NCBI RefSeq assembly: GCF_013623775.1
Contig: NZ_JABFAM010000023.1
Location: 1 to 64,000 of the forward strand
Source of the DNA: Rufibacter sp. XAAS-G3-1
Lineage (GTDB): Bacteria > Bacteroidota > Bacteroidia > Cytophagales > Hymenobacteraceae
Direction: 5' to 3'
Length of the DNA stretch: 64,000 nucleotides
In this document: positions 1 to 64,000 of the stretch, one piece after another
Numbering within the stretch: the first letter of the stretch is position 1
Layout of the letters: the number at the start of each line of letters is the position of its first letter
Notes under the pieces: generated by a model
Database searches by the model: none
What the model was told of the DNA's origin: nothing
What the model saw: only the letters and a program-made list of their open reading frames with translations
Made by a program: the position numbers and the translations under genes

Positions 1-81
1 TTCAAGTACAGTAAGTTAATCCTATACCTGACAAATAAGAAGTAGAACTATTGGAAAAATGAAACTGCGCTAATCTAAAGG

Positions 82-113
82 TTAGCCTTTTTTGCCCGAA
101 AGCTTTACCTTTG
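82..113 (+). promoter_or_regulatory. Putative Bacteroidota promoter of pruA
   Basis: TACCTTTG at 106-113 matches the TAnnTTTG -7 element of the Bacteroidota primary sigma factor. The upstream element is only TTAG (82-85), 20 bp away, instead of TTTG. Placed 36 bp before the pruA start, it would give a short leader. Confidence 0.45.
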
Positions 114-149
114 CTCATCTCATTAACTTGAAATTAACCCCATACTTGT

Positions 150-1802
150 ATGTCCAATGGATTTTTCAATGTCCCCATTCCGGTAAACGAACCTGTAAAG
201 GGCTACGCACCCGGCAGCAAAGAAAGAGAAGAGCTACTCAACACCTATAAAGCGCTGCGCGAGCAGCAGTTGGATATTCCCATGTACATTGGGAGTGAGG
301 AAGTGCGCACCGGCAACTTAATGCCTATCACCCCTCCCCATGACCACAAGCGCGTAATTGGAAACTACCACTACGGTGATGCCAGCCACGTGACGCAAGC
401 GATTGAAGCGGCGCTCTCGGCCCGCGAGCAATGGGCCAACATGCCCTGGGAAAGCCGGGCCGCCATTTTCCTGAAAGCCGCCGATTTGCTGGCCGGGCCT
501 TTTAGAGCGCGTATGAACGCCGCAACCATGTTAGGCCAGTCCAAGAACGCGTACCAAGCCGAGATTGACGCCGCCTGCGAGCTGATTGACTTTCTGCGGT
601 TCAACGCCAAGTTCATGACCGATATCTACAAGATGCAGCCGGAGTCACTGCCGGGCATGTGGAACCGGCTGGAGCACCGTCCGCTGGAAGGGTTCGTGTT
701 TGCGCTTACACCGTTCAACTTTACATCCATAGCCGCCAACCTGCCCGCCGCTCCGGCCATGATGGGCAACGTGGTGGTCTGGAAACCGGCCAACACGCAG
801 GTGTACTCGGCCAACGTGATCATGGAGCTGTTCAAGGCCGCGGGGCTGCCCGACGGCGTGATCAACCTGGTGTATGTAGACGGCCCAGAGGCGGGCGAGG
901 TCATTTTCCGTCACCGTCAGTTTGCGGGCATTCACTTCACCGGCAGCACCGGCGTGTTCAACCACATCTGGAAAACCATTGGCGAGCACATCAACACCTA
1001 CCGCGGCTATCCGCGCATTGTGGGCGAAACCGGCGGGAAAGACTTTATTGTGGCGCACAAATCCGCGAACGCGAAAGAAGTGGCCACCGCCATTACCCGC
1101 GGCGCGTTTGAATACCAGGGCCAGAAATGCTCGGCCGCTTCGCGCGCCTACATTCCAAGCAACATCTGGGACGAGGTGAAAGCCCACGTAGTGGAAGACC
1201 TGAAATCCTTCAAGATGGGTGACCCCGAAGATTTCGGGAATTTCATCAATGCCGTCATTGACGAGAAATCGTTCGACAAGCTGGCCCGCTACATTGATGC
1301 CGCCAAAAAAGATGACTCGGTGGAGATTATCGCCGGTGGGAACCATGACAAGCGCGTGGGGTACTTTATTGAACCTACCATTATTGTGGCGCAAGACCCG
1401 CAGTACGTAACCATGTGCGAAGAACTCTTTGGGCCGGTGCTCACGCTGCACGTGTATGACGCCGAGAAATTTGAGGAGACCTTGCAGATTGTAGATGAGA
1501 CTTCGCCCTACGGCCTCACCGGTGCCATCTTCGCCAATGACCGGTACGCCATTGAACTGGCCACCAAGAAACTGACCCATTCAGCGGGTAACTTCTACAT
1601 CAACGACAAACCCACCGGCGCCGTGGTGGGACAGCAGCCGTTCGGTGGTTCCCGTTCCTCGGGCACCAATGACAAAGCTGGTTCCATGCTGAACCTGCTG
1701 CGCTGGACTAGTGCCCGCACCATCAAAGAAACCTTCGTGCCACCGGTAGATTACCGCTACCCGTTCTTGCAGAGCGGTAGCCCCGCAGAAGGCGCGATCT
1801 AG
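150..1802 (+). CDS. pruA: L-glutamate gamma-semialdehyde dehydrogenase (1-pyrroline-5-carboxylate dehydrogenase)
   Basis: NAD-dependent cytosolic enzyme that oxidises glutamate semialdehyde, the open form of pyrroline-5-carboxylate, to glutamate, the second step of proline catabolism. The 550-residue protein has full single-domain length for the stand-alone P5CDH family of Bacteroidota and eukaryotic mitochondria. The aldehyde dehydrogenase fold is complete: LTPFNFTSIAANLPAAPAMM in the cofactor region, VGETGGKDF with the general-base glutamate near residue 295, and YQGQKCSAASR with the catalytic cysteine near 327. GQQPFGGSRSSGTNDKAG near the C terminus is typical of P5CDH. No proline dehydrogenase gene lies beside it. 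A promoter-like TACCTTTG lies 36 bp upstream and a strong hairpin follows the stop. A 311-residue open frame on the opposite strand is a shadow. Confidence 0.96.
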   Translation: MSNGFFNVPIPVNEPVKGYAPGSKEREELLNTYKALREQQLDIPMYIGSEEVRTGNLMPITPPHDHKRVIGNYHYGDASHVTQAIEAALSAREQWANMPWESRAAIFLKAADLLAGPFRARMNAATMLGQSKNAYQAEIDAACELIDFLRFNAKFMTDIYKMQPESLPGMWNRLEHRPLEGFVFALTPFNFTSIAANLPAAPAMMGNVVVWKPANTQVYSANVIMELFKAAGLPDGVINLVYVDGPEAGEVIFRHRQFAGIHFTGSTGVFNHIWKTIGEHINTYRGYPRIVGETGGKDFIVAHKSANAKEVATAITRGAFEYQGQKCSAASRAYIPSNIWDEVKAHVVEDLKSFKMGDPEDFGNFINAVIDEKSFDKLARYIDAAKKDDSVEIIAGGNHDKRVGYFIEPTIIVAQDPQYVTMCEELFGPVLTLHVYDAEKFEETLQIVDETSPYGLTGAIFANDRYAIELATKKLTHSAGNFYINDKPTGAVVGQQPFGGSRSSGTNDKAGSMLNLLRWTSARTIKETFVPPVDYRYPFLQSGSPAEGAI

Positions 1803-1823
1803 CGTTTTTGACCTTTATTCCTG

Positions 1824-1863
1824 AAAACAGCCCCAAAGCGGATTTCCGTTTTGGGGCTGTTTT
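1824..1863 (+). terminator. pruA terminator hairpin built from the palindromic repeat (copy P1)
   Basis: Arms 1824-1841 and 1846-1863 pair over 18 bp with one mismatch around an ATTT loop, followed by TTTTGTTT. The unit is the right half of the dispersed repeat (CTGAAAACAGCCCC...) followed by its left half (CCGTTTTGGGGCTG...), so the halves are in reverse order relative to other copies. Confidence 0.8.
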
Positions 1864-1908
1864 GTTTAAAGAGCTTCTGAAATAAGTCTTTCTCCCTTTT
1901 GTCTTCCT

Positions 1909-2006
1909 CTTTTTGTCATCCTGAAAGGATCTTGGGGGCGAACGGCAGTAGCGCTTGTTCAAAGGCTTTTTTAGTTTGCTACCAAGATCTTTCCAAGATG
2001 ACAAAA
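1909..2006. repeat. Long imperfect inverted repeat of the TCATCCTGAAAGGATCT type
   Basis: Left arm CTTTTTGTCATCCTGAAAGG (from 1909) and right arm ending TTTCCAAGATGACAAAAG (2006) are near-complementary over about 26 bp and enclose about 45 bp. I recall this arm as a widespread intergenic repeat of Bacteroidota. The rest of 1864-2167 shows no coding potential. Confidence 0.6.
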
Positions 2007-2167
2007 GGAGGGAGGAGGCATTCATCAATCAAAAAGCAATGTGTTAAGCCAATAGGAATCTGCTAAGCAGCCAAATTTCATAGCAACGGCTTGAGATCCT
2101 ATTGCAGCGGTACGTGTAAATTAATCCCGAGGGCTGATTCTGCGTATGAAGGAGAAATACCTGTGCC

Positions 2168-2659
2168 ATGAACCAGACACCACCGCCCGTTATGCCAATT
2201 GATGAACGCCTGAAGTGGGTAGAGTCCATCTCCCGGTTACTGGACAACCAGTTTCAGTTGCCGGGCACGAAGTTCCGTTTCGGGCTAGATCCTATTATGG
2301 GGCTGCTGCCCGTGGTGGGCGATATTTCCTCCTTCGCCATGTCGGGTGTGTTGGTCATGACCATGGCCAAGCACGGGGCCAGCCGGGCGCTGGTGGTCAG
2401 AATGCTGTTGAATATCTTCCTGGATGCGATTATTGGCAGTATTCCCATTGTGGGCTGGCTCTTCGACTTCGGCTACAAGGCCAACCAACGGAACGTGAAT
2501 CTGTTAAAGAAACACTACCAGGAGGGCAAATACCAGGGCAAAGGCACCGGTTTTATCATTGGGGTGCTTGTCGCGTTTTTGATTCTTTTCGGGCTGCTGC
2601 TCTATGGCCTCTGGAAAATAGCCGAGTACCTGTGGCTGTGGGCGTCTTCAGCGTGGTAG
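2168..2659 (+). CDS. DUF4112 domain-containing membrane protein
   Basis: A 163-residue protein of the uncharacterised DUF4112 family. The family signature is visible: a start rich in W, L and D (RLKWVESISRLLDNQFQLPG), then FRFGLDPIMGLLPVVGDISS, and IGSIPIVGWLFDFGYKANQRN. Hydrophobic stretches around residues 48-68 and 88-108 and a clear C-terminal transmembrane segment around 127-150 indicate an inner-membrane protein. The two G-L/I-x-P-x-V-G-D/W motifs probably form paired hairpin membrane insertions (inference). No biochemical function is known. GGAG 17 bp before the ATG could act in ribosome binding. It is convergent with the ROK gene, separated by a giant hairpin. Confidence 0.85.
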   Translation: MNQTPPPVMPIDERLKWVESISRLLDNQFQLPGTKFRFGLDPIMGLLPVVGDISSFAMSGVLVMTMAKHGASRALVVRMLLNIFLDAIIGSIPIVGWLFDFGYKANQRNVNLLKKHYQEGKYQGKGTGFIIGVLVAFLILFGLLLYGLWKIAEYLWLWASSAW

Positions 2660-2675
2660 CAATTTAGGATGAATT

Positions 2676-2747
2676 CTTAAACAGTAAAGCCCCGTTTCAG
2701 GCCAGTTTTTAGAAAAACAGGCCTGAAACGGGGCTTTACTGTTTAAG
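2676..2747. terminator. Giant bidirectional hairpin between convergent genes (repeat copy P2)
   Basis: Arms 2676-2710 and 2713-2747 pair over 35 bp with one A/A mismatch and a 2-nt centre. The core CGTTTCAGGCC...GGCCTGAAACG is the dispersed palindrome, extended outward to CTTAAACAGTAAAGCCC and its complement. It sits between the stops of the DUF4112 gene and the ROK gene and should terminate both. Confidence 0.85.
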
Positions 2748-2762
2748 ATTAAGAAAGCAATC

Positions 2763-3995
2763 TTAATTATGCTCCAGGGCCAGGTAGCGGTGGCGCACCA
2801 GCAGGCAGGCTCCAATCACACCGGCCTGTTCGCCCAGTTTGGAGACCTTCAGTTTGGTGTCATTGTTCACCAGGCTGAGCGAATACCGTTTGATGGCGCT
2901 CTTGATGGGGAGCAGGATATAGTCTTCGGTAGAGGCCAGGCTGCCGCCCAATACCACCAGTTCGGGGTTGAAGATGTTGATGAGCAGGGCAATGCCGCGG
3001 CCAATCTTGTCGCCTATTCTGGCAATCAGTTCAATGGCCAGTACATCGTCTTTGTGGGCGGCATTGATGATATCGTCCAAGAGCAGGTCTTCGGGATGAA
3101 TGTTGTTTTGGGAGACAATGGTAGAAGCGCCGGCTTCCATGCTTTCCTTGAACATTTCTACCAACGCCCAGCCCGAGGCCTCAGTTTCCAGACAGCCTTT
3201 TTTGCCGCATTTGCACATCTTCTCGTTCTGGAAAATAGGAATGTGCCCAAACTCGCCAGAATAACCAGACTTGCCGTAGAACAGCTGGTTGTTGATGATC
3301 ATGCCCATGCCAATGCCGTAGTCCAGGTTCAGGAAAAGGACATCTTTCTCGTTATCTACCACGCCAGAGCAGAACTCGCCGTAGGCCATGGCGCGGGAAT
3401 CGTTCTCCAGAAACACCTTGATGCCAATCTCCTGCTCAATGACTTTGCTTAGCGGCGCGTCATGGAAATCAAAGAGGTTGTAGTTATAGCCTTTGGCGTA
3501 GTTGATGCGGCCCGACAGGTTGATGCCGATGCCCAGAATCTTCTCTTTGGGAATAGGTAAATCAGCGATGAAGTTGTTGATGATGTGGCAGAGTTCGTCC
3601 AGAGATTCCTTGTCGTTGGACAGCTTGTAGGGGTAGCTCTCAAAATCGCTGATCAGGTTTTTCTGGAAATCGGTGAGGCCTATGTTGATGTGGTTGATTT
3701 TGACGTCAATTCCCAGAAAGAACGCCGAATCTGGGGCCAGGCCGTAGACATTGGGTTTTCGGCCGCCCGTTGAATCCACTTTGCCGTGGTCTTGTACCAG
3801 CCCGTCCTGGATGAGGTCATTGAGCAGACTCGTGATCTTGGGCACGCTCAGGTTCAGTTCCTTGCCCAGTTCGGCAATGGTGGCGTTTCCGGTATTGGCA
3901 AAGTAAGCAATGACTTTCTTTTTAAGGTTGACATTCTTGAACGCCACGCCGGTTGGGAAATCACTGTTTATTTCCTCAAAGAAAGTCTTTGTCAT
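2763..3995 (-). CDS. ROK family transcriptional regulator / sugar kinase-like protein
   Basis: A 410-residue ROK protein with an N-terminal winged helix-turn-helix (about residues 25-85; ATIAELGKELNLSVPKITSL, then a wing ending STGGRKPNVYGL). An ASKHA-fold sugar-binding domain follows. The ROK zinc site is intact: EFGHIPIF followed by CKCGKKGCLE near residues 258-270, ligands H, C, C, C. In NagC/Mlc/XylR-type ROK repressors, binding of a sugar or sugar phosphate releases DNA. The ATP-binding DGxGxG motif is LDYGIGMG, so kinase activity cannot be excluded, but the HTH points to regulation. Targets are unknown; the nearest carbohydrate genes are at 16-30 kb. It ends at the giant hairpin. Confidence 0.88.
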   Translation of the reverse strand: MTKTFFEEINSDFPTGVAFKNVNLKKKVIAYFANTGNATIAELGKELNLSVPKITSLLNDLIQDGLVQDHGKVDSTGGRKPNVYGLAPDSAFFLGIDVKINHINIGLTDFQKNLISDFESYPYKLSNDKESLDELCHIINNFIADLPIPKEKILGIGINLSGRINYAKGYNYNLFDFHDAPLSKVIEQEIGIKVFLENDSRAMAYGEFCSGVVDNEKDVLFLNLDYGIGMGMIINNQLFYGKSGYSGEFGHIPIFQNEKMCKCGKKGCLETEASGWALVEMFKESMEAGASTIVSQNNIHPEDLLLDDIINAAHKDDVLAIELIARIGDKIGRGIALLINIFNPELVVLGGSLASTEDYILLPIKSAIKRYSLSLVNNDTKLKVSKLGEQAGVIGACLLVRHRYLALEHN

Positions 3996-4351
3996 TTTGT
4001 GTGAATTAGGGAGCTGGCGAGCAGCGGTAACTTGGTTTTCCTTACAAATTTAGGCATTTCCGCAAAAGGTATGTGTCTGTTGGCAGAATTCTTCTGTACC
4101 TACGTCTAAACCGTTTCCTCTGAGACAAAGAAGAGCACATTGCCGCCATGCGGAAAGACGCGGTCACCCAATTTAGAAAACGTTCTCCGTTTAGCGGCTT
4201 AATTTCTGAAAAACAATGAAAAATAGACCTGGCTTCGGGCAGCAACACTGGTTGGTGGTGCTTTCCGTGGGCCGCTTACGCTATTTTAAGCCTGTTTTTC
4301 TGAAATCGTGCCGAAAATGCGTAGCTTCCTTCCTTAATCCAGGGCCATTCT
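3996..4351. other. Intergenic region between ROK and plsC-like genes
   Basis: Holds the ROK promoter and a degraded copy of the palindromic repeat near 4284-4320 (TTTTAAGCCTGTTTTTCTG with a poor right half). Open frames here lack family features or coding character. Confidence 0.5.
4046..4053 (-). promoter_or_regulatory. Putative -7 element of the ROK gene
   Basis: The minus strand reads TAAATTTG (TAnnTTTG) 51 bp before the ROK start. A CAAA (minus-strand TTTG) is only 10 bp further upstream, so the -33 element is unclear. Confidence 0.35.
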
Positions 4352-5722
4352 ATGCTGTACTTTCTGCTCAAGACCATGTTTCAGGTAGCGTTGCGCGTGT
4401 TCTTCCGGCGTTTCACGGTGAACAACCGGCACCTGCTGTTCTCTGAAGGGCCGCTCATCGTGGTCTCCAACCACCCCAACACCCTCATGGATCCCGTGGT
4501 TACGGCCTCGCTCATGAAGCAGAACGTCTATTTCCTGGCCAAAAGCAGCTTTTTCAAACCGGGCCTCCAGGGCTGGCTTTTCCATAGATTGTTCATGATA
4601 CCGGTGTACCGCCGCGAAGACGTGGGCGACGGCGGCACCGCCCAGAACGACGCCACGTTTGCCAAATGCTACGAGTTCCTGGGCAAGGGCGGCACGCTCA
4701 TGGTATTCCCCGAGGGCAACAGTTTCATGCAGCGCCGCCTGCGTCCGCTCAAAACCGGCACCGCCCGCATCGGCCTGGGGGCCGAGGCCCAGCACAACTT
4801 CAACCTGGGGTTGCGCATCATTCCCGTGGGCGTCAACTACTCAGACCCGTCCCGGTTCCGGAGCGACGTGTTCGTGAATGTGGGCGAGCCCATCCAGGTC
4901 AAAGATTTCCAAGCGGCGTACGCCGAAGACCCCTTCCGAGCCGCCCACGCCCTCACCGACCACCTGAAGGAACGCCTGGAAGCCCTGGTCATCCACACCG
5001 ACACCGAGGAAGAAGACGCCCTCACCCGCCAGGTAGAAGCCGTGTACCAAGACAAACTGGTGAAAGAACTGGACCTAGCCGAGTCTGAGCCCGAAGAACG
5101 ATTCCTGATTACCAAAGGCATTGTACAGAGCATCAAATATTTTGAGTCCCGCGAGCCCGAACGCATCCACCACCTACGCACCGACTTGCAGGAATACCTA
5201 CAGCATTTAGAAAGCGTAGGGTTGGTGCCAGACGCCTTCAAGCGGATTCCCCGGCGACGCGAGGTGGCCTGGGGCACGGTACAGACCCTTCTCTATCTGC
5301 TGGTAGGCTTCCCTTTCTATCTCTTCGGGGTGGTTCATAATTACCTGCCGTATTTTTTGCCAGCCAAGGTGGCGCGGGCGCTCACCAAAGACATTGAGTT
5401 CTACGCCCCCATCATGATGACCATTGGCATGTTCACGTTCCCTGTTTTCTACGCCCTCATTGGCTGGGCCGTGCATGCCTGGCTAGGCCTCTCAGGAGGG
5501 GCGTTGGTGGGGTATCTGGTGGCCTTGCCCGTGACCGGTTTCTTTGTGCTGCACTACTGGCACCGCATTCAGGTAGCCCGCCGTAACTGGATCTTCTTCA
5601 CGCTGTTCTACCGTCGGTCAACCGTATTGCAAAGCCTGTTAGAGCAGCGCACCCGGTTACTGCATGCCTTGGAGCAAGCCCGCCAAGAGTTTTTGGCCTC
5701 TTTTCCGGATAAACAGCCCTGA
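4352..5722 (+). CDS. 1-acyl-sn-glycerol-3-phosphate acyltransferase family protein (PlsC-like)
   Basis: Membrane lysophospholipid acyltransferase-type enzyme, 456 residues. The catalytic block SNHPNTLMDP (residues 39-48) has the histidine at 41 and the aspartate at 47, an H-x5-D spacing that I believe is usual in this large Bacteroidota subfamily in place of the classical H-x4-D. The phosphate-binding motif VFPEGNS lies at 118-124. After the acyltransferase domain (about 1-215) come a helical linker and a C-terminal half with three or four membrane helices (about 310-420), absent from classical PlsC. Expected to acylate lysophosphatidate or a related lysolipid at the inner membrane. The stop codon TGA lies within a fragment of the dispersed repeat (ACAGCCCTGAAACG). 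Confidence 0.88.
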   Translation: MLYFLLKTMFQVALRVFFRRFTVNNRHLLFSEGPLIVVSNHPNTLMDPVVTASLMKQNVYFLAKSSFFKPGLQGWLFHRLFMIPVYRREDVGDGGTAQNDATFAKCYEFLGKGGTLMVFPEGNSFMQRRLRPLKTGTARIGLGAEAQHNFNLGLRIIPVGVNYSDPSRFRSDVFVNVGEPIQVKDFQAAYAEDPFRAAHALTDHLKERLEALVIHTDTEEEDALTRQVEAVYQDKLVKELDLAESEPEERFLITKGIVQSIKYFESREPERIHHLRTDLQEYLQHLESVGLVPDAFKRIPRRREVAWGTVQTLLYLLVGFPFYLFGVVHNYLPYFLPAKVARALTKDIEFYAPIMMTIGMFTFPVFYALIGWAVHAWLGLSGGALVGYLVALPVTGFFVLHYWHRIQVARRNWIFFTLFYRRSTVLQSLLEQRTRLLHALEQARQEFLASFPDKQP

Positions 5723-5731
5723 AACGAAGCG
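5701..5731. repeat. Half copy of the palindromic repeat overlapping the plsC-like stop (P4)
   Basis: TTTTCCGGATAAACAGCCC then TGAAACG matches the right half of the repeat. It overlaps the last codons and supplies the stop codon of the upstream gene. Confidence 0.5.
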
Positions 5732-5790
5732 TGCCTAGGGTGGCGGCTGGCAGCGCTTTTCTTGGTGACTGATGTTACGCACTTTGCTGG

Positions 5791-5853
5791 TGGCTTCCGG
5801 CGAGTCTGGGGACTCGCTTCATCCCCAGGCACGAGACTGGAGTCTCGCGCCAG
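5791..5853. repeat. Second dispersed repeat, GGCGAGTCTGG...GTCTCGCGCCAG (copy R2a)
   Basis: CCGGCGAGTCTGGGGACTCG, then CTTCATCCC, then CACGAGACTGGAGTCTCGCG-CCAG. Two nested inverted repeats (CGAGTC/GACTCG and CGAGACT/AGTCTCG) form a double hairpin. Near-identical copies lie at 9171-9229 and 61111-61180, shorter ones at 8915-8940 and 51476-51503. Confidence 0.75.
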
Positions 5854-5861
5854 TTGGTTCT

Positions 5862-5894
5862 AAACCTGTGAGGTCTCCAAGACCTCACAGGTTT
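5862..5894. repeat. Perfect palindrome AAACCTGTGAGGTCT-CCA-AGACCTCACAGGTTT (copy 1)
   Basis: 15-bp perfect arms (5862-5876, 5880-5894) around CCA. The identical sequence recurs at 61296-61328. Both copies sit beside a 38-bp palindrome and downstream of an R2 repeat. Confidence 0.8.
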
Positions 5895-5898
5895 TCGC

Positions 5899-5935
5899 GT
5901 TTAGGGCCTGTTTTCTGCAAAAGAGCCCTAAAACG
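5899..5935. repeat. Palindromic repeat copy P5
   Basis: CGTTTAGGGCCTGTTTTCTG followed by CAAAAGAGCCCTAAAACGG; arms complementary with few mismatches around the conserved TTTTCTG centre. Confidence 0.75.
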
Positions 5936-6073
5936 GAGGTGCATCTTTCTGGAGCGTCTGATTGCTTCTTCCAAGCTGCATAAGAGAATGAACCTGTTTA
6001 GTTAAGCCAAAGTAAAATACTTTCGCCCTTGCTGCGTGTTTTCACCAGCAAGCGGAAAGGCGCCTGCATCTGG

Positions 6074-6097
6074 ATTGTTGGTGAGAACACCAACAAT
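6074..6097. promoter_or_regulatory. Perfect stem-loop upstream of the small secreted protein
   Basis: ATTGTTGGTG (6074-6083), loop AGAA, CACCAACAAT (6088-6097): a perfect 10-bp inverted repeat 127 bp before the next gene, with no T-run. Operator or leader structure; role unknown. Confidence 0.45.
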
Positions 6098-6223
6098 GGC
6101 GGCTAGGTTGTCTATTCTTGTACTAGACTAAACAAGTTCAATGTAAATTTCCTGGGAAGCTTCAATTTTGGAACGGTATATGTATTACGGATTTCACGGC
6201 AGGAGCCGTTCTAAATATAACTG

Positions 6224-6658
6224 ATGATATCCCGTATGGAAATGAAAATTAACGCAGTTGGTGCCTTGTTACTGGCAGGGATTTTAACAATAACCGGAGC
6301 CTCGGCGAACGCCCAGGGTAAACCTCTGGATACTAACAAAGGCACCGTGCTGGCCATGGCCAACGCAGGCAAAGAGACACCCGTAAGGCGCGAGACCTTG
6401 TCTGGCATTGACCTGTTCCCCCAGGACAAGAAAGGAGACGTCTTTCTGCTCTCTTTCCAGCAGGACATGCCCGAAAGCGGTGTGCTGGAACTCACCAACT
6501 ACGCCGGGAAAGTGCTGTACACTAAATCCATTCCGGCCGGCGACCACACCTTGGCGGCTCCCCTGAACATTGGCAAGCTGGGAACGGGGACCTATCTGGT
6601 GGAAGTGAAAACGTCCAATACCGTGTACTGGAAAAAAATGCGCGTGCGGCGGAAATAA
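6224..6658 (+). CDS. Small exported protein with T9SS type A sorting-like C-terminal domain
   Basis: A 144-residue exported protein of unknown role. A signal peptide is clear (MKINAVGALLLAGILTITGA, cleavage after ASANA). In-frame ATGs lie at 6224, 6236 and 6242; 6242 gives the most normal signal peptide, so the true start may be 18 bp downstream of the one listed. The mature C-terminal part (about residues 75-144) has the beta-sandwich pattern of T9SS type A sorting domains: a turn (NYAGKVLYTKSIPAGDHT), then LNIGKLGTGTYLVEV, ending with basic KKMRVRRK. No separate cargo domain precedes it, which is odd for a sorting domain, so it may be a free-standing domain of that fold. Convergent with the lipoprotein gene downstream; a 17-bp inverted repeat (GAGAGGGCTGCGATG... 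6679-6715) may terminate both. Confidence 0.65.
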   Translation: MISRMEMKINAVGALLLAGILTITGASANAQGKPLDTNKGTVLAMANAGKETPVRRETLSGIDLFPQDKKGDVFLLSFQQDMPESGVLELTNYAGKVLYTKSIPAGDHTLAAPLNIGKLGTGTYLVEVKTSNTVYWKKMRVRRK

Positions 6659-6678
6659 TAAGATATAGCCATCCATGG

Positions 6679-6715
6679 AGAGGGCTGCGATGAAGAATCA
6701 TCGCAGCCCTCTCCA
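6679..6715. terminator. Hairpin between convergent genes
   Basis: GAGAGGGCTGCGATG (6679-6693) and CATCGCAGCCCTCTC (6701-6715) pair over 15 bp around GAATCAT or similar. It lies between two convergent stops (6658 and 6734). There is no long T-run, so bidirectional termination is inferred from position. Confidence 0.55.
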
Positions 6716-6733
6716 TGTACAATTGGTTTCCTT

Positions 6734-7747
6734 TTACCATCTGAACTTTAGCACGATCAGCTCAGAATGGCCGTTGTCATTGTCGGCCACGGCGACGGCG
6801 GTGAGGTCGCTGCGGTCTTGCCCCGAGATGCAGATGGACTCGATCTTGCTTTTGTAGGCGCTGCCGTCCTGCTCGGTGATGGGCACCACCACCTGGGGTT
6901 TAGCGGGTTGGGAAGATGCATCTGTATGCGCCTGTAGCAAGCCCACCAGGCTGCCGTAGATTTCCCCGTCTAACACGGCGTTGGGCGTTTCCTCAGCGGA
7001 GGCCGTGAAAAGCATGCGGCCCCCCAGGGCAGTGGTCATGCCCGAGAAACCGGTTTTAATCTGCTCCAAATCTGGCAGGGCCCAGTTCTGTATGCCAGAA
7101 GGCTTGGGGGCCGGGCCTTTTCCCTGCAGGAAAGGCACCATAGATTCCATGGTGTATGTGATAAGCACATTCTGCCCGCCCGGCGCGAACCGCTGCAAGA
7201 GGTACAGGTATTCCTCATCGGCCGCCAGGCCCTCAATATTCAAGGCCGCCTGCCCGGTGACAGATTTATTAGCCCGCAGATGGTCATAGAGCGGCGTCAG
7301 GTTGATGGCGACGGGTTTGCCGAGGCCCTTTCGGGTTAGCGGAACCAGGAAACCGATGTTGCGGGGTTCCGTTGCCCCGGAGCCCACAATGAACAGGTAC
7401 GGCTGCCCGCCTTCTATGGTGAGCTGGGTGATGGCTTCCAAATCTGGTTTCACGGGTTTAGGGATTCGTCCGTCCACCACCGTGCTGCCTTCAAAAAGAA
7501 GTGTTTTGGCCACTACTTTGAACTTCTCATCCAGCGTGAACAGGTAAGGCGAATCATCCCCGATGACGTAGTATTGATTGCCCACCCGTTCAATACCAGA
7601 GGCCGAGGGAATTCCCTCCAACACCATTTTCTGGCGGATGACGGCAGTGGGTTGGGTGGAAGATTCTTTGTCTGACTGGCAACTGGCGGCGAAAAGGGAC
7701 ATAACAAGACAGGTGCAACAAGATAAGAGCCGTACTAGAGTTTTCAT
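6734..7747 (-). CDS. DUF6929-like lipoprotein
   Basis: A 337-residue predicted lipoprotein; signal peptide ending in lipobox LFAASC (cysteine near residue 23), so outer-membrane or periplasmic attachment is expected. The mature part looks like a phytase-like beta-propeller: repeated blocks such as SASGIERVGNQYYVIGDD, YLFTLDEKFKVV, DLEAITQL, and IESICISGQDRSDLTAVAVA. I recognise the family only as DUF6929, with no known activity. A minus-strand TACCTTTA lies at 7777-7784, about 30 bp before the start. It is downstream of uvsE in the same direction, but a palindromic repeat separates them, so an operon is doubtful. Confidence 0.75.
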   Translation of the reverse strand: MKTLVRLLSCCTCLVMSLFAASCQSDKESSTQPTAVIRQKMVLEGIPSASGIERVGNQYYVIGDDSPYLFTLDEKFKVVAKTLLFEGSTVVDGRIPKPVKPDLEAITQLTIEGGQPYLFIVGSGATEPRNIGFLVPLTRKGLGKPVAINLTPLYDHLRANKSVTGQAALNIEGLAADEEYLYLLQRFAPGGQNVLITYTMESMVPFLQGKGPAPKPSGIQNWALPDLEQIKTGFSGMTTALGGRMLFTASAEETPNAVLDGEIYGSLVGLLQAHTDASSQPAKPQVVVPITEQDGSAYKSKIESICISGQDRSDLTAVAVADNDNGHSELIVLKFRW

Positions 7748-7824
7748 GGGGGATGTATAATCTAAGTCAGCGTTCTTAAAGGTAAGGAGTGGCGGACGGA
7801 GGTAGCTTCTGCAAAAGATGAATT

Positions 7825-7865
7825 GCGTTTTAACCCCGATTTCTGGAAAACAGGGTTAAAACAGC
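7825..7865. repeat. Palindromic repeat copy P6
   Basis: GTTTTAACCC (7827-7836) pairs with GGGTTAAAAC (7853-7862); centre CGATTTCTGGAAAACA keeps the TTTCTG...AAAACA core. It lies 2 bp past the uvsE stop. Confidence 0.8.
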
Positions 7866-7866
7866 A

Positions 7867-8757
7867 TCAGACCAGGGCCAACTCTTCCAGCACCTGGCGC
7901 GCGCGCAGGCAACTGGCTTCCTTGTCCTTGATCTCCAACATGATGTCTACGTCCAATCCGTGCAAATGGGTGAGAAACTCCCGAAACAAATCGGTTTCAA
8001 TGCTGGTCACGTGCTTGCCTTTGCGGTCGCCGGGGCTTTGGGAACTGTAATCCATCATGAGCACGCCATCGTGTTGCGGGTGCCAGGTACCGGCGGCCAG
8101 TTGCAGGGCCTCGGCCATGGGCTCCCCGTGGTGCAGGCACTCGTGGTGGAAGTTGTCAAACAAAATGGGGATACCCGTCTCGGCGTTCAGTTCCAGGCAA
8201 TCGCGTAGGCTGTAGAGGCGGTCGTCGTTCTCCACCACCAAGCGCGCTTTCACGTTCTCGGGCAAAGTCTGGTAGGTTTGGATGAAGCGTTTGAGGGCAC
8301 TGGGTTTGTCGCCGTACACGCCGCCCGCGTGAATCTGGAGTTTGGCCGTGGAGTCCAGCCCCATCAAGTCCATCACCGTAGCCTGGTACACCAACTCCGC
8401 GATGCTGTTGCGCACAATGCGCTCATCTGGCGAGTTGAGCACCACAAACTGATCTGGGTGCATGGAGATGCGCATGCCGTGTTTTTTAATGAAATCGCCC
8501 AGGCGCCGGAACGTCATCTGGAAATGCTGCTGCCAGTTGTAGGTGTTGATTTCATGCGAGGCGAAGGGCACCAACTCAGAGCTCATCCGGAAGAACAGGA
8601 AGCCGTGCTCTAGGTTGTACTCCAGAATACGGCGCAGACAGGCCAAGTTCTTTTCCACGGTCTGCACCAGCCGCTCCTCACTGTAAGACGCCAACCGGAA
8701 CGTGGTGGCCGAGGTGCAGTCCAGAGATTCATTCACGCAAGGGTATCCAATCTTCAT
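7867..8757 (-). CDS. uvsE: UV DNA damage repair endonuclease UvsE (UVDE)
   Basis: A 296-residue UVDE family endonuclease that nicks DNA 5' of cyclobutane dimers and other helix distortions, starting alternative excision repair. The family start MKIGYPCVNESLDCT is present, followed by ARRIL-like and FFRMSSELVPFASHE. The TIM-barrel metal site residues are in MRISMHPDQFVVLNSP (His/Asp), KLQIHAGGVYG (His), LVVENDDR (Glu), PILFDNFHHECLHHG (Asp and His) and the C-terminal DIMLEIKDKE (Glu). Length is normal. It is transcribed alone; no promoter of consensus type was found. The stop is immediately followed by a palindromic repeat. Confidence 0.95.
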   Translation of the reverse strand: MKIGYPCVNESLDCTSATTFRLASYSEERLVQTVEKNLACLRRILEYNLEHGFLFFRMSSELVPFASHEINTYNWQQHFQMTFRRLGDFIKKHGMRISMHPDQFVVLNSPDERIVRNSIAELVYQATVMDLMGLDSTAKLQIHAGGVYGDKPSALKRFIQTYQTLPENVKARLVVENDDRLYSLRDCLELNAETGIPILFDNFHHECLHHGEPMAEALQLAAGTWHPQHDGVLMMDYSSQSPGDRKGKHVTSIETDLFREFLTHLHGLDVDIMLEIKDKEASCLRARQVLEELALV

Positions 8758-8914
8758 GGTTCGCAGGGTTAGGTGGTATAAACCAGTGCCCGGGGCAGTT
8801 GTTTATGGTTTAGTAAACGGCGGGAAGGCGCGAGTGTTTTCTGAAGTTCCGGGGCTTGGGTGGACGGGGGTTGGGTTTTGGGGCTGAATTCAGGAGAGCA
8901 GCTTCAAAACACCT

Positions 8915-8940
8915 CTGGCGCGAGTCTCCAGACTCGTGTC
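8915..8940. repeat. Short copy of the second dispersed repeat (R2b)
   Basis: CTGGCGCGAGTCTCCAGACT-CGTGTC: only one hairpin half, in the opposite orientation to copies R2a and R2c. Confidence 0.6.
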
Positions 8941-8942
8941 TA

Positions 8943-9153
8943 CGGATAATGGATAGTCTCCAGATTATCCTCGCTGCGGAGCCGCGATAAGGGGACTGCT
9001 AGTTTACGACCTCGTCCTTCGGAAAACCTCCTAAAGTAAGAGGGAAATTTTTCAAAAGACCTGCGAGCGTCTGTGCCAACAACCTTCCCGTTTCGCCAAT
9101 CAGGAGATTGGCTATCCATTGGTGCGTAGAGCGCTGACGCTAACTCTACGCAC
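8943..9153. repeat. Cluster of short inverted repeats upstream of uvsE
   Basis: Three separate palindromes: GGATAAT...ATTATCC (about 8944-8970), GCCAATC-AGGA-GATTGGC (about 9097-9114), and GTGCGTAGAG (9122-9131) with CTCTACGCAC (9144-9153). No coding potential. Likely a patchwork of dispersed repeats. Confidence 0.45.
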
Positions 9154-9170
9154 AGCAATATCATTCGTGG

Positions 9171-9229
9171 GTCCGGCGAGTCTGGAGACTCGCTTCATCC
9201 CAAGTCACGAGACTGGAGTCTTGCGCCAG
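9171..9229. repeat. Second dispersed repeat (R2c)
   Basis: CCGGCGAGTCTGGAGACTCG, CTTCATCCC, CACGAGACTGGAGTCTTGCG-CCAG; almost identical to R2a and R2e. Confidence 0.75.
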
Positions 9230-9245
9230 AATGGCTTGAATCCGA

Positions 9246-9277
9246 CTCAAGACTCAGAACTCAAGACTCAGAACTCC
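9246..9277. repeat. Tandem repeat of AACTCAAGACTCAG
   Basis: GACTCAAGACTCAG-AACTCAAGACTCAG-AACTCC is a 14-bp unit repeated about twice, directly at the end of the large gene. A related tract lies at 51527-51555, also at a gene end next to an R2 copy. Confidence 0.55.
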
Positions 9278-9278
9278 C

Positions 9279-12200
9279 TTACTTCACTTGCACTTCTTTC
9301 AGGCCTTCCCGCCCGAAGAAAGTAGGGAAATACATTAATTCTGCGCGGGCGGGGTTCAGGGTGTAGGTGCCTTTGTAGCGGGGGAGGAGTTGGATGGTGA
9401 AGGTGTAGCTGCCCTTGCTCAGGTGGTTGGAGAAGATAGCCACTTTGTGCCGGAAGTACTCGCGGTGCGCCTCGTTACGGCCCCAACTGGATTTGGCGTC
9501 ATAGGTGCAACCGGCCGGAATAGGTACTTCAATCATCACGTAGGAGGCATCGGCTTTCACGTCTACTTCCACTTTCAGTTCTACCGGTTTGCCCGCGGTT
9601 AAAGTAGCTTGAGCCGATTTGGTGTTGGCGAAGGAAGTGCGTACTACAAAGTCCTTGTCTACCCGGGTCGGCTGGGCTATCCACTCGTTCTGGTAAGCGG
9701 TGAGATACAGCGGCAATAAACCTTGTTTGCGCAGCGTGAGCGGCTGGGTAGGAATAAAGGTGGTGTCTACCGGAAAACGGCGCAGAGTGGTGTTCAGGGC
9801 ACCCGTGAGCACCAAATTATTCTCGGGCGCAACGCCTTTCTCCTTTACCAAATCTGGCAACAAGGTCTCCAGCACGCGGGCAGATTCAAAGGTGTTGCGC
9901 CAATGGCCGGTACGCCGTTCACTGAGCAAAAAGGCTTGTATCTTAAGCAGTTCACGGGCATGCCCACCGGCGGCTTTCAGGATTTCGTAGACCAGCAAAG
10001 TATTGGAGATGTGGTTGTCAAAGAGGCTGCTTCGTTCCTTGCCCCAGTACACACCACCCAGCATAGTGGCGTGGCGGTATTTCTGAAGTGTATCCAGCGG
10101 TGCAGGCAAGTTTAACTTCTGCCGAAGCCTAGTGATGCGGAACTGTTCTTCCAGAGATAATTTGGGCTGTTTCTCCACTTTGGACACGTACGCCGGAAAG
10201 TCTACTTTGGCTTGTAACTGCTGTAGTATCTCCAGGGCTCTTATCTTGTCTGGCGCATCTTTCTTTTCAACATGATAGGTGAGGTAGTCAATTAAGGGCT
10301 GTTTTTTGAAACTGGTGGCAAAACCTTCCTGCTGGGCCATGACCAGGGCTTCGGTTACGTGGTGGCTTATCCAGATGTAGGCGGGGCCGGTTTCCCACCA
10401 ACTCCAGGTTCCGTCCTGCTGCTGGGTTTTCTCCAAGTGCCGGATGAGGCGGCGCACCATCTTTTCGTGCTCAAAGGGTTTGTCCAGCGCTGCCTGAATG
10501 CGCTTCTCCCAGAGCAGTCCCTTCAGTTTAGAGGCGGCCTGCTCGTTGCACCAGTACTCATAGCGGTGGAGCGCGTTAATCTCGTCCAGCATGACCTGCA
10601 GCAGATTGCTCTGCGCGTAGAAATGCACCGGGCCTTTGGCGGGGTCAAACGTGAGGGTCAGCGAGGTATCAACCGGCAGGGAGAGGAACTGGCCTTTCCG
10701 TTCCAGCACGCCTTTTTTGTACACGCCAATGTACCGCCGTTCGCCGTCTGAGAAACCCGCCCCTTGCTGTAAAGAGAAAAGCAATTCCACCGAGTCTGGT
10801 GCTACCGCCGGGGCCTGCACCAGCACGGTATCGGTGAACACGCGGCCTAGTTTCAGGTTTTGTTGCCTAAGCGTCTGGCCGTTGAAGGCAAAGGTGGTCT
10901 GCACCGATGCCGTATCTGGCAAGTAGTTCACGGCCTTGCCGATGATTTGCGTTTTATCCCCTTCAATCAAAAAACGGGGGCCGCTCAGCGTTGCCATCAT
11001 AGCTTTGAAAGACCTGATTTCAGTGCTGGCGGTGCCGCTGCGTTTGTTTCCGTCCATGGCCAGTACGTGGGTTTTCCAACTGGTCACATCGCCGGGGAAC
11101 GTGACCGGGAACGTGGCTTTGCCTTGTTTGTCGGTAGCCAGGCGCGGTTGCCAGAAAGCGTAATCAGAAAAGTAGCTTCGGATGGAGGAGGTAGCGTCTG
11201 CCTCGGCGCCAGCCATCAAGGATTGCTCGGCATCGGCTTTGCCTTTCTTGGTGGTGATAATAATGACACCGTTTGCCGCTGCGGAACCATAAATGGCTTT
11301 GGCAGCCGCATCTTTCAAGGTGGTAGTAGAGGCAATGGAGCTAGCGGAAATGTCTCCTAAATTGCCGCTGAACGGCACGCCGTCTACTATGATAAGCGGC
11401 TGGTTATTGCCTTGAATAGATGAAACACCTCGGATATTGATGCTGCTGCCAGGATTTCCAACAACTAGTCCTGCTACTCTGCCATTCAGTTCAGAACGCA
11501 CGACTGCCATAGAATAAGTCATTTCCCTCTTTTCCTGAGCCCCATAGCCAACCACCACTACCTCGCTTAAGGCTCTGGCATCGGAGGCTAATTTTATCTC
11601 AATTCGGCTGCTGCCTTTTACCGGGACTTCCTGGCTCACATACCCAATAAAAGATACTACCAGAATAGCGTTGGCTGGAGTAGTGATGGTAAACCTTCCG
11701 TCTACATCTGTGGCAACTGCCGAGCTCGTGCCTTTTACCTGCACCGTGGTTCCAGGCATGGGTTCTCCGGTTTCCTTGTCCAACACCCGGCCCCACACCT
11801 GGTCTGAAAAGCCCCCGGAATAACTGTAGGAGACCGAGGGAACATTGGGGGAAACGGGCTTGGGAAGCGGAGCGGTGGTGGTGGCGCTTTGCATGGCTCT
11901 TTCCACGCTGTTCTGGAGATACTTTTCCAACGCCTTGGTTTCTGGGGCAGGCTTCTGCAGTTGACTCTTGGTGAAGTTGAGGCGCAGCACGCCGTCGGGC
12001 TTCACGGTAATGCGTGCGCTGAGATGGCTTTGGTCGGGGAACACCAACGTGAACTGATATTCACCGGGGTACACCTGATGTAGCTGTGCCAGACTTCCGC
12101 GGTACATAGAGACCTGGTGGGTGGCCGCATCTGGCGCGTAGAGGAAAAGAACCTGCGGGCTCATCTGGAAAGTTGAATCCAGGTGCCATTGCAAGCGGCC

Positions 12201-15200
12201 GTAGCCCGGCAAGGTGCGGTATTCCGGTTGGTTCAGGAGGTGCGAAAGCCAGAACTGGTACTGTGTGTTCTCCCACTGCTTCAATAAGCTGGCCTCCGTT
12301 AAAGGGATTTCGGCTAAACGACTGAGGGCGAGTACGTAGGAGTCTGTTTTGTTTGAAAGTAGCACTCTACCCGGGAACGTCGGTTTTTCGCGTAGTTTCA
12401 GCAAACCAGGCTCAAAATGGTGCGTGTAGTTGGGCTCTGGGGTGAAGTTGGTGGTAAAGCTGCCCAAAGTGTGAAACTGCATCACATCGGGCTTAAAGGG
12501 GCCGGTTAACAGGATATTGCCTCTGGTTTTCTGAGTGAAATACCCGCGCGGCTGGTGGCTGTTGGGCAGAAACTGAACCAGGCGGCCTTGCTTCAAGTAG
12601 GAGAGGCCAGAGGAGAAGTTCTGCTCCACCGGCACCAGGTATTGGGTAAGCGTCTCTTGTTCTGAAGCGGTGAAGCGCCCTTTCTCCATCTCCTGTAACT
12701 GTTGCGGCAGCTTGTTCTGGTCAATGCTGAGGATGAGTTTCTGCCCTTGTTTCAGATAAACACTGTCTAACGTGATGAGGTGGTTGGCCGTGCGAAGTTT
12801 CAGGTGATGGTACCCGCTGTCGGCGGGGAAGGAGTAGGGCGGCACCACATCTGTGCCGGAGAAATACACGGGTACCTGGTTCAGGTAGATGACGTGCACC
12901 GGCACCACCCGGCCCGAGTCTACCACGAAGGGCGCCAACTGGGTAAGGCTGTCACTAGAGGCGGCATAATTAGTGAACATTCCCTGCGCGGGATACAACA
13001 ACTGATAATAGGAAAGGCTGTCTAGTCCCATTTCCTGCCGCCAGGTATTCCAGTGCAGTAACTGACTGCCTCTGTCGGGAGTATCTGCTATTTTGAAGGA
13101 ACGCCTGTTTTTCCGGCCTTGGTAGGAACCAAAGAATGGCACATTAGGTGGCGAAGCGGCCTTGAATTTTGAGGTAAGGGCATAGGCCGTGAGGTCAACG
13201 TGAGGCGCCGGTTTGCCTTTCGCGTCTTTCACCTCCAAGGTGAGGTTGGTTTGCTGACCGGGGTACACCGTGGCGGGAGCATTGACCGTAATGTCAAGCT
13301 CCCGCTTCCGGAAAGGGGCATTGTACTCATTGCTCTGCACCTGACCGCCCCACACGTACTGCACCGATGCGTAGTACGGCTCTTCGTTGCTGGCTTTTCT
13401 GGTGTAGTACCAGGCCGAAGTAGTGTCCTGTCCACGGTCAATAAGTTGGTTGTTCCGGTAAATGAAGTACCAGAAAGGCAGCTTTCTGGGGTTGTCAATG
13501 GTGAGGAAAAGGGAATCAGCGGTTCGGTCTGAGAAAAACTGAAAGTTGGCACTTTCGTCTCTAAGAGATAAAGAGGCTTTTAGGTTTCCGGTAGAAATTT
13601 CATAGTCGCGGGCATACGGCTGCAACGGAAGAAGCGCCGGAAGCTGTACTTTCTGCGTCTGGAGCTTTTTATTCTTTTCATCCCTGAGAACCAGCGTGGC
13701 CGCTTTGGGGAGTGACTTTTCGCCTTCCAGGTATTGGGCCAACACACTGTCATTTTTAAGGGTAAGCAGCAGATGGCCTTCTTCAAAGGAATAAGTACCG
13801 TTAGCCGATTTCTCGGTGCGTTCATTGCTAGAGTTCAGGAACGCGGCTTGTACCTCGTATACAATCTTCGCCTTCGGGAAAATAGTAGGCGGAAGCTTGA
13901 TGGTGGTTTCCCCCGAGTTTTCCAGTGGCTGTTGGTGCACCCAAAGCGTATCTGGGATAAACTGCACGGCTTCTTTGGTCTGCCTGATTTGGCGCGTGAG
14001 CACCGTCAGTTCCACGCGGGCATCGGGCAAGGTGAGGCCGTTGGCGTCTGCCCCACGCACCACCACCTGGTTGGTGGTGCCGGCAAAGTGTTCTTTGTGT
14101 TCTAGCCGAAGGGTGAAGGTGTTTTCCTTCAGTTCATAGTCTTCATACTTAAACTGGGAGTTGATGATTCTTTTATCGTCCCATTTTTTCTCCCGCATTA
14201 GGTTCAGATTCACATAGGTGTCCAACCTAAATTGGAGGGAATCGTGAAGAACGAATGCACCTTCGTAGGCGCCCGGGCGGTAGGGTTTCAAGGCGCCTAC
14301 CCTTTTGGTTTTGCTATTGCCATTAACCTCCGCTATCAAAGGTTTTCGGTAAGGCTTTCCGTTTTTCTTCACCAGAAAAGCCTTATAGCGCACCGTGTCA
14401 TTGGGCCGGTACATGGGCTTGTTCAGGGCTAAATAACCCCTAGGTTTGTTTTTCTGATTTCCATAGTTGTCGCGGTAGTCTTGGTCAAAAATGGAAAATA
14501 TGCTTCGTACCAAGCCCTGCGGCTCATGGTACGTCAGGCTCTGGACAATATTCCGGAAGGGCTGCCAGACATAATACAAAGGTTTACGGAATACAATCTT
14601 TTTCCAAAGCGGAGTAGGGTAGGGCAGCCTTTGGGCGTCAGTCGCCAAGGGCACATAAAAGGTAAAACCCTCCTGCGTCACTGAAAGTAACCCGCTCTTT
14701 TTGTGTTTGGCCAGGCGGTAGCTTTGGGTGGCCGCATCAAACGGCACTTTCTTCTTGTTTACCTGTACCAGAGCATTGCTGATGAGATTACCCAACGAGT
14801 CGTGCAGCACCGCCGCCAAGTCTACGTGGTTCTTGAGCAATTGCACCTGCGCATTGGTTTTGCTGTGCAGCGAGTACTCCAAATCTGGCCCCGATGTGTA
14901 GGTGTACAGGTAATGTCCCTGAGTCAACCGCTTCTGATAGGTCAACTGCGTAGGAAAGGAATCTACCTTGGTATGGAAAAAGCTCTCCCGGGCCGCCTGC
15001 ATCCCTTTCTCATACAGTTGTTTCGCCTCTGCGTTCGTAATCTTGTAGATGTACGTGTAGTAGCTGGTAGTGCGGCTGTTGGTCAGGTTCCGTTGAGCCG
15101 TAGCACCCGTATAGGTAAGCAGCAGACCGCAGGTGAACAGCAGAAACGCAAGGCAAGGTCTTAGGACACGGGGCAGAGGCATGGGGCGCTTTTTTGTTTT

Positions 15201-15230
15201 AATATAGCGAAAAACCTTTTTACTTGGCAT
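9279..15230 (-). CDS. Alpha-2-macroglobulin-like protein with internal carboxypeptidase-regulatory and TonB plug domains
   Basis: A giant exported protein of 1983 residues. An N-terminal signal or anchor segment is visible (PCLAFLLFTCGLLLTYTGAT, cleavage near residue 46); the ATG at residue 17 (15182) is an alternative start. Residues about 100-1100 hold macroglobulin-type beta domains, with the MG2 signature LNKPMYRPNDTVRYKAFLVK. At about 1145-1235 there is a CarboxypepD_reg-like domain (VWGRVLDKETGEPMPGTTVQ), followed at about 1240-1330 by a TonB plug domain (INIRGVSSIQGNNQPLIIVD, YGSAAANGVIIITTKKGK). The A2M core then resumes (FPGDVTSWKTHVLAMDGN) with YWCNEQAAS near residue 1560, matching the CxEQ thioester site. 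No beta-barrel follows the plug. A2M proteins trap proteases or protect the envelope; the plug could serve docking to an outer-membrane partner (inference). Confidence 0.9.
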   Translation of the reverse strand: MPSKKVFRYIKTKKRPMPLPRVLRPCLAFLLFTCGLLLTYTGATAQRNLTNSRTTSYYTYIYKITNAEAKQLYEKGMQAARESFFHTKVDSFPTQLTYQKRLTQGHYLYTYTSGPDLEYSLHSKTNAQVQLLKNHVDLAAVLHDSLGNLISNALVQVNKKKVPFDAATQSYRLAKHKKSGLLSVTQEGFTFYVPLATDAQRLPYPTPLWKKIVFRKPLYYVWQPFRNIVQSLTYHEPQGLVRSIFSIFDQDYRDNYGNQKNKPRGYLALNKPMYRPNDTVRYKAFLVKKNGKPYRKPLIAEVNGNSKTKRVGALKPYRPGAYEGAFVLHDSLQFRLDTYVNLNLMREKKWDDKRIINSQFKYEDYELKENTFTLRLEHKEHFAGTTNQVVVRGADANGLTLPDARVELTVLTRQIRQTKEAVQFIPDTLWVHQQPLENSGETTIKLPPTIFPKAKIVYEVQAAFLNSSNERTEKSANGTYSFEEGHLLLTLKNDSVLAQYLEGEKSLPKAATLVLRDEKNKKLQTQKVQLPALLPLQPYARDYEISTGNLKASLSLRDESANFQFFSDRTADSLFLTIDNPRKLPFWYFIYRNNQLIDRGQDTTSAWYYTRKASNEEPYYASVQYVWGGQVQSNEYNAPFRKRELDITVNAPATVYPGQQTNLTLEVKDAKGKPAPHVDLTAYALTSKFKAASPPNVPFFGSYQGRKNRRSFKIADTPDRGSQLLHWNTWRQEMGLDSLSYYQLLYPAQGMFTNYAASSDSLTQLAPFVVDSGRVVPVHVIYLNQVPVYFSGTDVVPPYSFPADSGYHHLKLRTANHLITLDSVYLKQGQKLILSIDQNKLPQQLQEMEKGRFTASEQETLTQYLVPVEQNFSSGLSYLKQGRLVQFLPNSHQPRGYFTQKTRGNILLTGPFKPDVMQFHTLGSFTTNFTPEPNYTHHFEPGLLKLREKPTFPGRVLLSNKTDSYVLALSRLAEIPLTEASLLKQWENTQYQFWLSHLLNQPEYRTLPGYGRLQWHLDSTFQMSPQVLFLYAPDAATHQVSMYRGSLAQLHQVYPGEYQFTLVFPDQSHLSARITVKPDGVLRLNFTKSQLQKPAPETKALEKYLQNSVERAMQSATTTAPLPKPVSPNVPSVSYSYSGGFSDQVWGRVLDKETGEPMPGTTVQVKGTSSAVATDVDGRFTITTPANAILVVSFIGYVSQEVPVKGSSRIEIKLASDARALSEVVVVGYGAQEKREMTYSMAVVRSELNGRVAGLVVGNPGSSINIRGVSSIQGNNQPLIIVDGVPFSGNLGDISASSIASTTTLKDAAAKAIYGSAAANGVIIITTKKGKADAEQSLMAGAEADATSSIRSYFSDYAFWQPRLATDKQGKATFPVTFPGDVTSWKTHVLAMDGNKRSGTASTEIRSFKAMMATLSGPRFLIEGDKTQIIGKAVNYLPDTASVQTTFAFNGQTLRQQNLKLGRVFTDTVLVQAPAVAPDSVELLFSLQQGAGFSDGERRYIGVYKKGVLERKGQFLSLPVDTSLTLTFDPAKGPVHFYAQSNLLQVMLDEINALHRYEYWCNEQAASKLKGLLWEKRIQAALDKPFEHEKMVRRLIRHLEKTQQQDGTWSWWETGPAYIWISHHVTEALVMAQQEGFATSFKKQPLIDYLTYHVEKKDAPDKIRALEILQQLQAKVDFPAYVSKVEKQPKLSLEEQFRITRLRQKLNLPAPLDTLQKYRHATMLGGVYWGKERSSLFDNHISNTLLVYEILKAAGGHARELLKIQAFLLSERRTGHWRNTFESARVLETLLPDLVKEKGVAPENNLVLTGALNTTLRRFPVDTTFIPTQPLTLRKQGLLPLYLTAYQNEWIAQPTRVDKDFVVRTSFANTKSAQATLTAGKPVELKVEVDVKADASYVMIEVPIPAGCTYDAKSSWGRNEAHREYFRHKVAIFSNHLSKGSYTFTIQLLPRYKGTYTLNPARAELMYFPTFFGREGLKEVQVK

Positions 15231-15252
15231 GCCGAAGAAGAGGTGAAGCGCT

Positions 15253-15290
15253 GTTTTACCCCTGTTTTCCAGAAAACAGCCCCGAAACGG
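15253..15290. repeat. Palindromic repeat copy P7
   Basis: GTTTTACCCCTGTTTTCC then AGAAAACAGCCCCGAAACGG; lies in the divergent gap between the A2M-like gene and sucD. Confidence 0.75.
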
Positions 15291-15326
15291 ATTGTCATAC
15301 CCACGGGCCTTATCGGGAATTCTTAG

Positions 15327-15357
15327 TTTGGATGGGCGGCAAAAAAGCCTATTTTTG
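15327..15357 (+). promoter_or_regulatory. Consensus Bacteroidota promoter of sucD
   Basis: TTTG (15327-15330), 19-bp spacer, TATTTTTG (15350-15357): exact match to TTTG-N19-TAnnTTTG. It lies 48 bp before the sucD ATG. Confidence 0.85.
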
Positions 15358-15404
15358 CGTACAGTTTAAACGAGAGCGTACATCTTTCACATAATCCACT
15401 ACAC

Positions 15405-16298
15405 ATGAGTGTTTTAGTAAATAAAGATTCCAAAGTGATTGTGCAGGGCTTCACCGGCTCAGAGGGTTCTTTCCACGCACAGCAAATGATTGAATACGGT
15501 ACCAACGTGGTAGGTGGCGTAACCCCGGGCAAAGGTGGTTCCACCCACTTAGACCGTCCGGTGTTCAACACCGTGGCCGAGGCCGTGCAGAAAGCCCAGG
15601 CCAACGTGTCCATCATTTTCGTGCCACCGGCGTTTGCCGCTGATGCCATCATGGAAGCCGCCGATGCCGGGATCGAAGTGATTGTGGCCATCACCGAAGG
15701 AATTCCGGTGAAAGACATGGTTGCCGCTAAAAACTACCTCAAAAACAAGCCGGTTACTTTAATCGGGCCAAACTGCCCAGGTGTGATCACGCCAGGCGAG
15801 GCGAAAGTTGGTATCATGCCCGGTTTCGTGTTCAAGCCAGGAAGAATCGGGATCGTTTCCAAGTCTGGTACGTTGACCTATGAGGCCGCCGACCAGATTG
15901 TGAAAGCCGGTTTGGGTATTTCCACTGCCATCGGAATTGGTGGTGACCCCATCATCGGGACGCCAACCAAAGACGCCGTACAACTGCTGATGGAAGACCC
16001 AGAGACCGATGCCATTGTGATGATTGGTGAAATTGGCGGGAACTACGAAGCCGTAGCCGCAGAGTACATCAGAGCCACCGGCAACAAGAAACCAGTGGTT
16101 GGTTTCATCGCGGGCCAAACCGCTCCGGCCGGACGTAGAATGGGCCACGCGGGTGCCATCATCGGCGGAGCCGATGACACCGCCGCCGCTAAAATGCGCA
16201 TCATGCGCGAAAACGGCATCCACGTAGTAGACTCACCCGCCGAGATTGGCGAGACCATGGTACGTGTATTACAAGGCGAAGCTACCAACAACGCGTAA
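15405..16298 (+). CDS. sucD: Succinate--CoA ligase (ADP-forming) subunit alpha
   Basis: Alpha subunit of succinyl-CoA synthetase, which converts succinyl-CoA to succinate with ATP or GTP formation in the TCA cycle, working as a complex with SucC. The 297 residues match family length. Visible are the CoA-binding Rossmann domain ([29 protein letters not shown]), the ligase domain ([35 protein letters not shown]) and the phosphohistidine loop [12 protein letters not shown], with the active histidine near residue 248. The sucC gene is not adjacent, as is common in Bacteroidota. It has its own consensus promoter and a strong terminator, so it is monocistronic. Confidence 0.97.
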
Positions 16299-16320
16299 GC
16301 AAACCCTGTCTTATATAGAA

Positions 16321-16350
16321 AAGGCGGCCCTGCAAAGGGCCGCCTTTTTT
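16321..16350 (+). terminator. sucD rho-independent terminator
   Basis: AAGGCGGCCC (16321-16330), loop TGCAAA, GGGCCGCCTT (16337-16346), then a T-run. Perfect 10-bp GC-rich stem 23 bp after the stop. Confidence 0.93.
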
Positions 16351-16458
16351 GTTTGGCAAGTGGATGAAAACTGACACTGTTCAAATCAGTATTTCGGTCT
16401 TGCACACCAGGTATCCGCCTTGATTCCTCTACAATTCTGTTTTGGAGTAGGCCAAACC

Positions 16459-16497
16459 CATTTCAGGGCTACTTCTTCTAAAATGGCTCTGAAACGG
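16459..16497. repeat. Palindromic repeat copy P8 (degenerate)
   Basis: CCATTTCAGGGCTACTTCTT then CTAAAATGGCTCTGAAACGG; outer arms still pair, the centre has diverged. Confidence 0.6.
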
Positions 16498-16516
16498 AAA
16501 GCAGGGGTAAGGCTGA

Positions 16517-17676
16517 TTAGTTTACTTCCAGTTCGCTCTGGCTTGGTAGTTTAGGGAAGGGCGCATGGGGTTCTGTCTGGTACCAGTAGGAAACGGTGCT
16601 AATGTCTGACTTCTGCGGTAAATAGGGCCTGGTGGCACCCCGGTAGCCTAAATCCTGGACGGTTACTTTCTGGTCTTTCTCAAACCGAAATGGATCCAGA
16701 ATGTGCCAGCGGTACATGCCGAAACGCTGCTGGGATTTATACAGCCATCTGGTCTGATTACCTGGTGCAGACCAGCATAAGCAGTGGAATACTCCTGATA
16801 CTGTTTGGTTGCCTTGTTCTCAAAGTTGTAGGAGCCGTTGAAATAGTCTTCGGTGCCGGTGGTTACAATGGTGGCAAAGTCTTTGTCGCCATCCAGGAAG
16901 AACTTTACTTCACCTTCGCCCCACCAGCCGTTGTTATTGGCCCCAAATGCCATGTACGTTCCCACATAATGCCCTTTTCCTTTGATGCCTTCTACCAGGG
17001 TGTGCAGGTGGTTGGTGGTAGGGTTGTTGCGCCGGAACTGGGCGTGGAAGTAGCCTTCATCATTTGGAACGTCGGTCAGCACATAGTTCACCTGGTAGTA
17101 CAAGCCATGGCGGCAGTCTTATTGGTGTTTTCCATGGTGATTCTGCACTTCTTCCGGAAGGGCATTAAAGGAGCTGCCGGGGTTCACGGTGATGGCCAGC
17201 GAGTTCAAGGGAGCAAATTCGCCCCAGCCTATGCCAAAGAAGTCGCCCACCGGTACTTCCACCGACGGCTCTTTCTCATCATCCCAATAAATGCGCATGA
17301 TGGTGAAGCGCCAGTTGCCGGTAGGGGTCATCCAGATCTGCTGAATGGCGCCGGGGCCTTCCATCTCGGCAATGGTCAGGGTTTCGCCGGGGTTGATGTT
17401 TACATAAGGGTTTACTTTCCAGCCTTGCCCCAGTTCAGAGGCGGGGATGGAGGAATTGGCCACATTGCGCTTGCCTTTGTCTTTCACAGGGTCGGCCATG
17501 CCGCCTTTGCCTTTGGCACCGGTGAAATTCTCGGGGCTGATGGAGCGGGTCTTGGCGTCTGATAACCGGGAAAGGTTACCCATGTTCATGTCTAACCCAT
17601 TGAACTTGTCCCGGTTCTGGGCAAAGGCATAGGTGAACAGAAAGAAGGACAAAAAGGTAAAAATCGCTTTTCTCAT
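16517..17676 (-). pseudogene. DUF2961 / GH172-type glycoside hydrolase, disrupted by three frameshifts
   Basis: Family members are about 370-390 residues, cover this span, and include alpha-D-arabinofuranosidase and difructose-anhydride activities. Frame one (17676 to about 17165) has a signal peptide (FTFLSFFLFTYAFA) and GPGAIQQIWMTPTG; after SSFN it shifts to PFRKKCRITMENTNKTAAM, apparently losing about 14 nt. A second shift near 17107 looks like one lost base before LYYQVNYVLTDVPNDEGYFH, and a third near 16743 one lost base before YKSQQRFGMYRWHILDPFRF. Restoring the frames gives a continuous DUF2961 protein ending SVSYWYQTEPHAPFP. It is therefore a pseudogene unless the assembly is wrong. 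Other relics lie at 18-21 kb. Confidence 0.85.
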
Positions 17677-17760
17677 AGTTAGGTATAAGGTTAATTCTTA
17701 TTTGTTCTGATTGTGAATTCTTGTTCTTGGTTTTGTAAAGCGTGATGATTTTTGCGGTTC

Positions 17761-17800
17761 CCGTTTCAGAGCCTCTTTTGGGGAAACAGCTTAGAACTGA
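17761..17800. repeat. Degenerate palindromic repeat copy P9
   Basis: CCGTTTCAGAGCCTCTTTTG then GGGAAACAGCTTAGAACTGA; left half good, right half decayed. Confidence 0.45.
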
Positions 17801-17817
17801 GCTTTCAAATTGCATGG

Positions 17818-18204
17818 TTAAGAAGACATCTGCCCCAAACTCTGTGAAATTCTAAACGGCTTTTGCTGGCAATGACAATCTGGGCCGCAGTCTTCTATTT
17901 CAATTTCCTCATGCGGGTAGCCATTAGTGATTTCCTCCTCGGTGGCTTCCCGCACGGCATCAATCACCACGTCAAAAGAGAAGTCATCATCCATTTCGGT
18001 AAAGCCGGCATCGCGGGATAAATACACCTGCTTGGTGTCTTCCGCGCCTAAACCAACTAAATCTGCTTCCAAGGCTGGGAGAATGTTACCGGCGCCATGC
18101 AAATATTCCACTGGTGACCCCTCCAGAATATTCTCCAGGATTTCGCCCTTGCTTTTTTGCATTTTGTACCTGATGGAAACAACCGTATTCGCGGCAATCT
18201 GCAT
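17818..18204 (-). CDS. FKBP-type peptidyl-prolyl isomerase, SlyD-like
   Basis: A 128-residue SlyD-type FKBP: start QIAANTVVSIRYKMQKSKGE, then the active-site block SPVEYLHGAGNILPALEADL and LVGLGAEDTKQV. SlyD enzymes isomerise prolyl bonds, chaperone unfolded proteins and often bind nickel or zinc. The usual insert-in-flap domain appears much shortened, and the C terminus carries a small metal-binding-like tail (ECGPDCHC pattern as EDCGPDCHCQQ). It begins 11 bp after the end of the COG0523 GTPase gene, so both were probably one operon under a Zur/Fur-like box. A role in metal delivery or homeostasis is inference from that neighbour. Signal peptide absent: cytoplasmic. Confidence 0.8.
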   Translation of the reverse strand: MQIAANTVVSIRYKMQKSKGEILENILEGSPVEYLHGAGNILPALEADLVGLGAEDTKQVYLSRDAGFTEMDDDFSFDVVIDAVREATEEEITNGYPHEEIEIEDCGPDCHCQQKPFRISQSLGQMSS

Positions 18205-18215
18205 GTCTTTAAAGC

Positions 18216-19291
18216 TTAGCTTACTATCCTGTGGGTTGGTCTGGGGAAGCCCGGTTTAAACGCCAGCATTTTGCGCTCCACCACCTGGCAATCGGTTTCC
18301 TGCTTTAGTTCCTGAATCGCCTCGGCTAAGAGTTGCTTCAGGCTGGTTGGTTCCGTCTGCACGCGAGCATTTATCAGGAGCAGCACCCGATTGACTCCCA
18401 AATTTTCATCAGTCAATTTTGCCTCCGGCTGATGCAGGGAGACAAAGCTGATCTTCCTTTTTTTGTGCCCATCATTTACCAGAAACTTCAAGTGACCGAT
18501 GGTGTAGCCAGCGACCTTTATTCCTGCGTAGATTTTCTTGATCAAAGAAAAGGCTCCATCCATGGCGTTGTTGTCCTTGGCTATGATTTCCACCTCCTCA
18601 TCTAACCAGGCGAGTTTGGCTTCCCCGGCCCCATAGGTTTCATAGTCCAGTTCCAGCGTTCTTCTTTTTCCAGATAACTGGAAGCTGTTTAAGGTGGCCA
18701 ACCAGTTTTGAATATTTTCTGGCTCCAGGGAGTTCTGGTAAAGAATCTCGTTATCTGGATATTGTTTCTGTAGATATGCTCTGAGCTCACCCAGTTGGTC
18801 TTGGTTCGGGAGATCAACCTTGTTCACCACCAGTACATCTGCTTCCTCCAACTGTTTTTCATAGATGTATTGGACTTCCTCTTCAAATAGCGGATTGGTC
18901 TTGTGGTGCTGGTCTAGCAAGATGCGGGCATCGGCGAAGACTGAAACCACGATTTCCAGGGAGGGGTGAAATTGCATCAGCGGATTTACCACCGTGGCGA
19001 TCAGGTCTGTGCAGGAACCCATCGATTCCGCAAATATGATGTCGGGCTGTTCTTCCGCAGACAACGACCGGATACTGCTGTCCAAATCTGCGTAGTTGCA
19101 GCAAAAACACCCTTTTATCACCTCACGCGTGGTACTTCCATGTTTTGGAGAAAGGCCCTGTCTACCAACTGAACACCTTGGTCATTGGTAATCACGCCCA
19201 CTCGCACTTCCTTCTGTAGCAGCAGGCATGCCTGCTGGATAGCGGTTGTTTTGCCACTACCTAAAAAGCCGCCCATTAGAAATAATTTCAC
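18216..19291 (-). pseudogene. COG0523/CobW-family G3E GTPase, single-base frameshift
   Basis: G3E GTPases of this family act as metal chaperones or insertases, often in zinc limitation. Reading from a GTG at 19291 gives LFLMGGFLGSGKTTAIQQAC (Walker A), then VGVITNDQGVQLVDRAFLQ, and runs into TGA near 19124. From about 19130 the next frame continues with REVIKGCFCCNYADLDSS, the CxCC metal motif, then PDIIFAESMGSCTDLIATV, DVLVVNKVDLPNQDQ (NKxD) and a CobW C-terminal domain to 18216. One missing base between GTACCA and CGCGTG explains the break. Either the gene is dead or the base is a sequencing error; the rest is very well conserved. The downstream gene is a SlyD-like FKBP. Confidence 0.82.
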
Positions 19292-19303
19292 CTTGTACCT
19301 CTT

Positions 19304-19318
19304 TTTATAATGATTATC
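19304..19318 (-). promoter_or_regulatory. Putative Zur/Fur-type operator
   Basis: ATAAT-G-ATTAT inverted repeat within TTATAATGATTATCACT, 13 bp upstream of the GTPase start. It resembles half of the Fur/Zur consensus GATAATGATAATCATTATC. Zinc regulation is inferred from the COG0523 gene. Confidence 0.45.
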
Positions 19319-19380
19319 ACTACTGCTTTAGACAGCCAGAGCCATCTCACCAATGCTTCTAGCAAGATGCAGGTGCCTCT

Positions 19381-19418
19381 GTTTCTGAGCTGTTTATTCA
19401 TAAACAGGCCAGAAACGG
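19381..19418. repeat. Palindromic repeat copy P10
   Basis: GTTTCTGAGCTGTTTATTCA then TAAACAGGCCAGAAACGG; good pairing. Confidence 0.7.
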
Positions 19419-19503
19419 AGACTTTTCCCTTTGTCACCCAAAGCTATCTTGTTCTATGAGATAGCTTCTGGCGCATTCTTGTCCGAAGGTTATATTTATC
19501 GGG

Positions 19504-21155
19504 TTAAGAAAGCTTTGCCTTTTTACCCGAAACTAATACCTGCTTCACCGGGCTTTTACCGTAAGCCACTTTCAAGGAAGGCTTGCCACCCTTTAGGGTA
19601 ACCGTGCCAAAACCTTTGTTGGTGGAAAGGAAAGTGGTGAAGTCGCCTACTTTGGAGTCTATATGCAGCGTACCATCCACGGCGTCAAACCGCACGCTGG
19701 TTAAGCTTTCCAGGAAACCGTAGCTGGCAAGGGCCCGGCCGTACCAGTGGCCGCATTCATACTCATTGAATGGATTGCGTACCCGACCATCGTACCGGTC
19801 ACGGCAGGTTCTGATAATCTACAGTCCCTGGTCTACCTGGTCATGTAACATCAAATGCGAGGCTACCTGGTACTCTATGCCGGTTCAGACTTCATCACTG
19901 TACAAGAAGGGTAGGGAAAGCTTTCCGCCTTTGGGCCAGGTACAGATCAATAGCCCACCTTCTTTGCCGACCGCATAGGTAGGCTGCTGGGGGTTGGCGT
20001 GCTCGGTTAAGTCCTTTCTGAGGTTATACTTATGTACCGCCAGTAAGTGGTTCTTGGTCTTCTGCGCATCTACTGGTTCCTGTAGACCGCACATGCGGAC
20101 AATTTAGCCACCTAAGATCCCATCAGACATACAGCCTGTACCGTACTGATATTTGGGGCCCTTTTTCTGTAACAAAGCCAGGGCTTCATCTGAATAGCCG
20201 CCGCCAATTGATATTTCAGAGGCTTTTACCGGATCAGCGGCCTTCAAACCCGTCCACTGGATTTTCTGGATGAAGTATTCGCCATCGTACAGTTCCGTTT
20301 CAATGTATTTTTTCCCTTTGGCATAAAGGTCTTTGTGCGAGGAAACATCTTTCTTCAGGGCTTTGCCCATTTCTACCATGGCTTGCAGGGCACCCAGATA
20401 ATAACTTGTGATCATTCCGTTCGGCCCCCAGAACTCGATGTCATAGGTGTTGTGATGGGGCTCTTCAATGATACCAGCATTACGCGGATCCCAGGTCTTG
20501 ATGCACCAGTCCAGGCTTTGCTTGGTCATGGGGTACATCTTTTTCAGCCAATTGGTATCACCACTCATTCGCCACTCGCGGTACACTTTCATGATACCTC
20601 CCAACTGACTGTCGGCGGCATGGAAATCGTGTTCCAGTGGAGTGATAGGTAAATTGGTACGGAATCCCTGATAACCTTCGGCGCTTTGGTTTTCGCAAAA
20701 CTCCGTATGGCGCAAGCTTCTTTCCAGAGAAGGGAAGAGGTGCGGGATCGCCTGGGCATAGTTCCAAACGTGGGTACAGCTTCCGGCACAGCATCCTTTC
20801 ACATCGGTGCAACCTTCCCAATTCCAAAGCCGTCCGTCGTACTGGCGTAGAACGGTTGGTGATTTGATAATGGGGAGGTTGGCGGCTACGGCCTCAATCA
20901 CTTCAGGAGGCAACGTACTGGCGTAAAAAGCATCCCGGGAGAGACCAGATTTCTGCTGCAAGTCTTGGTAATTGGTTTACCAGTATTGGCTTACCTCCTG
21001 AATGTTCTTGAACTTACTGCTGTACCAAGGCTTATAGTTCTTGCTGTCATAGGGTTTGGTATCCTCCAGGCCTTTTTGGGCCGGGGTGAAGCAATTTTCC
21101 GCCACGCCTTTGTCTTCTTTTCCTTCTTTCCCGAAACGCATGGGGAGAAGCATTT
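19504..21155 (-). pseudogene. GH116 (DUF608) glucosylceramidase-type glycoside hydrolase, 5'-truncated with four in-frame stops
   Basis: A single reading frame from about 21155 to 19504 encodes the catalytic (alpha/alpha)6 domain of family GH116, known for beta-glucosidase / glucosylceramidase / xylosidase activity: STLPPEVIEAVAANLPIIKS, CCAGSCTHVWNYAQAIPHLF, EEPHHNTYDIEFWGPNGM, YGTGCMSDGILG, RPTYAV-like PQQPTYAVGKEGG, and YECGHWYGRALASYGF. Stops interrupt it at 20977-20979 (TAA), 20104-20106 (TAA), 19885-19887 (TGA, probably from a Trp codon) and 19819-19821 (TAG, probably from Gln), with no frame change between them. The N-terminal beta-sandwich domain (about 350 residues in full-length members) is missing. 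Truncation plus nonsense mutations make it a relic; the nearby GH172 and GTPase genes are broken too. Confidence 0.88.
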
Positions 21156-21334
21156 GAAAGATTTAAGTTAATCGGTTAATTAACGATAATCAAAAAAATA
21201 GCCTGTATTTTTTAAATTCTTCAACTCCCGCTCGACTTCCGGATCACCAGTTCTGGTTGTAAACAGCCCCCATTTTGAGTTTATCTCTTCTCCATGGAAG
21301 GGAGATGAGTTTTGGGCAGCCATGGGGAGGATGC

Positions 21335-22021
21335 TTACAGGTAATTGCCTTTTTTCAATACCTCCACCCATCTTTGGTAGCCCGCTACCGTTAAGTGCAA
21401 ACCATCATGGGTGTATTCTTTCACCAATCGGTTGTCTTTGTCTAGAAAGTGGGGGTGCAGGTCTATGAGCGTGATTTTCTCGCGGGCGGCCAACGCCCGG
21501 AGACCCTGGTTCACGGCCGCGATGTGCTCATCTTTGTTGTAGTGGTTCTTGAACTTGTCAAAGGTATTGTTTACCGGAAGCAGGGTTTGCAGGTAGATTT
21601 TGGTTTTAGGTGACCCCGCCTTGATGCGGGAGATCATCTTTTGGTAATTGCCCAAAATCAGTTGATCGGGGACGTTCCGGGAGATGTCATTAATCCCGAT
21701 CAAAATGAACACCTTGGTCGGCTTGCCTTCAATGACCTCATCGAGCCGCTCCAATACACCAAACGTGATATCGCCGGAGATGCCGCGGTTTTTAACGTTG
21801 GGCATCCCCAGCAACTCGGCCCATTCTGTATTCGCCGTGAGACTGTTGCCCAAGAAAATAATATCATTGGAGGAGTTAGGGAAAGACCGGAATTGCTTCA
21901 CTTGCAGCTCATAGGAGGCAGGGCGGTACGTACTGTCATACTTGGCGGTTTGCGCATGTGCCTGGGAAAAGGAGAGCAAGGCGAACAGGGCAGTAACAAG
22001 GGATACTTTCAACTTCATCAT
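21335..22021 (-). CDS. SGNH/GDSL-family exported esterase
   Basis: A 228-residue SGNH hydrolase with a signal peptide (KVSLVTALFALLSFSQAHAQ). Catalytic blocks are visible: block I NDIIFLGNSLTANTEW (a GNS variant of GDS with the nucleophile serine), block II GISGD with an oxyanion glycine, block III ILIGINDIS (GxND), and block V HDGLHLT (Asp-His dyad). The closest described members are sialate O-acetylesterase or GDSL lipase types acting on O-acyl groups of glycans, PAF-acetylhydrolase-like. In this cluster it could remove ester substituents (O-acetyl or D-alanyl; inference). It lies last in a run of minus-strand genes for exported hydrolases. Confidence 0.85.
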   Translation of the reverse strand: MMKLKVSLVTALFALLSFSQAHAQTAKYDSTYRPASYELQVKQFRSFPNSSNDIIFLGNSLTANTEWAELLGMPNVKNRGISGDITFGVLERLDEVIEGKPTKVFILIGINDISRNVPDQLILGNYQKMISRIKAGSPKTKIYLQTLLPVNNTFDKFKNHYNKDEHIAAVNQGLRALAAREKITLIDLHPHFLDKDNRLVKEYTHDGLHLTVAGYQRWVEVLKKGNYL

Positions 22022-22065
22022 GCGGGGTAGTTTACTGGTGAGAAGAATTTTGTGTAGGTAGATTT

Positions 22066-22105
22066 CCGTTTCTGAGCCGATTTGACCAAAACAGGCCTAA
22101 AACAG
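22066..22105. repeat. Palindromic repeat copy P11
   Basis: CCGTTTCTGAGCCGATTTGA then CCAAAACAGGCCTAAAACAG; right half near consensus. Between the SGNH and GDPD genes. Confidence 0.7.
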
Positions 22106-22117
22106 CGCTGCTTTCAG

Positions 22118-23026
22118 TTACTGCTGGGCAAACAAATTAGGGTAATCTGAGATGATGCCGTCTACCCCCAAGGCTTTGAGGCGGGCAATTTCCTCGGGAG
22201 AGTTCACCGTCCAGGGAATCACTTTGATGTTGCGGGCGTGGCATTTCTTCACCAGCTCAGCGGTGACCAACTTGTAACTGGGGCTGTAGACCACCGGGTC
22301 AAACCCCAGTCCCTGCAAATTCTCTTCCACAGATTTGGTATTGTCTACCAGCAAAGAGGCGCGCACGTGCGGGTATTTCTGGTGCAGTACCTGCAGGGGG
22401 CGCGGGTCAAACGACTGGATGATCACGTACTGGGCAATGCCTTTCTGTTCAATCACCTGCAGCATGGCCTTCACAAAACCCTCTGGGTCTGGGTGCAGTT
22501 TGTTGTCGCCGGTTGCTTTGGATTTTACCTCGATGTTGTAGAAAACCTGCGGTTTGTCCGTGGCTTTCAGGTAGGCTTGCACCGAGTCTATGAGATCGGC
22601 GAGCCGCGGAATGTAGGTTTTTAGCTTTTGCTGCTGCGGGAAGTTGCTGTAGAACTTGGTGCCCAAGTCAAATTCGCGTACTTGGGCATAGTCCATTTGG
22701 TAAACCGCATACTTTTTGGCGTCTTCCTTGGGGATGTCTTGGCCGTCTGGCGTGCGGGCGTACGCCAGGTTGATGTGCGGGTCATGGGTGACCACCACTT
22801 GGCCGTCTTTGGTGACGTGGCAGTCCATCTCAATGGTGGTCACGCCCAGGTCAATGGCTTTGCGCATGGCCGGGATGGAGTTCTCGGGCATCAGGCCGCG
22901 GCTTCCGCGGTGTCCTTCGGTGTCAAAGACGGGCAAGGGGGGAAGCTGTTGGGTCATGGATTGGGAGCTCTTGCAGCCCGCCGCTAAAACGGTGCTGAGC
23001 AGGATAACGGAAACTAGTTTATTCAT
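22118..23026 (-). CDS. Glycerophosphodiester phosphodiesterase lipoprotein
   Basis: A 302-residue GDPD with a lipoprotein signal (VSVILLSTVLAAGC, lipobox LAAGC), so it acts at the periplasmic side or cell surface. It hydrolyses glycerophosphodiesters to sn-glycerol-3-phosphate and an alcohol. The active site is intact: EGHRGSRGLMPENS (His/Arg and Glu), TIEMDCHVTKDGQVVVTHDP (Glu-x-Asp and second His), FYNIEVKSK (Glu-x-Lys), and the C-terminal VIPWTVNSPEEIARLKALGV and GIISDYP. The product would feed GlpT and GlpD, encoded 15 kb away on the same strand. Related enzymes of the GlpQ type also cut poly(glycerol phosphate) teichoic acid. Confidence 0.92.
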   Translation of the reverse strand: MNKLVSVILLSTVLAAGCKSSQSMTQQLPPLPVFDTEGHRGSRGLMPENSIPAMRKAIDLGVTTIEMDCHVTKDGQVVVTHDPHINLAYARTPDGQDIPKEDAKKYAVYQMDYAQVREFDLGTKFYSNFPQQQKLKTYIPRLADLIDSVQAYLKATDKPQVFYNIEVKSKATGDNKLHPDPEGFVKAMLQVIEQKGIAQYVIIQSFDPRPLQVLHQKYPHVRASLLVDNTKSVEENLQGLGFDPVVYSPSYKLVTAELVKKCHARNIKVIPWTVNSPEEIARLKALGVDGIISDYPNLFAQQ

Positions 23027-23078
23027 GGTATTTGGGGATCAATTCTAACATTAATTCTTATGAACTCCGGATGCTTGG

Positions 23079-25259
23079 TTAAGGCTTCTCCACGATCTCA
23101 AACACGGCGCTGGTAAGGGCAGTGGTAGGCGATACGGCAATCCCCACTTTCATGAGGTAATCACCGGAATAGGTTTTGCCGTTGGCCGTGAAGGAAGATT
23201 TGGTCTCGGGGTACAGGTTGGTTTCCTGCACCATGTATTTCTTCTGCGGGTCAAGCCCTTCTAACCTAATCTGGGTAAACCGGTCGCGGTGCCGCGTCTG
23301 CAGATTGTAAGAGAAGAGAACGGCTTTGCTTTTGTTTTCGCTCACGTACATCAGCACCGCGCGGTCTTCGTCATACGGCGACACCAGCCGGTATTGATCC
23401 CCAAACCAGATCACGTCGCTTAACCGTTTGTAATTGGCCACAGCCTGTTTGCTGAACTGCAGATCCTTTTCATTGAACTCGCTCACCTGAATGTCATAGC
23501 CCAGTTTCCCCATCATGGCCACATCGGTGCGGTATTTCACCGATTGTTTGCCCCAGGAGGTCACGTGGCTGGACATGGCAATGGCCGGGAAAAAGTTGGA
23601 GTAGCCCCACTGAATCTTGACCCGCTCCAGCCCATCGGTGTTGTCGCTGGGCCAGAACTCCGTGAAGAAGGGGAGCGCACCGTAATCTACCCGGCCACCG
23701 CCGCCGGAGCAGAGCATAATAGGCAAATGCGGGTATTTCTGCCGGATACGCCCCAGTACCTTGTACAAACTGTGCACGTAGTCAATGTACAGTTTTGACT
23801 GCTCGGTTTTTAGATAAGGGGAGTAGGTATTGGTCAAGGACCGATTAGAATCCCATTTAATGTAAGCCACCTTCGGGTTTTTGGTGAGCAGATCATCCAC
23901 CAGGTTGTACATGAAGTCCTGCACTTTGGGGTTGATCAAATCCAGCACCAGCTGGTTGCGCTGATAATGCTCCTCGCGGTTGGGCAGTTTCAGGATCCAG
24001 TCGGGGTGTTTCTCGTAGAGCTCGCTTTTGGGGTTCACCATTTCCGGCTCCAGCCAGATGCCAAACTTCACACCTTTCTTCTCCGCCTCCTCTACCAGAT
24101 ACCCGATGCCGCTGGGGAGTTTGGTTTTGTTTTCCTGCCAATCGCCTAGACCGGCTTTGGCATCATTGCGCGGGTACTTGTTCCCGAACCAGCCATCATC
24201 CAGCAGGAAAAGGTCAACACCCAGTTGCGCGGCACCATCAAACAAACCTACCAGCTTCTTCTCATCGAAATCAAAAAAAGTGGCTTCCCAGTTGTTGAGC
24301 AGCGTCAGGCGGGGTTTGTTTCCGTCCAGGATGCCGTAGTTGCGGGCCCAACGGTGGAAACTGCGGCTGGCTTGCCCTTTGCCGGTTCGGGAATAGGTGA
24401 AGATGAACGCGGGCGTCACAAAAGGCTTGTTCGGCTCCAGCCGATACTCAGAGGCGTAGGGATTCATGCCGGCCAAAATCCGCAGGGAATTCTGCTCATC
24501 CAACTCAAAGGCAAACTGGAAATTGCCCGACCAGGCCAGGGTGCCGGCAATCAGCTCGCCGTGGTTTTCGCCGGCGGGTTTGTCTAGAGCTAGCAGAAAA
24601 GTGGGACTTTGGTACTTGTGCGCCCGGGTGCCTAACTTGCTGTCAATGATTTTTATGCCGCTGGTAAGTTGGCTTTCCTGCTGCTGCATCTCTCCGGCCC
24701 AATCGCCGTGGAACTGGGAGAGCCAGTAGTTGGGGGCATCAAAATGCAGCATGGCAGAGGCAAAGTTGCTCAACACTACCGGCTTCTTTTCCTTGTGCCG
24801 GATCTCCGTCCACGTCTTGATGATGTTCTCTTTCTGGAAAGCGTTGAAGTGCAGGATGACCTCTACCGGATACTTGGGGTCTTTGAGGTGGATAGCCGTT
24901 GCCGTGACATTCTCCTCTTGCTGCTGGGTGGTGTGCTTGTCATACCTCAGTTCCAGCGAAGGATTCCCGTCTGTGTGCACCATCCTGATGGCAGGCTCAA
25001 ACAGGTTGTCTGTACCGGCCGGGACATAGGCTTCATGGCGGGTAGCGGGGAGCAGGCCATTGTCCTGGCTGTTTGCCAGCTTTTCGCCTAGGTAACTTTG
25101 GTACAGCTTCTGGTTTTTCCCCACGGTGAAGCCCAGGGTAACCTTGTCTGTCTGGATGAAGATCTGTTTTGTGTTCTGCTGCGCCTGCGCTGGCCTTGAG
25201 AAGAAGACCAGCAGCAGGAAACAGAGAGGGAAATATCTATTCATGGCAAGCGAAAGCAT
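23079..25259 (-). CDS. Alpha-galactosidase, GH36, exported
   Basis: A 726-residue family GH36 enzyme with an N-terminal signal peptide (FPLCFLLLVFFSRPAQAQ). Domain order: N-terminal beta-sandwich (about 30-290), TIM barrel (about 300-620), C-terminal beta domain. LFLLDDGWFGNKYPRNDAKA is the family substrate site, YIKWDSNRSL carries the nucleophile aspartate (near 470), and FWPSDNTDG the acid/base aspartate (near 537); LCSGGGGRVDYG is also typical. It removes terminal alpha-galactose from oligosaccharides or glycoconjugates. The start could be the internal ATG giving MNRYFPLC, six residues later. It lies between the GDPD and calcineurin-type genes with short gaps, likely one transcript. Confidence 0.92.
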   Translation of the reverse strand: MLSLAMNRYFPLCFLLLVFFSRPAQAQQNTKQIFIQTDKVTLGFTVGKNQKLYQSYLGEKLANSQDNGLLPATRHEAYVPAGTDNLFEPAIRMVHTDGNPSLELRYDKHTTQQQEENVTATAIHLKDPKYPVEVILHFNAFQKENIIKTWTEIRHKEKKPVVLSNFASAMLHFDAPNYWLSQFHGDWAGEMQQQESQLTSGIKIIDSKLGTRAHKYQSPTFLLALDKPAGENHGELIAGTLAWSGNFQFAFELDEQNSLRILAGMNPYASEYRLEPNKPFVTPAFIFTYSRTGKGQASRSFHRWARNYGILDGNKPRLTLLNNWEATFFDFDEKKLVGLFDGAAQLGVDLFLLDDGWFGNKYPRNDAKAGLGDWQENKTKLPSGIGYLVEEAEKKGVKFGIWLEPEMVNPKSELYEKHPDWILKLPNREEHYQRNQLVLDLINPKVQDFMYNLVDDLLTKNPKVAYIKWDSNRSLTNTYSPYLKTEQSKLYIDYVHSLYKVLGRIRQKYPHLPIMLCSGGGGRVDYGALPFFTEFWPSDNTDGLERVKIQWGYSNFFPAIAMSSHVTSWGKQSVKYRTDVAMMGKLGYDIQVSEFNEKDLQFSKQAVANYKRLSDVIWFGDQYRLVSPYDEDRAVLMYVSENKSKAVLFSYNLQTRHRDRFTQIRLEGLDPQKKYMVQETNLYPETKSSFTANGKTYSGDYLMKVGIAVSPTTALTSAVFEIVEKP

Positions 25260-25277
25260 TGATAAAGCCGGGCGTTG

Positions 25278-26690
25278 CTACCCAGACGTGTTCTCATATT
25301 TGTTCCCGAAGCGGTCTGTGGCCACCACCCTTATTTTCTTGACCTCGGGGCCGAAGTGCGCCATGAACAGGTGTTCTGTTCTGCTGGGCTCGGCAAACGC
25401 GCGGCGGGCGGGCAGCTTTTCTCCCTGCATGGTGCGTACGGCCTCAGGGTCAAATCCTTTGGTGCTTTGCAGGGTGCCCATGTACTTTTCATCGGCATAC
25501 CATTCTACTTTCCAGGCCGAGTCCCAGTTCCAGACGTTTGCGATCATGCGTTTCTGGTTGGTGAGTTCTTCCACATGTACCTTCACCTGGTAAGACTTGT
25601 CTTTGCCGGTGGGCTTGTAATACCATTTAAGCTCGTTGCCCTCCACCTCATACACGCCGTATCCGTTGGGGGTGCCGTCGGTGCAGATGGGGCCAGACCA
25701 CCAGGCACCGCACACGGTACCGTGCACGTGCTCGTAGATGCCCTCTCTGATCATGTTGTAGTTGTTATGGGTGTGGCCGGTCATGATGTGCACCTGGTAG
25801 CCTTTGAGCAGCGCAAACAAATCCTCTCTGTTCTTGACGTGGTTGGAGATGGGGATGTGTGCATTGATGATCACGAGGTGGTCTTTGGGAACGTGGCGCA
25901 AATCTTCTTTCAGCCAGTTCAGTTGCTGCTCTGAGATATAGCCGTCATAGTCCCGTTCGGTGCCCAGGTACCGCACGTCATCCAGCACGATGTAGTGGGC
26001 CTGGCCCCGGTTGAAGGAGTAGAAGGTGGGGCCGTACGTCTTCTGGAAGGTGGCGTCTGAGGTTTCGTCTCCGCCTAACCGGTAATCCATGTCATGGTTC
26101 CCCAGCGCCTGGAAGAACGGAATGCCCATGGCCGCCACCGCCTTGTTGTAATCTGCGAAAAGCTTGTGGTTGTCCCACACCAGGTCGCCTACGCCAATGC
26201 CGTGCAACAGGGTGTCTTGGCCCATGCTTTGCACCAGTCTCTGCACATCGGGCACGGAGTCCTGCATCATGAGCGCCACATCTTCCTTGGTCCTGATCTG
26301 GGGGTCTGCCCAAATCAGGAAGGAGTGTTTTTTATCGTCTTGAGACAAGGGAGCCAACTCGAAATCATAGGTGGCTTTCTGGTTTTGGGTGATGGGCTTA
26401 TAATGCTTGGCCAGGCCTTTTTCCTGGGGGAACGCATACCCCGCCGGGATAGACACAAAAACGAACCTGGCCTGTTGGTTGAAGGGAAGTTCGTACTGGC
26501 CGCGCCGGTTGGTTTTCACTACCGTGAACCCGTCAGAGACCGCCACATTCGCCAGTTTCTTGCCCTGCGCCCGCACCGTGCCGCTTAAGGTTTGCTTGCC
26601 TTTTTTGTTTCCGGCGAAAACACTGGGGCCAGTTAAAACCAGACCACCAGAGAAAAACAGCAGGCTCTGGATAAAGGATCTTCTTTTCAT
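25278..26690 (-). CDS. Exported calcineurin-like phosphoesterase with MetallophosN/C domains
   Basis: A 470-residue exported phosphoesterase. The N terminus MKRRSFIQSLLFFSGGLVLT is Tat-like (RRSF). After an N-terminal Ig-like domain (about 30-110; KQTLSGTVRAQGKKLANVAV) comes the calcineurin core: FLIWADPQIRT, GVGDLVWDNHK, QALGNHDMDY, VIINAHIPISNH and MTGHTHNNYN, supplying the two-metal ligands. The first motif is ADPQ in place of the usual DxH, a family variant. The C-terminal beta domain (about 340-470) belongs to the MetallophosC type. Substrate is unknown; a phosphodiester is likely. It lies between the alpha-galactosidase and the GH89 gene, so a role on a phosphorylated glycan is inferred. 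Confidence 0.85.
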   Translation of the reverse strand: MKRRSFIQSLLFFSGGLVLTGPSVFAGNKKGKQTLSGTVRAQGKKLANVAVSDGFTVVKTNRRGQYELPFNQQARFVFVSIPAGYAFPQEKGLAKHYKPITQNQKATYDFELAPLSQDDKKHSFLIWADPQIRTKEDVALMMQDSVPDVQRLVQSMGQDTLLHGIGVGDLVWDNHKLFADYNKAVAAMGIPFFQALGNHDMDYRLGGDETSDATFQKTYGPTFYSFNRGQAHYIVLDDVRYLGTERDYDGYISEQQLNWLKEDLRHVPKDHLVIINAHIPISNHVKNREDLFALLKGYQVHIMTGHTHNNYNMIREGIYEHVHGTVCGAWWSGPICTDGTPNGYGVYEVEGNELKWYYKPTGKDKSYQVKVHVEELTNQKRMIANVWNWDSAWKVEWYADEKYMGTLQSTKGFDPEAVRTMQGEKLPARRAFAEPSRTEHLFMAHFGPEVKKIRVVATDRFGNKYENTSG

Positions 26691-26768
26691 CTGTTTTAAG
26701 TAAACGGGGGGCTACTATACTGAATTTTGTTATTTGTAAGGGAGGTCTGGCGTACAAAGGTTATGCTT

Positions 26769-26807
26769 CGTTTCGGGGCCGTTTTCTGGGAAAGAGCTCT
26801 AAAACGG
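26769..26807. repeat. Palindromic repeat copy P12
   Basis: CGTTTCGGGGCCGTTTTCTG then GGAAAGAGCTCTAAAACGG; between the GH89 and phosphoesterase genes. Confidence 0.7.
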
Positions 26808-26891
26808 AAACATAGATTTTGCCTTGGTTTTCGCCGGTGGTATCGTTCTTTTTTCTTGCACTGCTTCTAGTGCGTTTTAAGGTAAACCCAG

Positions 26892-29135
26892 TTAAAGCAG
26901 AGCGTATTGGCTTTTCAGAAACGGCTGATATTTCTGGTAGAGCTTTCTGGCTTCTTCTAGGGAGTTGCCTTTGGGTTTGTCTACGTAAGGCTCGTTGCTG
27001 TTGACCCATTGCCATTCCCACCCTTTACTTTTCTCATCAAACTCTTTCTGGCTCATCGTTTTACCCTGGGCCATGGCGGCGTTCACATGCGTGAAGAACT
27101 GGCTCCAGCGGGGCTTGTAGAACCCGGTGAGCATGCCGGCCCACTGGCGGCAGGAGTAATCATGCAACACGCTGTTCTTGTCTCCCCAGAGGGTGATGAG
27201 GTTGCGGGCGTTTTTCTCGAAGAGCTTTTTCTCTTCTTCGGTTTTACCCCAGGCTTTCGCGGCGTTGAGCCAATTCCCCAGCAGGAAATCGTCATGGGTG
27301 GCTAGTAACCGGTCTATGTCTTCTATGACCATCAGGAACTGCTCACTGCGCTTTCTGAACGCCACGGTGTCTTTGTTCTTGTAATCCAGCGCGAATTGCT
27401 GTTGCAGGGTGTCTGCGTAATTGGCGAGCACCTGGCGGGTGACATCCACCAAATCATATTTGAAACCTTCGCTGTTCTTCAGTTCTTTTGAGGCCGCCAG
27501 CAGGGCTTCCCAGGCGGGAATCAGATCTGCGGGGCGGTACGCTTTGTCAGTGTCCGTCCACCGGTTCTTCTTGTTAAAGGTAGGCCGCCCGGTGATGATG
27601 GACTCTGGCCCCCCGGATTTGATAGCGCCATCATACACCGTGTTCCGCAAGATTTCCCAGGCCTTTTCAGCGGCCGCATTTTTCTGCCCGTAACGTCTTT
27701 GAGCGTAATTGGGCAGCCAAGTGTTTAGGTCTATAGGAGTGCTGCGCCACACGTTCTCCAGCATGAGTTCATACATGACCGGATTTTGCTCAATGGCCTC
27801 TGGGGTTAAGCCGATGCCCAGCATGTTCCCGGATTTAGGGTCTTGTAATGCGGTGGCCGGATTGTTGGCCACGCTGTTCATGCGGCCGTACATGCTTACG
27901 TTCCCCCCGAAATTGTGGAGCATGTTCCAGATCCAGGGTTTGCCGTAGTAAGCGTCGGTGCGGCTCCAGACAGGCTTGCTTTCACTGTAAAGGTCCAGCA
28001 CAATCATCTTGTCATGGGGCACGGCATTGAGCAGGGCCTGTATCTGGGTGGGTTGCCAGAATTTAGCGGAGTAGGAGAACATCCAACCCTGCATGATCCA
28101 GGTGGCCTTAGGGTCTACCGCCGCCATGGACTGGTAGACTTTCTTGCTGATGTCGTTCAGGTAGGTAGAGTCGTTGGTGGGCGGGGTATTCTCGTTAAAA
28201 GTGTCGGCTGAATAGAAGTGGTCTGTCCCGAAGGTGTTGATCTCTTCCTGGATGAATTCTTTCCCAATGGTGGTGAACATTTCGTCATCAGGGTCCAGAA
28301 TATAGACCTCCTCAAAACCTTGCCAGCGGGTCTTCTTCAGTTTGGCGTTGGGGAATTTATCTTTGAAAGAAGGCGGCACGTGGCCCGTGAAGGCGGGTAG
28401 GATAGGGGTCATGCCCAAGGCGCGTTCCTGCGCCAGAATCTGTTTCTGCAGGTCTTCGTGGCGTTGCATGAAGGACTGCGGCAGGGGGCCGCCCCAGCCG
28501 TCCAGGTTGCCCATCCAGAACCAGTTGAAGTAGGCGGGGCCGCTGTAGAAACTGGCTAAGTCTTTGTCGGTGAAGCCCATTTTCTTGTACACCCGGTCCC
28601 AGATGGAGTTCTGCCCCGTGACCGCCAGCGGCATGTTGATGCCGTTCATGGCCATCCAGTCAATCTCCCACTGCCAGCGTTCCCAATCCCACCAGCTCAT
28701 GGTGTAGTTGAAGGTGCAGTAATTCAGGTAGTAACGGTATTTGTAAGGGGTGACCTTGCGTTCCTTCTGCGTCACCGCCGGTAGTTTTTTAGGAAGGTTC
28801 AGGTTGGAGCCGTTCCAGGAGATGTGCGAGTTGGTGTAGGTTTTGAGGTAATGGTGAAGGGCACTCGCAATGGAAACGCCGTTGTTTCCGCGCAAAATGA
28901 TGTTGCCTTTCCTGCCTTCCAACTCAAAGACATCCTTGTCGCCGTCTTTAGGGATGAAAGCGATTTTGAACTGGTTCGCGTGCTTGGGAAGCACCCGTTT
29001 GATCAAGGCATACGTGGCCTTTTCCTGGTCGTTTTGGTTATTACCGGCTGGCTCCTTTGTTCCGGCGGTGACTCCCTGCCAGGTGAGAAGGCAAAGGGTG
29101 AAAAGAAGGACTGCTTTGCGTGTTAGGGTACTCAT
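26892..29135 (-). CDS. Alpha-N-acetylglucosaminidase, GH89 (NAGLU type), exported
   Basis: A 747-residue GH89 enzyme with signal peptide (AVLLFTLCLLTWQGVTAG). Family blocks: YYLNYCTFNYTMSWWDWERW, WEIDWMAMNGINMPLAVTGQ, YFNWFWMGNLDGWGGPLP, FYSADTFNENTPP (candidate acid/base Glu, near 310) and LDLYSESKPVW (candidate nucleophile Glu, near 383). NAGLU releases terminal alpha-GlcNAc from glycans such as heparan sulphate fragments and mucin caps; alpha-GlcNAc also decorates some teichoic acids. Full length: N-terminal alpha/beta, TIM barrel, C-terminal helical domain. It is first of a run NAGLU - phosphoesterase - alpha-galactosidase - GDPD - SGNH, all exported and co-directional. Confidence 0.94.
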   Translation of the reverse strand: MSTLTRKAVLLFTLCLLTWQGVTAGTKEPAGNNQNDQEKATYALIKRVLPKHANQFKIAFIPKDGDKDVFELEGRKGNIILRGNNGVSIASALHHYLKTYTNSHISWNGSNLNLPKKLPAVTQKERKVTPYKYRYYLNYCTFNYTMSWWDWERWQWEIDWMAMNGINMPLAVTGQNSIWDRVYKKMGFTDKDLASFYSGPAYFNWFWMGNLDGWGGPLPQSFMQRHEDLQKQILAQERALGMTPILPAFTGHVPPSFKDKFPNAKLKKTRWQGFEEVYILDPDDEMFTTIGKEFIQEEINTFGTDHFYSADTFNENTPPTNDSTYLNDISKKVYQSMAAVDPKATWIMQGWMFSYSAKFWQPTQIQALLNAVPHDKMIVLDLYSESKPVWSRTDAYYGKPWIWNMLHNFGGNVSMYGRMNSVANNPATALQDPKSGNMLGIGLTPEAIEQNPVMYELMLENVWRSTPIDLNTWLPNYAQRRYGQKNAAAEKAWEILRNTVYDGAIKSGGPESIITGRPTFNKKNRWTDTDKAYRPADLIPAWEALLAASKELKNSEGFKYDLVDVTRQVLANYADTLQQQFALDYKNKDTVAFRKRSEQFLMVIEDIDRLLATHDDFLLGNWLNAAKAWGKTEEEKKLFEKNARNLITLWGDKNSVLHDYSCRQWAGMLTGFYKPRWSQFFTHVNAAMAQGKTMSQKEFDEKSKGWEWQWVNSNEPYVDKPKGNSLEEARKLYQKYQPFLKSQYALL

Positions 29136-29193
29136 GGTAAGTCTGTAATTACTAGTCCCGATGCGGAAGGCGCAACTTTATGAATAAGAATAT

Positions 29194-29245
29194 AGATTTC
29201 TGATTAGTGGCTGTTTTTACCAAAACAGCCACTAATCAGAAATCT
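29194..29245. terminator. Perfect 24-bp hairpin (palindromic repeat copy P13)
   Basis: Arms 29194-29217 and 29222-29245 are perfectly complementary around TACC. The core GTGGCTGTTTT...AAAACAGCCAC keeps the family centre. It lies between the PLD-like gene (stop at 29279, minus) and the GH89 start and can terminate the former. Confidence 0.85.
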
Positions 29246-29278
29246 CAGGATTTATCAATGCTAAATTGATTTCTGGGC

Positions 29279-30466
29279 TTATTTAACTATGCCCGGAAGT
29301 TTCTTCATTTCATTGTAATAAGTCATGAAGGAGTCAAAGAATGGTTTGTTGTTCTTAAATAAGAGTATTACCTCGTTGTTATAATACACCGCATTGCCGG
29401 TATAATTGTGAGTGCCTGTCAATACCAGTGTGGCCTGCTCCCCTTTCACCTTTCCTTTGATGAGCATGAACTTCGAGTGGTTATTTATCTTGAGTTGGTT
29501 AGACAAGGTGAGATTATAGATTTTGATATAGGCGCCTTTCTTTTTGAGGTCATTTAACGCCACCTGTATTTCTGGCGCGGCGGTGCTTTTGGCAATCACC
29601 TCTACGGTTGCACCCTGGTCAATAAGGCTTTCCAACTTATCTACTACATTCATGCGGGCGGCGCTCCAGTCTGACATGCCTACTCTAATGAGGGCGGTAG
29701 AGGGCTCTGTGATCTGGTTTAAAATATCAATGACGGTGTCTGTACCGTAGTTTTTGCCATCTTTTCTTTTGGGGAAAAAATAAGCGGTGATGCCTGCGCT
29801 TGGGTCTTCAAACTCGCGGTACTCAAAGTTCTTCATGCCGCTGGCAGCCTTGGCTTTCATGTCATTCCAGTAGCTGAGGTATGCTTGGTACAATCCTTTA
29901 TTGGACAGAACGGTGGCTTCCTGAATCTTCTTTGAATCGGCTTCTGTGAAGTTGTGGGATGTTTGGAATACCATATTCTCGGCCTTTCCGTCTGGGGTAT
30001 TCAACTCAGAGAAAATCACGAATTTGTTGTGGTTGATAGAGGAGCCGCCCGCATCACTGGTGACAATCACTATTTCTGAGTTAGGCTTAAGGAAGCCCCT
30101 TATTTCATTTACGGTAGGCGGGTTTTCAGCCTGGGTTTCCTCGCGGCTCATGTCTACCATTATGTGTAAGTTGACGTTCCGCTCACTGGCTCTTTTTAAG
30201 GCACTGATGACGCCACTGTGGGTGAATCCGAAAATACTCAGGTGTAAAGATGATTGCTCTGGCGCAGCGTCTATCATGGAAACCAATCTATCCATAATGA
30301 CCGGAGAGGTGATCCCGCTTCCTACCTGGTCAAGCTTGGTGAAGATGAGGTCATTTAACGAAGCAGAGTATGGGGTAACTCCCTCGCTTTTGACTGGATC
30401 ATCTTCCGTTTTACAGGCTGAAAACGCGAACAGCAGTAAAAGGAAGGCAAGTTTTGTTTTAAACAT
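29279..30466 (-). CDS. Phospholipase D-like domain lipoprotein
   Basis: A 395-residue predicted lipoprotein (FLLLLFAFSAC lipobox) with two phospholipase D half-sites: INHNKFVIFSE with following N (near residue 149; HxK) and NNHSKFMLIKG (near 327; HxK) followed by LTGTHNYTG. PLD-fold enzymes cleave or transfer phosphodiesters; extracellular bacterial ones act on phospholipids, cardiolipin or nucleic acids. SFGFTHS-like LSIFGFTHSGVISALKRASE matches the strand after the signal. It is more AT-rich than the genes to its left. Placed between the SusCD/glp genes and the exported glycosidases, it could add a phosphodiesterase to the same pathway (inference). Confidence 0.78.
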   Translation of the reverse strand: MFKTKLAFLLLLFAFSACKTEDDPVKSEGVTPYSASLNDLIFTKLDQVGSGITSPVIMDRLVSMIDAAPEQSSLHLSIFGFTHSGVISALKRASERNVNLHIMVDMSREETQAENPPTVNEIRGFLKPNSEIVIVTSDAGGSSINHNKFVIFSELNTPDGKAENMVFQTSHNFTEADSKKIQEATVLSNKGLYQAYLSYWNDMKAKAASGMKNFEYREFEDPSAGITAYFFPKRKDGKNYGTDTVIDILNQITEPSTALIRVGMSDWSAARMNVVDKLESLIDQGATVEVIAKSTAAPEIQVALNDLKKKGAYIKIYNLTLSNQLKINNHSKFMLIKGKVKGEQATLVLTGTHNYTGNAVYYNNEVILLFKNNKPFFDSFMTYYNEMKKLPGIVK

Positions 30467-30482
30467 GGTATATTTTCTGATA

Positions 30483-30685
30483 GAAGCTGTTTAGAGTTTT
30501 ACGTCTGTTTTTGTAAAATTAGCCTAAAAACGACGGTACAAGCATCTGTATGCGGCAGTGTACTGATAAACCTCTCGTTTTTGGCTTATTTTCATAAAAG
30601 TAGCCTAAAAGTAAGGGCATAAGCGGACGCTTGCCCCAGAGGAATTGTTTTAAATGCCGGTTAATGAAAAACTCTAAACAGCTTC
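30483..30685. repeat. 203-bp element bounded by 18-bp perfect terminal inverted repeats
   Basis: GAAGCTGTTTAGAGTTTT at 30483-30500 is the exact complement of AAAACTCTAAACAGCTTC at 30668-30685. Inside are two copies of the dispersed palindrome (about 30494-30533 and 30576-30612). No coding frame. It could be a miniature mobile element or a long-range stem. Confidence 0.6.
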
Positions 30686-30703
30686 ATATTATAAATGTTG
30701 TTT

Positions 30704-30838
30704 CTAGATTGAATTAAATAGCGCCGTGCCCTTGTGAGAAGCAATAAAAAGGGGAATAGAGATCGCTAGAAGTAAGATGAACTTACCGGTGTTGGAAGGT
30801 TCCAGCCAATAAAAAATGTCCTCTTGTTTTCTAACCAT
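30704..30838 (-). CDS. Possible 44-residue small membrane protein
   Basis: An ATG-started frame of 44 codons with a polar N terminus (VRKQEDIFYWLEPSNTG) and one hydrophobic helix (KFILLLAISIPLFIA). No family recognised. The surroundings are AT-rich and non-coding, so chance is a real possibility. If real, it would be a single-pass membrane microprotein. Confidence 0.25.
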   Translation of the reverse strand: MVRKQEDIFYWLEPSNTGKFILLLAISIPLFIASHKGTALFNSI

Positions 30839-30845
30839 TGCATTG

Positions 30846-30885
30846 CCGTTTAAGGCCTAGTTTTAGAAAAGCAGGCTCTAATGAG
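30846..30885. repeat. Palindromic repeat copy P16
   Basis: CCGTTTAAGGCCTAGTTTTA then GAAAAGCAGGCTCTAATGAG. Last copy before a repeat-free stretch that runs to 43990. Confidence 0.6.
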
Positions 30886-31032
30886 CATTGCCCCAAGTGT
30901 ACTTAATCAATGTGGTACCGTGAAAATGAGGAAACCTGTTGAGTCCAAGGCAACAGCAGAAAGTACAATATGATGGAACGAGGCAGATAATAACTCTCTA
31001 ATCCTGTTTAAGTAGCTTCTGGCAAAATGAAA

Positions 31033-31066
31033 AGTGCACCATCTATCCTATGATAAATGGTGCACT
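31033..31066 (-). terminator. Terminator of the glpT-susC-susD-DUF5689 transcript
   Basis: AGTGCACCAT (31033-31042) pairs with ATGGTGCACT (31057-31066), with inner TATC/GATA pairing. On the minus strand it is followed by TTTTCATTTT and starts 14 bp after the stop of the DUF5689 gene. Confidence 0.85.
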
Positions 31067-31079
31067 CTCTTTAAAAAAA

Positions 31080-32372
31080 TCATTCAGTGTTGGAGTAGAT
31101 AGCGAAATCATCAAAGGCAAAACGACCGTTGAAGATATTAGGGGCTTGTGTGGCCCCTAAGCCCTTTTTAAATAATCTAAAGCGAACCGGGCCGGTAATA
31201 TCCATCAACACAGTTGCTGTTCTAGTCCAGTTGCCAGCTTCTGTCATGGTAGGGCCTACTTGTTTCCAAGTTTTACCTTGATCCTGTGAATATTCAATCC
31301 ACCAAGTGCTAGAGGCATCTGTGTAGTAGGCTCCATATATGTAGGTTACTTTAGATGCGCCGTTTGGCAGATCAAAATTCATCTGCACATAAGGGCTCTG
31401 CGATTCTGGTCGGTTATCCTGCATTCTAATACCCCAAGTACCCGTAAATCTATCTCTACCTGGTGTTTGTCCAACAATTGAGTAGAAAAGCTTCCAGGAG
31501 CCTGTACTAAAATTAACCGTGTTATCTACTACCCCTCTTAAAGGGTTCATGTTGTAGCTATCTTTAAGCAAGCTAGGATCATTAAATCCTTCAGGGAAAC
31601 CTGGGTATAACGGGCCACTTGGGTCTTCTACATCGTTAATACTACGTAATGAAAAAAAGACGGTGGGTTCCTGTGTTTGAGGGTCTATCCCCATCAATGG
31701 AACGCCAGTATAGGTGGCGCTTGCCCATAACCTTTCATTTGCGAAAGAAGCAGTTGGTTCTGTATGCAGGATGATGTTGTTGCCATTACCATCCGTCAAC
31801 TTTTTGTCACCGCTGTATTTAGCAGAGCGGCCAGGGGTTGGCGTGGCATTACCAGCTACAATTCTCACTAATGTGCCTTCATACTCACCTGGCTTAGCGG
31901 TTAACGCTTCCAGGTTCACTACGCGGGGCGTAACTTCTATCCCAGATTTAGCTTTTGTTACACTGGCAAGTGAAAGCCCTTTGATATGTAACGCACCGTT
32001 CACACTCGTTAAGGTGGCACTTTCTGTATTTACCACAACGGAATCACCTATGACAAATGGAGCAGTTGCAGAACCAAAGTCAAGGATAACTCCCCTGGTT
32101 AGCCTTCTCCTGCTGTTCTGGATGACAACCTGACCAGCAGGGAAATTGCCTGATGCTGGATCAGAGATGACAACCCCTACCACTTGATGGGCTCCTCCCA
32201 TTTTGTCTGTGGTTAGTTGTACATCTTCGCCCCTATACAGTGCCCTAACATCTGCCACAGACATATAAGGGCTTGGCTGCCCAATGGCATTATTTTCATC
32301 TTCTTCCATGCAGGAAGAGAAGGCCAATGCTCCCAATACGAAAGCGAAAAGCTGAAATATCTTGTTTTTCAT
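31080..32372 (-). CDS. DUF5689 domain-containing lipoprotein
   Basis: A 430-residue lipoprotein (signal FVLGALAFSSC). Residues about 35-230 form the DUF5689 domain, an OB-like beta domain often encoded directly after SusC/SusD pairs (VVGVVISDPASGNFPAGQVV, ALTAKPGEYEGTLVRI). The C-terminal part (about 260-430) is a jelly-roll with STWWIEYSQDQGKTWKQVGP, resembling carbohydrate-binding or choice-of-anchor domains. It is expected to be a surface glycan- or ligand-binding protein serving the SusCD transporter. It is the last gene of the SusC operon, 54 bp after SusD, and ends at a strong terminator. Ligand unknown. Confidence 0.85.
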   Translation of the reverse strand: MKNKIFQLFAFVLGALAFSSCMEEDENNAIGQPSPYMSVADVRALYRGEDVQLTTDKMGGAHQVVGVVISDPASGNFPAGQVVIQNSRRRLTRGVILDFGSATAPFVIGDSVVVNTESATLTSVNGALHIKGLSLASVTKAKSGIEVTPRVVNLEALTAKPGEYEGTLVRIVAGNATPTPGRSAKYSGDKKLTDGNGNNIILHTEPTASFANERLWASATYTGVPLMGIDPQTQEPTVFFSLRSINDVEDPSGPLYPGFPEGFNDPSLLKDSYNMNPLRGVVDNTVNFSTGSWKLFYSIVGQTPGRDRFTGTWGIRMQDNRPESQSPYVQMNFDLPNGASKVTYIYGAYYTDASSTWWIEYSQDQGKTWKQVGPTMTEAGNWTRTATVLMDITGPVRFRLFKKGLGATQAPNIFNGRFAFDDFAIYSNTE

Positions 32373-32426
32373 TTTAATAGAATGTTAATGATGGATTTCA
32401 ATTGATCCAAGAATTATAGGCAAGGT

Positions 32427-33923
32427 CTATTGTTGCCACCACACCTTAGTGTTGATATCATCTGACCCTTGGTCTGCCACCGCCTTTAAATAATTCTCGC
32501 GGTTTAGGCTCTGAACATATAGCGGATAGTTAAGGCGAGAAGGCATTTGACCATTGTTCTGTACGCCGGGGCCTATAGGTAAAACCGGGTGCCCTGTTCT
32601 GCGGTACTCATACCATTGTTGGAAATCAGTAAAGAAGAGGGCATAGTATTTTTGAAGGTGGATCAAGTCCATCTTCTTTTCAAATTCATAATTTTCTTCC
32701 CACATTACCTCTTCATTTGTTAAATAACCAGCAGGTACTGTTAGCCCCCAAAGGGTGATGCCATTGGTAGCGCCAGTTTCATAATAGGTTTTAGGACTGC
32801 CTGCAATATATCCTTTGAGCGCAGCCTCTGCCAATATAAGTTGCACCTCAGGATAGTTCAGGATATTCCCTAACAAAGGGTTAGTTCTTAAAGCAGGGAG
32901 ATAGGAAGACTGGGCAGCCGGTAACCTACCTGTTTCATAACCACTTTGTATTCCTGCATAACGGCCTTCTCTCAAGGTTGCCCAAACGGTAATACGCGGG
33001 TCACCCCATTCATTTAGGTTATTAACAAAAAACTCAGCCAGATTTTGGGCAGTATTCCAGTCAGCATCCCGTACGGTCTGGAAAGGAGATTGATAAGGGG
33101 CGGTGCCAGTAAACCGCAAAATAGCAGACTCTGCATTACTTGAAATAATAGGATAGGTAGCAGGGCTGGTATCAACCATCTGTCCTATTTTTTCAGCCGC
33201 TGTCATCTCATTGTTTATTATCTTATCTGGTTTGCCAGATACTCTTAATAGTAACCGTAAATACAATGAGTTGCCAAATTTACGCCAGTTGGTTGCACTA
33301 CCATTATACAATGGGTCTAATGGCTTTAACTCAGAAGGGAAATCTCCATTAGTTACAGATAGAAGCGTGTTGGCTTCTTCCAACTTCCGGAATAAATCGG
33401 CATAGATGGCTTCTTGTTTGTCAAAGGCAGGCATTAAAATCCCCTCTTTTACCTTGTTAGCGTTAAAATAAGGAATATCACCATACATGTCTGTTAACAG
33501 TGAAAAAGCCCAAACCTCGCAGATTAACCCTACACCCATAAAAGTCTTATGGTAAGCTTGGGTTGGATAGGTTCTGGATAACACCTCCGCACTACTATAG
33601 ATGTCTTTGAAGTCTGTGATCTGGGTGTACCAGTTGTTCCACATGTAGTCTGCTTCTGCAGACCGAACCACATACCGGTGAATCTCATCATTATCTGAAC
33701 GGGCAACATGCACTTGCATAAGTTCATTGTTCAGACGCAGTGCCCGGTCTAAGTTGCGTTTTACCATGTCTGTTAATGCAGGGGCCAGCAATGACTCTGG
33801 CATGGCAAATGGACTAGTATTAGGGTTGGTGTTCAGTTCCTCAAAATCCTCTGTACAGGAGTTGAGCGTAGACATGCCCACTACCGTTAGAAGAGAGAGT
33901 GCTATTAATTTTATCTTTTTCAT
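32427..33923 (-). CDS. SusD/RagB family outer-membrane lipoprotein
   Basis: A 498-residue SusD-like protein with lipobox TLNSC after a hydrophobic signal. Family features: EDFEELNTNPNTSPFAMPES near the N terminus, tetratricopeptide-like helices (YHKTFMGVGLICEVWAFSLL, DMYGDIPYFN), and the C-terminal TDFQQWYEYRRTGHPVLPIG. It belongs to the SusD-like_2 subgroup. SusD proteins act as a hinged lid over the SusC barrel and bind the incoming ligand outside the cell. It starts 13 bp after the SusC stop, and GlpT is upstream in the same direction. Association with glycerophosphate genes is unusual. Confidence 0.94.
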   Translation of the reverse strand: MKKIKLIALSLLTVVGMSTLNSCTEDFEELNTNPNTSPFAMPESLLAPALTDMVKRNLDRALRLNNELMQVHVARSDNDEIHRYVVRSAEADYMWNNWYTQITDFKDIYSSAEVLSRTYPTQAYHKTFMGVGLICEVWAFSLLTDMYGDIPYFNANKVKEGILMPAFDKQEAIYADLFRKLEEANTLLSVTNGDFPSELKPLDPLYNGSATNWRKFGNSLYLRLLLRVSGKPDKIINNEMTAAEKIGQMVDTSPATYPIISSNAESAILRFTGTAPYQSPFQTVRDADWNTAQNLAEFFVNNLNEWGDPRITVWATLREGRYAGIQSGYETGRLPAAQSSYLPALRTNPLLGNILNYPEVQLILAEAALKGYIAGSPKTYYETGATNGITLWGLTVPAGYLTNEEVMWEENYEFEKKMDLIHLQKYYALFFTDFQQWYEYRRTGHPVLPIGPGVQNNGQMPSRLNYPLYVQSLNRENYLKAVADQGSDDINTKVWWQQ

Positions 33924-33936
33924 TTTGTCTAATGTT

Positions 33937-36900
33937 TTAGAAACTAATGTTCAGGTTAACACCTGTGGTCATGGTAGAAGGGAACTGACCTAATTCATAG
34001 CCCGCATCAATGGTACCGTTGTTCAATGTTCCGAATTCAGGGTCGAAGGCAGGCCAGTCTGAGATGATCCAAAGGTTTCTGCCATAGATACCAATAGAAG
34101 CTTTCTCTAATTTTAATTTGGAGATAAAGCTGGTTGGTAATGTATAATCAAGACGAACTTCGCGTAACTTGATGAAGTCTGTACTGAATAAGTTTCCTTC
34201 CACGTTGTCACGGCCAAAGTGGGCAGTGTAATATGTCCAGATATTCTCTGCCACAACATCATTTGGTCTGAAAGAACCGTCTCCATTCTGGATCACCCCA
34301 TTACCAATTATTCCGTTGTAGCGACCTGGTAAAGTATTTTTGGTTTTACCTTGTTCTGCCAAGGTAGCATGGGTAAGTGAATAAGCTTTGGCACCAAATG
34401 AACCATCAAATAAGATATTCAGACGGAATTGCTTATATCTGAATTCTTGGCCAATGCTCCCTTTCCATTTTGGTACAGCTCTTCCTAAGTACATGATGTC
34501 ATTGGTTAACACAGGGTAGCCATTCTCATAGATGATCTGGCCGTCTGGTGCACGAAGGTACCCTCTGCCATAGATGTCACCCATGGTGCCACCTGGCGTT
34601 GCCTCCACAGAGCCACGTCCTCCTGGCCCTCTTTGTAATTGGTAGGTAGTTAAGCTGTCAGAGAGTTCAATAACAGTATTGCGGTTTGCTGAATAAGTAG
34701 CAAACATATTCCAGTTCAATCCATTTTTGCTTTTAAGAGGAGAGCCGTTGGCCTGTATCTCAATTCCTTGGTTTCTCACCAACCCGGCGTTCAGAATTTG
34801 GTAATTAGCGCCTGAAGATCTGTCAATAGGTACCCGTAGGATCTGATCTCTTGTGTTGTTCCGGTAAACGGCAACATCAAGCCCTATTCTGCTTTTAAAG
34901 AAGCGGGCATCTAAACCAAACTCCACGCTTTCAGTTCTCAGGGGTAAAAGATTCGCGTTAGGTATTGCACTAGGGTTTGATAAGCCTGAAGGGAAACCAG
35001 TGGCAACTTCATAGGCAAAGGTTGTATAGTAAGGGTTCATTCCGCCGCTCCCTACTTCTGCCCATGAACCACGTAGCTTTAACAGGGAGATTGAAGCAGG
35101 CATAGGGATCACCTCAGACAAAATGGTACTTACACTAACAGAAGGGTAGGGCTTTATCTCGGGCAGATCTTTTCCTCTTGACGCCAAAGTACTAGACCAG
35201 TCTTTCCGGAGAGTCAAATCCACAAACAGCCAATCATCAAATCCAACTGTTGCTAATCCATAAATACCATTCATTTCCACGTCTGAACGGTAAGGGTAAT
35301 TCAACAGTACATCTCGGCTGTTAGCAAAATTATATACTTGTGGGAAGATCAATCTTTCGGCTCTTAGCTCATCTTTGACATATCGGTTCTTGGTTTTGCT
35401 GCCTCCCAATGATGCAGAGACCTCAAATCTGTCGCCTAGATTTCTGCCGTACCTCAGCAAAAAGTCATAGTTCATTTCTTGGGAGAAGATGTTCTGCTCG
35501 CGGTACATACCCTCTTTGTACTTCTCAGTGTCTTTAGGCCGACGTTGTGAACGCTGCTCATAGGAAAAGTCCATGGCAGTGCGTACCATCAAGCTTAGCT
35601 CCTTGGTGAAATCATATGTAGCCTGGATGTTACCTGTAATGGAGTGCCGGTTAGATTTATTCAGCATTTCATAGGCAATCAGGTACGGGTTGTCAATCAA
35701 GCTGCTGTACGGGTAATTTTGAAGAATTCCTTCCTGGCCAGGTTTCCAGTAATCTTTATACCAATCAACGTTCCCATTAGGAACCTGCAACGTGGCCCAA
35801 TACATGATAGATTGATTGTTGTACCCTGTTGATGGTAAATTGTCACTGTATTTGTTTGTATAGTTTATCTTGCTGGAAATCTTAAGCTTATCTGTTACGT
35901 TCTGATTAAGAGATAAAGCCACTGTGTTTCTTTTATATCCTGTATTTGGAATTATCCAGTCATTGGAAACATTGGTCAGTGAAAAACGAACAGCAGTTTT
36001 GGCTGTACCTCCATCCAATGTAACTGTATTGGTGAGGGTTTTTCCCGTCTGAAAAAAGTCTTTGCGGCTATCTTTATAAGGTACCCAAGGAGTACGCTCT
36101 GTACCAGTTGTTTGGGTTGCCGGGTCATATTGATAGAACATTTGACCATCAAATCTGGCACCCCAGGCAGAACTGGTACTACGTGTGCTAGTACCATCTA
36201 GGGTATTGTTGTAAGAGTAGTAATTAACCCCTTCATCTCCCTGCCCATATTCATTTTGGTAGTCTGGCCAGCGGTTAATAGTTTCCAAAGAGAAGTTAGA
36301 ATTGAAAGAGACGCCTAATCCTTTTACTCTTGGCTTTCCATCTTTGGTAGTAATGATGACAGCGCCATTTGCCCCTCTTGAACCATACAGTGCAGTGGCA
36401 CCCGGCCCCTTCAGAACCGTTACACTTTCAATGTCTTCTGGGTTGATGTCATTTAAGTTTGTTCCAAAGTCTACAGGGCTATCGCTTTGAAGGTAAGCTG
36501 TGCTTCCGGTACCAGTTGCACGGCCACTGCCACCATTGATAATCACCCCATCCACCACAATCAAAGCTTCACTTGAACCACCCAAATCATTCTCGCCCCG
36601 CAAAATAATTCTATTGGAACCAGTAGGGCCACCGCCAGACTTTACCATGTTTAGACCAGCGACACGACCGGTTAAAGCGTCTGTCCAGTTATTAGGCATA
36701 GCTTCTGTCAGGGTTTCCCCTTGTATTGTGGCAGTAGAATACCCTAAGGCTTGCTGTTCACGGGTAATACCCAAGGCAGTGACCACTACCTCGTTAATTT
36801 GTGTGGCATCAGCTGCTAACCTAATGGTAAGATTAGTTTCAGGCTTAGTGATAACCAATTTTTGCTGTTGATACCCAATAAATGTAAAAGACAGAGTGGC

Positions 36901-37185
36901 ACCTGTTGCGGCGCTTACCTGAAAGGTGCCATCAACGTTGGTCATACCTACTGCCTGGTCATTTACAAAAACAGTTACTCCAGGCATTGCGGAGCCATCT
37001 GTCTGGTCTACTACCTTGCCTTTTACCGGCACTTGTGCTTGTTGGGTAGTTTGCTGTAAATATGCAACGTATTCTACTGAGCTTGCAAGCACTTCTGTAC
37101 CGAAGAACAGAAGACAGGAGCCAAGTAATATGCCTTTACTCAGGCTATGCCTAAGTTGCGACGATGGTTGTAGAAATGTTTTCAT
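33937..37185 (-). CDS. SusC/RagA family TonB-linked outer-membrane transporter
   Basis: A 1082-residue TonB-dependent transporter of the SusC family. Order: signal peptide (about 1-35), CarboxypepD_reg-like domain (about 55-135; KVVDQTDGSAMPGVTVFVND, SFTFIGYQQQKL), TonB-box-like region (INEVVVTALG), plug domain (about 150-290; RVAGLNMVKSGGGPTGSNRI, LYGSRGANGAVIITTKDGK) and a 22-strand barrel to the C-terminal GVNLNISF. It imports large nutrients bound by its SusD partner. It begins 38 bp after glpT ends, so glpT-susC-susD-DUF5689 look co-transcribed. This suggests a substrate yielding glycerol-3-phosphate (inference). Confidence 0.95.
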   Translation of the reverse strand: MKTFLQPSSQLRHSLSKGILLGSCLLFFGTEVLASSVEYVAYLQQTTQQAQVPVKGKVVDQTDGSAMPGVTVFVNDQAVGMTNVDGTFQVSAATGATLSFTFIGYQQQKLVITKPETNLTIRLAADATQINEVVVTALGITREQQALGYSTATIQGETLTEAMPNNWTDALTGRVAGLNMVKSGGGPTGSNRIILRGENDLGGSSEALIVVDGVIINGGSGRATGTGSTAYLQSDSPVDFGTNLNDINPEDIESVTVLKGPGATALYGSRGANGAVIITTKDGKPRVKGLGVSFNSNFSLETINRWPDYQNEYGQGDEGVNYYSYNNTLDGTSTRSTSSAWGARFDGQMFYQYDPATQTTGTERTPWVPYKDSRKDFFQTGKTLTNTVTLDGGTAKTAVRFSLTNVSNDWIIPNTGYKRNTVALSLNQNVTDKLKISSKINYTNKYSDNLPSTGYNNQSIMYWATLQVPNGNVDWYKDYWKPGQEGILQNYPYSSLIDNPYLIAYEMLNKSNRHSITGNIQATYDFTKELSLMVRTAMDFSYEQRSQRRPKDTEKYKEGMYREQNIFSQEMNYDFLLRYGRNLGDRFEVSASLGGSKTKNRYVKDELRAERLIFPQVYNFANSRDVLLNYPYRSDVEMNGIYGLATVGFDDWLFVDLTLRKDWSSTLASRGKDLPEIKPYPSVSVSTILSEVIPMPASISLLKLRGSWAEVGSGGMNPYYTTFAYEVATGFPSGLSNPSAIPNANLLPLRTESVEFGLDARFFKSRIGLDVAVYRNNTRDQILRVPIDRSSGANYQILNAGLVRNQGIEIQANGSPLKSKNGLNWNMFATYSANRNTVIELSDSLTTYQLQRGPGGRGSVEATPGGTMGDIYGRGYLRAPDGQIIYENGYPVLTNDIMYLGRAVPKWKGSIGQEFRYKQFRLNILFDGSFGAKAYSLTHATLAEQGKTKNTLPGRYNGIIGNGVIQNGDGSFRPNDVVAENIWTYYTAHFGRDNVEGNLFSTDFIKLREVRLDYTLPTSFISKLKLEKASIGIYGRNLWIISDWPAFDPEFGTLNNGTIDAGYELGQFPSTMTTGVNLNISF

Positions 37186-37223
37186 GTGCGTTTAGTATGT
37201 TGCTGTGAAACAGATGGTTAGGT

Positions 37224-38606
37224 CTATCTAAGATTAAGGTGTTGTTTCTCTCTCTTCCAGGTAAAGGCTGTGAAGACAATTGACAAAAGGCAGGCAGCAA
37301 CCAGCAAAATAAAGCCTCCATCCCAGCCCCACTTATCTACAATCAAACCCATTGCAATATTGGCGAAAAGCGCTCCTCCCAAGTAGCCGAACAGGCCCGT
37401 TAGCCCAGCCGCTGTCCCAGCAGCTTTTTTTGGAACCAAGTCTAGAGCCTGCACCCCAATGAGCATGACCGGGCCATAAATCAAAAATCCAATAGAAATC
37501 AAGGCAATGTTGTCTATGGCTATATTGCCAGGTGGGTTTTTCCAATACACCAATACTGCTACCAATACCAGTACCATGTAAATGATGGTGGCCGGAGCCC
37601 TGCGGCCCTTGAAAACTTTATCACTGATCCAGCCGCACAGCAAAGTGCCTGGGATGCCCGCATACTCATAGGCAAAGTAGGCCCAACCGGTTTCTTTTAC
37701 AGAGAAGCCTTTCGCTTCTTCCAGATAGGTAGGTGCCCAATCCAAAATGCCATAGCGCACCAGATACACAAAAGCATTGGCAAAAGCGATATACCAGAGC
37801 ACGCGGTTGTTGAACACGTACTCAAAGAATATTTGCTTGGCAGTTAATTCTTGTTCCTGGTGTGCAGAATAGTGAGCCGGGTAATCATTTTTGTAGGCTT
37901 CAATGGTGGGCAAACCACATGACTGCGGGGTGTCACGGACTAGTAAGTAGGCAAGGGCGGCAAAGCCTAAGGCAATCATGCCGGGGAAGTAGAACTTACT
38001 TTGCCAAGTGCCAAAGATGGCGACGGCCGCAATGGTAATTGGGCCTACCAAGCCGCCCCCCACGTTATGGGCCACGTTCCAGATAGACATTTTAGTGCCG
38101 CGTTCTTTGGTGGAGAACCAGTGCACCATTACCCGGCCGCAGGGTGGCCAACCCATGCCCTGGAACCAGCCGTTCAGAAACAGGAGCACAAACATGATGA
38201 GGATGGAACTGGTCGCAAATGGTACTACCCCCATCACAATAGTGATCAGCCCCGATAGCAGTAGCCCCACACTTAAAAATACCCGGGCATTGCTACGGTC
38301 AGATACGTTACCCATCAGGAATTTACTGAGGCCGTAAGCAATAGATACGCCAGACAACGCAAAGCCCAAATCGGCTTTAGAGTATCCCTGAGCCACAAAA
38401 TCAGGCATGACCAGTGAGAAGTTCTTGCGCACCAGATAGTAGCCAGCATAGCCCAGGAATATTCCCAAGAAAACCTGGAACCGTAGCCGTTTGTACTCCG
38501 GGTCTATGCGTTGCAAGGGAAGTTCCTCAATGTGAGGAGCAGGCGCAAAAATGCTCCTTTTAGTGGATGCAGTCGAAGAAGAGGTGTTGTTATCTATAGT
38601 TTTCAA
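37224..38606 (-). CDS. glpT: Glycerol-3-phosphate / organophosphate:phosphate antiporter (GlpT-like MFS)
   Basis: A 460-residue MFS protein of the organophosphate:phosphate antiporter family with 12 predicted membrane helices. The family signature is strong: [20 protein letters not shown] followed by [16 protein letters not shown], close to GlpT, and [20 protein letters not shown] at the N terminus with the conserved arginine-bearing YYxxRxN motif. It moves glycerol-3-phosphate into the cytoplasm in exchange for phosphate. UhpT-like specificity for hexose phosphate cannot be excluded by motif, but the neighbours glpF, glpK and glpD support G3P. It heads the transcript running into susC and has its own -7 element upstream. 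Confidence 0.9.
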
Positions 38607-38689
38607 AGTAGAAGTTTAGCTATCAAGTGTATCTAAAGTAAGGGGCAATATTATGACCTATTGTATCAATTTGTCTTTTGTCACTGATC

Positions 38690-38697
38690 CAAAACTA
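38690..38697 (-). promoter_or_regulatory. Putative -7 element of the glpT-susC-susD transcript
   Basis: The minus strand reads TAGTTTTG (TAnnTTTG) 84 bp before the glpT ATG, directly after the glpF terminator. No clear TTTG at -33, so activation by a regulator is possible. Confidence 0.4.
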
Positions 38698-38737
38698 CAG
38701 TACTTTTAGAGTAATGAAGCTTTTTGCAGGCTGGCTT

Positions 38738-38759
38738 AACAAAAGCCTAACATAAGGCT
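38738..38759 (-). terminator. Terminator after glpF
   Basis: Minus strand AGCCT-TATGTT-AGGCT followed by TTTTGTT. Short 5-bp stem, 25-46 bp past the glpF stop, separating the glpDKF and glpT-sus transcripts. Confidence 0.6.
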
Positions 38760-38783
38760 GGGCTTTGCCTTCAAGACGATAGA

Positions 38784-39512
38784 TCATTGTAGAAGCAAAT
38801 ACAAAGCGGCGGCAGAACTTGCACCAGCAAGAGGCCCCACCACTGGTATCCAGGCATAGTGCCAGTCACTTTGGCACTTGTTCTTTAGAGGAATCAGGCT
38901 ATGCACGATCCGGGGCCCTAAGTCACGGGCAGGATTGATGGCGTAACCGGTGGTGCCCCCCAACGACAAGCCAATAGCCCATACTAAGAAAGTAACTGGC
39001 AGAGCACCCAGTGAACCCATGCCGATAGGCGTTTTCTGGTCACCCATTTCTGGCTCAGTAATATAAAGGATCACGAAAATGAGAACAAAAGTACCTACTG
39101 CTTCACTGAACAAGTTAGCGATAGGGTGGCGGATAGCAGGGCCGGTACTGAATACTGCCAATTGAGCCAATGGATCTTCGGTAGCCTCAAAATGAGGCTT
39201 ATAAATAAGCCATACTAAGAAGGCTCCCAAGATGGCCCCCAATAATTGGGCTGCAACGTACAAGCCAACCTGGTTCCAGGCGAACTTGCCCACAATTGCC
39301 AGGCCTATGCTAACGGCCGGATTCAAATGGGCACCACTGTAAGGGCCGGCAATCACTACTCCGGCAAAAACAGACAGAGCCCAGCCGGTGGTAATAACCA
39401 TCCATCCGCTGTTGTTCCCTTTGGTGCCTTTCAGAATCACATTGGCCACTACGCCTCCCCCTAAGAGAATCAGAAACATGGTCCCAATAACTTCGGCCGT
39501 AAATGCTGACAT
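38784..39512 (-). CDS. glpF: Glycerol uptake facilitator (MIP/aquaglyceroporin)
   Basis: A 242-residue MIP channel with six membrane helices. Both half-helix motifs are intact: GAHLNPAVSIG and GYAINPARDLGPR. The aspartate after the second NPA (NPARD) is the mark of glycerol-conducting rather than water-only channels. It lets glycerol diffuse into the cell, where GlpK traps it. The gene starts 7 bp after glpK stops, as part of glpD-glpK-glpF, and is followed by a small terminator. Confidence 0.95.
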   Translation of the reverse strand: MSAFTAEVIGTMFLILLGGGVVANVILKGTKGNNSGWMVITTGWALSVFAGVVIAGPYSGAHLNPAVSIGLAIVGKFAWNQVGLYVAAQLLGAILGAFLVWLIYKPHFEATEDPLAQLAVFSTGPAIRHPIANLFSEAVGTFVLIFVILYITEPEMGDQKTPIGMGSLGALPVTFLVWAIGLSLGGTTGYAINPARDLGPRIVHSLIPLKNKCQSDWHYAWIPVVGPLAGASSAAALYLLLQ

Positions 39513-39519
39513 GGATGCG

Positions 39520-41040
39520 TTAGGTTAATGAGGTGATTTGTTCTGGTTGACTATCTTGGGCCCAAACTTTGGCGGCCCGGACAGCCCGGAACCAGCCCTC
39601 CGTTAGAGCTTCAGTAGGTTGATCTGGGGTTGCTTCAAAGCTCTTATTGATTCCCCATTGTTCCTGGATCTCTTCCACGCTGTTCCAGAAACCAGTGGCG
39701 AGTCCTGCCAGATACGCTGCCCCAATAGCTGTTACCTCTGTAATGGCAGGTTTCACCACGCGGGCACTTAATATATCGGCTTGGAATTGCATGAGTAGGT
39801 TGTTTTCTGTAGCCCCGCCGTCTACCCTTAGCTCTTTTATCTCTATGCCAGCATCGGCTTCCATGGCTCTTAATACTTCCATGGTTTGATAGGCAATGCT
39901 TTCCAGGGCGGCGCGGGCAATGTGCGCTGAAGTGGTGCCACGGGTCATGCCTACCATAGTACCCCGGGAGTGCTGATCCCAGTGCGGGGCTCCTAATCCG
40001 GCAAAGGCAGGAACAAAATAAACTCCTTCACTACTGGTTACCTTCTGAGCGAGCGCCTCCACCTCGGCAGAATTGGAGATAACGCCCAGGCCGTCACGTA
40101 GCCATTGCACAACTGCCCCTGCAATGAAAATGCTGCCTTCCAATGCATAATGTACCTGGTCTTTGATCTTCCAAGCCACAGTGGTAACCAGTTTATGGGT
40201 AGACAGGATGGGCTTTTCGCCAATATTCATCAGCATGAAGCAGCCAGTGCCATAGGTGTTTTTCACCATGCCGGGCTTGGTGCACATCTGCCCGAACAAA
40301 GCCGCCTGCTGGTCGCCGGCAATACCTGCAATGGGAATGCGGGTGGCAAACAGAGAGGCGGAAGTTTCGCCAACTATTTCACTGGAGGAGGTTATTTTGG
40401 GTAACATGCTGGCGGGAATATCAAACAAGTCTAAGAGATCCTGATCCCAATCCAGCGTGTGGATGTTGAACAGAAGCGTACGGGAAGCATTGGTGACATC
40501 TGTGGCATGCACTTTCCCTCCGGTAAGATTCCAGATAAGCCAAGAGTCAACAGTGCCGAACGCCAGGTGCCCGGCTTCTGCCTCTTTTCTGGCTTCGGGT
40601 ATGGTGTCAAGGATCCACTTTACTTTGGTGGCGGAGAAATAAGCATCAATCACTAAGCCTGTTTTCTGCTGGATCATTTCCTCCAGGTTCTGTTCTTTCA
40701 ATCTGTCGCAATAGGCGGCGGTTCGACGATCCTGCCAGACAATGGCGTTGCAGATGGCAGCTCCTGTTCTGCGGTCCCACACGACGGTGGTTTCCCGTTG
40801 GTTAGTAATGCCTATGGCGGCAATGTCTTCTGCCCGCAAGCCCACCTTAGACATGGCCTCAGCGGCTACCCCCACCTGGGTTGACCATATTTCACTGGCG
40901 TCATGCTCCACCCAGCCGGGCTGAGGAAAGATCTGGTTAAATTCCTTCTGGGCTAAGGAAACAATATTCCCCTGTTGGTTGAATACAATAGCGCGGGAAC
41001 TAGTGGTGCCTTGGTCAAAGGAAAGTATAAATTTTGCCAT
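39520..41040 (-). CDS. glpK: Glycerol kinase
   Basis: A 506-residue FGGY-family kinase that phosphorylates glycerol with ATP to sn-glycerol-3-phosphate. Diagnostic sites: [18 protein letters not shown] at the N terminus (phosphate loop), [40 protein letters not shown] and the FGGY C-terminal signature with [20 protein letters not shown]. Length and all domains are normal. It starts 5 bp after glpD ends and is followed by glpF after 7 bp, clearly one operon. Confidence 0.97.
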
Positions 41041-41045
41041 TGTCT

Positions 41046-42698
41046 TTAGTTTTTGAAGCTAATGTATTGAGCTGGGGTTTTGCCGGCCGAAGCAGGAGTA
41101 TAAGGTTCAAGGAGATAGTTGGAGGCCAAGGAAGTGAAATCTCTTATTTGCTGCTGCTGCCATTCTTCGCCGTAGCCTAGTTCCTCTGCCATCAGACGTG
41201 CCACTTTGGAGGCCATGTCAATGCCAGCCCGGGCATCTAAGAACAGAATACGCATCCTTCTGGCCAAAACGTCTTCAACGGTTCTGGCCATTTCATTTTG
41301 TACGGCCCAAATTACTTCAGCCGCAATGTTAGGAAACCGCTCGTGCAATGGTTGGCTTAGTTCAGGGAACCTGTTTGTTAATTCCTGGATGAAGGTTTTG
41401 TCTGATCCATATATTGTCAAGTGCTCAGAGTTCGTTTGTGGGGCTTCGTATCCGTGAATCTTCAGAGAGGCGGTAACGCACGTTTTGTTGGGCAGAATCC
41501 CTAATTCTATAGCCCTATCTACTGTGTCCTGAGCCATTTTGCGGTAGGTTGTCCACTTGCCGCCGGTAATGGTGATAAGGTCTGAGGGAGCAACCAATAG
41601 TTTATGGCTTCTGGAGATCTCTTTGGTGCTGTTAGTGTCTTTGGTGGGGGCGGCCAAGGGGCGTAATCCGGCAAAGACACTAAGAACATCGGCTCTGCTT
41701 GGTTTGCGAACCAGATACTTCCCGGCGGTTTCCAGAATGAAATCTATCTCCTGCTCCAGCGCCATAGGCTCCAGACTATTTTGGTTCAGAGGGGTATCTG
41801 TGGTGCCTACTAACAGGTGTTTGTGCCAAGGCACGACAAATAGAACCCGCCCGTCTGGGGTTTTGGGAATCATAAGGGCATTGTTTCCTTCCAGAAAAGA
41901 ACTGTCTAATACCACGTGTACGCCTTGGCTGGGGCGTACCAGCGGTTGTTGCGTTGGGGCATTCATCTGCAGTATCTCATTCACAAAGACCCCGGTGGCG
42001 TTTACCACCGTTTTGGCTTTTAGCTGGTACTCTTGCCCAGATTCCAGATCCTTTGCTTTTACCCCTGCTACTTTGCCTTTGCTGTCTTTCAGGAGTTCTA
42101 CTACTGGCATGTAGTTTAATAAGACGCCTCCTTGTTCGGCGCAGGTTTGGGCAAGGTTTAGGGCCAGGCGGGCATCGTCAAACTGTCCGTCGAAATACTG
42201 GACGCCTCCTTTTAGCCCGTTTACCTGAATGTTGGGTAACAGCCTGGCTACTTTTTTGCCTGAAAGCAATGTGGTTTTGTGGAAGCGGTAGCGGCCGGCC
42301 ATTAAATCATATACGGTTAGGCCCACCCCGTACATTATCTCATTCCACCAGCTATAATTAGGGATCACAAAAGACTGTATATTTACCAGGTGCGGGGCAT
42401 TGTGTAGCAGTAGCCCACGCTCATAAAGAGCCTCATATACCAGCTTGATGTCACCTTGGGCCAAGTACCGGACTCCACCGTGTACTAACTTGGTGCTTCT
42501 GCTGGAAGTGCCTTTTGCAAAATCTGCTTGCTCTAATAATAACGTTTTGAAACCACGCGAAGCAGCGTCTAGGGCTACTCCTAGGCCTGTGGCACCGCCT
42601 CCAATGACGATCATGTCCCATACAGTAGCTTTGTTTTCAACTTCCTGCAGGAATTTATCTCTTTTAAAAAACAAATTTTTAGATTCTTTTCCTTTCAA
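41046..42698 (-). CDS. glpD: Glycerol-3-phosphate dehydrogenase/oxidase
   Basis: A 550-residue FAD enzyme that oxidises sn-glycerol-3-phosphate to dihydroxyacetone phosphate and passes electrons to quinone at the inner membrane. The FAD-binding site [20 protein letters not shown] lies near residue 29, followed by the family motif [24 protein letters not shown] domain and a C-terminal GlpA-type domain follow ([11 protein letters not shown] as [35 protein letters not shown]). The first 25 residues are a charged extension. It leads the glpD-glpK-glpF operon and is transcribed away from the DeoR-type regulator. Confidence 0.96.
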
Positions 42699-42742
42699 GT
42701 GGTTTGCGGTTAATGGTAATGATGTTTCTTTTTCTTTCGTTT

Positions 42743-42774
42743 TAAAGATATGCTACTTGTTTGCTAAAAACAAA
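42743..42774 (-). promoter_or_regulatory. glpD promoter with embedded inverted-repeat operator
   Basis: On the minus strand TTTG (42774-42771), 20-bp spacer, TATCTTTA (42750-42743), close to the Bacteroidota consensus, 45 bp before the ATG. Within the spacer TTGTTT-N5-AAACAA (42757-42773) forms an inverted repeat that also covers the -33 element, a good position for a repressor such as the divergent DeoR-type protein. Confidence 0.55.
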
Positions 42775-43214
42775 TGAAAGTGGTAAAATATTTTATTTTG
42801 GAGATATACTTTTTGTTAAAATTTCAAATAACAGAGTAGAATTGCTATTATTAGCATATTGAATCCAGACTTTTAGAGAAGATATAGTCTCATGAAGGGA
42901 GAGTGAATGAGGAGAAGAGAAGGTTCTGAAAAAGTTAGAACACTGGTCACTAACCAGTTGATTGATTGGCTTCATACTTTTGTGACTAACTTTTAAAGTT
43001 TTCCTAGGAGTGGGGTTCTGTTGAGCGTGAGTGCATTAAAATGGAGGAGGATTAAGATCTTTGCAACATTTTGTAGCTAGAGTTGGTGAAGGTGGGGTAG
43101 AAGTTGGTGGATGATGTTCTTCTAACAGTTGGTTTCAGTAGTTAATTAGTTTTAATTTGTCTTATCAGTGTAGAAGGGTTTTATTTGTTTCGTTTTGTTT
43201 TAAGTTTTCTGCAA
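42775..43214. other. AT-rich divergent regulatory region between glpD and the DeoR-type gene
   Basis: About 440 bp without a convincing gene. A 60-codon minus frame (42793-42975) has no family features. Near the regulator gene, TTTTAATTTG (43150-43160) and GGTTTTATTTG (43175-43186) approximate the -7 consensus with one base missing. Confidence 0.45.
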
Positions 43215-43985
43215 ATGATTAATATAACCGAAAGGCACCAGCATATCATCACTAAGCTGCAGCATAAGGGACAGGTAAACGTGCTAGATCTGTGTGACGA
43301 GCTCAGCGTTTCTTCTGTTACCATCAGGAAAGATCTGAAGCTGCTGGAGGACAAAGGGTTGCTTTTCAGGACTCATGGCGGGGCAACCCAGAATAACCCC
43401 TACACCATTGACCGGCCGGTGAACGAGAAAGAGCATATTCAGATCAATGAGAAGAACCGTATTGGAATGGCCTCCGCAAAATTGATTGAACCCAATGACT
43501 CTATTTTAATTGCCTCTGGAACAACGGTATTAGCCTTGGCAAAGAACATTCAGCCACATTTGCTCAAAACACTAACAGTGATTACTTCGGCACTTAATGT
43601 GGCGCAGGAACTACTTCGTTACCCTGAAGTGGAGGTGATGCAGCTAGGAGGTATATTGAGGAGAAGTTCCTCTTCCGTAATAGGGCCTTACGCAGAAAGC
43701 ATCTTGGCTGATTTTTCCTGCAGTAAGTTGTTTTTAGGGGTAGATGGAATTGATTTGGAGTTCGGCTTAACCACTACCAATGTGATGGAAGCACACCTGA
43801 ACCGGCAGATGATCAATGTTTCCCAGAAAACCATTGTGCTGGCAGACTCCTCTAAATTTGGCAAACGGGGTTTTGGGCGCATCTGTGGATTTGAGGAAAT
43901 AGACGAGATCATTACTGATAAAGGTATTTCTGAGCACACGTCCAAGACCTTACAAGGAATGGGGGTTAAGGTAACAATTGTATAG
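43215..43985 (+). CDS. DeoR/GlpR-family transcriptional regulator
   Basis: A 256-residue DeoR-type repressor counted from the ATG at 43215 (MINITERHQHIITKL); an earlier in-frame ATG at 43185 would add ten hydrophobic residues that do not belong to the family. The N-terminal HTH is clear (VNVLDLCDELSVSSVTIRKD, LLEDKGLLFRTHGGA), followed by the DeoR C-terminal sensor domain (SILIASGTTVLALAKNI, FLGVDGIDLEFGLTTTN, IVLADSSKFGKRGFGRICGF). Such proteins respond to phosphorylated sugars; GlpR senses glycerol-3-phosphate. Divergent placement next to glpD makes the glp operon the likely target; the name glpR is an inference. Confidence 0.88.
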   Translation: MINITERHQHIITKLQHKGQVNVLDLCDELSVSSVTIRKDLKLLEDKGLLFRTHGGATQNNPYTIDRPVNEKEHIQINEKNRIGMASAKLIEPNDSILIASGTTVLALAKNIQPHLLKTLTVITSALNVAQELLRYPEVEVMQLGGILRRSSSSVIGPYAESILADFSCSKLFLGVDGIDLEFGLTTTNVMEAHLNRQMINVSQKTIVLADSSKFGKRGFGRICGFEEIDEIITDKGISEHTSKTLQGMGVKVTIV

Positions 43986-43989
43986 CACG

Positions 43990-44035
43990 CCACTGTTTTA
44001 GGCGTGTTTTTCTGAAAACAAGCCTAAAACAGTGG
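43990..44035. terminator. Bidirectional hairpin between glpR-like and oxyR (repeat copy P17)
   Basis: CCACTGTTTTAGGC (43990-44003) pairs perfectly with GCCTAAAACAGTGG (44022-44035); inner TGTTTT/AAAACA continue the stem. It follows the regulator stop by 5 bp. First copy after the 13-kb repeat-free stretch. Confidence 0.8.
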
Positions 44036-44142
44036 TGATGACTGGATGCCTCATGAATTTAGCTGAAAGGAGAAGGATGGTGCACTTCAGCAAACCTAAT
44101 CTGCAAGACGGCCTAATTTCTCTAGAGCATTGAGAGAACAGT

Positions 44143-45078
44143 TTACTTAATCTTCACCACCCGCACCGGGTTCCGCTCTTTCAGTCCGTCTGGCACGTGG
44201 GTTACAATCTCGCCGCGCAGGGCTTCAATCAGGCGTTTTTTGAGGAAGCTGCGGTGCACCACCAAGCTTACCTCGCGCAGGGGTTGGGGTTCGGCAAAGG
44301 GACGCACCATGGCTTTCTTTTTGTCTGACAAATCCTGGACGGACAGTTCGGGCAGCAGCGTCATGCCGCTCTGGGTTTCCACAATGCGCTTGAGGGTTTC
44401 CAGCGAGCCGCTCTCGTAGTCCAGGTGTACGTTCCGGATTCCTTTGGCGCGGTTGCAGAGTTGCAGCACCTGACTCCGGAAGCAGTGCCCGTCGTTGAGC
44501 AGCCACAAATCGGCGGGGTCAATGGACTCGGCGGTAATGGTTTCTTGTTTTGACAGCGGGTGCGAGGGGTGCATATAACCCACAAACGCCTCGTAGAAAA
44601 GCGGCACCTCTACCATGGTTTTGTCGTGCAGCGGCGTTACCAGCAGGCCTACGTCCAGCAATTCCAGCCGCAGGTTCTCCACAATCTGGTGGGTGACCAG
44701 TTCCTGGATGGTCACGTGCACCTGCGGATATTTCTGGATAAACGAGGTGATGAACAGCGGTACCAAATAGGGTGCCAGCGTTGGGATAATGCCGATTCTG
44801 AGTTCGCCGGTAATGCCGTCGCGCTGCACGTTGACCAATTCCTCAATCTTCCTGAACTCGGCCACCGCCACCCGGGCTTGCGCAATGATTTCTTTGCCCA
44901 GTTCGGTGGGTTTTACGGGCACGCGGCTGCGGTCAAATACCTGCACGCCCAGTTCCTCTTCCAGTTTCTGAATCTGCATGCTCAGAGTGGGCTGCGTCAC
45001 AAAGCATTTCTCAGCGGCGGTGGCAAAGTGCCGGTACGTGTCTACGGAAAGCAGGTATTCCAGTTGGGTAAGGGTCAT
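44143..45078 (-). CDS. oxyR: Hydrogen peroxide-sensing LysR-type regulator OxyR
   Basis: A 311-residue LysR regulator starting at MTLTQLEYLLSVDTYRHF (45078). The longer open frame to 45189 reads through a palindromic repeat and is not likely coding. N-terminal HTH: RHFATAAEKCFVTQPTLSMQ. With this start, the redox cysteines in GHCFRSQVLQLCNRAKG are at positions 199 and 208, identical to E. coli OxyR numbering, which supports both the identity and the start. Oxidation to a disulfide activates transcription of peroxide defence genes. The divergent neighbour is dps, a classical OxyR target, with a candidate operator between them. Confidence 0.95.
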   Translation of the reverse strand: MTLTQLEYLLSVDTYRHFATAAEKCFVTQPTLSMQIQKLEEELGVQVFDRSRVPVKPTELGKEIIAQARVAVAEFRKIEELVNVQRDGITGELRIGIIPTLAPYLVPLFITSFIQKYPQVHVTIQELVTHQIVENLRLELLDVGLLVTPLHDKTMVEVPLFYEAFVGYMHPSHPLSKQETITAESIDPADLWLLNDGHCFRSQVLQLCNRAKGIRNVHLDYESGSLETLKRIVETQSGMTLLPELSVQDLSDKKKAMVRPFAEPQPLREVSLVVHRSFLKKRLIEALRGEIVTHVPDGLKERNPVRVVKIK

Positions 45079-45114
45079 TTTGGAAGGAATGATTGAGAGA
45101 ATGAAGTACGGTGC

Positions 45115-45152
45115 TTTTTGGGGTTGTTTTCTTGAAAACGGCTCGTAAACGA
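45115..45152. repeat. Palindromic repeat copy P18
   Basis: TTTTTGGGGTTGTTTTCTTG then AAAACGGCTCGTAAACGAAG; in the oxyR leader. Confidence 0.6.
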
Positions 45153-45197
45153 AGATTTTGCTCCTTTTCAGAAGGAGGTAAGGCCCCAAGGAGCAGG

Positions 45198-45236
45198 CCG
45201 TTTTTAAGCTGTTTTCTTGAAAACAGACCTAAAACT
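45198..45236. repeat. Palindromic repeat copy P19
   Basis: CGTTTTTAAGCTGTTTTCTT then GAAAACAGACCTAAAACTAAG; second copy in the oxyR-dps gap, 46 bp from P18. Confidence 0.7.
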
Positions 45237-45264
45237 AAGCTTAGGCTAAGGTAATAGATATAGA

Positions 45265-45287
45265 TGATAATTGTAAGAAGATTATCA
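45265..45287. promoter_or_regulatory. Candidate OxyR (or Fur-like) operator in the oxyR-dps gap
   Basis: TGATAAT (45265-45271), 9-bp spacer, ATTATCA (45281-45287): perfect 7-bp inverted repeat centred 90 bp before dps and 198 bp before oxyR. ATAG-like half sites flank it (AATAGATATAGATG). Confidence 0.5.
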
Positions 45288-45365
45288 ATGCAATCAATTT
45301 AACCATTTGCCCCGGTTTTCCCGTATGGGAAGGCAGAACGTACCTTTAAAAAGAATACAAACACT

Positions 45366-45845
45366 ATGGAATCACATAACGAACTTGGACTGGAGCGCAA
45401 AGACACCAAAGAGCTGGCGGTTAAACTCAATGAACTGCTGGCCAACTACCACGTGTACTACCAGAATTTGCGGGCCTTCCATTGGAACATCAAAGGCGGC
45501 AACTTCTTCGCGCTGCACGCGAAATTTGAAGAACTGTACACCGCTGCCTTTGAAACCATTGACGAGATTGCCGAGCGCATCTTAACCCTGCGCCACGTAC
45601 CCCTGCACAGTTTCTCAGACTTTCTGGCAACCTCTACCGTGCAGGAGAGAAAGAACCTTTCCTCTGATGTAGACACCGTTGGCGCCACCGTAGAGAACAT
45701 TGGGCAGATTATTCAACTGGAGCGCGAGGTAATGGCCCTGGCCGCCGAGCATGACGACGAAGGAACCCAAAGCCTCATCAGCGATAACCTGAATACCCTG
45801 GAGAAAACCCTCTGGATGCTGAACGCCTTCCAGGCGAGATCATAA
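45366..45845 (+). CDS. dps: Dps family ferritin-like DNA-protection protein
   Basis: A 159-residue Dps: dodecameric mini-ferritin that oxidises Fe(II) with hydrogen peroxide, stores iron and shields DNA. Ferroxidase residues at the dimer interface are visible in YYQNLRAFHWNIKGGNFFAL (His) and HAKFEELYTAAFETIDEIAE (His, Glu, Asp). The N terminus (ESHNELGLERKDTKELAVKL) is short and charged. Divergent from oxyR, so induction by peroxide is likely. A very strong terminator follows. Confidence 0.95.
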   Translation: MESHNELGLERKDTKELAVKLNELLANYHVYYQNLRAFHWNIKGGNFFALHAKFEELYTAAFETIDEIAERILTLRHVPLHSFSDFLATSTVQERKNLSSDVDTVGATVENIGQIIQLEREVMALAAEHDDEGTQSLISDNLNTLEKTLWMLNAFQARS

Positions 45846-45853
45846 AGAGGTAA

Positions 45854-45892
45854 ACGGTTTTGAACCTGTTTTCCTGAAATGAGCTTAAAAAC
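45854..45892. repeat. Palindromic repeat copy P20
   Basis: ACGGTTTTGAACCTGTTTTC then CTGAAATGAGCTTAAAAACG; its right end merges with the dps terminator stem. Confidence 0.65.
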
Positions 45893-45923
45893 GCCCCTGC
45901 ACTTTAAGTGCAGGGGCGTTTTT
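45887..45923 (+). terminator. dps terminator
   Basis: AAAAACGCCCCTGCACTT and AAGTGCAGGGGCGTTTTT form an almost perfect hairpin of up to 18 bp; the 5' A-run comes from the palindromic repeat P20. Confidence 0.92.
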
Positions 45924-45952
45924 AGTTTGAGGCAATTTCCTAAATTCCTGCA

Positions 45953-46017
45953 GGGGCAATCCCTGGTGGGTTGCCCTTTGCTGCTATCACCGTTAGGGCA
46001 ACCACTAGAGATTGCCC
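45953..46017. repeat. GGGCAATC / GATTGCCC inverted repeat
   Basis: GGGGCAATC...GGTTGCCC (from 45953) and GGGCAACC...GATTGCCC (to 46017) pair imperfectly over about 24 bp. Non-coding, between dps and rny. Confidence 0.5.
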
Positions 46018-46038
46018 TACATAAAATATCCATAAGCT

Positions 46039-46074
46039 AAAAAGCCCTTCTACATTTTAGCAGAGGGGCTTTTT
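46039..46074 (-). terminator. rny terminator
   Basis: AAAAAGCCC...CT and AG...GGGGCTTTTT form a stem with flanking A and T runs, usable on both strands, 65 bp after the rny stop. A degenerate palindromic repeat (P21, 46070-46108) overlaps. Confidence 0.75.
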
Positions 46075-46138
46075 AACCTATTTTTCAGAAATCAGCCTTG
46101 AAACAAAAAGCTAACACCTGATAACTAACAACTAGAAA

Positions 46139-47731
46139 CTACTTGGCGTACGATACCGAGCGCATTTCCCGGATGACCGTGATCTTGATTTGGCCGGGGT
46201 ATTGCATCTCTTTCTCAATCTTCTGGGAGATGTCAAAAGAAAGCTGTTGGGCGCGTTCATCGGTGACGTTTTCGGCGTCTACCATCACGCGGAGCTCGCG
46301 GCCCGCCTGGATGGCGTAGCACTGGTTCACGCCGTCAAACGAGTGAGCGGTTTCTTCCAGTTCTTTCAAACGCTTGATGTACGACTCCATAATCTCGCGG
46401 CGGGCGCCAGGGCGGGAGCCGGAGATCGCATCACAGGACTGGATGATGGGCGAAATCATGGCCGTCATCTCAATCTCGTCGTGGTGAGCGCCAATGGCGT
46501 TGCACACGTCTGGGTGTTCTTTGTACTGCTGGGCCAGTTGCATACCAATGATGGCGTGCGGCAATTCCGGTTCCTCAGTGGTGACTTTCCCGATGTCGTG
46601 TAACAGACCGGCGCGTTTGGCGTGTTTCACGTTCAGCCCCAATTCGGCGGCCATAGTGGCGCAAAGGTTGGCTACCTCGCGGGAGTGTTGCAACAGGTTC
46701 TGGCCGTAAGAAGACCTAAAGCGCATACGGCCCACCATTCTGATCAGTTCTGGGTGCAGACCGTGAATTCCTAGGTCAATGGCGGTACGTTCTCCAATTT
46801 CCACAATCTCTTCTTCAATGCTTTTCTTGGTTTTGGAAACAACCTCTTCAATGCGGGCCGGGTGAATACGACCATCGGCTACCAGGCGGTGCAAAGAAAG
46901 ACGGGCAATCTCACGTCGTACCGGGTCAAAACCAGAGATGATAATCGCCTCTGGGGTGTCGTCTACAATGATTTCCACGCCGGTGGCTGCTTCAAGGGCC
47001 CGGATGTTACGTCCTTCCCGACCGATGATCTTGCCTTTGATATCGTCTGACTCAATGTTGAAGATAGAGACGCAGTTCTCAATGGCGTGCTCGGCGGCGG
47101 TGCGCTGAATAGTCTCAATCACTACCTTTTTGGCTTCTTTGGTAGCGGTGAGCTTGGCCTCGGCCACAATGTCTTTGATGTAGGAAGAGGCGCGGGTAGA
47201 GGCTTCTGACTTCAGGTTCTCCACCAATTGCTCGCGGGCTTCTTCGGCGCTCAGGTTAGCGATGCGCTCCAGGCGGCTCAGGATTTCGTGGTGATCTTGC
47301 TCTACCTTGGCTTGTTTGTCGCGGAACTGGGCTTCCAGGTCTTCTTTGCGCTTGTTGAAGCCGTCCAGTTGCTGGTTCAGTTTCTCTTTGAGGGCGTCGG
47401 TTTCCTGCTCTTTTTTCTTCAGGTCTTCCTGCTGCTTGGTAATGAACTGCTCGCGCTGCTTTACCTTGTTCTCATTCTGGATGATGATGTTCTTCTTGCG
47501 GTTGGCCTCTTCCTCGTGCTCTGCTTTCAGCTTCAGGAAATGCTCCTTGGCTTCCAGCATCTTGTCTTTCTTCTGGGTTTCGGCTTTTACTTCCGCTTCG
47601 CGGATGATGAGCTTGGCGCGCTCAGTGGCTTGTTCTTCCTGTTCCTTGAACAGCTTCAGGAGCAGCACGCGGCCGGCATAGAAGCCTATGCCGGCGCCTA
47701 TTACGGCTGCTAAAATGATATAAAGAGTCAT
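46139..47731 (-). CDS. rny: Ribonuclease Y
   Basis: A 530-residue membrane-anchored endoribonuclease that initiates mRNA decay. Order: N-terminal transmembrane helix ([20 protein letters not shown]), long charged coiled coil (about 30-210), KH domain ([20 protein letters not shown] near 225) and HD domain with the metal motif [19 protein letters not shown]. The HD histidine and aspartate are intact. Length is normal. It is the last gene of a minus-strand cluster pheT - coiled-coil - zapA - 6S RNA - rny and is followed by a terminator. Confidence 0.97.
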
Positions 47732-47774
47732 ATACTATAACTTAAAGGGTTTAAGTATAGCAATAACACCGTGC

Positions 47775-47945
47775 CAATTTAGAGCTTGTTTTACCTTTGA
47801 TTTTGTGCTGCAACAGGCTAATCAAAGAACCTGCGTTTGCCTTTTTCTCGTCCCGTAGTACCACTACGAGACTCTAAAAATGCTACCGCAGAACCTTTGC
47901 CTAGCCTATTTCACTTACAAAAGCAAAGCCAAAATAAGCTCAAGA
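47775..47945 (-). ncRNA. ssrS: 6S RNA (SsrS), between zapA and rny
   Basis: A nested helix spans 47782-47941: GAGCTT (47782-47787) with AAGCTC (47936-47941), a 17-bp near-perfect stem 47790-47806 with 47917-47933, AGGCTA/TAGCCT (47815-47820, 47902-47907), CAAAG/CTTTG, CTGCG/CGCAG (47831-47835, 47887-47891) and an apical CGTAGT-ACC-ACTACG (47854-47868). The long closing stem, open central bubble and apical arm match 6S RNA, which mimics an open promoter and sequesters RNA polymerase holoenzyme. I recall 6S RNA at this zapA-rny position in Bacteroidota. Strand follows the neighbours; ends are approximate. Confidence 0.75.
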
Positions 47946-47963
47946 AGCGGAGCGGACGGTGAA

Positions 47964-48260
47964 TTATCCGAGCTGCAGAGATGAGAGCAGTTGGTTCAAA
48001 GAAGAGAGTTTCTGTTCCAACGTTTGTTGGGTTTCAACGGAAGTATCTTCCGTTTTTATTTTGTCGGCGGCGGTTTCCAGGGCAATCATGGCCAGCAAAT
48101 CCTGCTTGTCATGAATCCCGAACTGCTCTCTGAACATTCTGATGCGTTCGTTCAGGTATTTCCCGGCCTGCCGTAGCCTTTCTTCTTCGTCCTCGTTTAC
48201 CCGCATTGGGTATTCGCGGTCGGCTATCTTGATTCGTATAGATAACTCACTCATGCCCAA
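47964..48260 (-). CDS. zapA: Cell division protein ZapA
   Basis: A 98-residue ZapA: N-terminal globular part (LSIRIKIADREYPMRVNEDE, KYLNERIRMFREQFG) and a C-terminal coiled coil (about 55-98; ALETAADKIKTEDTSVETQQ). ZapA binds and bundles FtsZ filaments at the division site. Its place between the coiled-coil gene and the 6S RNA/rny genes is conserved in the phylum as I recall. Length is normal for the family. Confidence 0.9.
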   Translation of the reverse strand: MGMSELSIRIKIADREYPMRVNEDEEERLRQAGKYLNERIRMFREQFGIHDKQDLLAMIALETAADKIKTEDTSVETQQTLEQKLSSLNQLLSSLQLG

Positions 48261-48370
48261 ATGCTTTTAGTGCTGCCGTGGCGCGTTTGTTTGTTGACAG
48301 GTTGCCGTGCGTTGTAGTGAAAATGTAAAAAATCCGCATCACAAGCCTAAGGTTCTAAATTGGTATATGC

Positions 48371-48384
48371 GCGTGCAAGCACGC
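48371..48384. promoter_or_regulatory. Small perfect hairpin upstream of zapA
   Basis: GCGTGC-AA-GCACGC, 6-bp perfect stem in the 169-bp gap between the coiled-coil gene and zapA. Too short and without T-run to call a terminator confidently; may be attenuation. Confidence 0.3.
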
Positions 48385-48429
48385 TATAAATTAATGAGAA
48401 CAAACAACCGCAACCAGCCAGCCCGTTTC

Positions 48430-48726
48430 CTAATCTCTTAAATAAGCGATGCACTTGTCAATTTCGCGCAAGTACTCGTTTATTTTTAGCTTCAACTCCG
48501 TTGAATTGGTGGTGTCTACTGCTATGGTTTGTACAATTTTACTAATATTATCTTGATTCTGAAAGTTTTTTATCTCAGCATCTTTGTCTTGAATCACTTG
48601 CTGGAGGCGCGCTATTTCCTGGTGGGCTGCCTGAAGCCGTTCTTGCTCTGCCTGGAACTGTTGTACCAGCTGGTGCACTTTGCCCTCAATGGACTGTATC
48701 TGTTGCAGATAGGATTGGTCAGACAT
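48430..48726 (-). CDS. Coiled-coil protein, possible ZapB-like division factor
   Basis: A 98-residue protein that is almost entirely coiled coil (about residues 5-60: heptads of L/I in QIQSIEGKVHQLVQQFQAEQ and EIARLQQVIQDKDAEIKNFQ) with a short C-terminal segment ending YLREIDKCIAYLRD. No enzymatic domain. Its gene starts 1 bp after pheT stops and precedes zapA. A ZapB-like role as ZapA partner is inferred only from coiled-coil character and the adjacent zapA. Confidence 0.75.
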   Translation of the reverse strand: MSDQSYLQQIQSIEGKVHQLVQQFQAEQERLQAAHQEIARLQQVIQDKDAEIKNFQNQDNISKIVQTIAVDTTNSTELKLKINEYLREIDKCIAYLRD

Positions 48727-48727
48727 C

Positions 48728-51142
48728 TTACTTCCGGATTACGGCTCCTAATTGGTGCTCAAACTGTTGCATCAGGCGGCTCATGGTAGAATCAATCACT
48801 TTGTCGGTGAGGGTCTGGTTCTTGTCCTGTAGCGTGAAACTGATGGCAATGGCTTTTTTGCCGCTTTCAATCTTGTCGCCTTCGTACACGTCAAACACGT
48901 TCACCTCCTGCAGCAATTTCCTTTCTACCCGCTGGGCTACCTGCCTGATTTGGTCAAAAGATACGGATTTTTCCACCACCAAAGATAAATCGCGGCGCAC
49001 TTCCGGGAATTTGGAGAGTTCTTCAAACACCAGTTTCTCTTTGTAGTTGCGCAGCAGATAGTCCCAGTTCAGCTCGGCGTACCACACTTGCTCTTTCACA
49101 TCTACCTGCTTGCACACGCTCTCTTTCAGCAGCCCGATGTGGCCTAAGGTCACATCGCCTTTCTGGTAAGTAACGCCCCCGGCCAGGTACGGATGCTGGG
49201 TGGGTTGGGTAGTGAAGGTAGGCTGACGGCAAAGCGTCAAGACCTGCTGCACCTGTCCGGCCAAGTCATGGAAAGATGCCTTGGCCGTAGCCTGTTGCCA
49301 GCTTTCGGCGGCGCGGTTACCCGTTAGGAACAGAACCAGGTAGTTGTTCTCTTTGTATTTCTCGCCGTCTTTGCGGTACGTCTTGCCAATCTCAAACACC
49401 TTCAGGTCACGCTGACGGCGGTTGATGTTGTGGCGCAGTACCTCCAAGCCCGAATACACCAGCGTCAGGCGCATGGCATCCAAATCTTCTGAGTTGTAGT
49501 TCAGAATAGGCACCATTTCGGCCGGGGTGTTGCCTTCCGCGTCTTTGTAGTAGTTGGAGTTGGTGAGCGAGTTGGTAATAGTCTCCAGATACCCGTTGGC
49601 CGCCAGAGAATCAGCAATCCGCTTGGTGATTACCTCGGGGTCAGGATTCGGGAATTTAGCCAGGAAACTCGCCGCCAAATTCTCGCTCAGCTGAATGTTG
49701 TTGTACCCGTAGATACGCAGCACCTCTTCCACCACATCGGCTTCACGGGTCACATCTACCTTGTGCGGCGGAATAGAAAGCAATAAATCCTCAGAGGTTT
49801 CCTCTTTAATGCCAATACCCAAGTCGGTCATTATCTCTTTGATTCTGGCTTCGCCGATGTGTTGCCCGATTAATTGGTGCACCCGCGCGTAACTCACCCT
49901 GATTTGCGTAGGCTCTACTGGCGTAGGGTACACGTCCACAATCTCCGAAGAGATTTCGCCGCCCGCTACTTCCTGAATGAGCAACGCTGCCCGTTTCAAA
50001 GCTGTGATGACCATATTAGGGTCAGTGCCGCGCTCATACCGGAAAGAGGAATCAGTTTTGATGCCGTGTGTCTGTGAGGTTTTCCGGATACCGGCCGGAG
50101 CGAAGTAAGCACTTTCAAGGAAGATGTTCTTTGTTGCCTCGGTCATACCCGCCTGCAAACCTCCGAATACGCCCGCTAATACCATCGGTTCCTCGGCGTT
50201 GCTGATGGTCAGGTCTTCGGTGCGCAGGGTGCGTTCTACGCTGTCCAAGGTGGTGAACTTGGCTCCGGCTTCGGCGTTCTTCACGATGATTTTGCCGCCC
50301 TTGATTTTTGCCGCGTCAAAGGCGTGCAGGGGCTGGCCTAGCTCGTGCAGTACGTAATTGGTCACGTCTACCACGTTGTTAATCGGCGACAAGCCGATAG
50401 CCCGTAATCTCTGCTGCAACCACTTCGGCGATTCCTGCACGGTCACGCCCGAGAGGCTCACACCCGCGTAGCGCGGACAAGCCTCGGTGTTTTCCACTTC
50501 CACCGAGATAGGCAGGTTGGTGTTGGCTACGGTGAACCCGGAAAGGTCAGGCAGTTGGTACGGGGTCTTCAATAAAGCCTGCAAATCGCGGGCTACTCCC
50601 AGGTGCGAGGCCGCATCGGCGCGGTTAGGGGTTAAGCCAATCTCAAACACTTCATCAGACGCCAACCCGAAATACTGGGCCGCCGGAGTGCCGTTGGGCA
50701 AATCGGTGTCCAGCACTAGAATGCCGGAGTGGTCGGTGCCCAGGCCAATTTCGTCTTCGGCGCAAATCATGCCTTCTGAAACCGCGCCTCTTATTTTAGA
50801 TTTTTTGATTTGGAACGGTTCGCCGCCGGCCGGGTACAAGGTGGCGCCAACGGTGGCAATGACTACTTTCTGGCCCGCTGCTACGTTGGCCGCGCCGCAC
50901 ACAATGTGCTTGGGTTCGCCTTCGCCGGTGTCTACGGTGGTGACGCTCAATTTGTCGGCATCGGGGTGTTTGGCGCAGGTGAGTACCTCGCCAATGACCA
51001 TGCCCTGCAAGCCGCCGGGCACCACGTCTACCGTTTCAATGCCTTCCACTTCCAGACCGGCATTGGTGAGGAGTTGGCCCACTTCCGGGGCGGGTTTATC
51101 TATCGCGATTAAGGTCTTCAGCCAATCAAGGGAAATGCGCAT
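48728..51142 (-). CDS. pheT: Phenylalanine--tRNA ligase subunit beta
   Basis: An 804-residue beta subunit of the alpha2-beta2 enzyme that charges tRNA-Phe. Domains in order: N-terminal B1 and tRNA-binding OB domain (VVIGEVLTCAKHPDADKLSV, about 40-150), B3/B4 with the editing site (LTPNRADAASHLGVARDLQA; SSFRYERGTDPNM), B5, the catalytic-like core, and C-terminal FDX-ACB anticodon-binding domain (ELSKFPEVRRDLSLVVEKSV, about 710-804). Full length. The pheS gene is not in the window next to it. It leads the transcript into the coiled-coil gene and zapA. Confidence 0.97.
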   Translation of the reverse strand: MRISLDWLKTLIAIDKPAPEVGQLLTNAGLEVEGIETVDVVPGGLQGMVIGEVLTCAKHPDADKLSVTTVDTGEGEPKHIVCGAANVAAGQKVVIATVGATLYPAGGEPFQIKKSKIRGAVSEGMICAEDEIGLGTDHSGILVLDTDLPNGTPAAQYFGLASDEVFEIGLTPNRADAASHLGVARDLQALLKTPYQLPDLSGFTVANTNLPISVEVENTEACPRYAGVSLSGVTVQESPKWLQQRLRAIGLSPINNVVDVTNYVLHELGQPLHAFDAAKIKGGKIIVKNAEAGAKFTTLDSVERTLRTEDLTISNAEEPMVLAGVFGGLQAGMTEATKNIFLESAYFAPAGIRKTSQTHGIKTDSSFRYERGTDPNMVITALKRAALLIQEVAGGEISSEIVDVYPTPVEPTQIRVSYARVHQLIGQHIGEARIKEIMTDLGIGIKEETSEDLLLSIPPHKVDVTREADVVEEVLRIYGYNNIQLSENLAASFLAKFPNPDPEVITKRIADSLAANGYLETITNSLTNSNYYKDAEGNTPAEMVPILNYNSEDLDAMRLTLVYSGLEVLRHNINRRQRDLKVFEIGKTYRKDGEKYKENNYLVLFLTGNRAAESWQQATAKASFHDLAGQVQQVLTLCRQPTFTTQPTQHPYLAGGVTYQKGDVTLGHIGLLKESVCKQVDVKEQVWYAELNWDYLLRNYKEKLVFEELSKFPEVRRDLSLVVEKSVSFDQIRQVAQRVERKLLQEVNVFDVYEGDKIESGKKAIAISFTLQDKNQTLTDKVIDSTMSRLMQQFEHQLGAVIRK

Positions 51143-51561
51143 GGTGTTAAATCAAAGTAAGGACAGGTGCAGCCACGCCGCACCCGAAGCCGTTTTGCGG
51201 CTACAATTTTCAAAATTACCAAAAACTGGTAAACATGGGCGGAAAGGAGTGATTTTTTGTAGGCGGCAGCAGAACTTCCCGAAAAGGAAAGAAACGCGAT
51301 TTCGGCCTGAATTTGGAAAAACAGCCCTAAAACGCTTGCCGTGCAAGCGGTATAGCGATGGCGGATAAAGAAACTCCCCTCCTGGTTTAGGACGGGTGCC
51401 CGAAGGGCGGGGTGGTGGGAAAGCGGTTGACGGAGTAGCAGACTTCACCAATCAGCTATCCCGTTTTCGCTGCGTGGCGCGAGTCTCTGACTCGTGCCAG
51501 CGCTTTTTGTTATTCTTTATTCACTCAGAACTCAAGACTCAAGACTCAGGACTCGCGAAGT
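51143..51561. other. Intergenic stretch with repeats between pheT and the DUF1684 gene
   Basis: Contains palindromic repeat P22 (51296-51334, GATTTCGGCCTGAATTTGG then AAAAACAGCCCTAAAACGC), second-family copy R2d (51476-51503, GCGCGAGTCTCTGACTCGTG-CCAG) and an ACTCAAGACTCAG tract (51527-51555). No gene seen. Confidence 0.6.
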
Positions 51562-52167
51562 TTACTTCGCAAACGCTTGCTCTCCGGCCGGAATTTTCAT
51601 TTTCAGGCGGTTTTCGGCGGGGGGCATGGGGCAGGCGAACTCGGGGTTGTAGGCGCAGAAGGGATTGTAGGCTTTGTTGAAGTCCAGCACAATGGTCTGG
51701 CCGTTGGGAATAGCGTCTAGGTAGCGGCCGCCGCCGTAGGTTTCGAAGCCGTTGGTTTGGTCAGTGAAAGGAATGAACAGCGTGTCTGACACCGAACCGG
51801 CTTTCTGGAACAAGGTGAGCGTGTGTTCCTGGCCGTTCAGTTCAAAGGAGGCTTTCCCTTTTACAAAGTAAGGTTCCTGCGTGCCGGTGGTCATGGGCAT
51901 GGCCACCGGCTCGGCGTGTTCCTCGGGCGTGAAATCGGCGGCGATTTCAAAATCCCGCGACGGGGCAAAATAGGTGAGTTTGTTGAAGGCGCGCCGCAGC
52001 GAATCTGGCAGGGGAGAGCGGGTGAGGCTTCTAAACGTGAGGTCTTTGTTTTCCCGGTATTTCAGGACGGCTTGGTTGTAGCTCTCATCGTTGAAGAACA
52101 GGTCTTTCATTAAGTACCCCACAATGAGCAGCACGCCAATAATGATGATGTATTTGAATCCTTTCAT
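51562..52167 (-). CDS. DUF1684 domain-containing protein
   Basis: A 201-residue protein with an N-terminal membrane anchor or signal (YIIIIGVLLIVGYLMKDLFF). The DUF1684 domain follows: a beta-rich part (KGKASFELNGQEHTLTLFQK, LFIPFTDQTNGFETYGGGRY) and the family hallmark IVLDFNKAYNPFCAYNPEFA then CPMPPAENRLKMKIPAGE. The hallmark Asp-Asn and the two cysteines are intact. Function is unknown; the fold is small-molecule-binding-like. Monocistronic, flanked by repeats on both sides. Confidence 0.88.
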   Translation of the reverse strand: MKGFKYIIIIGVLLIVGYLMKDLFFNDESYNQAVLKYRENKDLTFRSLTRSPLPDSLRRAFNKLTYFAPSRDFEIAADFTPEEHAEPVAMPMTTGTQEPYFVKGKASFELNGQEHTLTLFQKAGSVSDTLFIPFTDQTNGFETYGGGRYLDAIPNGQTIVLDFNKAYNPFCAYNPEFACPMPPAENRLKMKIPAGEQAFAK

Positions 52168-52227
52168 GAACTAAGGCTTTGAGCCCGCAAAGGTCGGAAA
52201 GAAATTGATAAGATGAAGAAAGGAAGC

Positions 52228-52267
52228 ATTTTAGGCCTCTTTTTCTAAAAGTAGGCCAAAAACGAGC
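52228..52267. repeat. Palindromic repeat copy P23
   Basis: CATTTTAGGCCTCTTTTTCT then AAAAGTAGGCCAAAAACGAG; between radC and the DUF1684 gene. Confidence 0.7.
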
Positions 52268-52309
52268 CACCGTAACGTCGTTACAGGGTAACGCCGCTAC
52301 AACCAACCA

Positions 52310-53014
52310 TCAAAGCAAGTCTTCATCGGCGAAGCTGTAGTAGCTGTTGTCGGTGAAAATTAAGTGATCCAGAATGGGTAAGTCCAGTACCTTGCCTGCT
52401 TCCTGAAGCTTTTTGGTGAGGGAAATATCAGCGGCGCTGGGTTTCAGTTGGCCCGAGGGGTGGTTGTGCACCAGGATAATGGCGCTGGCCAGATTCTCCA
52501 GGGCGTGCTTGAAAATCAGTTTGGGATCGGCGACGGTACCGGCCACGCCGCCACTGCTGATCTGGATTTTCTTCATGATGGTGTTGGCCCGGTTGAGGAG
52601 GATAATCCAGAATTCCTCGTGCGGTAAGTCCAGCAGGTGCGGCCGAATGTACTCGTAAATATCTGTGGAGCAGGTGATGCGGGTTTTTACGGCGGGCGCG
52701 GCCTCTTTGCGTCTTCGGCCCAGTTCCAGGGCGCTCACAATAGAAATGGCTTTGGCTTCGCCGATGCCTTTGTGCTTTTGCAGCTCCTTTACCGTAAGCC
52801 GGGCCAGCGCGTTTAGGTCGTTGTCTACCGCGTTCAGGATTAACTTGGCCACGTCCACCGCGCTGAGCTTGGGCGTGCCAGAGCCAATCAGGATACCAAT
52901 CAGTTCAGCGTCTGAGAGGGCGGCGCGGCCTTTTAGAAGGAGTTTCTCGCGCGGGCGGTCTTCTTCGGCCCAGGACTTGATGGAAAGCGGTGCGGGAGCG
53001 TAGGCAACAGACAT
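52310..53014 (-). CDS. radC: RadC/YeeS family JAB-domain protein
   Basis: A 234-residue RadC-family protein. N-terminal helix-hairpin-helix region (about 15-100; LLKGRAALSDAELIGILIGS, LQKHKGIGEAKAISIVSALE) and a JAB/MPN metalloprotease-like domain (about 105-234) with the JAMM site EEFWIILLNRAN, LVHNHPSGQLKPSAADISLT (His-x-His and Asp). Historically called DNA repair protein RadC; the true role is unresolved, and a link to recombination or deubiquitinase-like chemistry is family knowledge. Monocistronic. Confidence 0.93.
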   Translation of the reverse strand: MSVAYAPAPLSIKSWAEEDRPREKLLLKGRAALSDAELIGILIGSGTPKLSAVDVAKLILNAVDNDLNALARLTVKELQKHKGIGEAKAISIVSALELGRRRKEAAPAVKTRITCSTDIYEYIRPHLLDLPHEEFWIILLNRANTIMKKIQISSGGVAGTVADPKLIFKHALENLASAIILVHNHPSGQLKPSAADISLTKKLQEAGKVLDLPILDHLIFTDNSYYSFADEDLL

Positions 53015-53129
53015 GCGTTTTAGGGTTATTTTCCGGGAATAAGGCTACTTTTTGAGATACAAGTGCCATGGGTAAGAATAAGTTCACCTGAGCCTTACAA
53101 TTTCCCGTAAACCTTCCGTTGTAGCAACA

Positions 53130-53137
53130 TACATTTG
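53130..53137 (+). promoter_or_regulatory. -7 element of the membrane metallophosphoesterase gene
   Basis: TACATTTG fits TAnnTTTG, 27 bp before the ATG at 53165. It overlaps an upstream TTG that would extend the frame, so it supports the downstream ATG as true start. No clear -33 element. Confidence 0.5.
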
Positions 53138-53164
53138 CTGCCTTCCTTCAGCCTTAAAAAATAT

Positions 53165-54394
53165 ATGCTCAGACTGGTTGTCACGTTAGTACTCGTTTTA
53201 GTAATAGATATCTATGTTTTCCAGGCCGTGCGTACCGCGACGACCAGTTTTGCGCCCGGTGCCCGAAAGGCGGTTTATGTGCTTTACTGGGCCGTCAGCC
53301 TTTTTACCCTAGGTACGCTGCTGCTGGCCTTGCTTACTAGAGGCTCGGCCCCAAACCCGGTGCGCATGCAGGTAGCCAATGTGCTGTTCATCTTGTTTGT
53401 CTCTAAACTGGTGGTGGTGCTGTTCCTGTTCCTGGATGACCTGGTAAGATTGGTGCAGTGGATTTCCAACACCGTGCGCGGGCCGGAGCAACCTAAGTTT
53501 GATGTGTCTCGGCATAAATTCATGAGCCAACTGGCCTTGGTGATGGGCGCGCTTCCGTTCGCGTCGCTTATCTGGGGCATGGTGAAGGGCGCGTATGACT
53601 ACCAGGTAAAGAAAGTGACCATCAGGCTTCCCAATCTGCCGCCCGCCTTTGACGGGTTCAAGATGGTACAGATCACCGACATGCACGCGGGGAGTTTCCA
53701 TTCTGGCGAGCCGCTGGAGAAAGCGGTGGCCCTCATTAACAAACAAGCCGCCGATGTGGTGGTGTTCACCGGAGACATCGTCAACAACGTGGCTTCTGAG
53801 GTGGAACCGTATATCCCAACGCTGGCGAAAATCAAAGCGCCCAGCGGTGTCTTTTCCATCTTGGGCAACCACGACTACGGCGACTATGTAAACTGGGGCA
53901 GCCGTGAGGCGAAAATCCAGAACCTGAACACCCTTAAGCAACATCACCGCGCCGCCGGTTGGGATCTGCTCCTGAACGAGCACCGCGTCTTGGAACGGAA
54001 CGGGCAGCAGATTGCGTTGCTGGGCGTTGAGAACTGGGGCCATCGCATGAACTTCCCCAAGTACGGAATCCTGTCCAAAGCCTACGCCGGTACAGAGCAG
54101 TACCCGGTGAAGATTCTGCTCTCGCATGACCCTTCGCACTGGGACGGCGAAGTAACCCTTAAATATCCTGACATTGACCTGATGCTCTCTGGCCATACGC
54201 ACGGCATGCAATTTGGCGTGAACATTCCCGGTTTTAAATGGAGCCCGGTGCAGTACGTGTACAAACAGTGGGCCGGGCTCTACAAAAAAGGGCGGCAGCT
54301 ACTGTATGTGAACGTGGGCCTCGGGTTTCTGGGCTACCACGGGCGCGTAGGCTTCTTGCCGGAGATCACGGTATTTGAATTCAAGAGAGGCTAA
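53165..54394 (+). CDS. Membrane-anchored metallophosphoesterase (YaeI/YkuE type)
   Basis: A 409-residue protein starting MLRLVVTLVLVLVIDIYVFQ. Three or four N-terminal membrane helices (about 1-150) precede a calcineurin-like domain (about 165-405): VQITDMHAGSFH (Asp/His), VVFTGDIVNNV (Asp), SILGNHDYGDYVN (Asn-His), KILLSHDPSHWDGE (His) and LMLSGHTHGMQFG (His-x-His), giving a complete di-metal site. YaeI-type enzymes have been described as phosphodiesterases of bacterial envelope lipids; the substrate here is unknown. The frame could extend 30 bp to a TTG, which lies inside a promoter element and is unlikely. Monocistronic; a strong hairpin follows. Confidence 0.9.
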   Translation: MLRLVVTLVLVLVIDIYVFQAVRTATTSFAPGARKAVYVLYWAVSLFTLGTLLLALLTRGSAPNPVRMQVANVLFILFVSKLVVVLFLFLDDLVRLVQWISNTVRGPEQPKFDVSRHKFMSQLALVMGALPFASLIWGMVKGAYDYQVKKVTIRLPNLPPAFDGFKMVQITDMHAGSFHSGEPLEKAVALINKQAADVVVFTGDIVNNVASEVEPYIPTLAKIKAPSGVFSILGNHDYGDYVNWGSREAKIQNLNTLKQHHRAAGWDLLLNEHRVLERNGQQIALLGVENWGHRMNFPKYGILSKAYAGTEQYPVKILLSHDPSHWDGEVTLKYPDIDLMLSGHTHGMQFGVNIPGFKWSPVQYVYKQWAGLYKKGRQLLYVNVGLGFLGYHGRVGFLPEITVFEFKRG

Positions 54395-54454
54395 TAAGCC
54401 ATTCTGTGGCGGATGGTTTAAATTTCTTTCCCAGAATTTTTCAGTCAGAGTACA

Positions 54455-54502
54455 ATTCCTGCTTTTGGGCTGTTTTTGCGAAAACAGCCCAAAAGCAGGA
54501 AT
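54455..54502 (+). terminator. Perfect 22-bp hairpin (palindromic repeat copy P24)
   Basis: Arms 54455-54476 and 54481-54502 (core GCTTTTGGGCTGTTTT) are perfectly complementary around TGCG. It lies 61 bp after the metallophosphoesterase stop. Confidence 0.85.
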
Positions 54503-54605
54503 CTTTCATTTCAGAAAGCAGCAGGCAGCGGCTTTGTTGCGCAGGGTTCTATGGTTTAAGTGCAATTTGGTAAAAACCTGCCATAAACGGCGCCGTAAAA
54601 CGGTG

Positions 54606-54638
54606 GGAACAAGCCAAGTTACTTGGCCGCGCTGTTCC
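54606..54638 (+). promoter_or_regulatory. 5' leader stem-loop of the repeat lipoprotein gene
   Basis: GGAACA/TGTTCC closing a GCCAAGT-T-ACTTGGC stem with an internal loop, ending 16 nt before the ATG. Close enough to affect ribosome binding, or the 5' end protection of the mRNA. Confidence 0.45.
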
Positions 54639-54654
54639 AACAAAAAATAAGACT

Positions 54655-55497
54655 ATGAAAAAGTACATGTTCATGATGATGGCGGCAGGAGCCCTGGCTT
54701 TCTCCGCTTGCAGTGAAGACAGAGGCACCTCCACTGAAACCAACGAAAACGACAGCAGCACGCCAGACAACGCCTCCGGCGAAACCAATGATTCTTCCAC
54801 GGTTTACAACTATGAGCAGGAGTCACGGGAGAGGGCAACCCGCGTGTCTTCCCAAATCTCGCAGGATCTGAGCTTAGACGAGGCTACCCAGGCCCGCATT
54901 AGAACCGTGATGTACAACCGCGCCCGCATGATGGATGAACTGGAAACCCGTTTCAGTAGCACCAACCAGAGTGCCGGTATGGCCGCAGACAGCAATGACT
55001 TGCTGGTGGACGAAGAGAACGTGGTAGACAGCGGCATGGCCGTACAAGGTTCGGTAGAGGTAACCGGCTACCCCGAAGACTATCCCACGCAATATTATAG
55101 TGAGATAGAGTCCATCAACTCCAACGTAGACATGGAAGTAAAAGGCTTCCTGACTCCGGCGCAATTCAAAATGTACGAGGCCAACCGTCAGAAATATTAC
55201 AGCGGCGAGGCCAAATACAAAGCGCAGGACGGTTCTAAGCTGAAAGTAGACGGCGATGAGGCCAAACTGAAAGTCGGCGACACCAAAGTGAAAAGAGACG
55301 GGGATGAGTCTAAACTCAAAACCGATAACATCAAAGTGAAGAAAGACGGGGACGAATCCAAACTCAAAACTGACAATGTTAAAGTGAAGAAAGAGCCTGG
55401 TGAGTCTAAGATAAAGACCGATGACGCCAAACTGAAGCGCGAGAAGGACGAGGTAAAGTACAAGTCCGGCGATACTAAAATAAAACTGGAGAACTAA
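54655..55497 (+). CDS. Lipoprotein with lysine-rich 16-residue C-terminal repeats
   Basis: A 280-residue lipoprotein of no family I recognise. Signal with lipobox LAFSAC (Cys19), then an acidic Ser/Thr-rich linker (STETNENDSSTPDNASGE). The middle (about 55-190) is helical and resembles stress-type Spy/CpxP-like domains (LSLDEATQARIRTVMYNRAR; GFLTPAQFKMYEANRQKYY), a weak similarity. From residue 195 to the end there are about five tandem 16-residue repeats, pattern KLKTDNVKVKKDGDES, with lysine at alternating positions followed by a turn of Gly/Asp/Glu/Ser. The alternation suggests short beta strands in a solenoid or an extended polyelectrolyte (inference). The long reverse-strand frame here is a by-product of the repeats. 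Monocistronic with a terminator. Confidence 0.8.
   Translation: MKKYMFMMMAAGALAFSACSEDRGTSTETNENDSSTPDNASGETNDSSTVYNYEQESRERATRVSSQISQDLSLDEATQARIRTVMYNRARMMDELETRFSSTNQSAGMAADSNDLLVDEENVVDSGMAVQGSVEVTGYPEDYPTQYYSEIESINSNVDMEVKGFLTPAQFKMYEANRQKYYSGEAKYKAQDGSKLKVDGDEAKLKVGDTKVKRDGDESKLKTDNIKVKKDGDESKLKTDNVKVKKEPGESKIKTDDAKLKREKDEVKYKSGDTKIKLEN
55237..55494 (+). repeat. 48-bp in-gene tandem repeats (16-residue units)
   Basis: About five units of 48 bp, e.g. AAACTCAAAACCGATAACAT and AAACTCAAAACTGACAATGT starting 48 bp apart near 55314 and 55362. The two central units are most alike, the outer ones diverged, which indicates expansion from the middle. Confidence 0.75.
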
Positions 55498-55517
55498 CCG
55501 TTCTCTCATTATCTTTG

Positions 55518-55548
55518 AAAGGCTTGCCCGTAAGAAAGGCAAGCCTTT
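55518..55548 (+). terminator. Terminator of the repeat lipoprotein gene
   Basis: AAAGGCTTGCC (55518-55528) and GGCAAGCCTTT (55538-55548) with following T residues; 21 bp after the stop. Confidence 0.9.
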
Positions 55549-55579
55549 TTCATGGCCCTTTCTGCCCTTCTGGTATTCT

Positions 55580-56269
55580 ATGAGTAAGCGTTTCTGCTTT
55601 ATATTCTTTTTGATGGTAAGCCTGCTGGGGCTACAAGAGGCCGCTGCCCAAACCACGGGCCACAATATCTGGGTGAGCGGGCAGGTGTTGCGGGAAGATA
55701 CCAAAGCCCCCATTGCGGGCGCGTCTGTGTACCTTAAAAGCACCGGCGAAGGCCAGGCCACCAATGAAAAAGGAGCCTTCCGGATCAGGATTTCATCGGC
55801 AGATACGGTGGTGTTCAGGGCGCTGGGGTTTGCCGAGAAAATCTACGTGCCCGCCTTGCGCAGCGTCACTGAGTTGCGGGTGAACATCTTGCTGCAACAG
55901 GAAAGCGTGCAACTGCGGGAAGTGAGGGTGTCGCCGCTGTCGCCCGAGAAAGTTGACCGGGTGCTCCGGAACATGAAACCCCGGCCTGCGCCGCCCAAAC
56001 CCAGAATGAACGTGACCGTGCCGCGCATCATCATTCCGCCGGGGCCGCCTACGCCCCCAGACCTTATTACCAGTCCCCTCAGTTTCCTGTATGAGCAGTT
56101 CTCCAAGGAAGGCAGGCAGCGCACCCGTGTGGCCAAGCTCATGGAAGAGCGCGAGCGCCAGAAAGAGCTGGAGCGCATTATGATGCGGCAAGATTCCATC
56201 CGGCAGGCGCGCCTGCGGTATAATCGTTTCTTCAGAGACACCACCAGTTTCTATGATCCGCGGTGGTAA
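55580..56269 (+). CDS. Exported carboxypeptidase-like regulatory domain protein
   Basis: A 229-residue exported protein. Signal peptide (FCFIFFLMVSLLGLQEAAAQ), then a CarboxypepD_reg-like domain (about 30-110; VSGQVLREDTKAPIAGASVY, FRALGFAEKIYVPAL), then a proline-rich linker (PRPAPPKPRMN, PPGPPTPPD) and a charged helical tail (MEERERQKELERIMMRQDSI) ending FRDTTSFYDPRW. In Bacteroidota such stand-alone domains are found on envelope proteins of unknown role. No TonB plug or barrel is attached. Co-directional with the repeat lipoprotein upstream, separated by a terminator. Confidence 0.8.
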   Translation: MSKRFCFIFFLMVSLLGLQEAAAQTTGHNIWVSGQVLREDTKAPIAGASVYLKSTGEGQATNEKGAFRIRISSADTVVFRALGFAEKIYVPALRSVTELRVNILLQQESVQLREVRVSPLSPEKVDRVLRNMKPRPAPPKPRMNVTVPRIIIPPGPPTPPDLITSPLSFLYEQFSKEGRQRTRVAKLMEERERQKELERIMMRQDSIRQARLRYNRFFRDTTSFYDPRW

Positions 56270-56312
56270 TCAGTTGGCAGCCACCTTGTCCGGCAGGTCT
56301 TAAATTTTTGGT

Positions 56313-56320
56313 TACCTTTG
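56313..56320 (+). promoter_or_regulatory. -7 element of the cystathionine beta-synthase-like gene
   Basis: TACCTTTG (TAnnTTTG) 38 bp before the ATG. A TTG at 56286-56288 is 24 bp upstream, somewhat far for a -33 element. Confidence 0.5.
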
Positions 56321-56357
56321 TGCCTGATTCCAAGAGTCAACCACCAAGAGATAAGGT

Positions 56358-57338
56358 ATGTATTTCAATCATGTTATAGAGGCCATTGGCAACACGCCAT
56401 TGGTAAAACTGAACAGCGTCACAGACGGAGTAAAAGCCACTGTGTTGGCGAAAGTAGAATATTTCAACCCGGGCAACTCAGTGAAAGACCGGATGGCCCT
56501 GCGCATGGTGGAAGACGCCGAGAAAGCGGGCATCCTGAAACCGGGCGGAACCATCATTGAAGGTACTTCGGGCAACACCGGGATGGGATTGGCCTTGGCC
56601 GCCATCGCCAAAGGCTACAAATGTATCTTCACCATGTCAGACAAGCAGAGCAAGGAGAAGATTGACATCTTGAAAGCCGTAGGGGCCGAGGTAATGGTGT
56701 GCCCTACCAACGTGGCCCCTGAGCACCCAGATTCCTACTACTCCGTGGCCAAGCGCCTGAACCAGGAGATTCCCAACTCGTTCTACCCCAACCAGTACGA
56801 CAACCTCTCCAACACCGCCGCCCACTATGATACCAGCGGGCCCGAGATTTGGAAACAGACTGATGGTAAAATCACCTGCTTCGCCTCTGGCGTGGGCACG
56901 GGCGGTACCATCTGCGGCATCTCCAAATACATGAAAGAGCAGAAGGCAGACATCAAAGTGGTGGGTATTGACACCTACGGCTCGGTGTTCAAGAAATACA
57001 AAGAGACCGGCGTTTTTGACGAGGCCGAAATCTACCCGTACGCCACCGAGGGCATTGGTGAAGACATTCTGCCCAAAAACGTGAACTTCGATTTAATTGA
57101 TACTTTCATCAAAGTAAGCGATAAAGACGGTGCGGTGATGACCCGCCGCCTGGCCAAGGAAGAAGGTCTTTTTGTGGGCTGGTCTTCTGGCTCTGCGGTA
57201 CACGGCGCACTGGAATACGCCCGCGAGCACCTCACCGAAAACGATACCCTGGTAGTGGTATTACCCGACCATGGTACCCGTTACCTGGCCAAGATTTACA
57301 ACGATGACTGGATGCGGGCGCAAGGTTATCTTGACTAA
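56358..57338 (+). CDS. PLP-dependent cysteine synthase / cystathionine beta-synthase family enzyme
   Basis: A 326-residue fold-type II PLP enzyme. NPGNSVKDRMALRMVEDAEK carries the PLP lysine (near 43), EGTSGNTGMGLALAAIAKGY the substrate loop and SGVGTGGTICGISKYMKEQK the phosphate-binding loop. Segments such as MSDKQSKEKIDILKAVGAEV, CPTNVAPEHPDSYYSVAKRL and YDNLSNTAAHYDTSGPEIW match the catalytic core of cystathionine beta-synthase more than O-acetylserine sulfhydrylase, and the CBS regulatory domains are absent. The reaction is either cystathionine formation from serine and homocysteine or cysteine synthesis; the former is my preference. Cytosolic, monocistronic. Confidence 0.88.
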   Translation: MYFNHVIEAIGNTPLVKLNSVTDGVKATVLAKVEYFNPGNSVKDRMALRMVEDAEKAGILKPGGTIIEGTSGNTGMGLALAAIAKGYKCIFTMSDKQSKEKIDILKAVGAEVMVCPTNVAPEHPDSYYSVAKRLNQEIPNSFYPNQYDNLSNTAAHYDTSGPEIWKQTDGKITCFASGVGTGGTICGISKYMKEQKADIKVVGIDTYGSVFKKYKETGVFDEAEIYPYATEGIGEDILPKNVNFDLIDTFIKVSDKDGAVMTRRLAKEEGLFVGWSSGSAVHGALEYAREHLTENDTLVVVLPDHGTRYLAKIYNDDWMRAQGYLD

Positions 57339-57343
57339 CGCTT

Positions 57344-57382
57344 CGGTTTCAAGGCTGTTTTCTTAAAAACCCACGTAAAACG
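57344..57382. repeat. Palindromic repeat copy P25
   Basis: CGGTTTCAAGGCTGTTTTCT then TAAAAACCCACGTAAAACG; its right end forms part of the following terminator. Confidence 0.65.
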
Positions 57383-57419
57383 GCTGCCTGTACAACACAA
57401 CAGGCAGCCGTTTCACGTG
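57372..57419 (+). terminator. Terminator of the cystathionine beta-synthase-like gene
   Basis: CACGTAAAACGGCTGCCTG (57372-57390) pairs with CAGGCAGCCGTTTCACGTG (57401-57419) with one mismatch, 33 bp after the stop. Confidence 0.85.
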
Positions 57420-57480
57420 GCAACGAAGAGCATTTATCCAGTACCTTTCACGGCGGTAACTTTGTGGCGCAAGTGACCGT

Positions 57481-57652
57481 TTTTAAGAGCATGTTTAGAC
57501 TTTGGGTTTACTGGCCGAAAACGGCTAGAGCAAGGTTCTGCCAAGCAGTTTTTGGGCCCCGTGGCAGCGCTACGAAGGTGAGAAAAGTGCGAAGGCAGGT
57601 TCTCTTTATGGCCGTTTGCCGCGCAATAGTCAAATTTTAAACACACTCTAAG
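57481..57652. mobile_element. Possible MITE-like element
   Basis: Ends TTAAGAGCATGTTTAGACTT-TG (from 57484) and CAAATTTTAAACACACTCTAA (to 57651) are imperfect terminal inverted repeats of about 21 bp. Pairing continues inward (ACGGC...GGTTCTGCC against GGCAGGTTCTCTTTATGGCCGT), so the 170-bp element is an overall imperfect palindrome without a gene. This end type recalls IS termini, from memory. Confidence 0.4.
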
Positions 57653-57678
57653 CAAGTCGAACATTTTAAACCAAAGCA

Positions 57679-58950
57679 GTGCTTCTTTTTCAAAATTCTT
57701 CCCATTCCATCGTCACTACTCCGGCAGAGATTTCTGACCCCAATGGGTTGGTGTTGGTAGGGGAGGTTCTGGTAGTAACCGCTTATTTTCTGGTAGCCGC
57801 CATTCTGTTTTACCTGGCGCTCCGGCGCGATGACCGGGAACGGAAGGTGGTACTGGCCTTGTTTGGGGTCATTGCCCTGATGGGCGGGGCCGTGCACGCC
57901 CTCAACTTCTGGGGCTCCGCCAGCGGTGACATGCTCCTGACGCTAAGATTGATATTTGGGGTTATTGCCCTGGTAGGGGCTTTTCTGCTGTTCAGGGCCA
58001 TTCCGGCTATGATGGCCATTCCCAGCCAGTGGCAGTTGAAGAAAACCAATGAAGATCTGAGGGCGCAGGTAGAGGAAAAGGAAAAAGCCCAGGTTGCCTT
58101 ACGCGAGGCGCAGCAGGAACTGGAAGACCGGGTGTTGAAGCGCAGCGCGCAGGCCATTACCGCCACCCGGGAACTGGAGCGCGAAGTGGAAAGCCGCAAA
58201 CGCGCCGAAAAGCAGCTTATCTCCAAAAACTACGAACTGGTTAAGAAAAACGCCGACCTGGATGACTTTGTCTACTACGCTTCCCGTGACCTGAAGGGGC
58301 CGGTGCTGAACGTAACGGGCCTGGTAGAAGCCATCAGGGAAGAGTTGCCACCCGGTAACCAGGAGCTGAACCAGCTTTTCGCCCGGCTGGATGATTCCGT
58401 TTCCAGCATCCACCGCAAACTCAACAACCTTGCCGAGGTAAGCCGCATCCAGCGGCCTATAGCCGAAGAGCATTTGCTGATGGTCTCTTTCGCCCTGGTG
58501 TTGGAACAGGTGAAAGAGCGGCTGGCAGAGCCATTGCGCCTCTCAAACGCCAACCTGCAGGCAGATTTCTCGGCAGCCCCAGAGGTTTACTTTTCCAGAG
58601 ACAACCTCTACAGTTTGCTTACGAATCTGCTTTCCAATGCTATCAAATACCGCGACACGCAACGGCCGCTGCAAATTTCCCTCTCCAGCAGTTTACAGGA
58701 TCAGTACCTGGTTTTAAGGGTGCAGGACAACGGCATGGGCATGGATCTAAGCCAATACGGCCAGCATCTGTTTTCTATGTTCCGCCGGTTTCATGACCAC
58801 GTAGAGGGCAGCGGTGTAGGACTTTATATTATTAAACGCATCATGGACAACAGCCGCGGAAAAGTGGAGGTACAAAGCGTTCTGGGAGAAGGAACTACCT
58901 TTCTGCTGTATTTTGTACGCCATGACCAACAGACCGGAACACGGATATGA
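57679..58950 (+). CDS. Histidine-kinase-like membrane protein lacking the phospho-acceptor histidine
   Basis: A 423-residue sensor kinase-like protein from a GTG start. Three membrane helices (about 25-115; VLVVTAYFLVAAILFYLALR, VVLALFGVIALMGGAVHALN) lead to a coiled coil (about 120-190) and a DHp region. The H-box reads LDDFVYYASRDLKGPVLNVT: the position of the phosphorylated histidine (normally ASHDLKEP) is Arg203, codon CGT. The ATPase domain looks intact: YSLLTNLLSNAIKYRD (N box), VQDNGMGMD (G1) and GSGVGLYIIKRIMD (G2). It cannot be a normal autokinase; it may be a pseudokinase or scaffold. It overlaps the receiver gene by ATGA. Confidence 0.9.
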   Translation: MLLFQNSSHSIVTTPAEISDPNGLVLVGEVLVVTAYFLVAAILFYLALRRDDRERKVVLALFGVIALMGGAVHALNFWGSASGDMLLTLRLIFGVIALVGAFLLFRAIPAMMAIPSQWQLKKTNEDLRAQVEEKEKAQVALREAQQELEDRVLKRSAQAITATRELEREVESRKRAEKQLISKNYELVKKNADLDDFVYYASRDLKGPVLNVTGLVEAIREELPPGNQELNQLFARLDDSVSSIHRKLNNLAEVSRIQRPIAEEHLLMVSFALVLEQVKERLAEPLRLSNANLQADFSAAPEVYFSRDNLYSLLTNLLSNAIKYRDTQRPLQISLSSSLQDQYLVLRVQDNGMGMDLSQYGQHLFSMFRRFHDHVEGSGVGLYIIKRIMDNSRGKVEVQSVLGEGTTFLLYFVRHDQQTGTRI

Positions 58951-59378
58951 GAAAATTAAAGGGCATCATGCTCATTGACGACGACGACACGAACAATTTC
59001 CTGAACCAGCGTTTGCTGAACAGAATGGAAATTACAGACAAGATACGGGAGTTCCGGAACGGCAAGCAGGCGTTTGACTACCTCTACAATATTAGTGCGG
59101 AACATTATGACCCGTCTTCGCCCGATTACTTTAAACCGTCGCTCATCCTGCTGGACATCAACATGCCCGTCATGAATGGGTTTGAGTTTCTCTCGCTGTT
59201 TGAGAAGCTGAATGCTGGCTTCCGGAAAGACATAGTGCTGGCCCTGCTCTCCACCTCTGAGCACAGCCAGGACACGGAGCGCGCCGCCGCCAGCAACATC
59301 GCCTACCTCACCAAGCCCCTCACCACCCAAAAAATGCAAGACCTTCTGGATGCCTATTTTCAGGAAGAAGGGGAATAG
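58947..59378 (+). CDS. Receiver-only response regulator
   Basis: A 143-residue CheY-like receiver with no output domain. Acidic pocket DDDDTN (residues 11-16), phospho-acceptor Asp70 in LILLDINMPVMNGFEF, Ser/Thr at 102-103 (LSTSE), Lys123 in LTKPLTT: all key residues are intact. Receivers of this form (DDDDTNNFLNQRLL type) are common in Bacteroidota as small phosphorelay or hybrid partners. Its start overlaps the stop of the pseudo-kinase gene (ATGA), so translation is coupled. Since the partner lacks the histidine, phosphate must come from another kinase, or the pair acts without phosphotransfer. Confidence 0.93.
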   Translation: MRKLKGIMLIDDDDTNNFLNQRLLNRMEITDKIREFRNGKQAFDYLYNISAEHYDPSSPDYFKPSLILLDINMPVMNGFEFLSLFEKLNAGFRKDIVLALLSTSEHSQDTERAAASNIAYLTKPLTTQKMQDLLDAYFQEEGE

Positions 59379-59424
59379 GCCTGAGAAAAAGTAAGTGCGG
59401 GAATAGGACTTAGAAATTTTTATT

Positions 59425-59480
59425 AGCCGGTGGTTTTGGCCCCGTTTTTAGAAAACGGGGCCAAAACCACCGGCTTTTTT
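59425..59480 (+). terminator. Terminator of the kinase-receiver operon (palindromic repeat copy P26)
   Basis: Arms 59425-59448 and 59452-59475 (24 bp, perfect; core GGTTTTGGCCCCGTTTT) with a 3-nt loop, then TTTTTT. The repeat core has become a full rho-independent terminator. Confidence 0.93.
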
Positions 59481-59549
59481 TATGGAAGTAACCCATGCGC
59501 AAAAGTCATTATGCCATTATTGCATGACAGGTGTGCCTTGGAAAAAATG

Positions 59550-59870
59550 ATGGAGCGCCAGAACCCACCCCTACCCCTCCCAGGAGGGGAATTCTACTTT
59601 ACAGAAGATGGGAATGCGCCTTTACAGAAGAAAGGAATGCGTGTAAGAGACAAGGCAGAGCCTGGTCTCTACAGGTTCAATCATCACCGCAAACCACTGC
59701 TCCTTTCCCCCGTTCCAGTCTTCCCCGAGCGCGCCTCGCTTTTGGCCCTGGACAGGCAGAGGCTAAGAGCAACAGACTCCTCAGGCCGAAAGGGCAGTGC
59801 GCGAGGGGAAGACGGGGCTCCGCGGCCGTGAGCGCATACCGCCAAAGATGAAACAATGAGCACTTGCACC
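59550..59870. other. Repeat-rich non-coding region with a structured element
   Basis: CCCCTCCCAGGAGGGG lies near 59573-59590. GTCTTCCCC (59718-59726) pairs with GGGGAAGAC (59805-59813); inside, CTTTTGGCC and GGCCGAAAG pair, making a roughly 96-bp stem-loop. The 133-residue plus-strand frame (59430-59831) starts inside a terminator and has no family features. Probably dispersed repeats; no gene seen in 59481-59980. Confidence 0.45.
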
Positions 59871-59980
59871 CACGCAAAAAGCAGCCAAGCCAAGGGATCA
59901 GCAGAAGACGTGCACTTACCAATTCTCCCCAAAGAGGCCAGTCCCAAGCAGATGCCAAAGCACAGAAAGGAACCTCGCTA

Positions 59981-60868
59981 TTAGAAATCGTATTTAAGGA
60001 TGATGTGAACCATGACACTGAGGCCGGCCAACATCAAACCTATGCCAATCAGTTTTTCAGAGGATTGCTGCGTGGGAGAACTGGTGCCCTTCATTGTTTT
60101 CCCCAGCAAGGCCCCCAGCGCGAAGGCCAGCATCAAGGGCAAACTCCTGCTCCAGTCAATATGGCCTAACCAATAATGCGAAGAAATACCAGAGAGACTG
60201 GTGACCACCAGAATAAACAAAGAGGTAGAAATGGCAATCTGCGACGGAATCTTGAAAGCCCTAATCATGATAGGGGTCTGCAGAAACCCCCCGCCAATCC
60301 CGAAGAGGCCCGCAATGGTGCCAGTACACAAACCGAAGAAAGCCATCAGGCTACCGTTCAGCCGATAGGCCATGTGCTTGGGGTGGTTTTTTCTGATGAA
60401 GGAGGTGGGCATCCGGTTGAGGCGGTACATCATGCCGCGTTCCCGCTTTTTCTTCTGTTTATAGGTGGCCAGCATGTAAATGCCCACCAACAGCACAAAC
60501 AAAGAAAACAGCGCCTGCATCTGCAACACCGGCATATACGCCACCAGAAAAGCCCCAATCACCGTGCCCACCATGGCCGGAAACTGTAGCAGGGACGCCA
60601 CCACGTAATCAATGCTTTTCTCCCGGAAGTTAAAGACCGAAGACACCAGGGCGGCCGGCAACAAAGCCGTCATAGCCGTGCCAATGGCCAACTCAATGGG
60701 GAATTGGAAGAACATGATCAGAATAGGCACCATGAACACTCCGCCCCCAAAGCCCACCATCGTCCCGAAGGTGCTGACCACAATTCCAACTAAAAAAAGG
60801 AGTACGTCTGTTAACAAATCATGCGGAGTTACTAAATGACAGTTCCGGCGGGAAGAAGCTTCTTGCAC
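59981..60868 (-). CDS. TauE/SafE family permease
   Basis: A 295-residue membrane protein with about eight helices of the TauE/SafE (sulfite exporter / sulfonate) family. The duplicated family motif is visible: VGFGGGVFMVPILIMFFQFP (first half) and GLFGIGGGFLQTPIMIRAFK (second half), each followed by an AIGTAM / AISTS segment. These carriers move sulfite, sulfoacetate or other small organic anions; the substrate here is unknown. It is not linked to sulfur genes, apart from the cysteine-type synthase 3 kb away. Monocistronic. The start could also lie a few codons downstream. Confidence 0.88.
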   Translation of the reverse strand: MQEASSRRNCHLVTPHDLLTDVLLFLVGIVVSTFGTMVGFGGGVFMVPILIMFFQFPIELAIGTAMTALLPAALVSSVFNFREKSIDYVVASLLQFPAMVGTVIGAFLVAYMPVLQMQALFSLFVLLVGIYMLATYKQKKKRERGMMYRLNRMPTSFIRKNHPKHMAYRLNGSLMAFFGLCTGTIAGLFGIGGGFLQTPIMIRAFKIPSQIAISTSLFILVVTSLSGISSHYWLGHIDWSRSLPLMLAFALGALLGKTMKGTSSPTQQSSEKLIGIGLMLAGLSVMVHIILKYDF

Positions 60869-61110
60869 AAAAGAATACGCTTCTTCCCCAGTGAGTCCAG
60901 GAAGCTCAAATCAAAGGAAACAACATATTGCTTACCGTCCTACAGAAAGAAATGTTATCCTTGTAAAAGCGGTCCTTTGCCAGAAGGCTACTGAAATAAC
61001 TCAAGTTGCGATTTACAATACCCCGGCTTCGGGCGGCATCGGTGCTCAGAAACAGTTTGTTTCATGGCTGAAAGCTTTTTTACTTCTGTCTAACACTCCG
61101 CAGTGCTGTT

Positions 61111-61180
61111 GGTGGTTTCCGGCGAGTCTGGAGACCCGCTTCATCCCTCGGTCACGAGACTGAAGTCTCGCGCCAGCGCT
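61111..61180. repeat. Second dispersed repeat (R2e)
   Basis: CCGGCGAGTCTGGAGACCCG, CTTCATCCC, CACGAGACTGAAGTCTCGCG-CCAG; near-copy of R2a, with single-base changes that break one stem. Confidence 0.75.
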
Positions 61181-61262
61181 TTGGAACAGCCAGCTTCCGC
61201 GATGCCGCCTGCTCCAAAGACCTCGTAGGGTGCGCAGCTCCTGCGAGGGTCTACGCCAACAA

Positions 61263-61300
61263 CGTTTCAGGCCCATTTTCCGAAAAACAGCCCCAAAACC
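61263..61300. repeat. Palindromic repeat copy P27
   Basis: CGTTTCAGGCCCATTTTCCG then AAAAACAGCCCCAAAACC. Confidence 0.7.
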
Positions 61301-61328
61301 TGTGAGGTCTCCAAGACCTCACAGGTTT
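61296..61328. repeat. Perfect palindrome AAACCTGTGAGGTCT (copy 2)
   Basis: Identical to 5862-5894 over all 33 bp, arms 61296-61310 and 61314-61328. Confidence 0.8.
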
Positions 61329-61331
61329 CTA

Positions 61332-61369
61332 CGTTTCTAGCCTGTTTTCCTGAAAACAGGCTAGAAACG
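61332..61369 (-). terminator. Perfect 18-bp hairpin (palindromic repeat copy P28)
   Basis: CGTTTCTAGCCTGTTTTC (61332-61349) and GAAAACAGGCTAGAAACG (61352-61369) with loop CT; the best consensus-like copy. 71 bp past the ade stop on the minus strand. Confidence 0.8.
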
Positions 61370-61439
61370 CATCAGTGGGGCTTTTCTCTATAACTGGGAG
61401 AAGGGGAGTTTTGGGCCAACCCACTCAGCATACGTGAAT

Positions 61440-63098
61440 TTATTTTCCTTCCCGGGAGTTGCTCGTCACCTCTACAAACGCAAAATGCTGGCCGTCAAAC
61501 AAACCTTTGTCGCTCAGTTTCAGGGCTGGAATGACCAAAAGGGCCATAAACGACAGGGTCATGAAAGGCGAGGTAAGGGTGCTGCCCAGTTCTTTGGCGG
61601 TGCGGTCTAGCTTGGCGTACTGTTCGGCCACCCAGTAGCCGTCCTCCCCCGACATGATGCCCGCTACCGGTAAGGGCAAAATTTCCTCTCTTCCTTCGGC
61701 TACCGCCGAAATTCCGCCTTTGGCGGCAATCAGGAGATTGACCGCGCGGCACAGGCTTTCATCGTCAACGCCTACGGCTATGATGTTGTGCGAGTCATGG
61801 CCAACGCTGGAGGCAATGGCGCCGCGTTGAAGCCCGAAGTTCTTGATGAAAGCAATAGCGGGTTGGGTGTTCTGGTAGCGGTTCACCACGGTCATCTTCA
61901 GGACATCCTGCGCCAGGTCGCTTACAATGTTGCCGTTCTCTATCTTAGGATCCAGCAGCAGCATGCCGGTGACCAGTTGCCCATTGTACGGCTCAATCAC
62001 GCGTATTTTCACCGCATCTTGCGCCGGAAACGCGAACTGTTCCACGGTTTTGGGCTGGGCGTGGAAGTTGTTGATGATTTCGCTGGGCGTGAATTCAATC
62101 TTGCTCTGGCTATTCTCAGCGACCAGTTTCCCGTCTATATAGGTTCTGAGCACGTTGAAATCTTCCAGGTTGTCTATCACTATAAAATCAGCGGGGTCTT
62201 TTTCCTGGAGCAGGCCCACTTCCAGTTTGTAGTGCTGCACGGGGTTCACGCAGGCGGCCTGTAGCACGTGGAACAACTCATGGCCTTTGGCCAAGGCGCG
62301 CTTCACGAGTTCATTGATGTGGCTTTCCACCAGGTTGTCGGGGTGCTTGTCATCAGAGCAGAACATGATTTTGTCTGGGTGTTCCGCCAGTAGTTCAATG
62401 AGGGCCTCAAAGTTTTTGGCGGCGCTGCCTTCGCGTATGAGAATCTTCATGCCGGCGGCCAGTTTGTCGCGGGCTTCCTCGGCGGTAAAGCACTCGTGGT
62501 CGGTGGTCATACCGGCGGCGGCGTAGGCTTTGGCTGCTTCGCCCCGCAGGCCGGGGGCGTGGCCGTCTACCTGCTTGTCAAACTTCTGCGCCAGCGTTAT
62601 CTTCTGCATCACCAGGTCATCGCCGCTCAGGACGCCGGGCCAGTTCATCATCTCCGCTAAGTATTTCACCTCGGGACGAAGAAAAAGCTCCTCAATGTCC
62701 TCGGGCGTGATTTCGGCCCCGGCCGTTTCAAAAGGCGTGGCGGGTACGCAAGACGGTGCTCCGAAGAAAAACTTGAACGGCACTTTCTTGCCGTTCTCCA
62801 GCATGTACTCCACGCCTGGCAGGCCCAGCACATTGCCAATCTCGTGCGGGTCAGACACGGTAGCCACGGTGCCGTGCGGCACGGCCAGCCGCGCGAACTC
62901 AGACGGCACCAGCATGGAACTCTCCACGTGCACGTGCGCGTCAATGAACCCCGGCAACAGGTAGTGTGTTTCGGCTACGGATTCCCGTATGATCCTGGCA
63001 ATCTGACCGTCCATGATCTCCAGGGTGCCCTGGTAGATTTCCTGGTGCAGGATGTCTATGATGTTGCCGCTCATTTTGTAGAATCTTGGGGTAGCCAT
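61440..63098 (-). CDS. ade: Adenine deaminase
   Basis: A 552-residue Ade-type adenine deaminase (amidohydrolase family), converting adenine to hypoxanthine in purine salvage. Metal-binding start of the barrel: [20 protein letters not shown], then [68 protein letters not shown] (His, Glu), [11 protein letters not shown] (Asp). The C-terminal adenine-deaminase domain includes [20 protein letters not shown]. The dinuclear site residues are all present. Length agrees with the family. Palindromic repeats flank the gene on both sides. Confidence 0.96.
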
Positions 63099-63104
63099 GG
63101 GATG

Positions 63105-63142
63105 TTTTTAAGGAGTTTTCAGAAAAGTAATCCGGAAACGGG
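63105..63142. repeat. Degenerate palindromic repeat copy P29
   Basis: TTTTTAAGGAGTTTTCAGAA then AAGTAATCCGGAAACGG, directly upstream of ade. Confidence 0.5.
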
Positions 63143-63183
63143 TGGGTGCGTAAAAACCCGTAGCGGTTCCGGCAGAATACGTA

Positions 63184-63191
63184 TATCTTTG
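63184..63191 (+). promoter_or_regulatory. -7 element before the small lipoprotein and cmk
   Basis: TATCTTTG matches TAnnTTTG 13 bp before the ATG at 63204, an unusually short leader; may also serve cmk. Confidence 0.5.
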
Positions 63192-63203
63192 CAGTCAAAG
63201 TTA

Positions 63204-63371
63204 ATGGTTTTGAGAAAGATATTTTCCTTGGGGCTGCTGTGGTGCTTTTTGTTGGGGGCCGTTAGTCCGGCCTGTACGCGCAAATCCACCTCATTGAGTA
63301 AGAAAACCAAGAGTTTTCAACGTCATCAGCGCTCGGGCAAGGGAATTCCCTGCCCCACCAAAGATTGCTAA
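63204..63371 (+). CDS. Small lipoprotein (55 residues)
   Basis: A short gene not resolved by length alone: ATG at 63204, stop at 63371. The N terminus VLRKIFSLGLLWCFLLGAVS followed by PAC resembles a lipoprotein signal (cysteine at 24). The remaining 31 residues are basic and end GKGIPCPTKDC. Small lipoproteins with a similar Cys-Pro-rich end are found next to housekeeping genes in related genomes as I recall; function unknown. A -7 element lies just upstream, and cmk starts 25 bp downstream in the same direction. Confidence 0.6.
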   Translation: MVLRKIFSLGLLWCFLLGAVSPACTRKSTSLSKKTKSFQRHQRSGKGIPCPTKDC

Positions 63372-63396
63372 TTAAATTCACCCTAAGGCACTGGTA

Positions 63397-64000
63397 TGAA
63401 GAAGATTGTTGTAGCCCTAGACGGGCACTCTTCGTGCGGTAAGAGCACCACCGCCAAGCAAGTGGCACAAGAACTTGGCTACGCGTACATAGACACCGGT
63501 GCCATGTACCGGGCCGTTACGCTTTATTTTCTGGAGCACTACATTGACCTCACCAACCCCAAAAAGGTGCAGGAAGCCTTAGATACCATTGAAGTCACTT
63601 TTCACCGAAATATAAAAACGGGCCGGAACGAGGTGTTCCTGAACGGTCTGAACGTGGAAGACGAAATCAGGAAAATGTACATTTCAGACAAGGTGAGCGA
63701 AGTGAGCGTGCTGGCACCCGTACGCCACGCCATGGTAGCCGAGCAGAAGAAAATGGGCAAGCGCCGGGGCATAGTGATGGATGGCCGCGACATAGGAACC
63801 GCCGTTTTCCCAGACGCCGAGGTGAAGGTTTTCATGACCGCTGATGTGGAGATAAGAGCCCGCCGCCGCCAGCAGGAACTGTTTGAGAAAAACCAGCTGG
63901 TGCCGTATGACGAGATTGTAGAGAACCTGAAGAAAAGAGACTTCATTGACTCTACCCGCGCCGAAAGCCCTCTTAAAAAAGCTGATGATGCCCATGTGCT
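63397..64000 (+). CDS. cmk: (d)CMP kinase, 3' end beyond the window
   Basis: The first 201 codons of cytidylate kinase, which phosphorylates CMP and dCMP with ATP for nucleotide recycling. Walker A is LDGHSSCGKSTTAKQVAQEL, with S/C in place of the usual PAGSGKS. The lid and CMP site follow: YIDTGAMYRAVTLYF, MDGRDIGTAVFPDAEVKVFM and TADVEIRARRRQQE, and the late segment KKRDFIDSTRAESPLKKADD. The family length is about 225-235 residues, so about 30 residues are cut off. The start ATG at 63397 gives KKIVVALDGH, typical for the family. Confidence 0.95.

Follow-up and report, generated by a model that had tools for sequence, protein, structure and literature searches.

A genus-wide family of 40-bp intergenic inverted repeats in Rufibacter

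The intergenic DNA of Rufibacter sp. XAAS-G3-1 contains a dense family of 40-bp inverted repeats, whose positions are conserved across related species. The 64-kb stretch analysed (hereafter the window) has 32 copies (Table 1), plus one marginal match at 54551. With roughly even confidence we propose that these are genus-wide DNA sites for a putative, probably dimeric factor, kept by purifying selection, with some doubling as terminators.

Geometry, abundance and gene context

Each copy consists of two 18-bp halves (AAAACAGSCCNAAAACGG) inverted around four free bases (18+4+18), and each half is laid out as an A/T tract, a GC-rich block and a second A/T tract. Among inverted pairs of strong half-sites, counted with spacings from -10 to +40 allowed, the spacer is exactly 4 in 151 of 154; this count corrects the length of 38 bp given in the initial annotation, and is unaffected by the 3-bit penalty that our PWM scanner places on other spacers, which makes the scanner's own tallies lean to 4. 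There are 441 strong half-sites in the real DNA and 11 in shuffled DNA, and although 135 of the 441 are without an equally strong partner, the median partner score is nonetheless high. The centre had been described as the most constant part, and the A/T tracts on both sides of it are indeed constant among the copies of this genome, but the central 4 nt are free to vary. The family thus combines the rigid spacing, free spacer sequence and column-wise half-site constraint of a dyad protein-binding site. The training set of the PWM comprised 29 copies from the window, and a second PWM, from genome G012, was used for cross-species scans, with thresholds of 16 to 24 differing between scans. Genome searches with a covariance model (R1) scored 150 candidates per genome, and their match numbers are lower bounds, as for the at least two matches in G022 (best E 1e-8). 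Rfam gives no matches in the window at the gathering score.

Of the 29 places listed initially, 28 each mark one copy (starting within 16 bp), and the remaining one, at 1824, is a composite of two neighbouring copies that pair through their intact inner halves; the copies at 8873-8912 and 12381-12420 were missing from that list. The measured density of ~0.57 per kb, or one per 1.8 kb, agrees well with the earlier estimate of about one per 2 kb. A 464-kb sample of the genome contains 262 copies, which extrapolates to approximately 3,000 genome-wide, and 243 of the 262 (93%) have an intergenic centre whereas non-coding DNA makes up 24% of the sample, as judged by our own simple gene caller (a hexamer scorer using no annotation). 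The family is therefore real as a dispersed and strongly extragenic set of palindromes. In 400 kb of the same genome there are 230 copies and none in an order-3 Markov shuffle at the same threshold (244 and 1 at the laxest threshold), and these shuffles, one per stretch, rule out chance or base composition as its origin. Copies are found at 1.98 per kb of gap between head-to-head genes, 2.67 between tail-to-tail genes and 2.23 between co-oriented genes, and in the co-oriented gaps they lie closer to the upstream 3' end than to the downstream start (medians of 105 and 265 nt).

A strict pattern has 186-1,561 matches per genome in all 16 Rufibacter genomes and 0-3 per genome in all 184 other members of the bacterial family, and 80-kb samples of each of five genomes in four other genera yielded no homologous family. 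The enrichment beyond the window on which the initial annotation had made its interpretation depend is thus present both genome-wide and genus-wide. A literature search, excluding most subscription papers, found no description of this Rufibacter family, and neither Rufibacter nor Hymenobacter is mentioned in the accessible portion of the RepRanger paper (PMC12306157).

Table 1. Copies of the inverted-repeat family in the window. CM, covariance model; occupancy refers to mapped genomes with a copy in the orthologous gap.
Position	CM score (bits)	Remarks
1802..1841	40.2	Left half degenerate; forms the '1824' composite palindrome with 1846..1885; PWM 38.4
1846..1885	19.8	Weak; right half degenerate; left half pairs with right half of 1802 copy
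2692..2731	51.9	17/18 paired, stem lengthened by flanks; terminator-like; tail-to-tail gap
4281..4320	35.4	
5687..5727	27.8	5-nt spacer; overlaps 3' end of ORF 4352-5722
5897..5936	43.4	Adjoins unrelated palindrome 5862-5894; occupied in this genome only (1/14)
7825..7864	43.5	Occupied in 14/15 genomes including this one
8873..8912	36.5	Absent from earlier list; occupied in 9/9
12381..12420	36.8	Absent from earlier list; inside ORF 9279-15230
15251..15290	40.9	Head-to-head gap; occupied in 7/8
16458..16497	36	
17761..17800	29.5	Right half degenerate
19379..19418	44.7	
22066..22105	39.6	Occupied in 3/4
26768..26807	40.5	
29200..29239	44.6	Perfect (18/18); flanking stem extension
30494..30533	38.8	
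30575..30614	37.3	
30846..30885	35.6	
43993..44032	51.5	17/18 paired; occupied in 5/5
45113..45152	37	Head-to-head gap; occupied in 12/13
45198..45237	42.8	Second copy in same gap as 45113
45855..45894	39.4	Tail-to-tail gap; directly before ordinary perfect hairpin 45889-45921
46067..46106	34.8	Same gap as 45855
51296..51335	40.8	Upstream of pheT; occupied in 12/15
52226..52265	43.1	Occupied in 15/15
54459..54498	51	Perfect (18/18), terminator-like; occupied in 15/15; arms covary between species
57344..57383	38.6	Just past stop codon; occupied in 14/14; arms without covariation
59431..59469	36.2	Perfect, 3-nt spacer, extended stem and T-run, terminator-like; occupied in 7/8
61262..61301	43.2	Overlaps edge of palindrome 61296-61328
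61331..61370	49.8	17/18 paired; opposite side of palindrome 61296-61328
63102..63141	30.5	Weak

Conservation of position and spelling across the genus

The gene neighbourhoods of pheT and uvdE, which together cover 1.8-22 kb and 44-60 kb of the window, were used to map orthologous gaps. Where this genome has a copy the mapped relatives hold one in 119 of 141 cases, or in 119 of 128 once one rearranged gap is set aside. Gaps without a copy here are occupied elsewhere in 5 of 114 cases, a contrast confounded by gap length in that copy-free gaps are short, and two gaps no longer than 2 bp supply 28 of the 114 cases. In all nine testable gap sets the distance from copy to gene end is nearly fixed (median absolute deviation 0-4 bp; P 0.0005-0.004 against random placement). 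This conservation of position, which is newly described here, is incomplete: between G013 and G007 a counterpart is kept for only 7 of 10 mapped copies, and 5 of the 14 genomes in one ortholog set (set A) are without a copy near the stop codon, this set being one of two genes in the comparison that were picked for an adjoining perfect copy in G012.

Conservation within the element is specific to particular columns. In single-copy, spacer-4 gaps with at least five genomes (10 gaps, 84 copies and 344 pairs, the rest being dropped), orthologs mismatch at 1-7% at half-site columns 2, 3, 13 and 14, compared with 71% at column 11 and ~62% in the flanks. The four central nucleotides differ in 60% of ortholog comparisons, and the core columns are as well conserved between non-orthologous copies (1-6%) as between orthologs. 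Because the matrix or model behind each search favours the core, detection itself contributes to the contrast between core and flanks; few copies are lost in this way, because nearly all of the cases outside the rearranged gap (119/128) are occupied. The column-specific pattern rules out passive fossil repeats, and we propose that the core is kept by selection rather than by a copying process.

The motif is also respelled by lineage at the same sites. In eight orthologous gaps, column 5 is G in 17 of 18 halves of G012 and in 23 of 246 elsewhere, columns 11-12 are AA in 33 of 34 halves of G013 and G007 (48 of 230 elsewhere), and the same columns are CT in 7 of 14 halves of G005 (6 of 250 elsewhere); Fisher tests for the defining column pairs give P values of 3e-7 to 1e-18. 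These are lineage dialects of a highly repeated word, as in DNA-uptake sequences (DUS), and they may reflect co-evolution with the specificity of the putative factor. The gaps used differ from the G013, G007 and G001 regions, whose selection around best matches biases their densities and their fractions of perfect copies. In G012, G013 and G007, perfect copies with identical arms are more numerous than independent columns predict, which would also fit recent spread of new copies.

Pairing between half-sites and terminator-like copies

The initial annotation held that the arms co-vary to keep pairing, and this is borne out for a minority of copies. Between 16 and 18 pairs form in 37 of 247 copies, compared with 5.0 expected from re-pairing of halves, while the remaining 210 average 11.54 pairs against 11.46 for re-paired halves at the same cut. 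The covariation score over the 29 window copies (0.244, and 0.172 when shuffled) is a modest signal. With copies in G000 classed by nine other columns, those not fully matched do not exceed the expected pairing at columns 4, 7, 8 and 10 (71 of 201 at column 8, with 87.3 expected), and the fully matched copies are above expectation at columns 8 and 10 (35/49 and 36/49, with 23.1 and 24.1 expected); the deficit at column 8, which may point to asymmetry between the halves, is seen in both G000 and G012, at P 0.02-0.03 each among 20 such tests. In five of eight ortholog sets exchanging halves between species does not lower the pairing, set 45078 has a weak excess (P 0.014), and the arms covary between species in gaps 54394 and 59378 (P 0.0005 and 0.001). 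A lack of covariation, which had been named as a result that would reduce the family to chance terminators, is therefore seen in the bulk of the copies but not in the minority. A pure RNA-structure family is rejected, in that model R1 finds the copies yet re-paired halves reveal no bulk pairing signal.

Copies with 16 or more pairs are biased to gaps bearing a gene 3' end (36 of 38, compared with 168 of 206 others), and more often have extended stems (11/38 and 5/206) and T-runs (7/38 and 11/206); in G012, a stop codon is no more than 30 nt away from 18 of the 21 perfect copies listed. A GC-rich stem followed by a T-run downstream of genes, as in an intrinsic terminator, is present in a minority of copies only. 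The over-paired subset (37/247, 15%) most likely acts as intrinsic transcription terminators, in keeping with the earlier suggestion that some copies are so used, and the accompanying remark that simple termination does not explain them all also stands, head-to-head gaps being almost as dense as tail-to-tail ones.

Alternative readings and a proposed site network

The proposal that this is a REP-like mobile palindrome fares less well. A REP/REPIN-like non-autonomous element, copied by a domesticated RAYT (Y1/HUH) with slow transposition and old copies decaying in place, appears unlikely to us, even though the family resembles REP, BIME and REPIN elements in being short, intergenic, palindromic and present in thousands of copies, some of them serving as terminators at gene ends, and the paired inverted half-sites are like those described for REPINs in the accessible text of PMC8049555. 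The perfect, arm-identical copies noted above would also suit it, as would the presence of one to six Y1_Tnp (PF01797) matches in 15 of the 16 genus genomes. However, positions are near-fixed across divergent species with nearly randomised intergenic DNA, the split into conserved and free columns is incompatible with passive decay, and most copies are without pairing between halves around their 4-bp dyad centre, in a family that extrapolates to some 3,000 copies. The terminal GTAG and CGTC tags are not above background, each being within -2..+6 of an end in 15 of 262 copies (0.057, with backgrounds of 0.072 and 0.042). The RAYT-type genes do not track the family: PF01797 matches occur in 18 of 23 genomes outside the genus, all without it, and G007 has 607 strict copies yet no match at E <= 0.001, where past loss of a RAYT or a remote RAYT is possible. 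At 14 of the 45 Y1_Tnp matches in the genus (one per genome; gene ends were set with a crude ORF rule, unsuccessfully for L051) there is no symmetric flanking of the REPtron kind, and the adjacent 250 bp contain 8 copies, or 1.1 per kb, whereas gaps of the sampled genome have 2-2.7 per kb. Comparison of orthologous gaps for presence and absence, as initially suggested, found most of them occupied but gave no confirmed insertion. Of three G013 copies without a G007 counterpart (L184:7886, 13795 and 17531) the one aligned was L184:7886, where G007 keeps the apparent outer end of the right arm, making deletion likelier; the gap occupied in this genome alone (5722-6235) is rearranged and is therefore no proof of insertion.

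We consider it very unlikely that all copies are terminators or 3'-end RNA hairpins sharing a genus-specific terminator style. Stem extension, some T-runs, covariation and 3'-end location liken the over-paired minority to intrinsic (Rho-independent) terminators, and the proximity to upstream 3' ends in co-oriented gaps is in accord with this, but the bulk of copies lack these features, with no pairing beyond the consensus in 210 of 247, outward flanks that are A-rich rather than T-rich at +1 to +3, a nearly equal density in head-to-head gaps, and absence of the family from the four other genera sampled; terminators, moreover, are not known to require a common arm sequence. There is also only a slim chance that a half-site or dyad is favoured in transformation, as a DNA-uptake-type signal spread and homogenised into dialects by biased recombination. 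The thousands of copies, the dialects along lineages at the same sites and the use of inverted pairs as terminators closely parallel the Neisseriaceae DUS as presented in the consulted part of PMC3630211, although DUS are there commonly intragenic, whereas the Rufibacter unit is the 40-bp inverted pair itself, mostly paired at fixed spacing and 93% intergenic. Equally little credence is given to preferred binding or cleavage sites of DNA gyrase or topoisomerase IV beside transcription units, a role put forward for BIME-2 in E. coli. The dyad symmetry, a 4-bp centre that matches the stagger left by type II cleavage, A/T and G/C blocks alternating at helical spacing, and weak A/T periodicity beyond the 40 bp (P 0.005, the lowest value obtainable with 200 jittered controls) recall the E. 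coli gyrase motif. In the excerpted data of PMC6379681, that motif is symmetric over a 36-bp centre that surrounds a 4-bp cleavage site, its flanks are phased at 10.75 bp, and BIME-2 are enriched in cleavage sites. But the flank signal is weak and varies from genome to genome, peaks closer to a 9-bp than to a 10.75-bp period and draws on bases adjoining the element, and degenerate recognition by gyrase would be unlikely to create strict dialects.

Under the reading as sites for a dimeric factor, the 40-bp inverted repeat would be recognised in its double-stranded form, with a rigid 4-bp spacing between its two 18-bp half-sites that would suit a dimeric (or dyad) protein. The ancestor of the genus would have gained sites in bulk between genes, and purifying selection on the core columns would keep them in place, with turnover in the flanks, the variable columns and the 4-bp centre; a subset would have become perfect or near-perfect, often stem-extended hairpins, and so intrinsic terminators. 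These features would suit binding by a putative boundary protein or organiser of chromatin or the nucleoid, perhaps a type II topoisomerase. Genomes inside and outside the genus alike have 1-2 HU-family genes (PF00216), with no expansion in Rufibacter, and this count is uninformative on the factor. The sites parS and matS are genome-wide sites of nucleoid- and chromosome-organising proteins, and the Rufibacter family is, on this reading, like them in consisting of dyad DNA sites conserved in place by selection, but is far denser, confined to one genus and has a putative factor.

More tentatively, the family may constitute a fixed, genus-specific grid of ~3,000 dyad sites lying between genes in every orientation, kept for the whole age of the genus and respelled in concert in some lineages as a putative DNA-binding factor changed its specificity; this would be a boundary- or chromatin-type system, parts of which turned into terminators. 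The usual explanations for extragenic palindromes in bacteria are mobile REPs, terminators or uptake words, whereas this very dense family behaves as a conserved site network, with the same place and core but a lineage-specific spelling. It makes testable the question of whether one genus can evolve a dense intergenic DNA-site system with a dedicated reader, and offers a clean system for the gain, upkeep, concerted respelling and terminator conversion of such sites.

Definition, abundance and distribution of the element

An 18-column weight matrix, refined from the half-site of the initial annotation and scanned on both strands, defines an element in which the 18-bp half AAAACAGSCCNAAAACGG occurs twice, inverted around 4 bases. 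It identifies 32 copies and one marginal match in the window, which lies in contig 15 of the 73-contig, 5.3-Mb genome, and a covariance model of 29 copies (R1, from alignment A2) finds the same set. Among the named genomes retrieved, that of Rufibacter roseus has the protein nearest to the window's NAGLU (85%), and the genus is accordingly called Rufibacter. Of the 29 palindromes initially listed, 28 each correspond to one copy; that at 1824 is a palindrome but not a single element, being a composite of two adjacent copies. Sampling this genome at 20 places yields 230 copies in 400 kb and none in shuffled sequence; with the window there are 262 in 464 kb, which extrapolates to ~3,000 per genome. 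There are 441 strong half-sites versus 11 in shuffles, their spacer is exactly 4 in 151/154 inverted pairs, and 135 of the 441 are without an equally strong partner, mostly through degeneracy of the partner.

A strict, dialect-free pattern for the 40-bp element (GTTT-N9-TTT-N4-AAA-N9-AAAC) matches 1,325 times in this genome and 186 to 1,561 times per genome across 16 genomes of the genus, with 0 to 3 matches per genome in 184 other genomes of the taxonomic family (any match in 24/184) and 0 to 2 for the reversed control pattern. Searches with R1 agree on this distribution: with at most 150 candidates scored per genome, 90-150 match in each of the 16 genus genomes, and outside the genus 1/23 genomes is matched (two matches, best E 1e-8). 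No family copies are present in five genomes of four other genera (80 kb each), where the palindromes are mostly terminator-like and do not have the element's consensus. Extending the search to the genome and related genera bears out the family first recognized in the window, with enrichment in 16/16 genus genomes.

The intergenic location noted initially also holds, with copy centres intergenic in 243/262 cases and non-coding DNA making up 24% of the sample. Tail-to-tail gaps contain 2.67 copies per kb, co-oriented gaps 2.23 and head-to-head gaps 1.98; because head-to-head gaps need no terminator, the bulk of the copies is not explained by termination. The core of a second palindrome adjoining some copies (up to 3 substitutions) has 14 matches in 464 kb and one in a genome of another genus, g2, indicating a separate and wider family.

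Coordinates of features in the window and in other genomes (G numbers, other genus genomes; L, loci in the other genomes)
Feature	Position	Observation
Composite palindrome	window 1802-1885	Two adjoining copies, each with one degenerate half; intact inner halves pair as a new palindrome behind an aldehyde dehydrogenase gene
Variable gap	window 5722-6235	>950 bp in 12/13 other mapped genomes; ~700-bp ORF in G003 and G009 (by eye), missing in this genome, where a family copy and second palindrome take its place
Second palindrome AAACCTGTGAGGTCT-n3-AGACCTCACAGGTTT	window 5862-5894, 61296-61328	Flanked directly by a family copy on one side or on both
Second palindrome core	g2 L231:10081	Match in another genus
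Copy within ORF	window 12381-12420	Inside 1,983-aa ORF 9279-15230
Gap 45078	window 45078	Weak between-species covariation of halves (P 0.014)
Gap 54394	window 54394	Between-species covariation of halves, 15.5 vs 12.7 expected (P 0.0005)
Stop codon	window 57338	Copy centre 23 to 33 nt downstream in 14/14 genomes
Gap 59378	window 59378	Between-species covariation of halves, 14.3 vs 11.6 expected (P 0.001)
GAGTCGCGAGTTCTGAGTCTTGAGTCGCGAGTC-type repeats	G013 L184:7740-7900	Tandem-like, beside a family copy; similar strings near a few other copies
Extended perfect copies	G013 L074-L081, G012 L201-L211	Many, with locus-specific stems beyond 40 bp (e.g. AAGCCACTC...GAGTGGCTTTTTT)

Pairing of the halves and a terminator-like minority

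With halves re-paired among copies as the expectation, excess pairing is limited to the 37/247 copies that form 16 to 18 pairs, where 5.0 are expected (at 18 pairs, 17 vs 0.1). The remaining 210 average 11.54 pairs, and re-paired halves subjected to the same cut average 11.46, so that the initial claim of co-varying arms applies to the over-paired minority and not to the others. A second split, classing copies by nine other columns and thereby keeping the tested columns out of the classing, likewise supports two classes. Fully matched copies exceed expectation at column 8 (35/49 vs 23.1) and column 10 (36/49 vs 24.1; P 8e-4 each), whereas pairing in copies not fully matched is reported not to exceed expectation at columns 4, 7, 8 and 10, with 71/201 pairing at column 8 (87.3 expected, P 0.02) and 90 at column 10 (83.3 expected). 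In both this genome and G012, not fully matched copies have one G and one C at column 8 above expectation (P 0.02-0.03 each), perhaps reflecting an asymmetric sub-type with an orientation.

The over-paired minority is terminator-like: a gene 3' end borders the gap for 36/38 such copies versus 168/206 others, T-runs occur at 7/38 versus 11/206, and stems extend into the flanks in 11/38 versus 5/206. In G012, 18 of the 21 perfect copies listed lie no more than 30 nt from a stop codon. Covariation of the halves between species is seen in two ortholog sets (gaps 54394 and 59378), weakly in a third (gap 45078) and not in the other five. In one further set (A) the copy is 8-31 nt past the stop in 9/14 genomes, with none in 5/14, and a given orthologous site can form a perfect hairpin in one species but an imperfect one in another. 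In a second (B), whose gene was picked because a perfect G012 copy sits behind it, 13/16 genomes have a copy no more than 100 nt from the stop codon, several with compensatory lower stems. The locus-specific stem extensions suggest that template switching may use one arm to rewrite the other.

Fixed sites, constrained columns and lineage dialects

With the window's genes as anchors, orthologous gaps were mapped in two neighbourhoods across 15 other genomes of the genus. Mapping succeeded in at least 4 genomes for 24 gaps. This genome carries a copy in 16 of them, and these are occupied in the others in 119/141 mapped cases, one rearranged gap accounting for 13 of the 22 misses; the 8 without a copy are occupied elsewhere in 5/114 cases, a contrast that partly reflects gap length, since the 8 are short and two of them (28 cases) do not exceed 2 bp. 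Position is a stronger test of fixed sites than occupancy, and in 9/9 testable sets the median absolute deviation of the distance from the copy to one gene end lies between 0 and 4 bp (P 0.0005 to 0.004 versus random placement). In pairwise comparison, G014 and G004 retain counterparts for 10/10 mapped copies of one region and 7/7 of an adjoining one (one copy common to both), and G014 and G003 for 9/9; G013 and G007 give 7/10.

Comparing 84 orthologous single copies in 344 pairs gives mismatches of 7, 4, 4 and 1% at columns 2, 3, 13 and 14; column 11 reaches 71%, the four central bases 60% and the flanks next to the element ~62%. Non-orthologous copies of different genomes are roughly as divergent overall (mean arm mismatch 0.37 versus 0.33 for orthologs) and equally alike in the core columns: each site retains the family core and little other ancestral sequence. 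Mere decay of copies would predict even divergence and does not account for the difference between core and variable columns, and gene conversion between copies would homogenise the variable columns, whereas in this genome those columns are random (column 11: A31 T30 C23).

Some lineages have respelled the half-site. It is AAATGAGSCCGAAAACGG in G012 (129 copies, 260 kb), has AA at columns 11-12 in G013 and G007, and CT in G005. At eight orthologous gaps these dialects are highly significant (G012 17/18 vs 23/246; G013 and G007 33/34 vs 48/230; G005 7/14 vs 6/250). A pheT tree places G001 as sister of G012 (support 0.999), and since G001 retains the common form, many sites were respelled on one branch. 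In G012 copies not fully matched in nine other columns, the halves agree at column 8 in 25/68 versus 34.2 expected, arguing for site-by-site adjustment and against recent replacement by perfect-palindrome copies. Perfect copies (23/128 vs 6.0 expected) could nonetheless be recent arrivals in G012. A few central tetranucleotides dominate in G012, G013 and G007 (CTGG/CCAG, and in G012 also CTGA/TCAG), whereas the centre is free in this genome.

Mobility, origin and maintenance

The initial proposal of a REP-like mobile palindrome is not supported. A single gene of Y1_Tnp type is present in this genome (188 aa, with an HxH motif recognised by eye) and such matches occur in 15/16 genus genomes, a PF01797 search of G007 finding none, but they do not appear to track the family: of 23 genomes from beyond the genus, 18 carry such matches and lack the family, and copies are not enriched around the 14 of 45 genus matches viewed. 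No GTAG/CGTC tag occurs at copies above background, and no clean insertion was found at the few places inspected. A compatible origin for the ~3,000 copies at the genus root would be an early burst of a mobile palindrome that was domesticated afterwards.

The suggested recruitment as terminators probably holds for the over-paired copies and fails for the bulk, given their head-to-head density. From these sequence patterns we conclude that the bulk of the copies are probably DNA dyads maintained for a putative reader, with a minority made into terminators; what we infer beyond the patterns is the reader protein, the role it plays and why the dialects arose.
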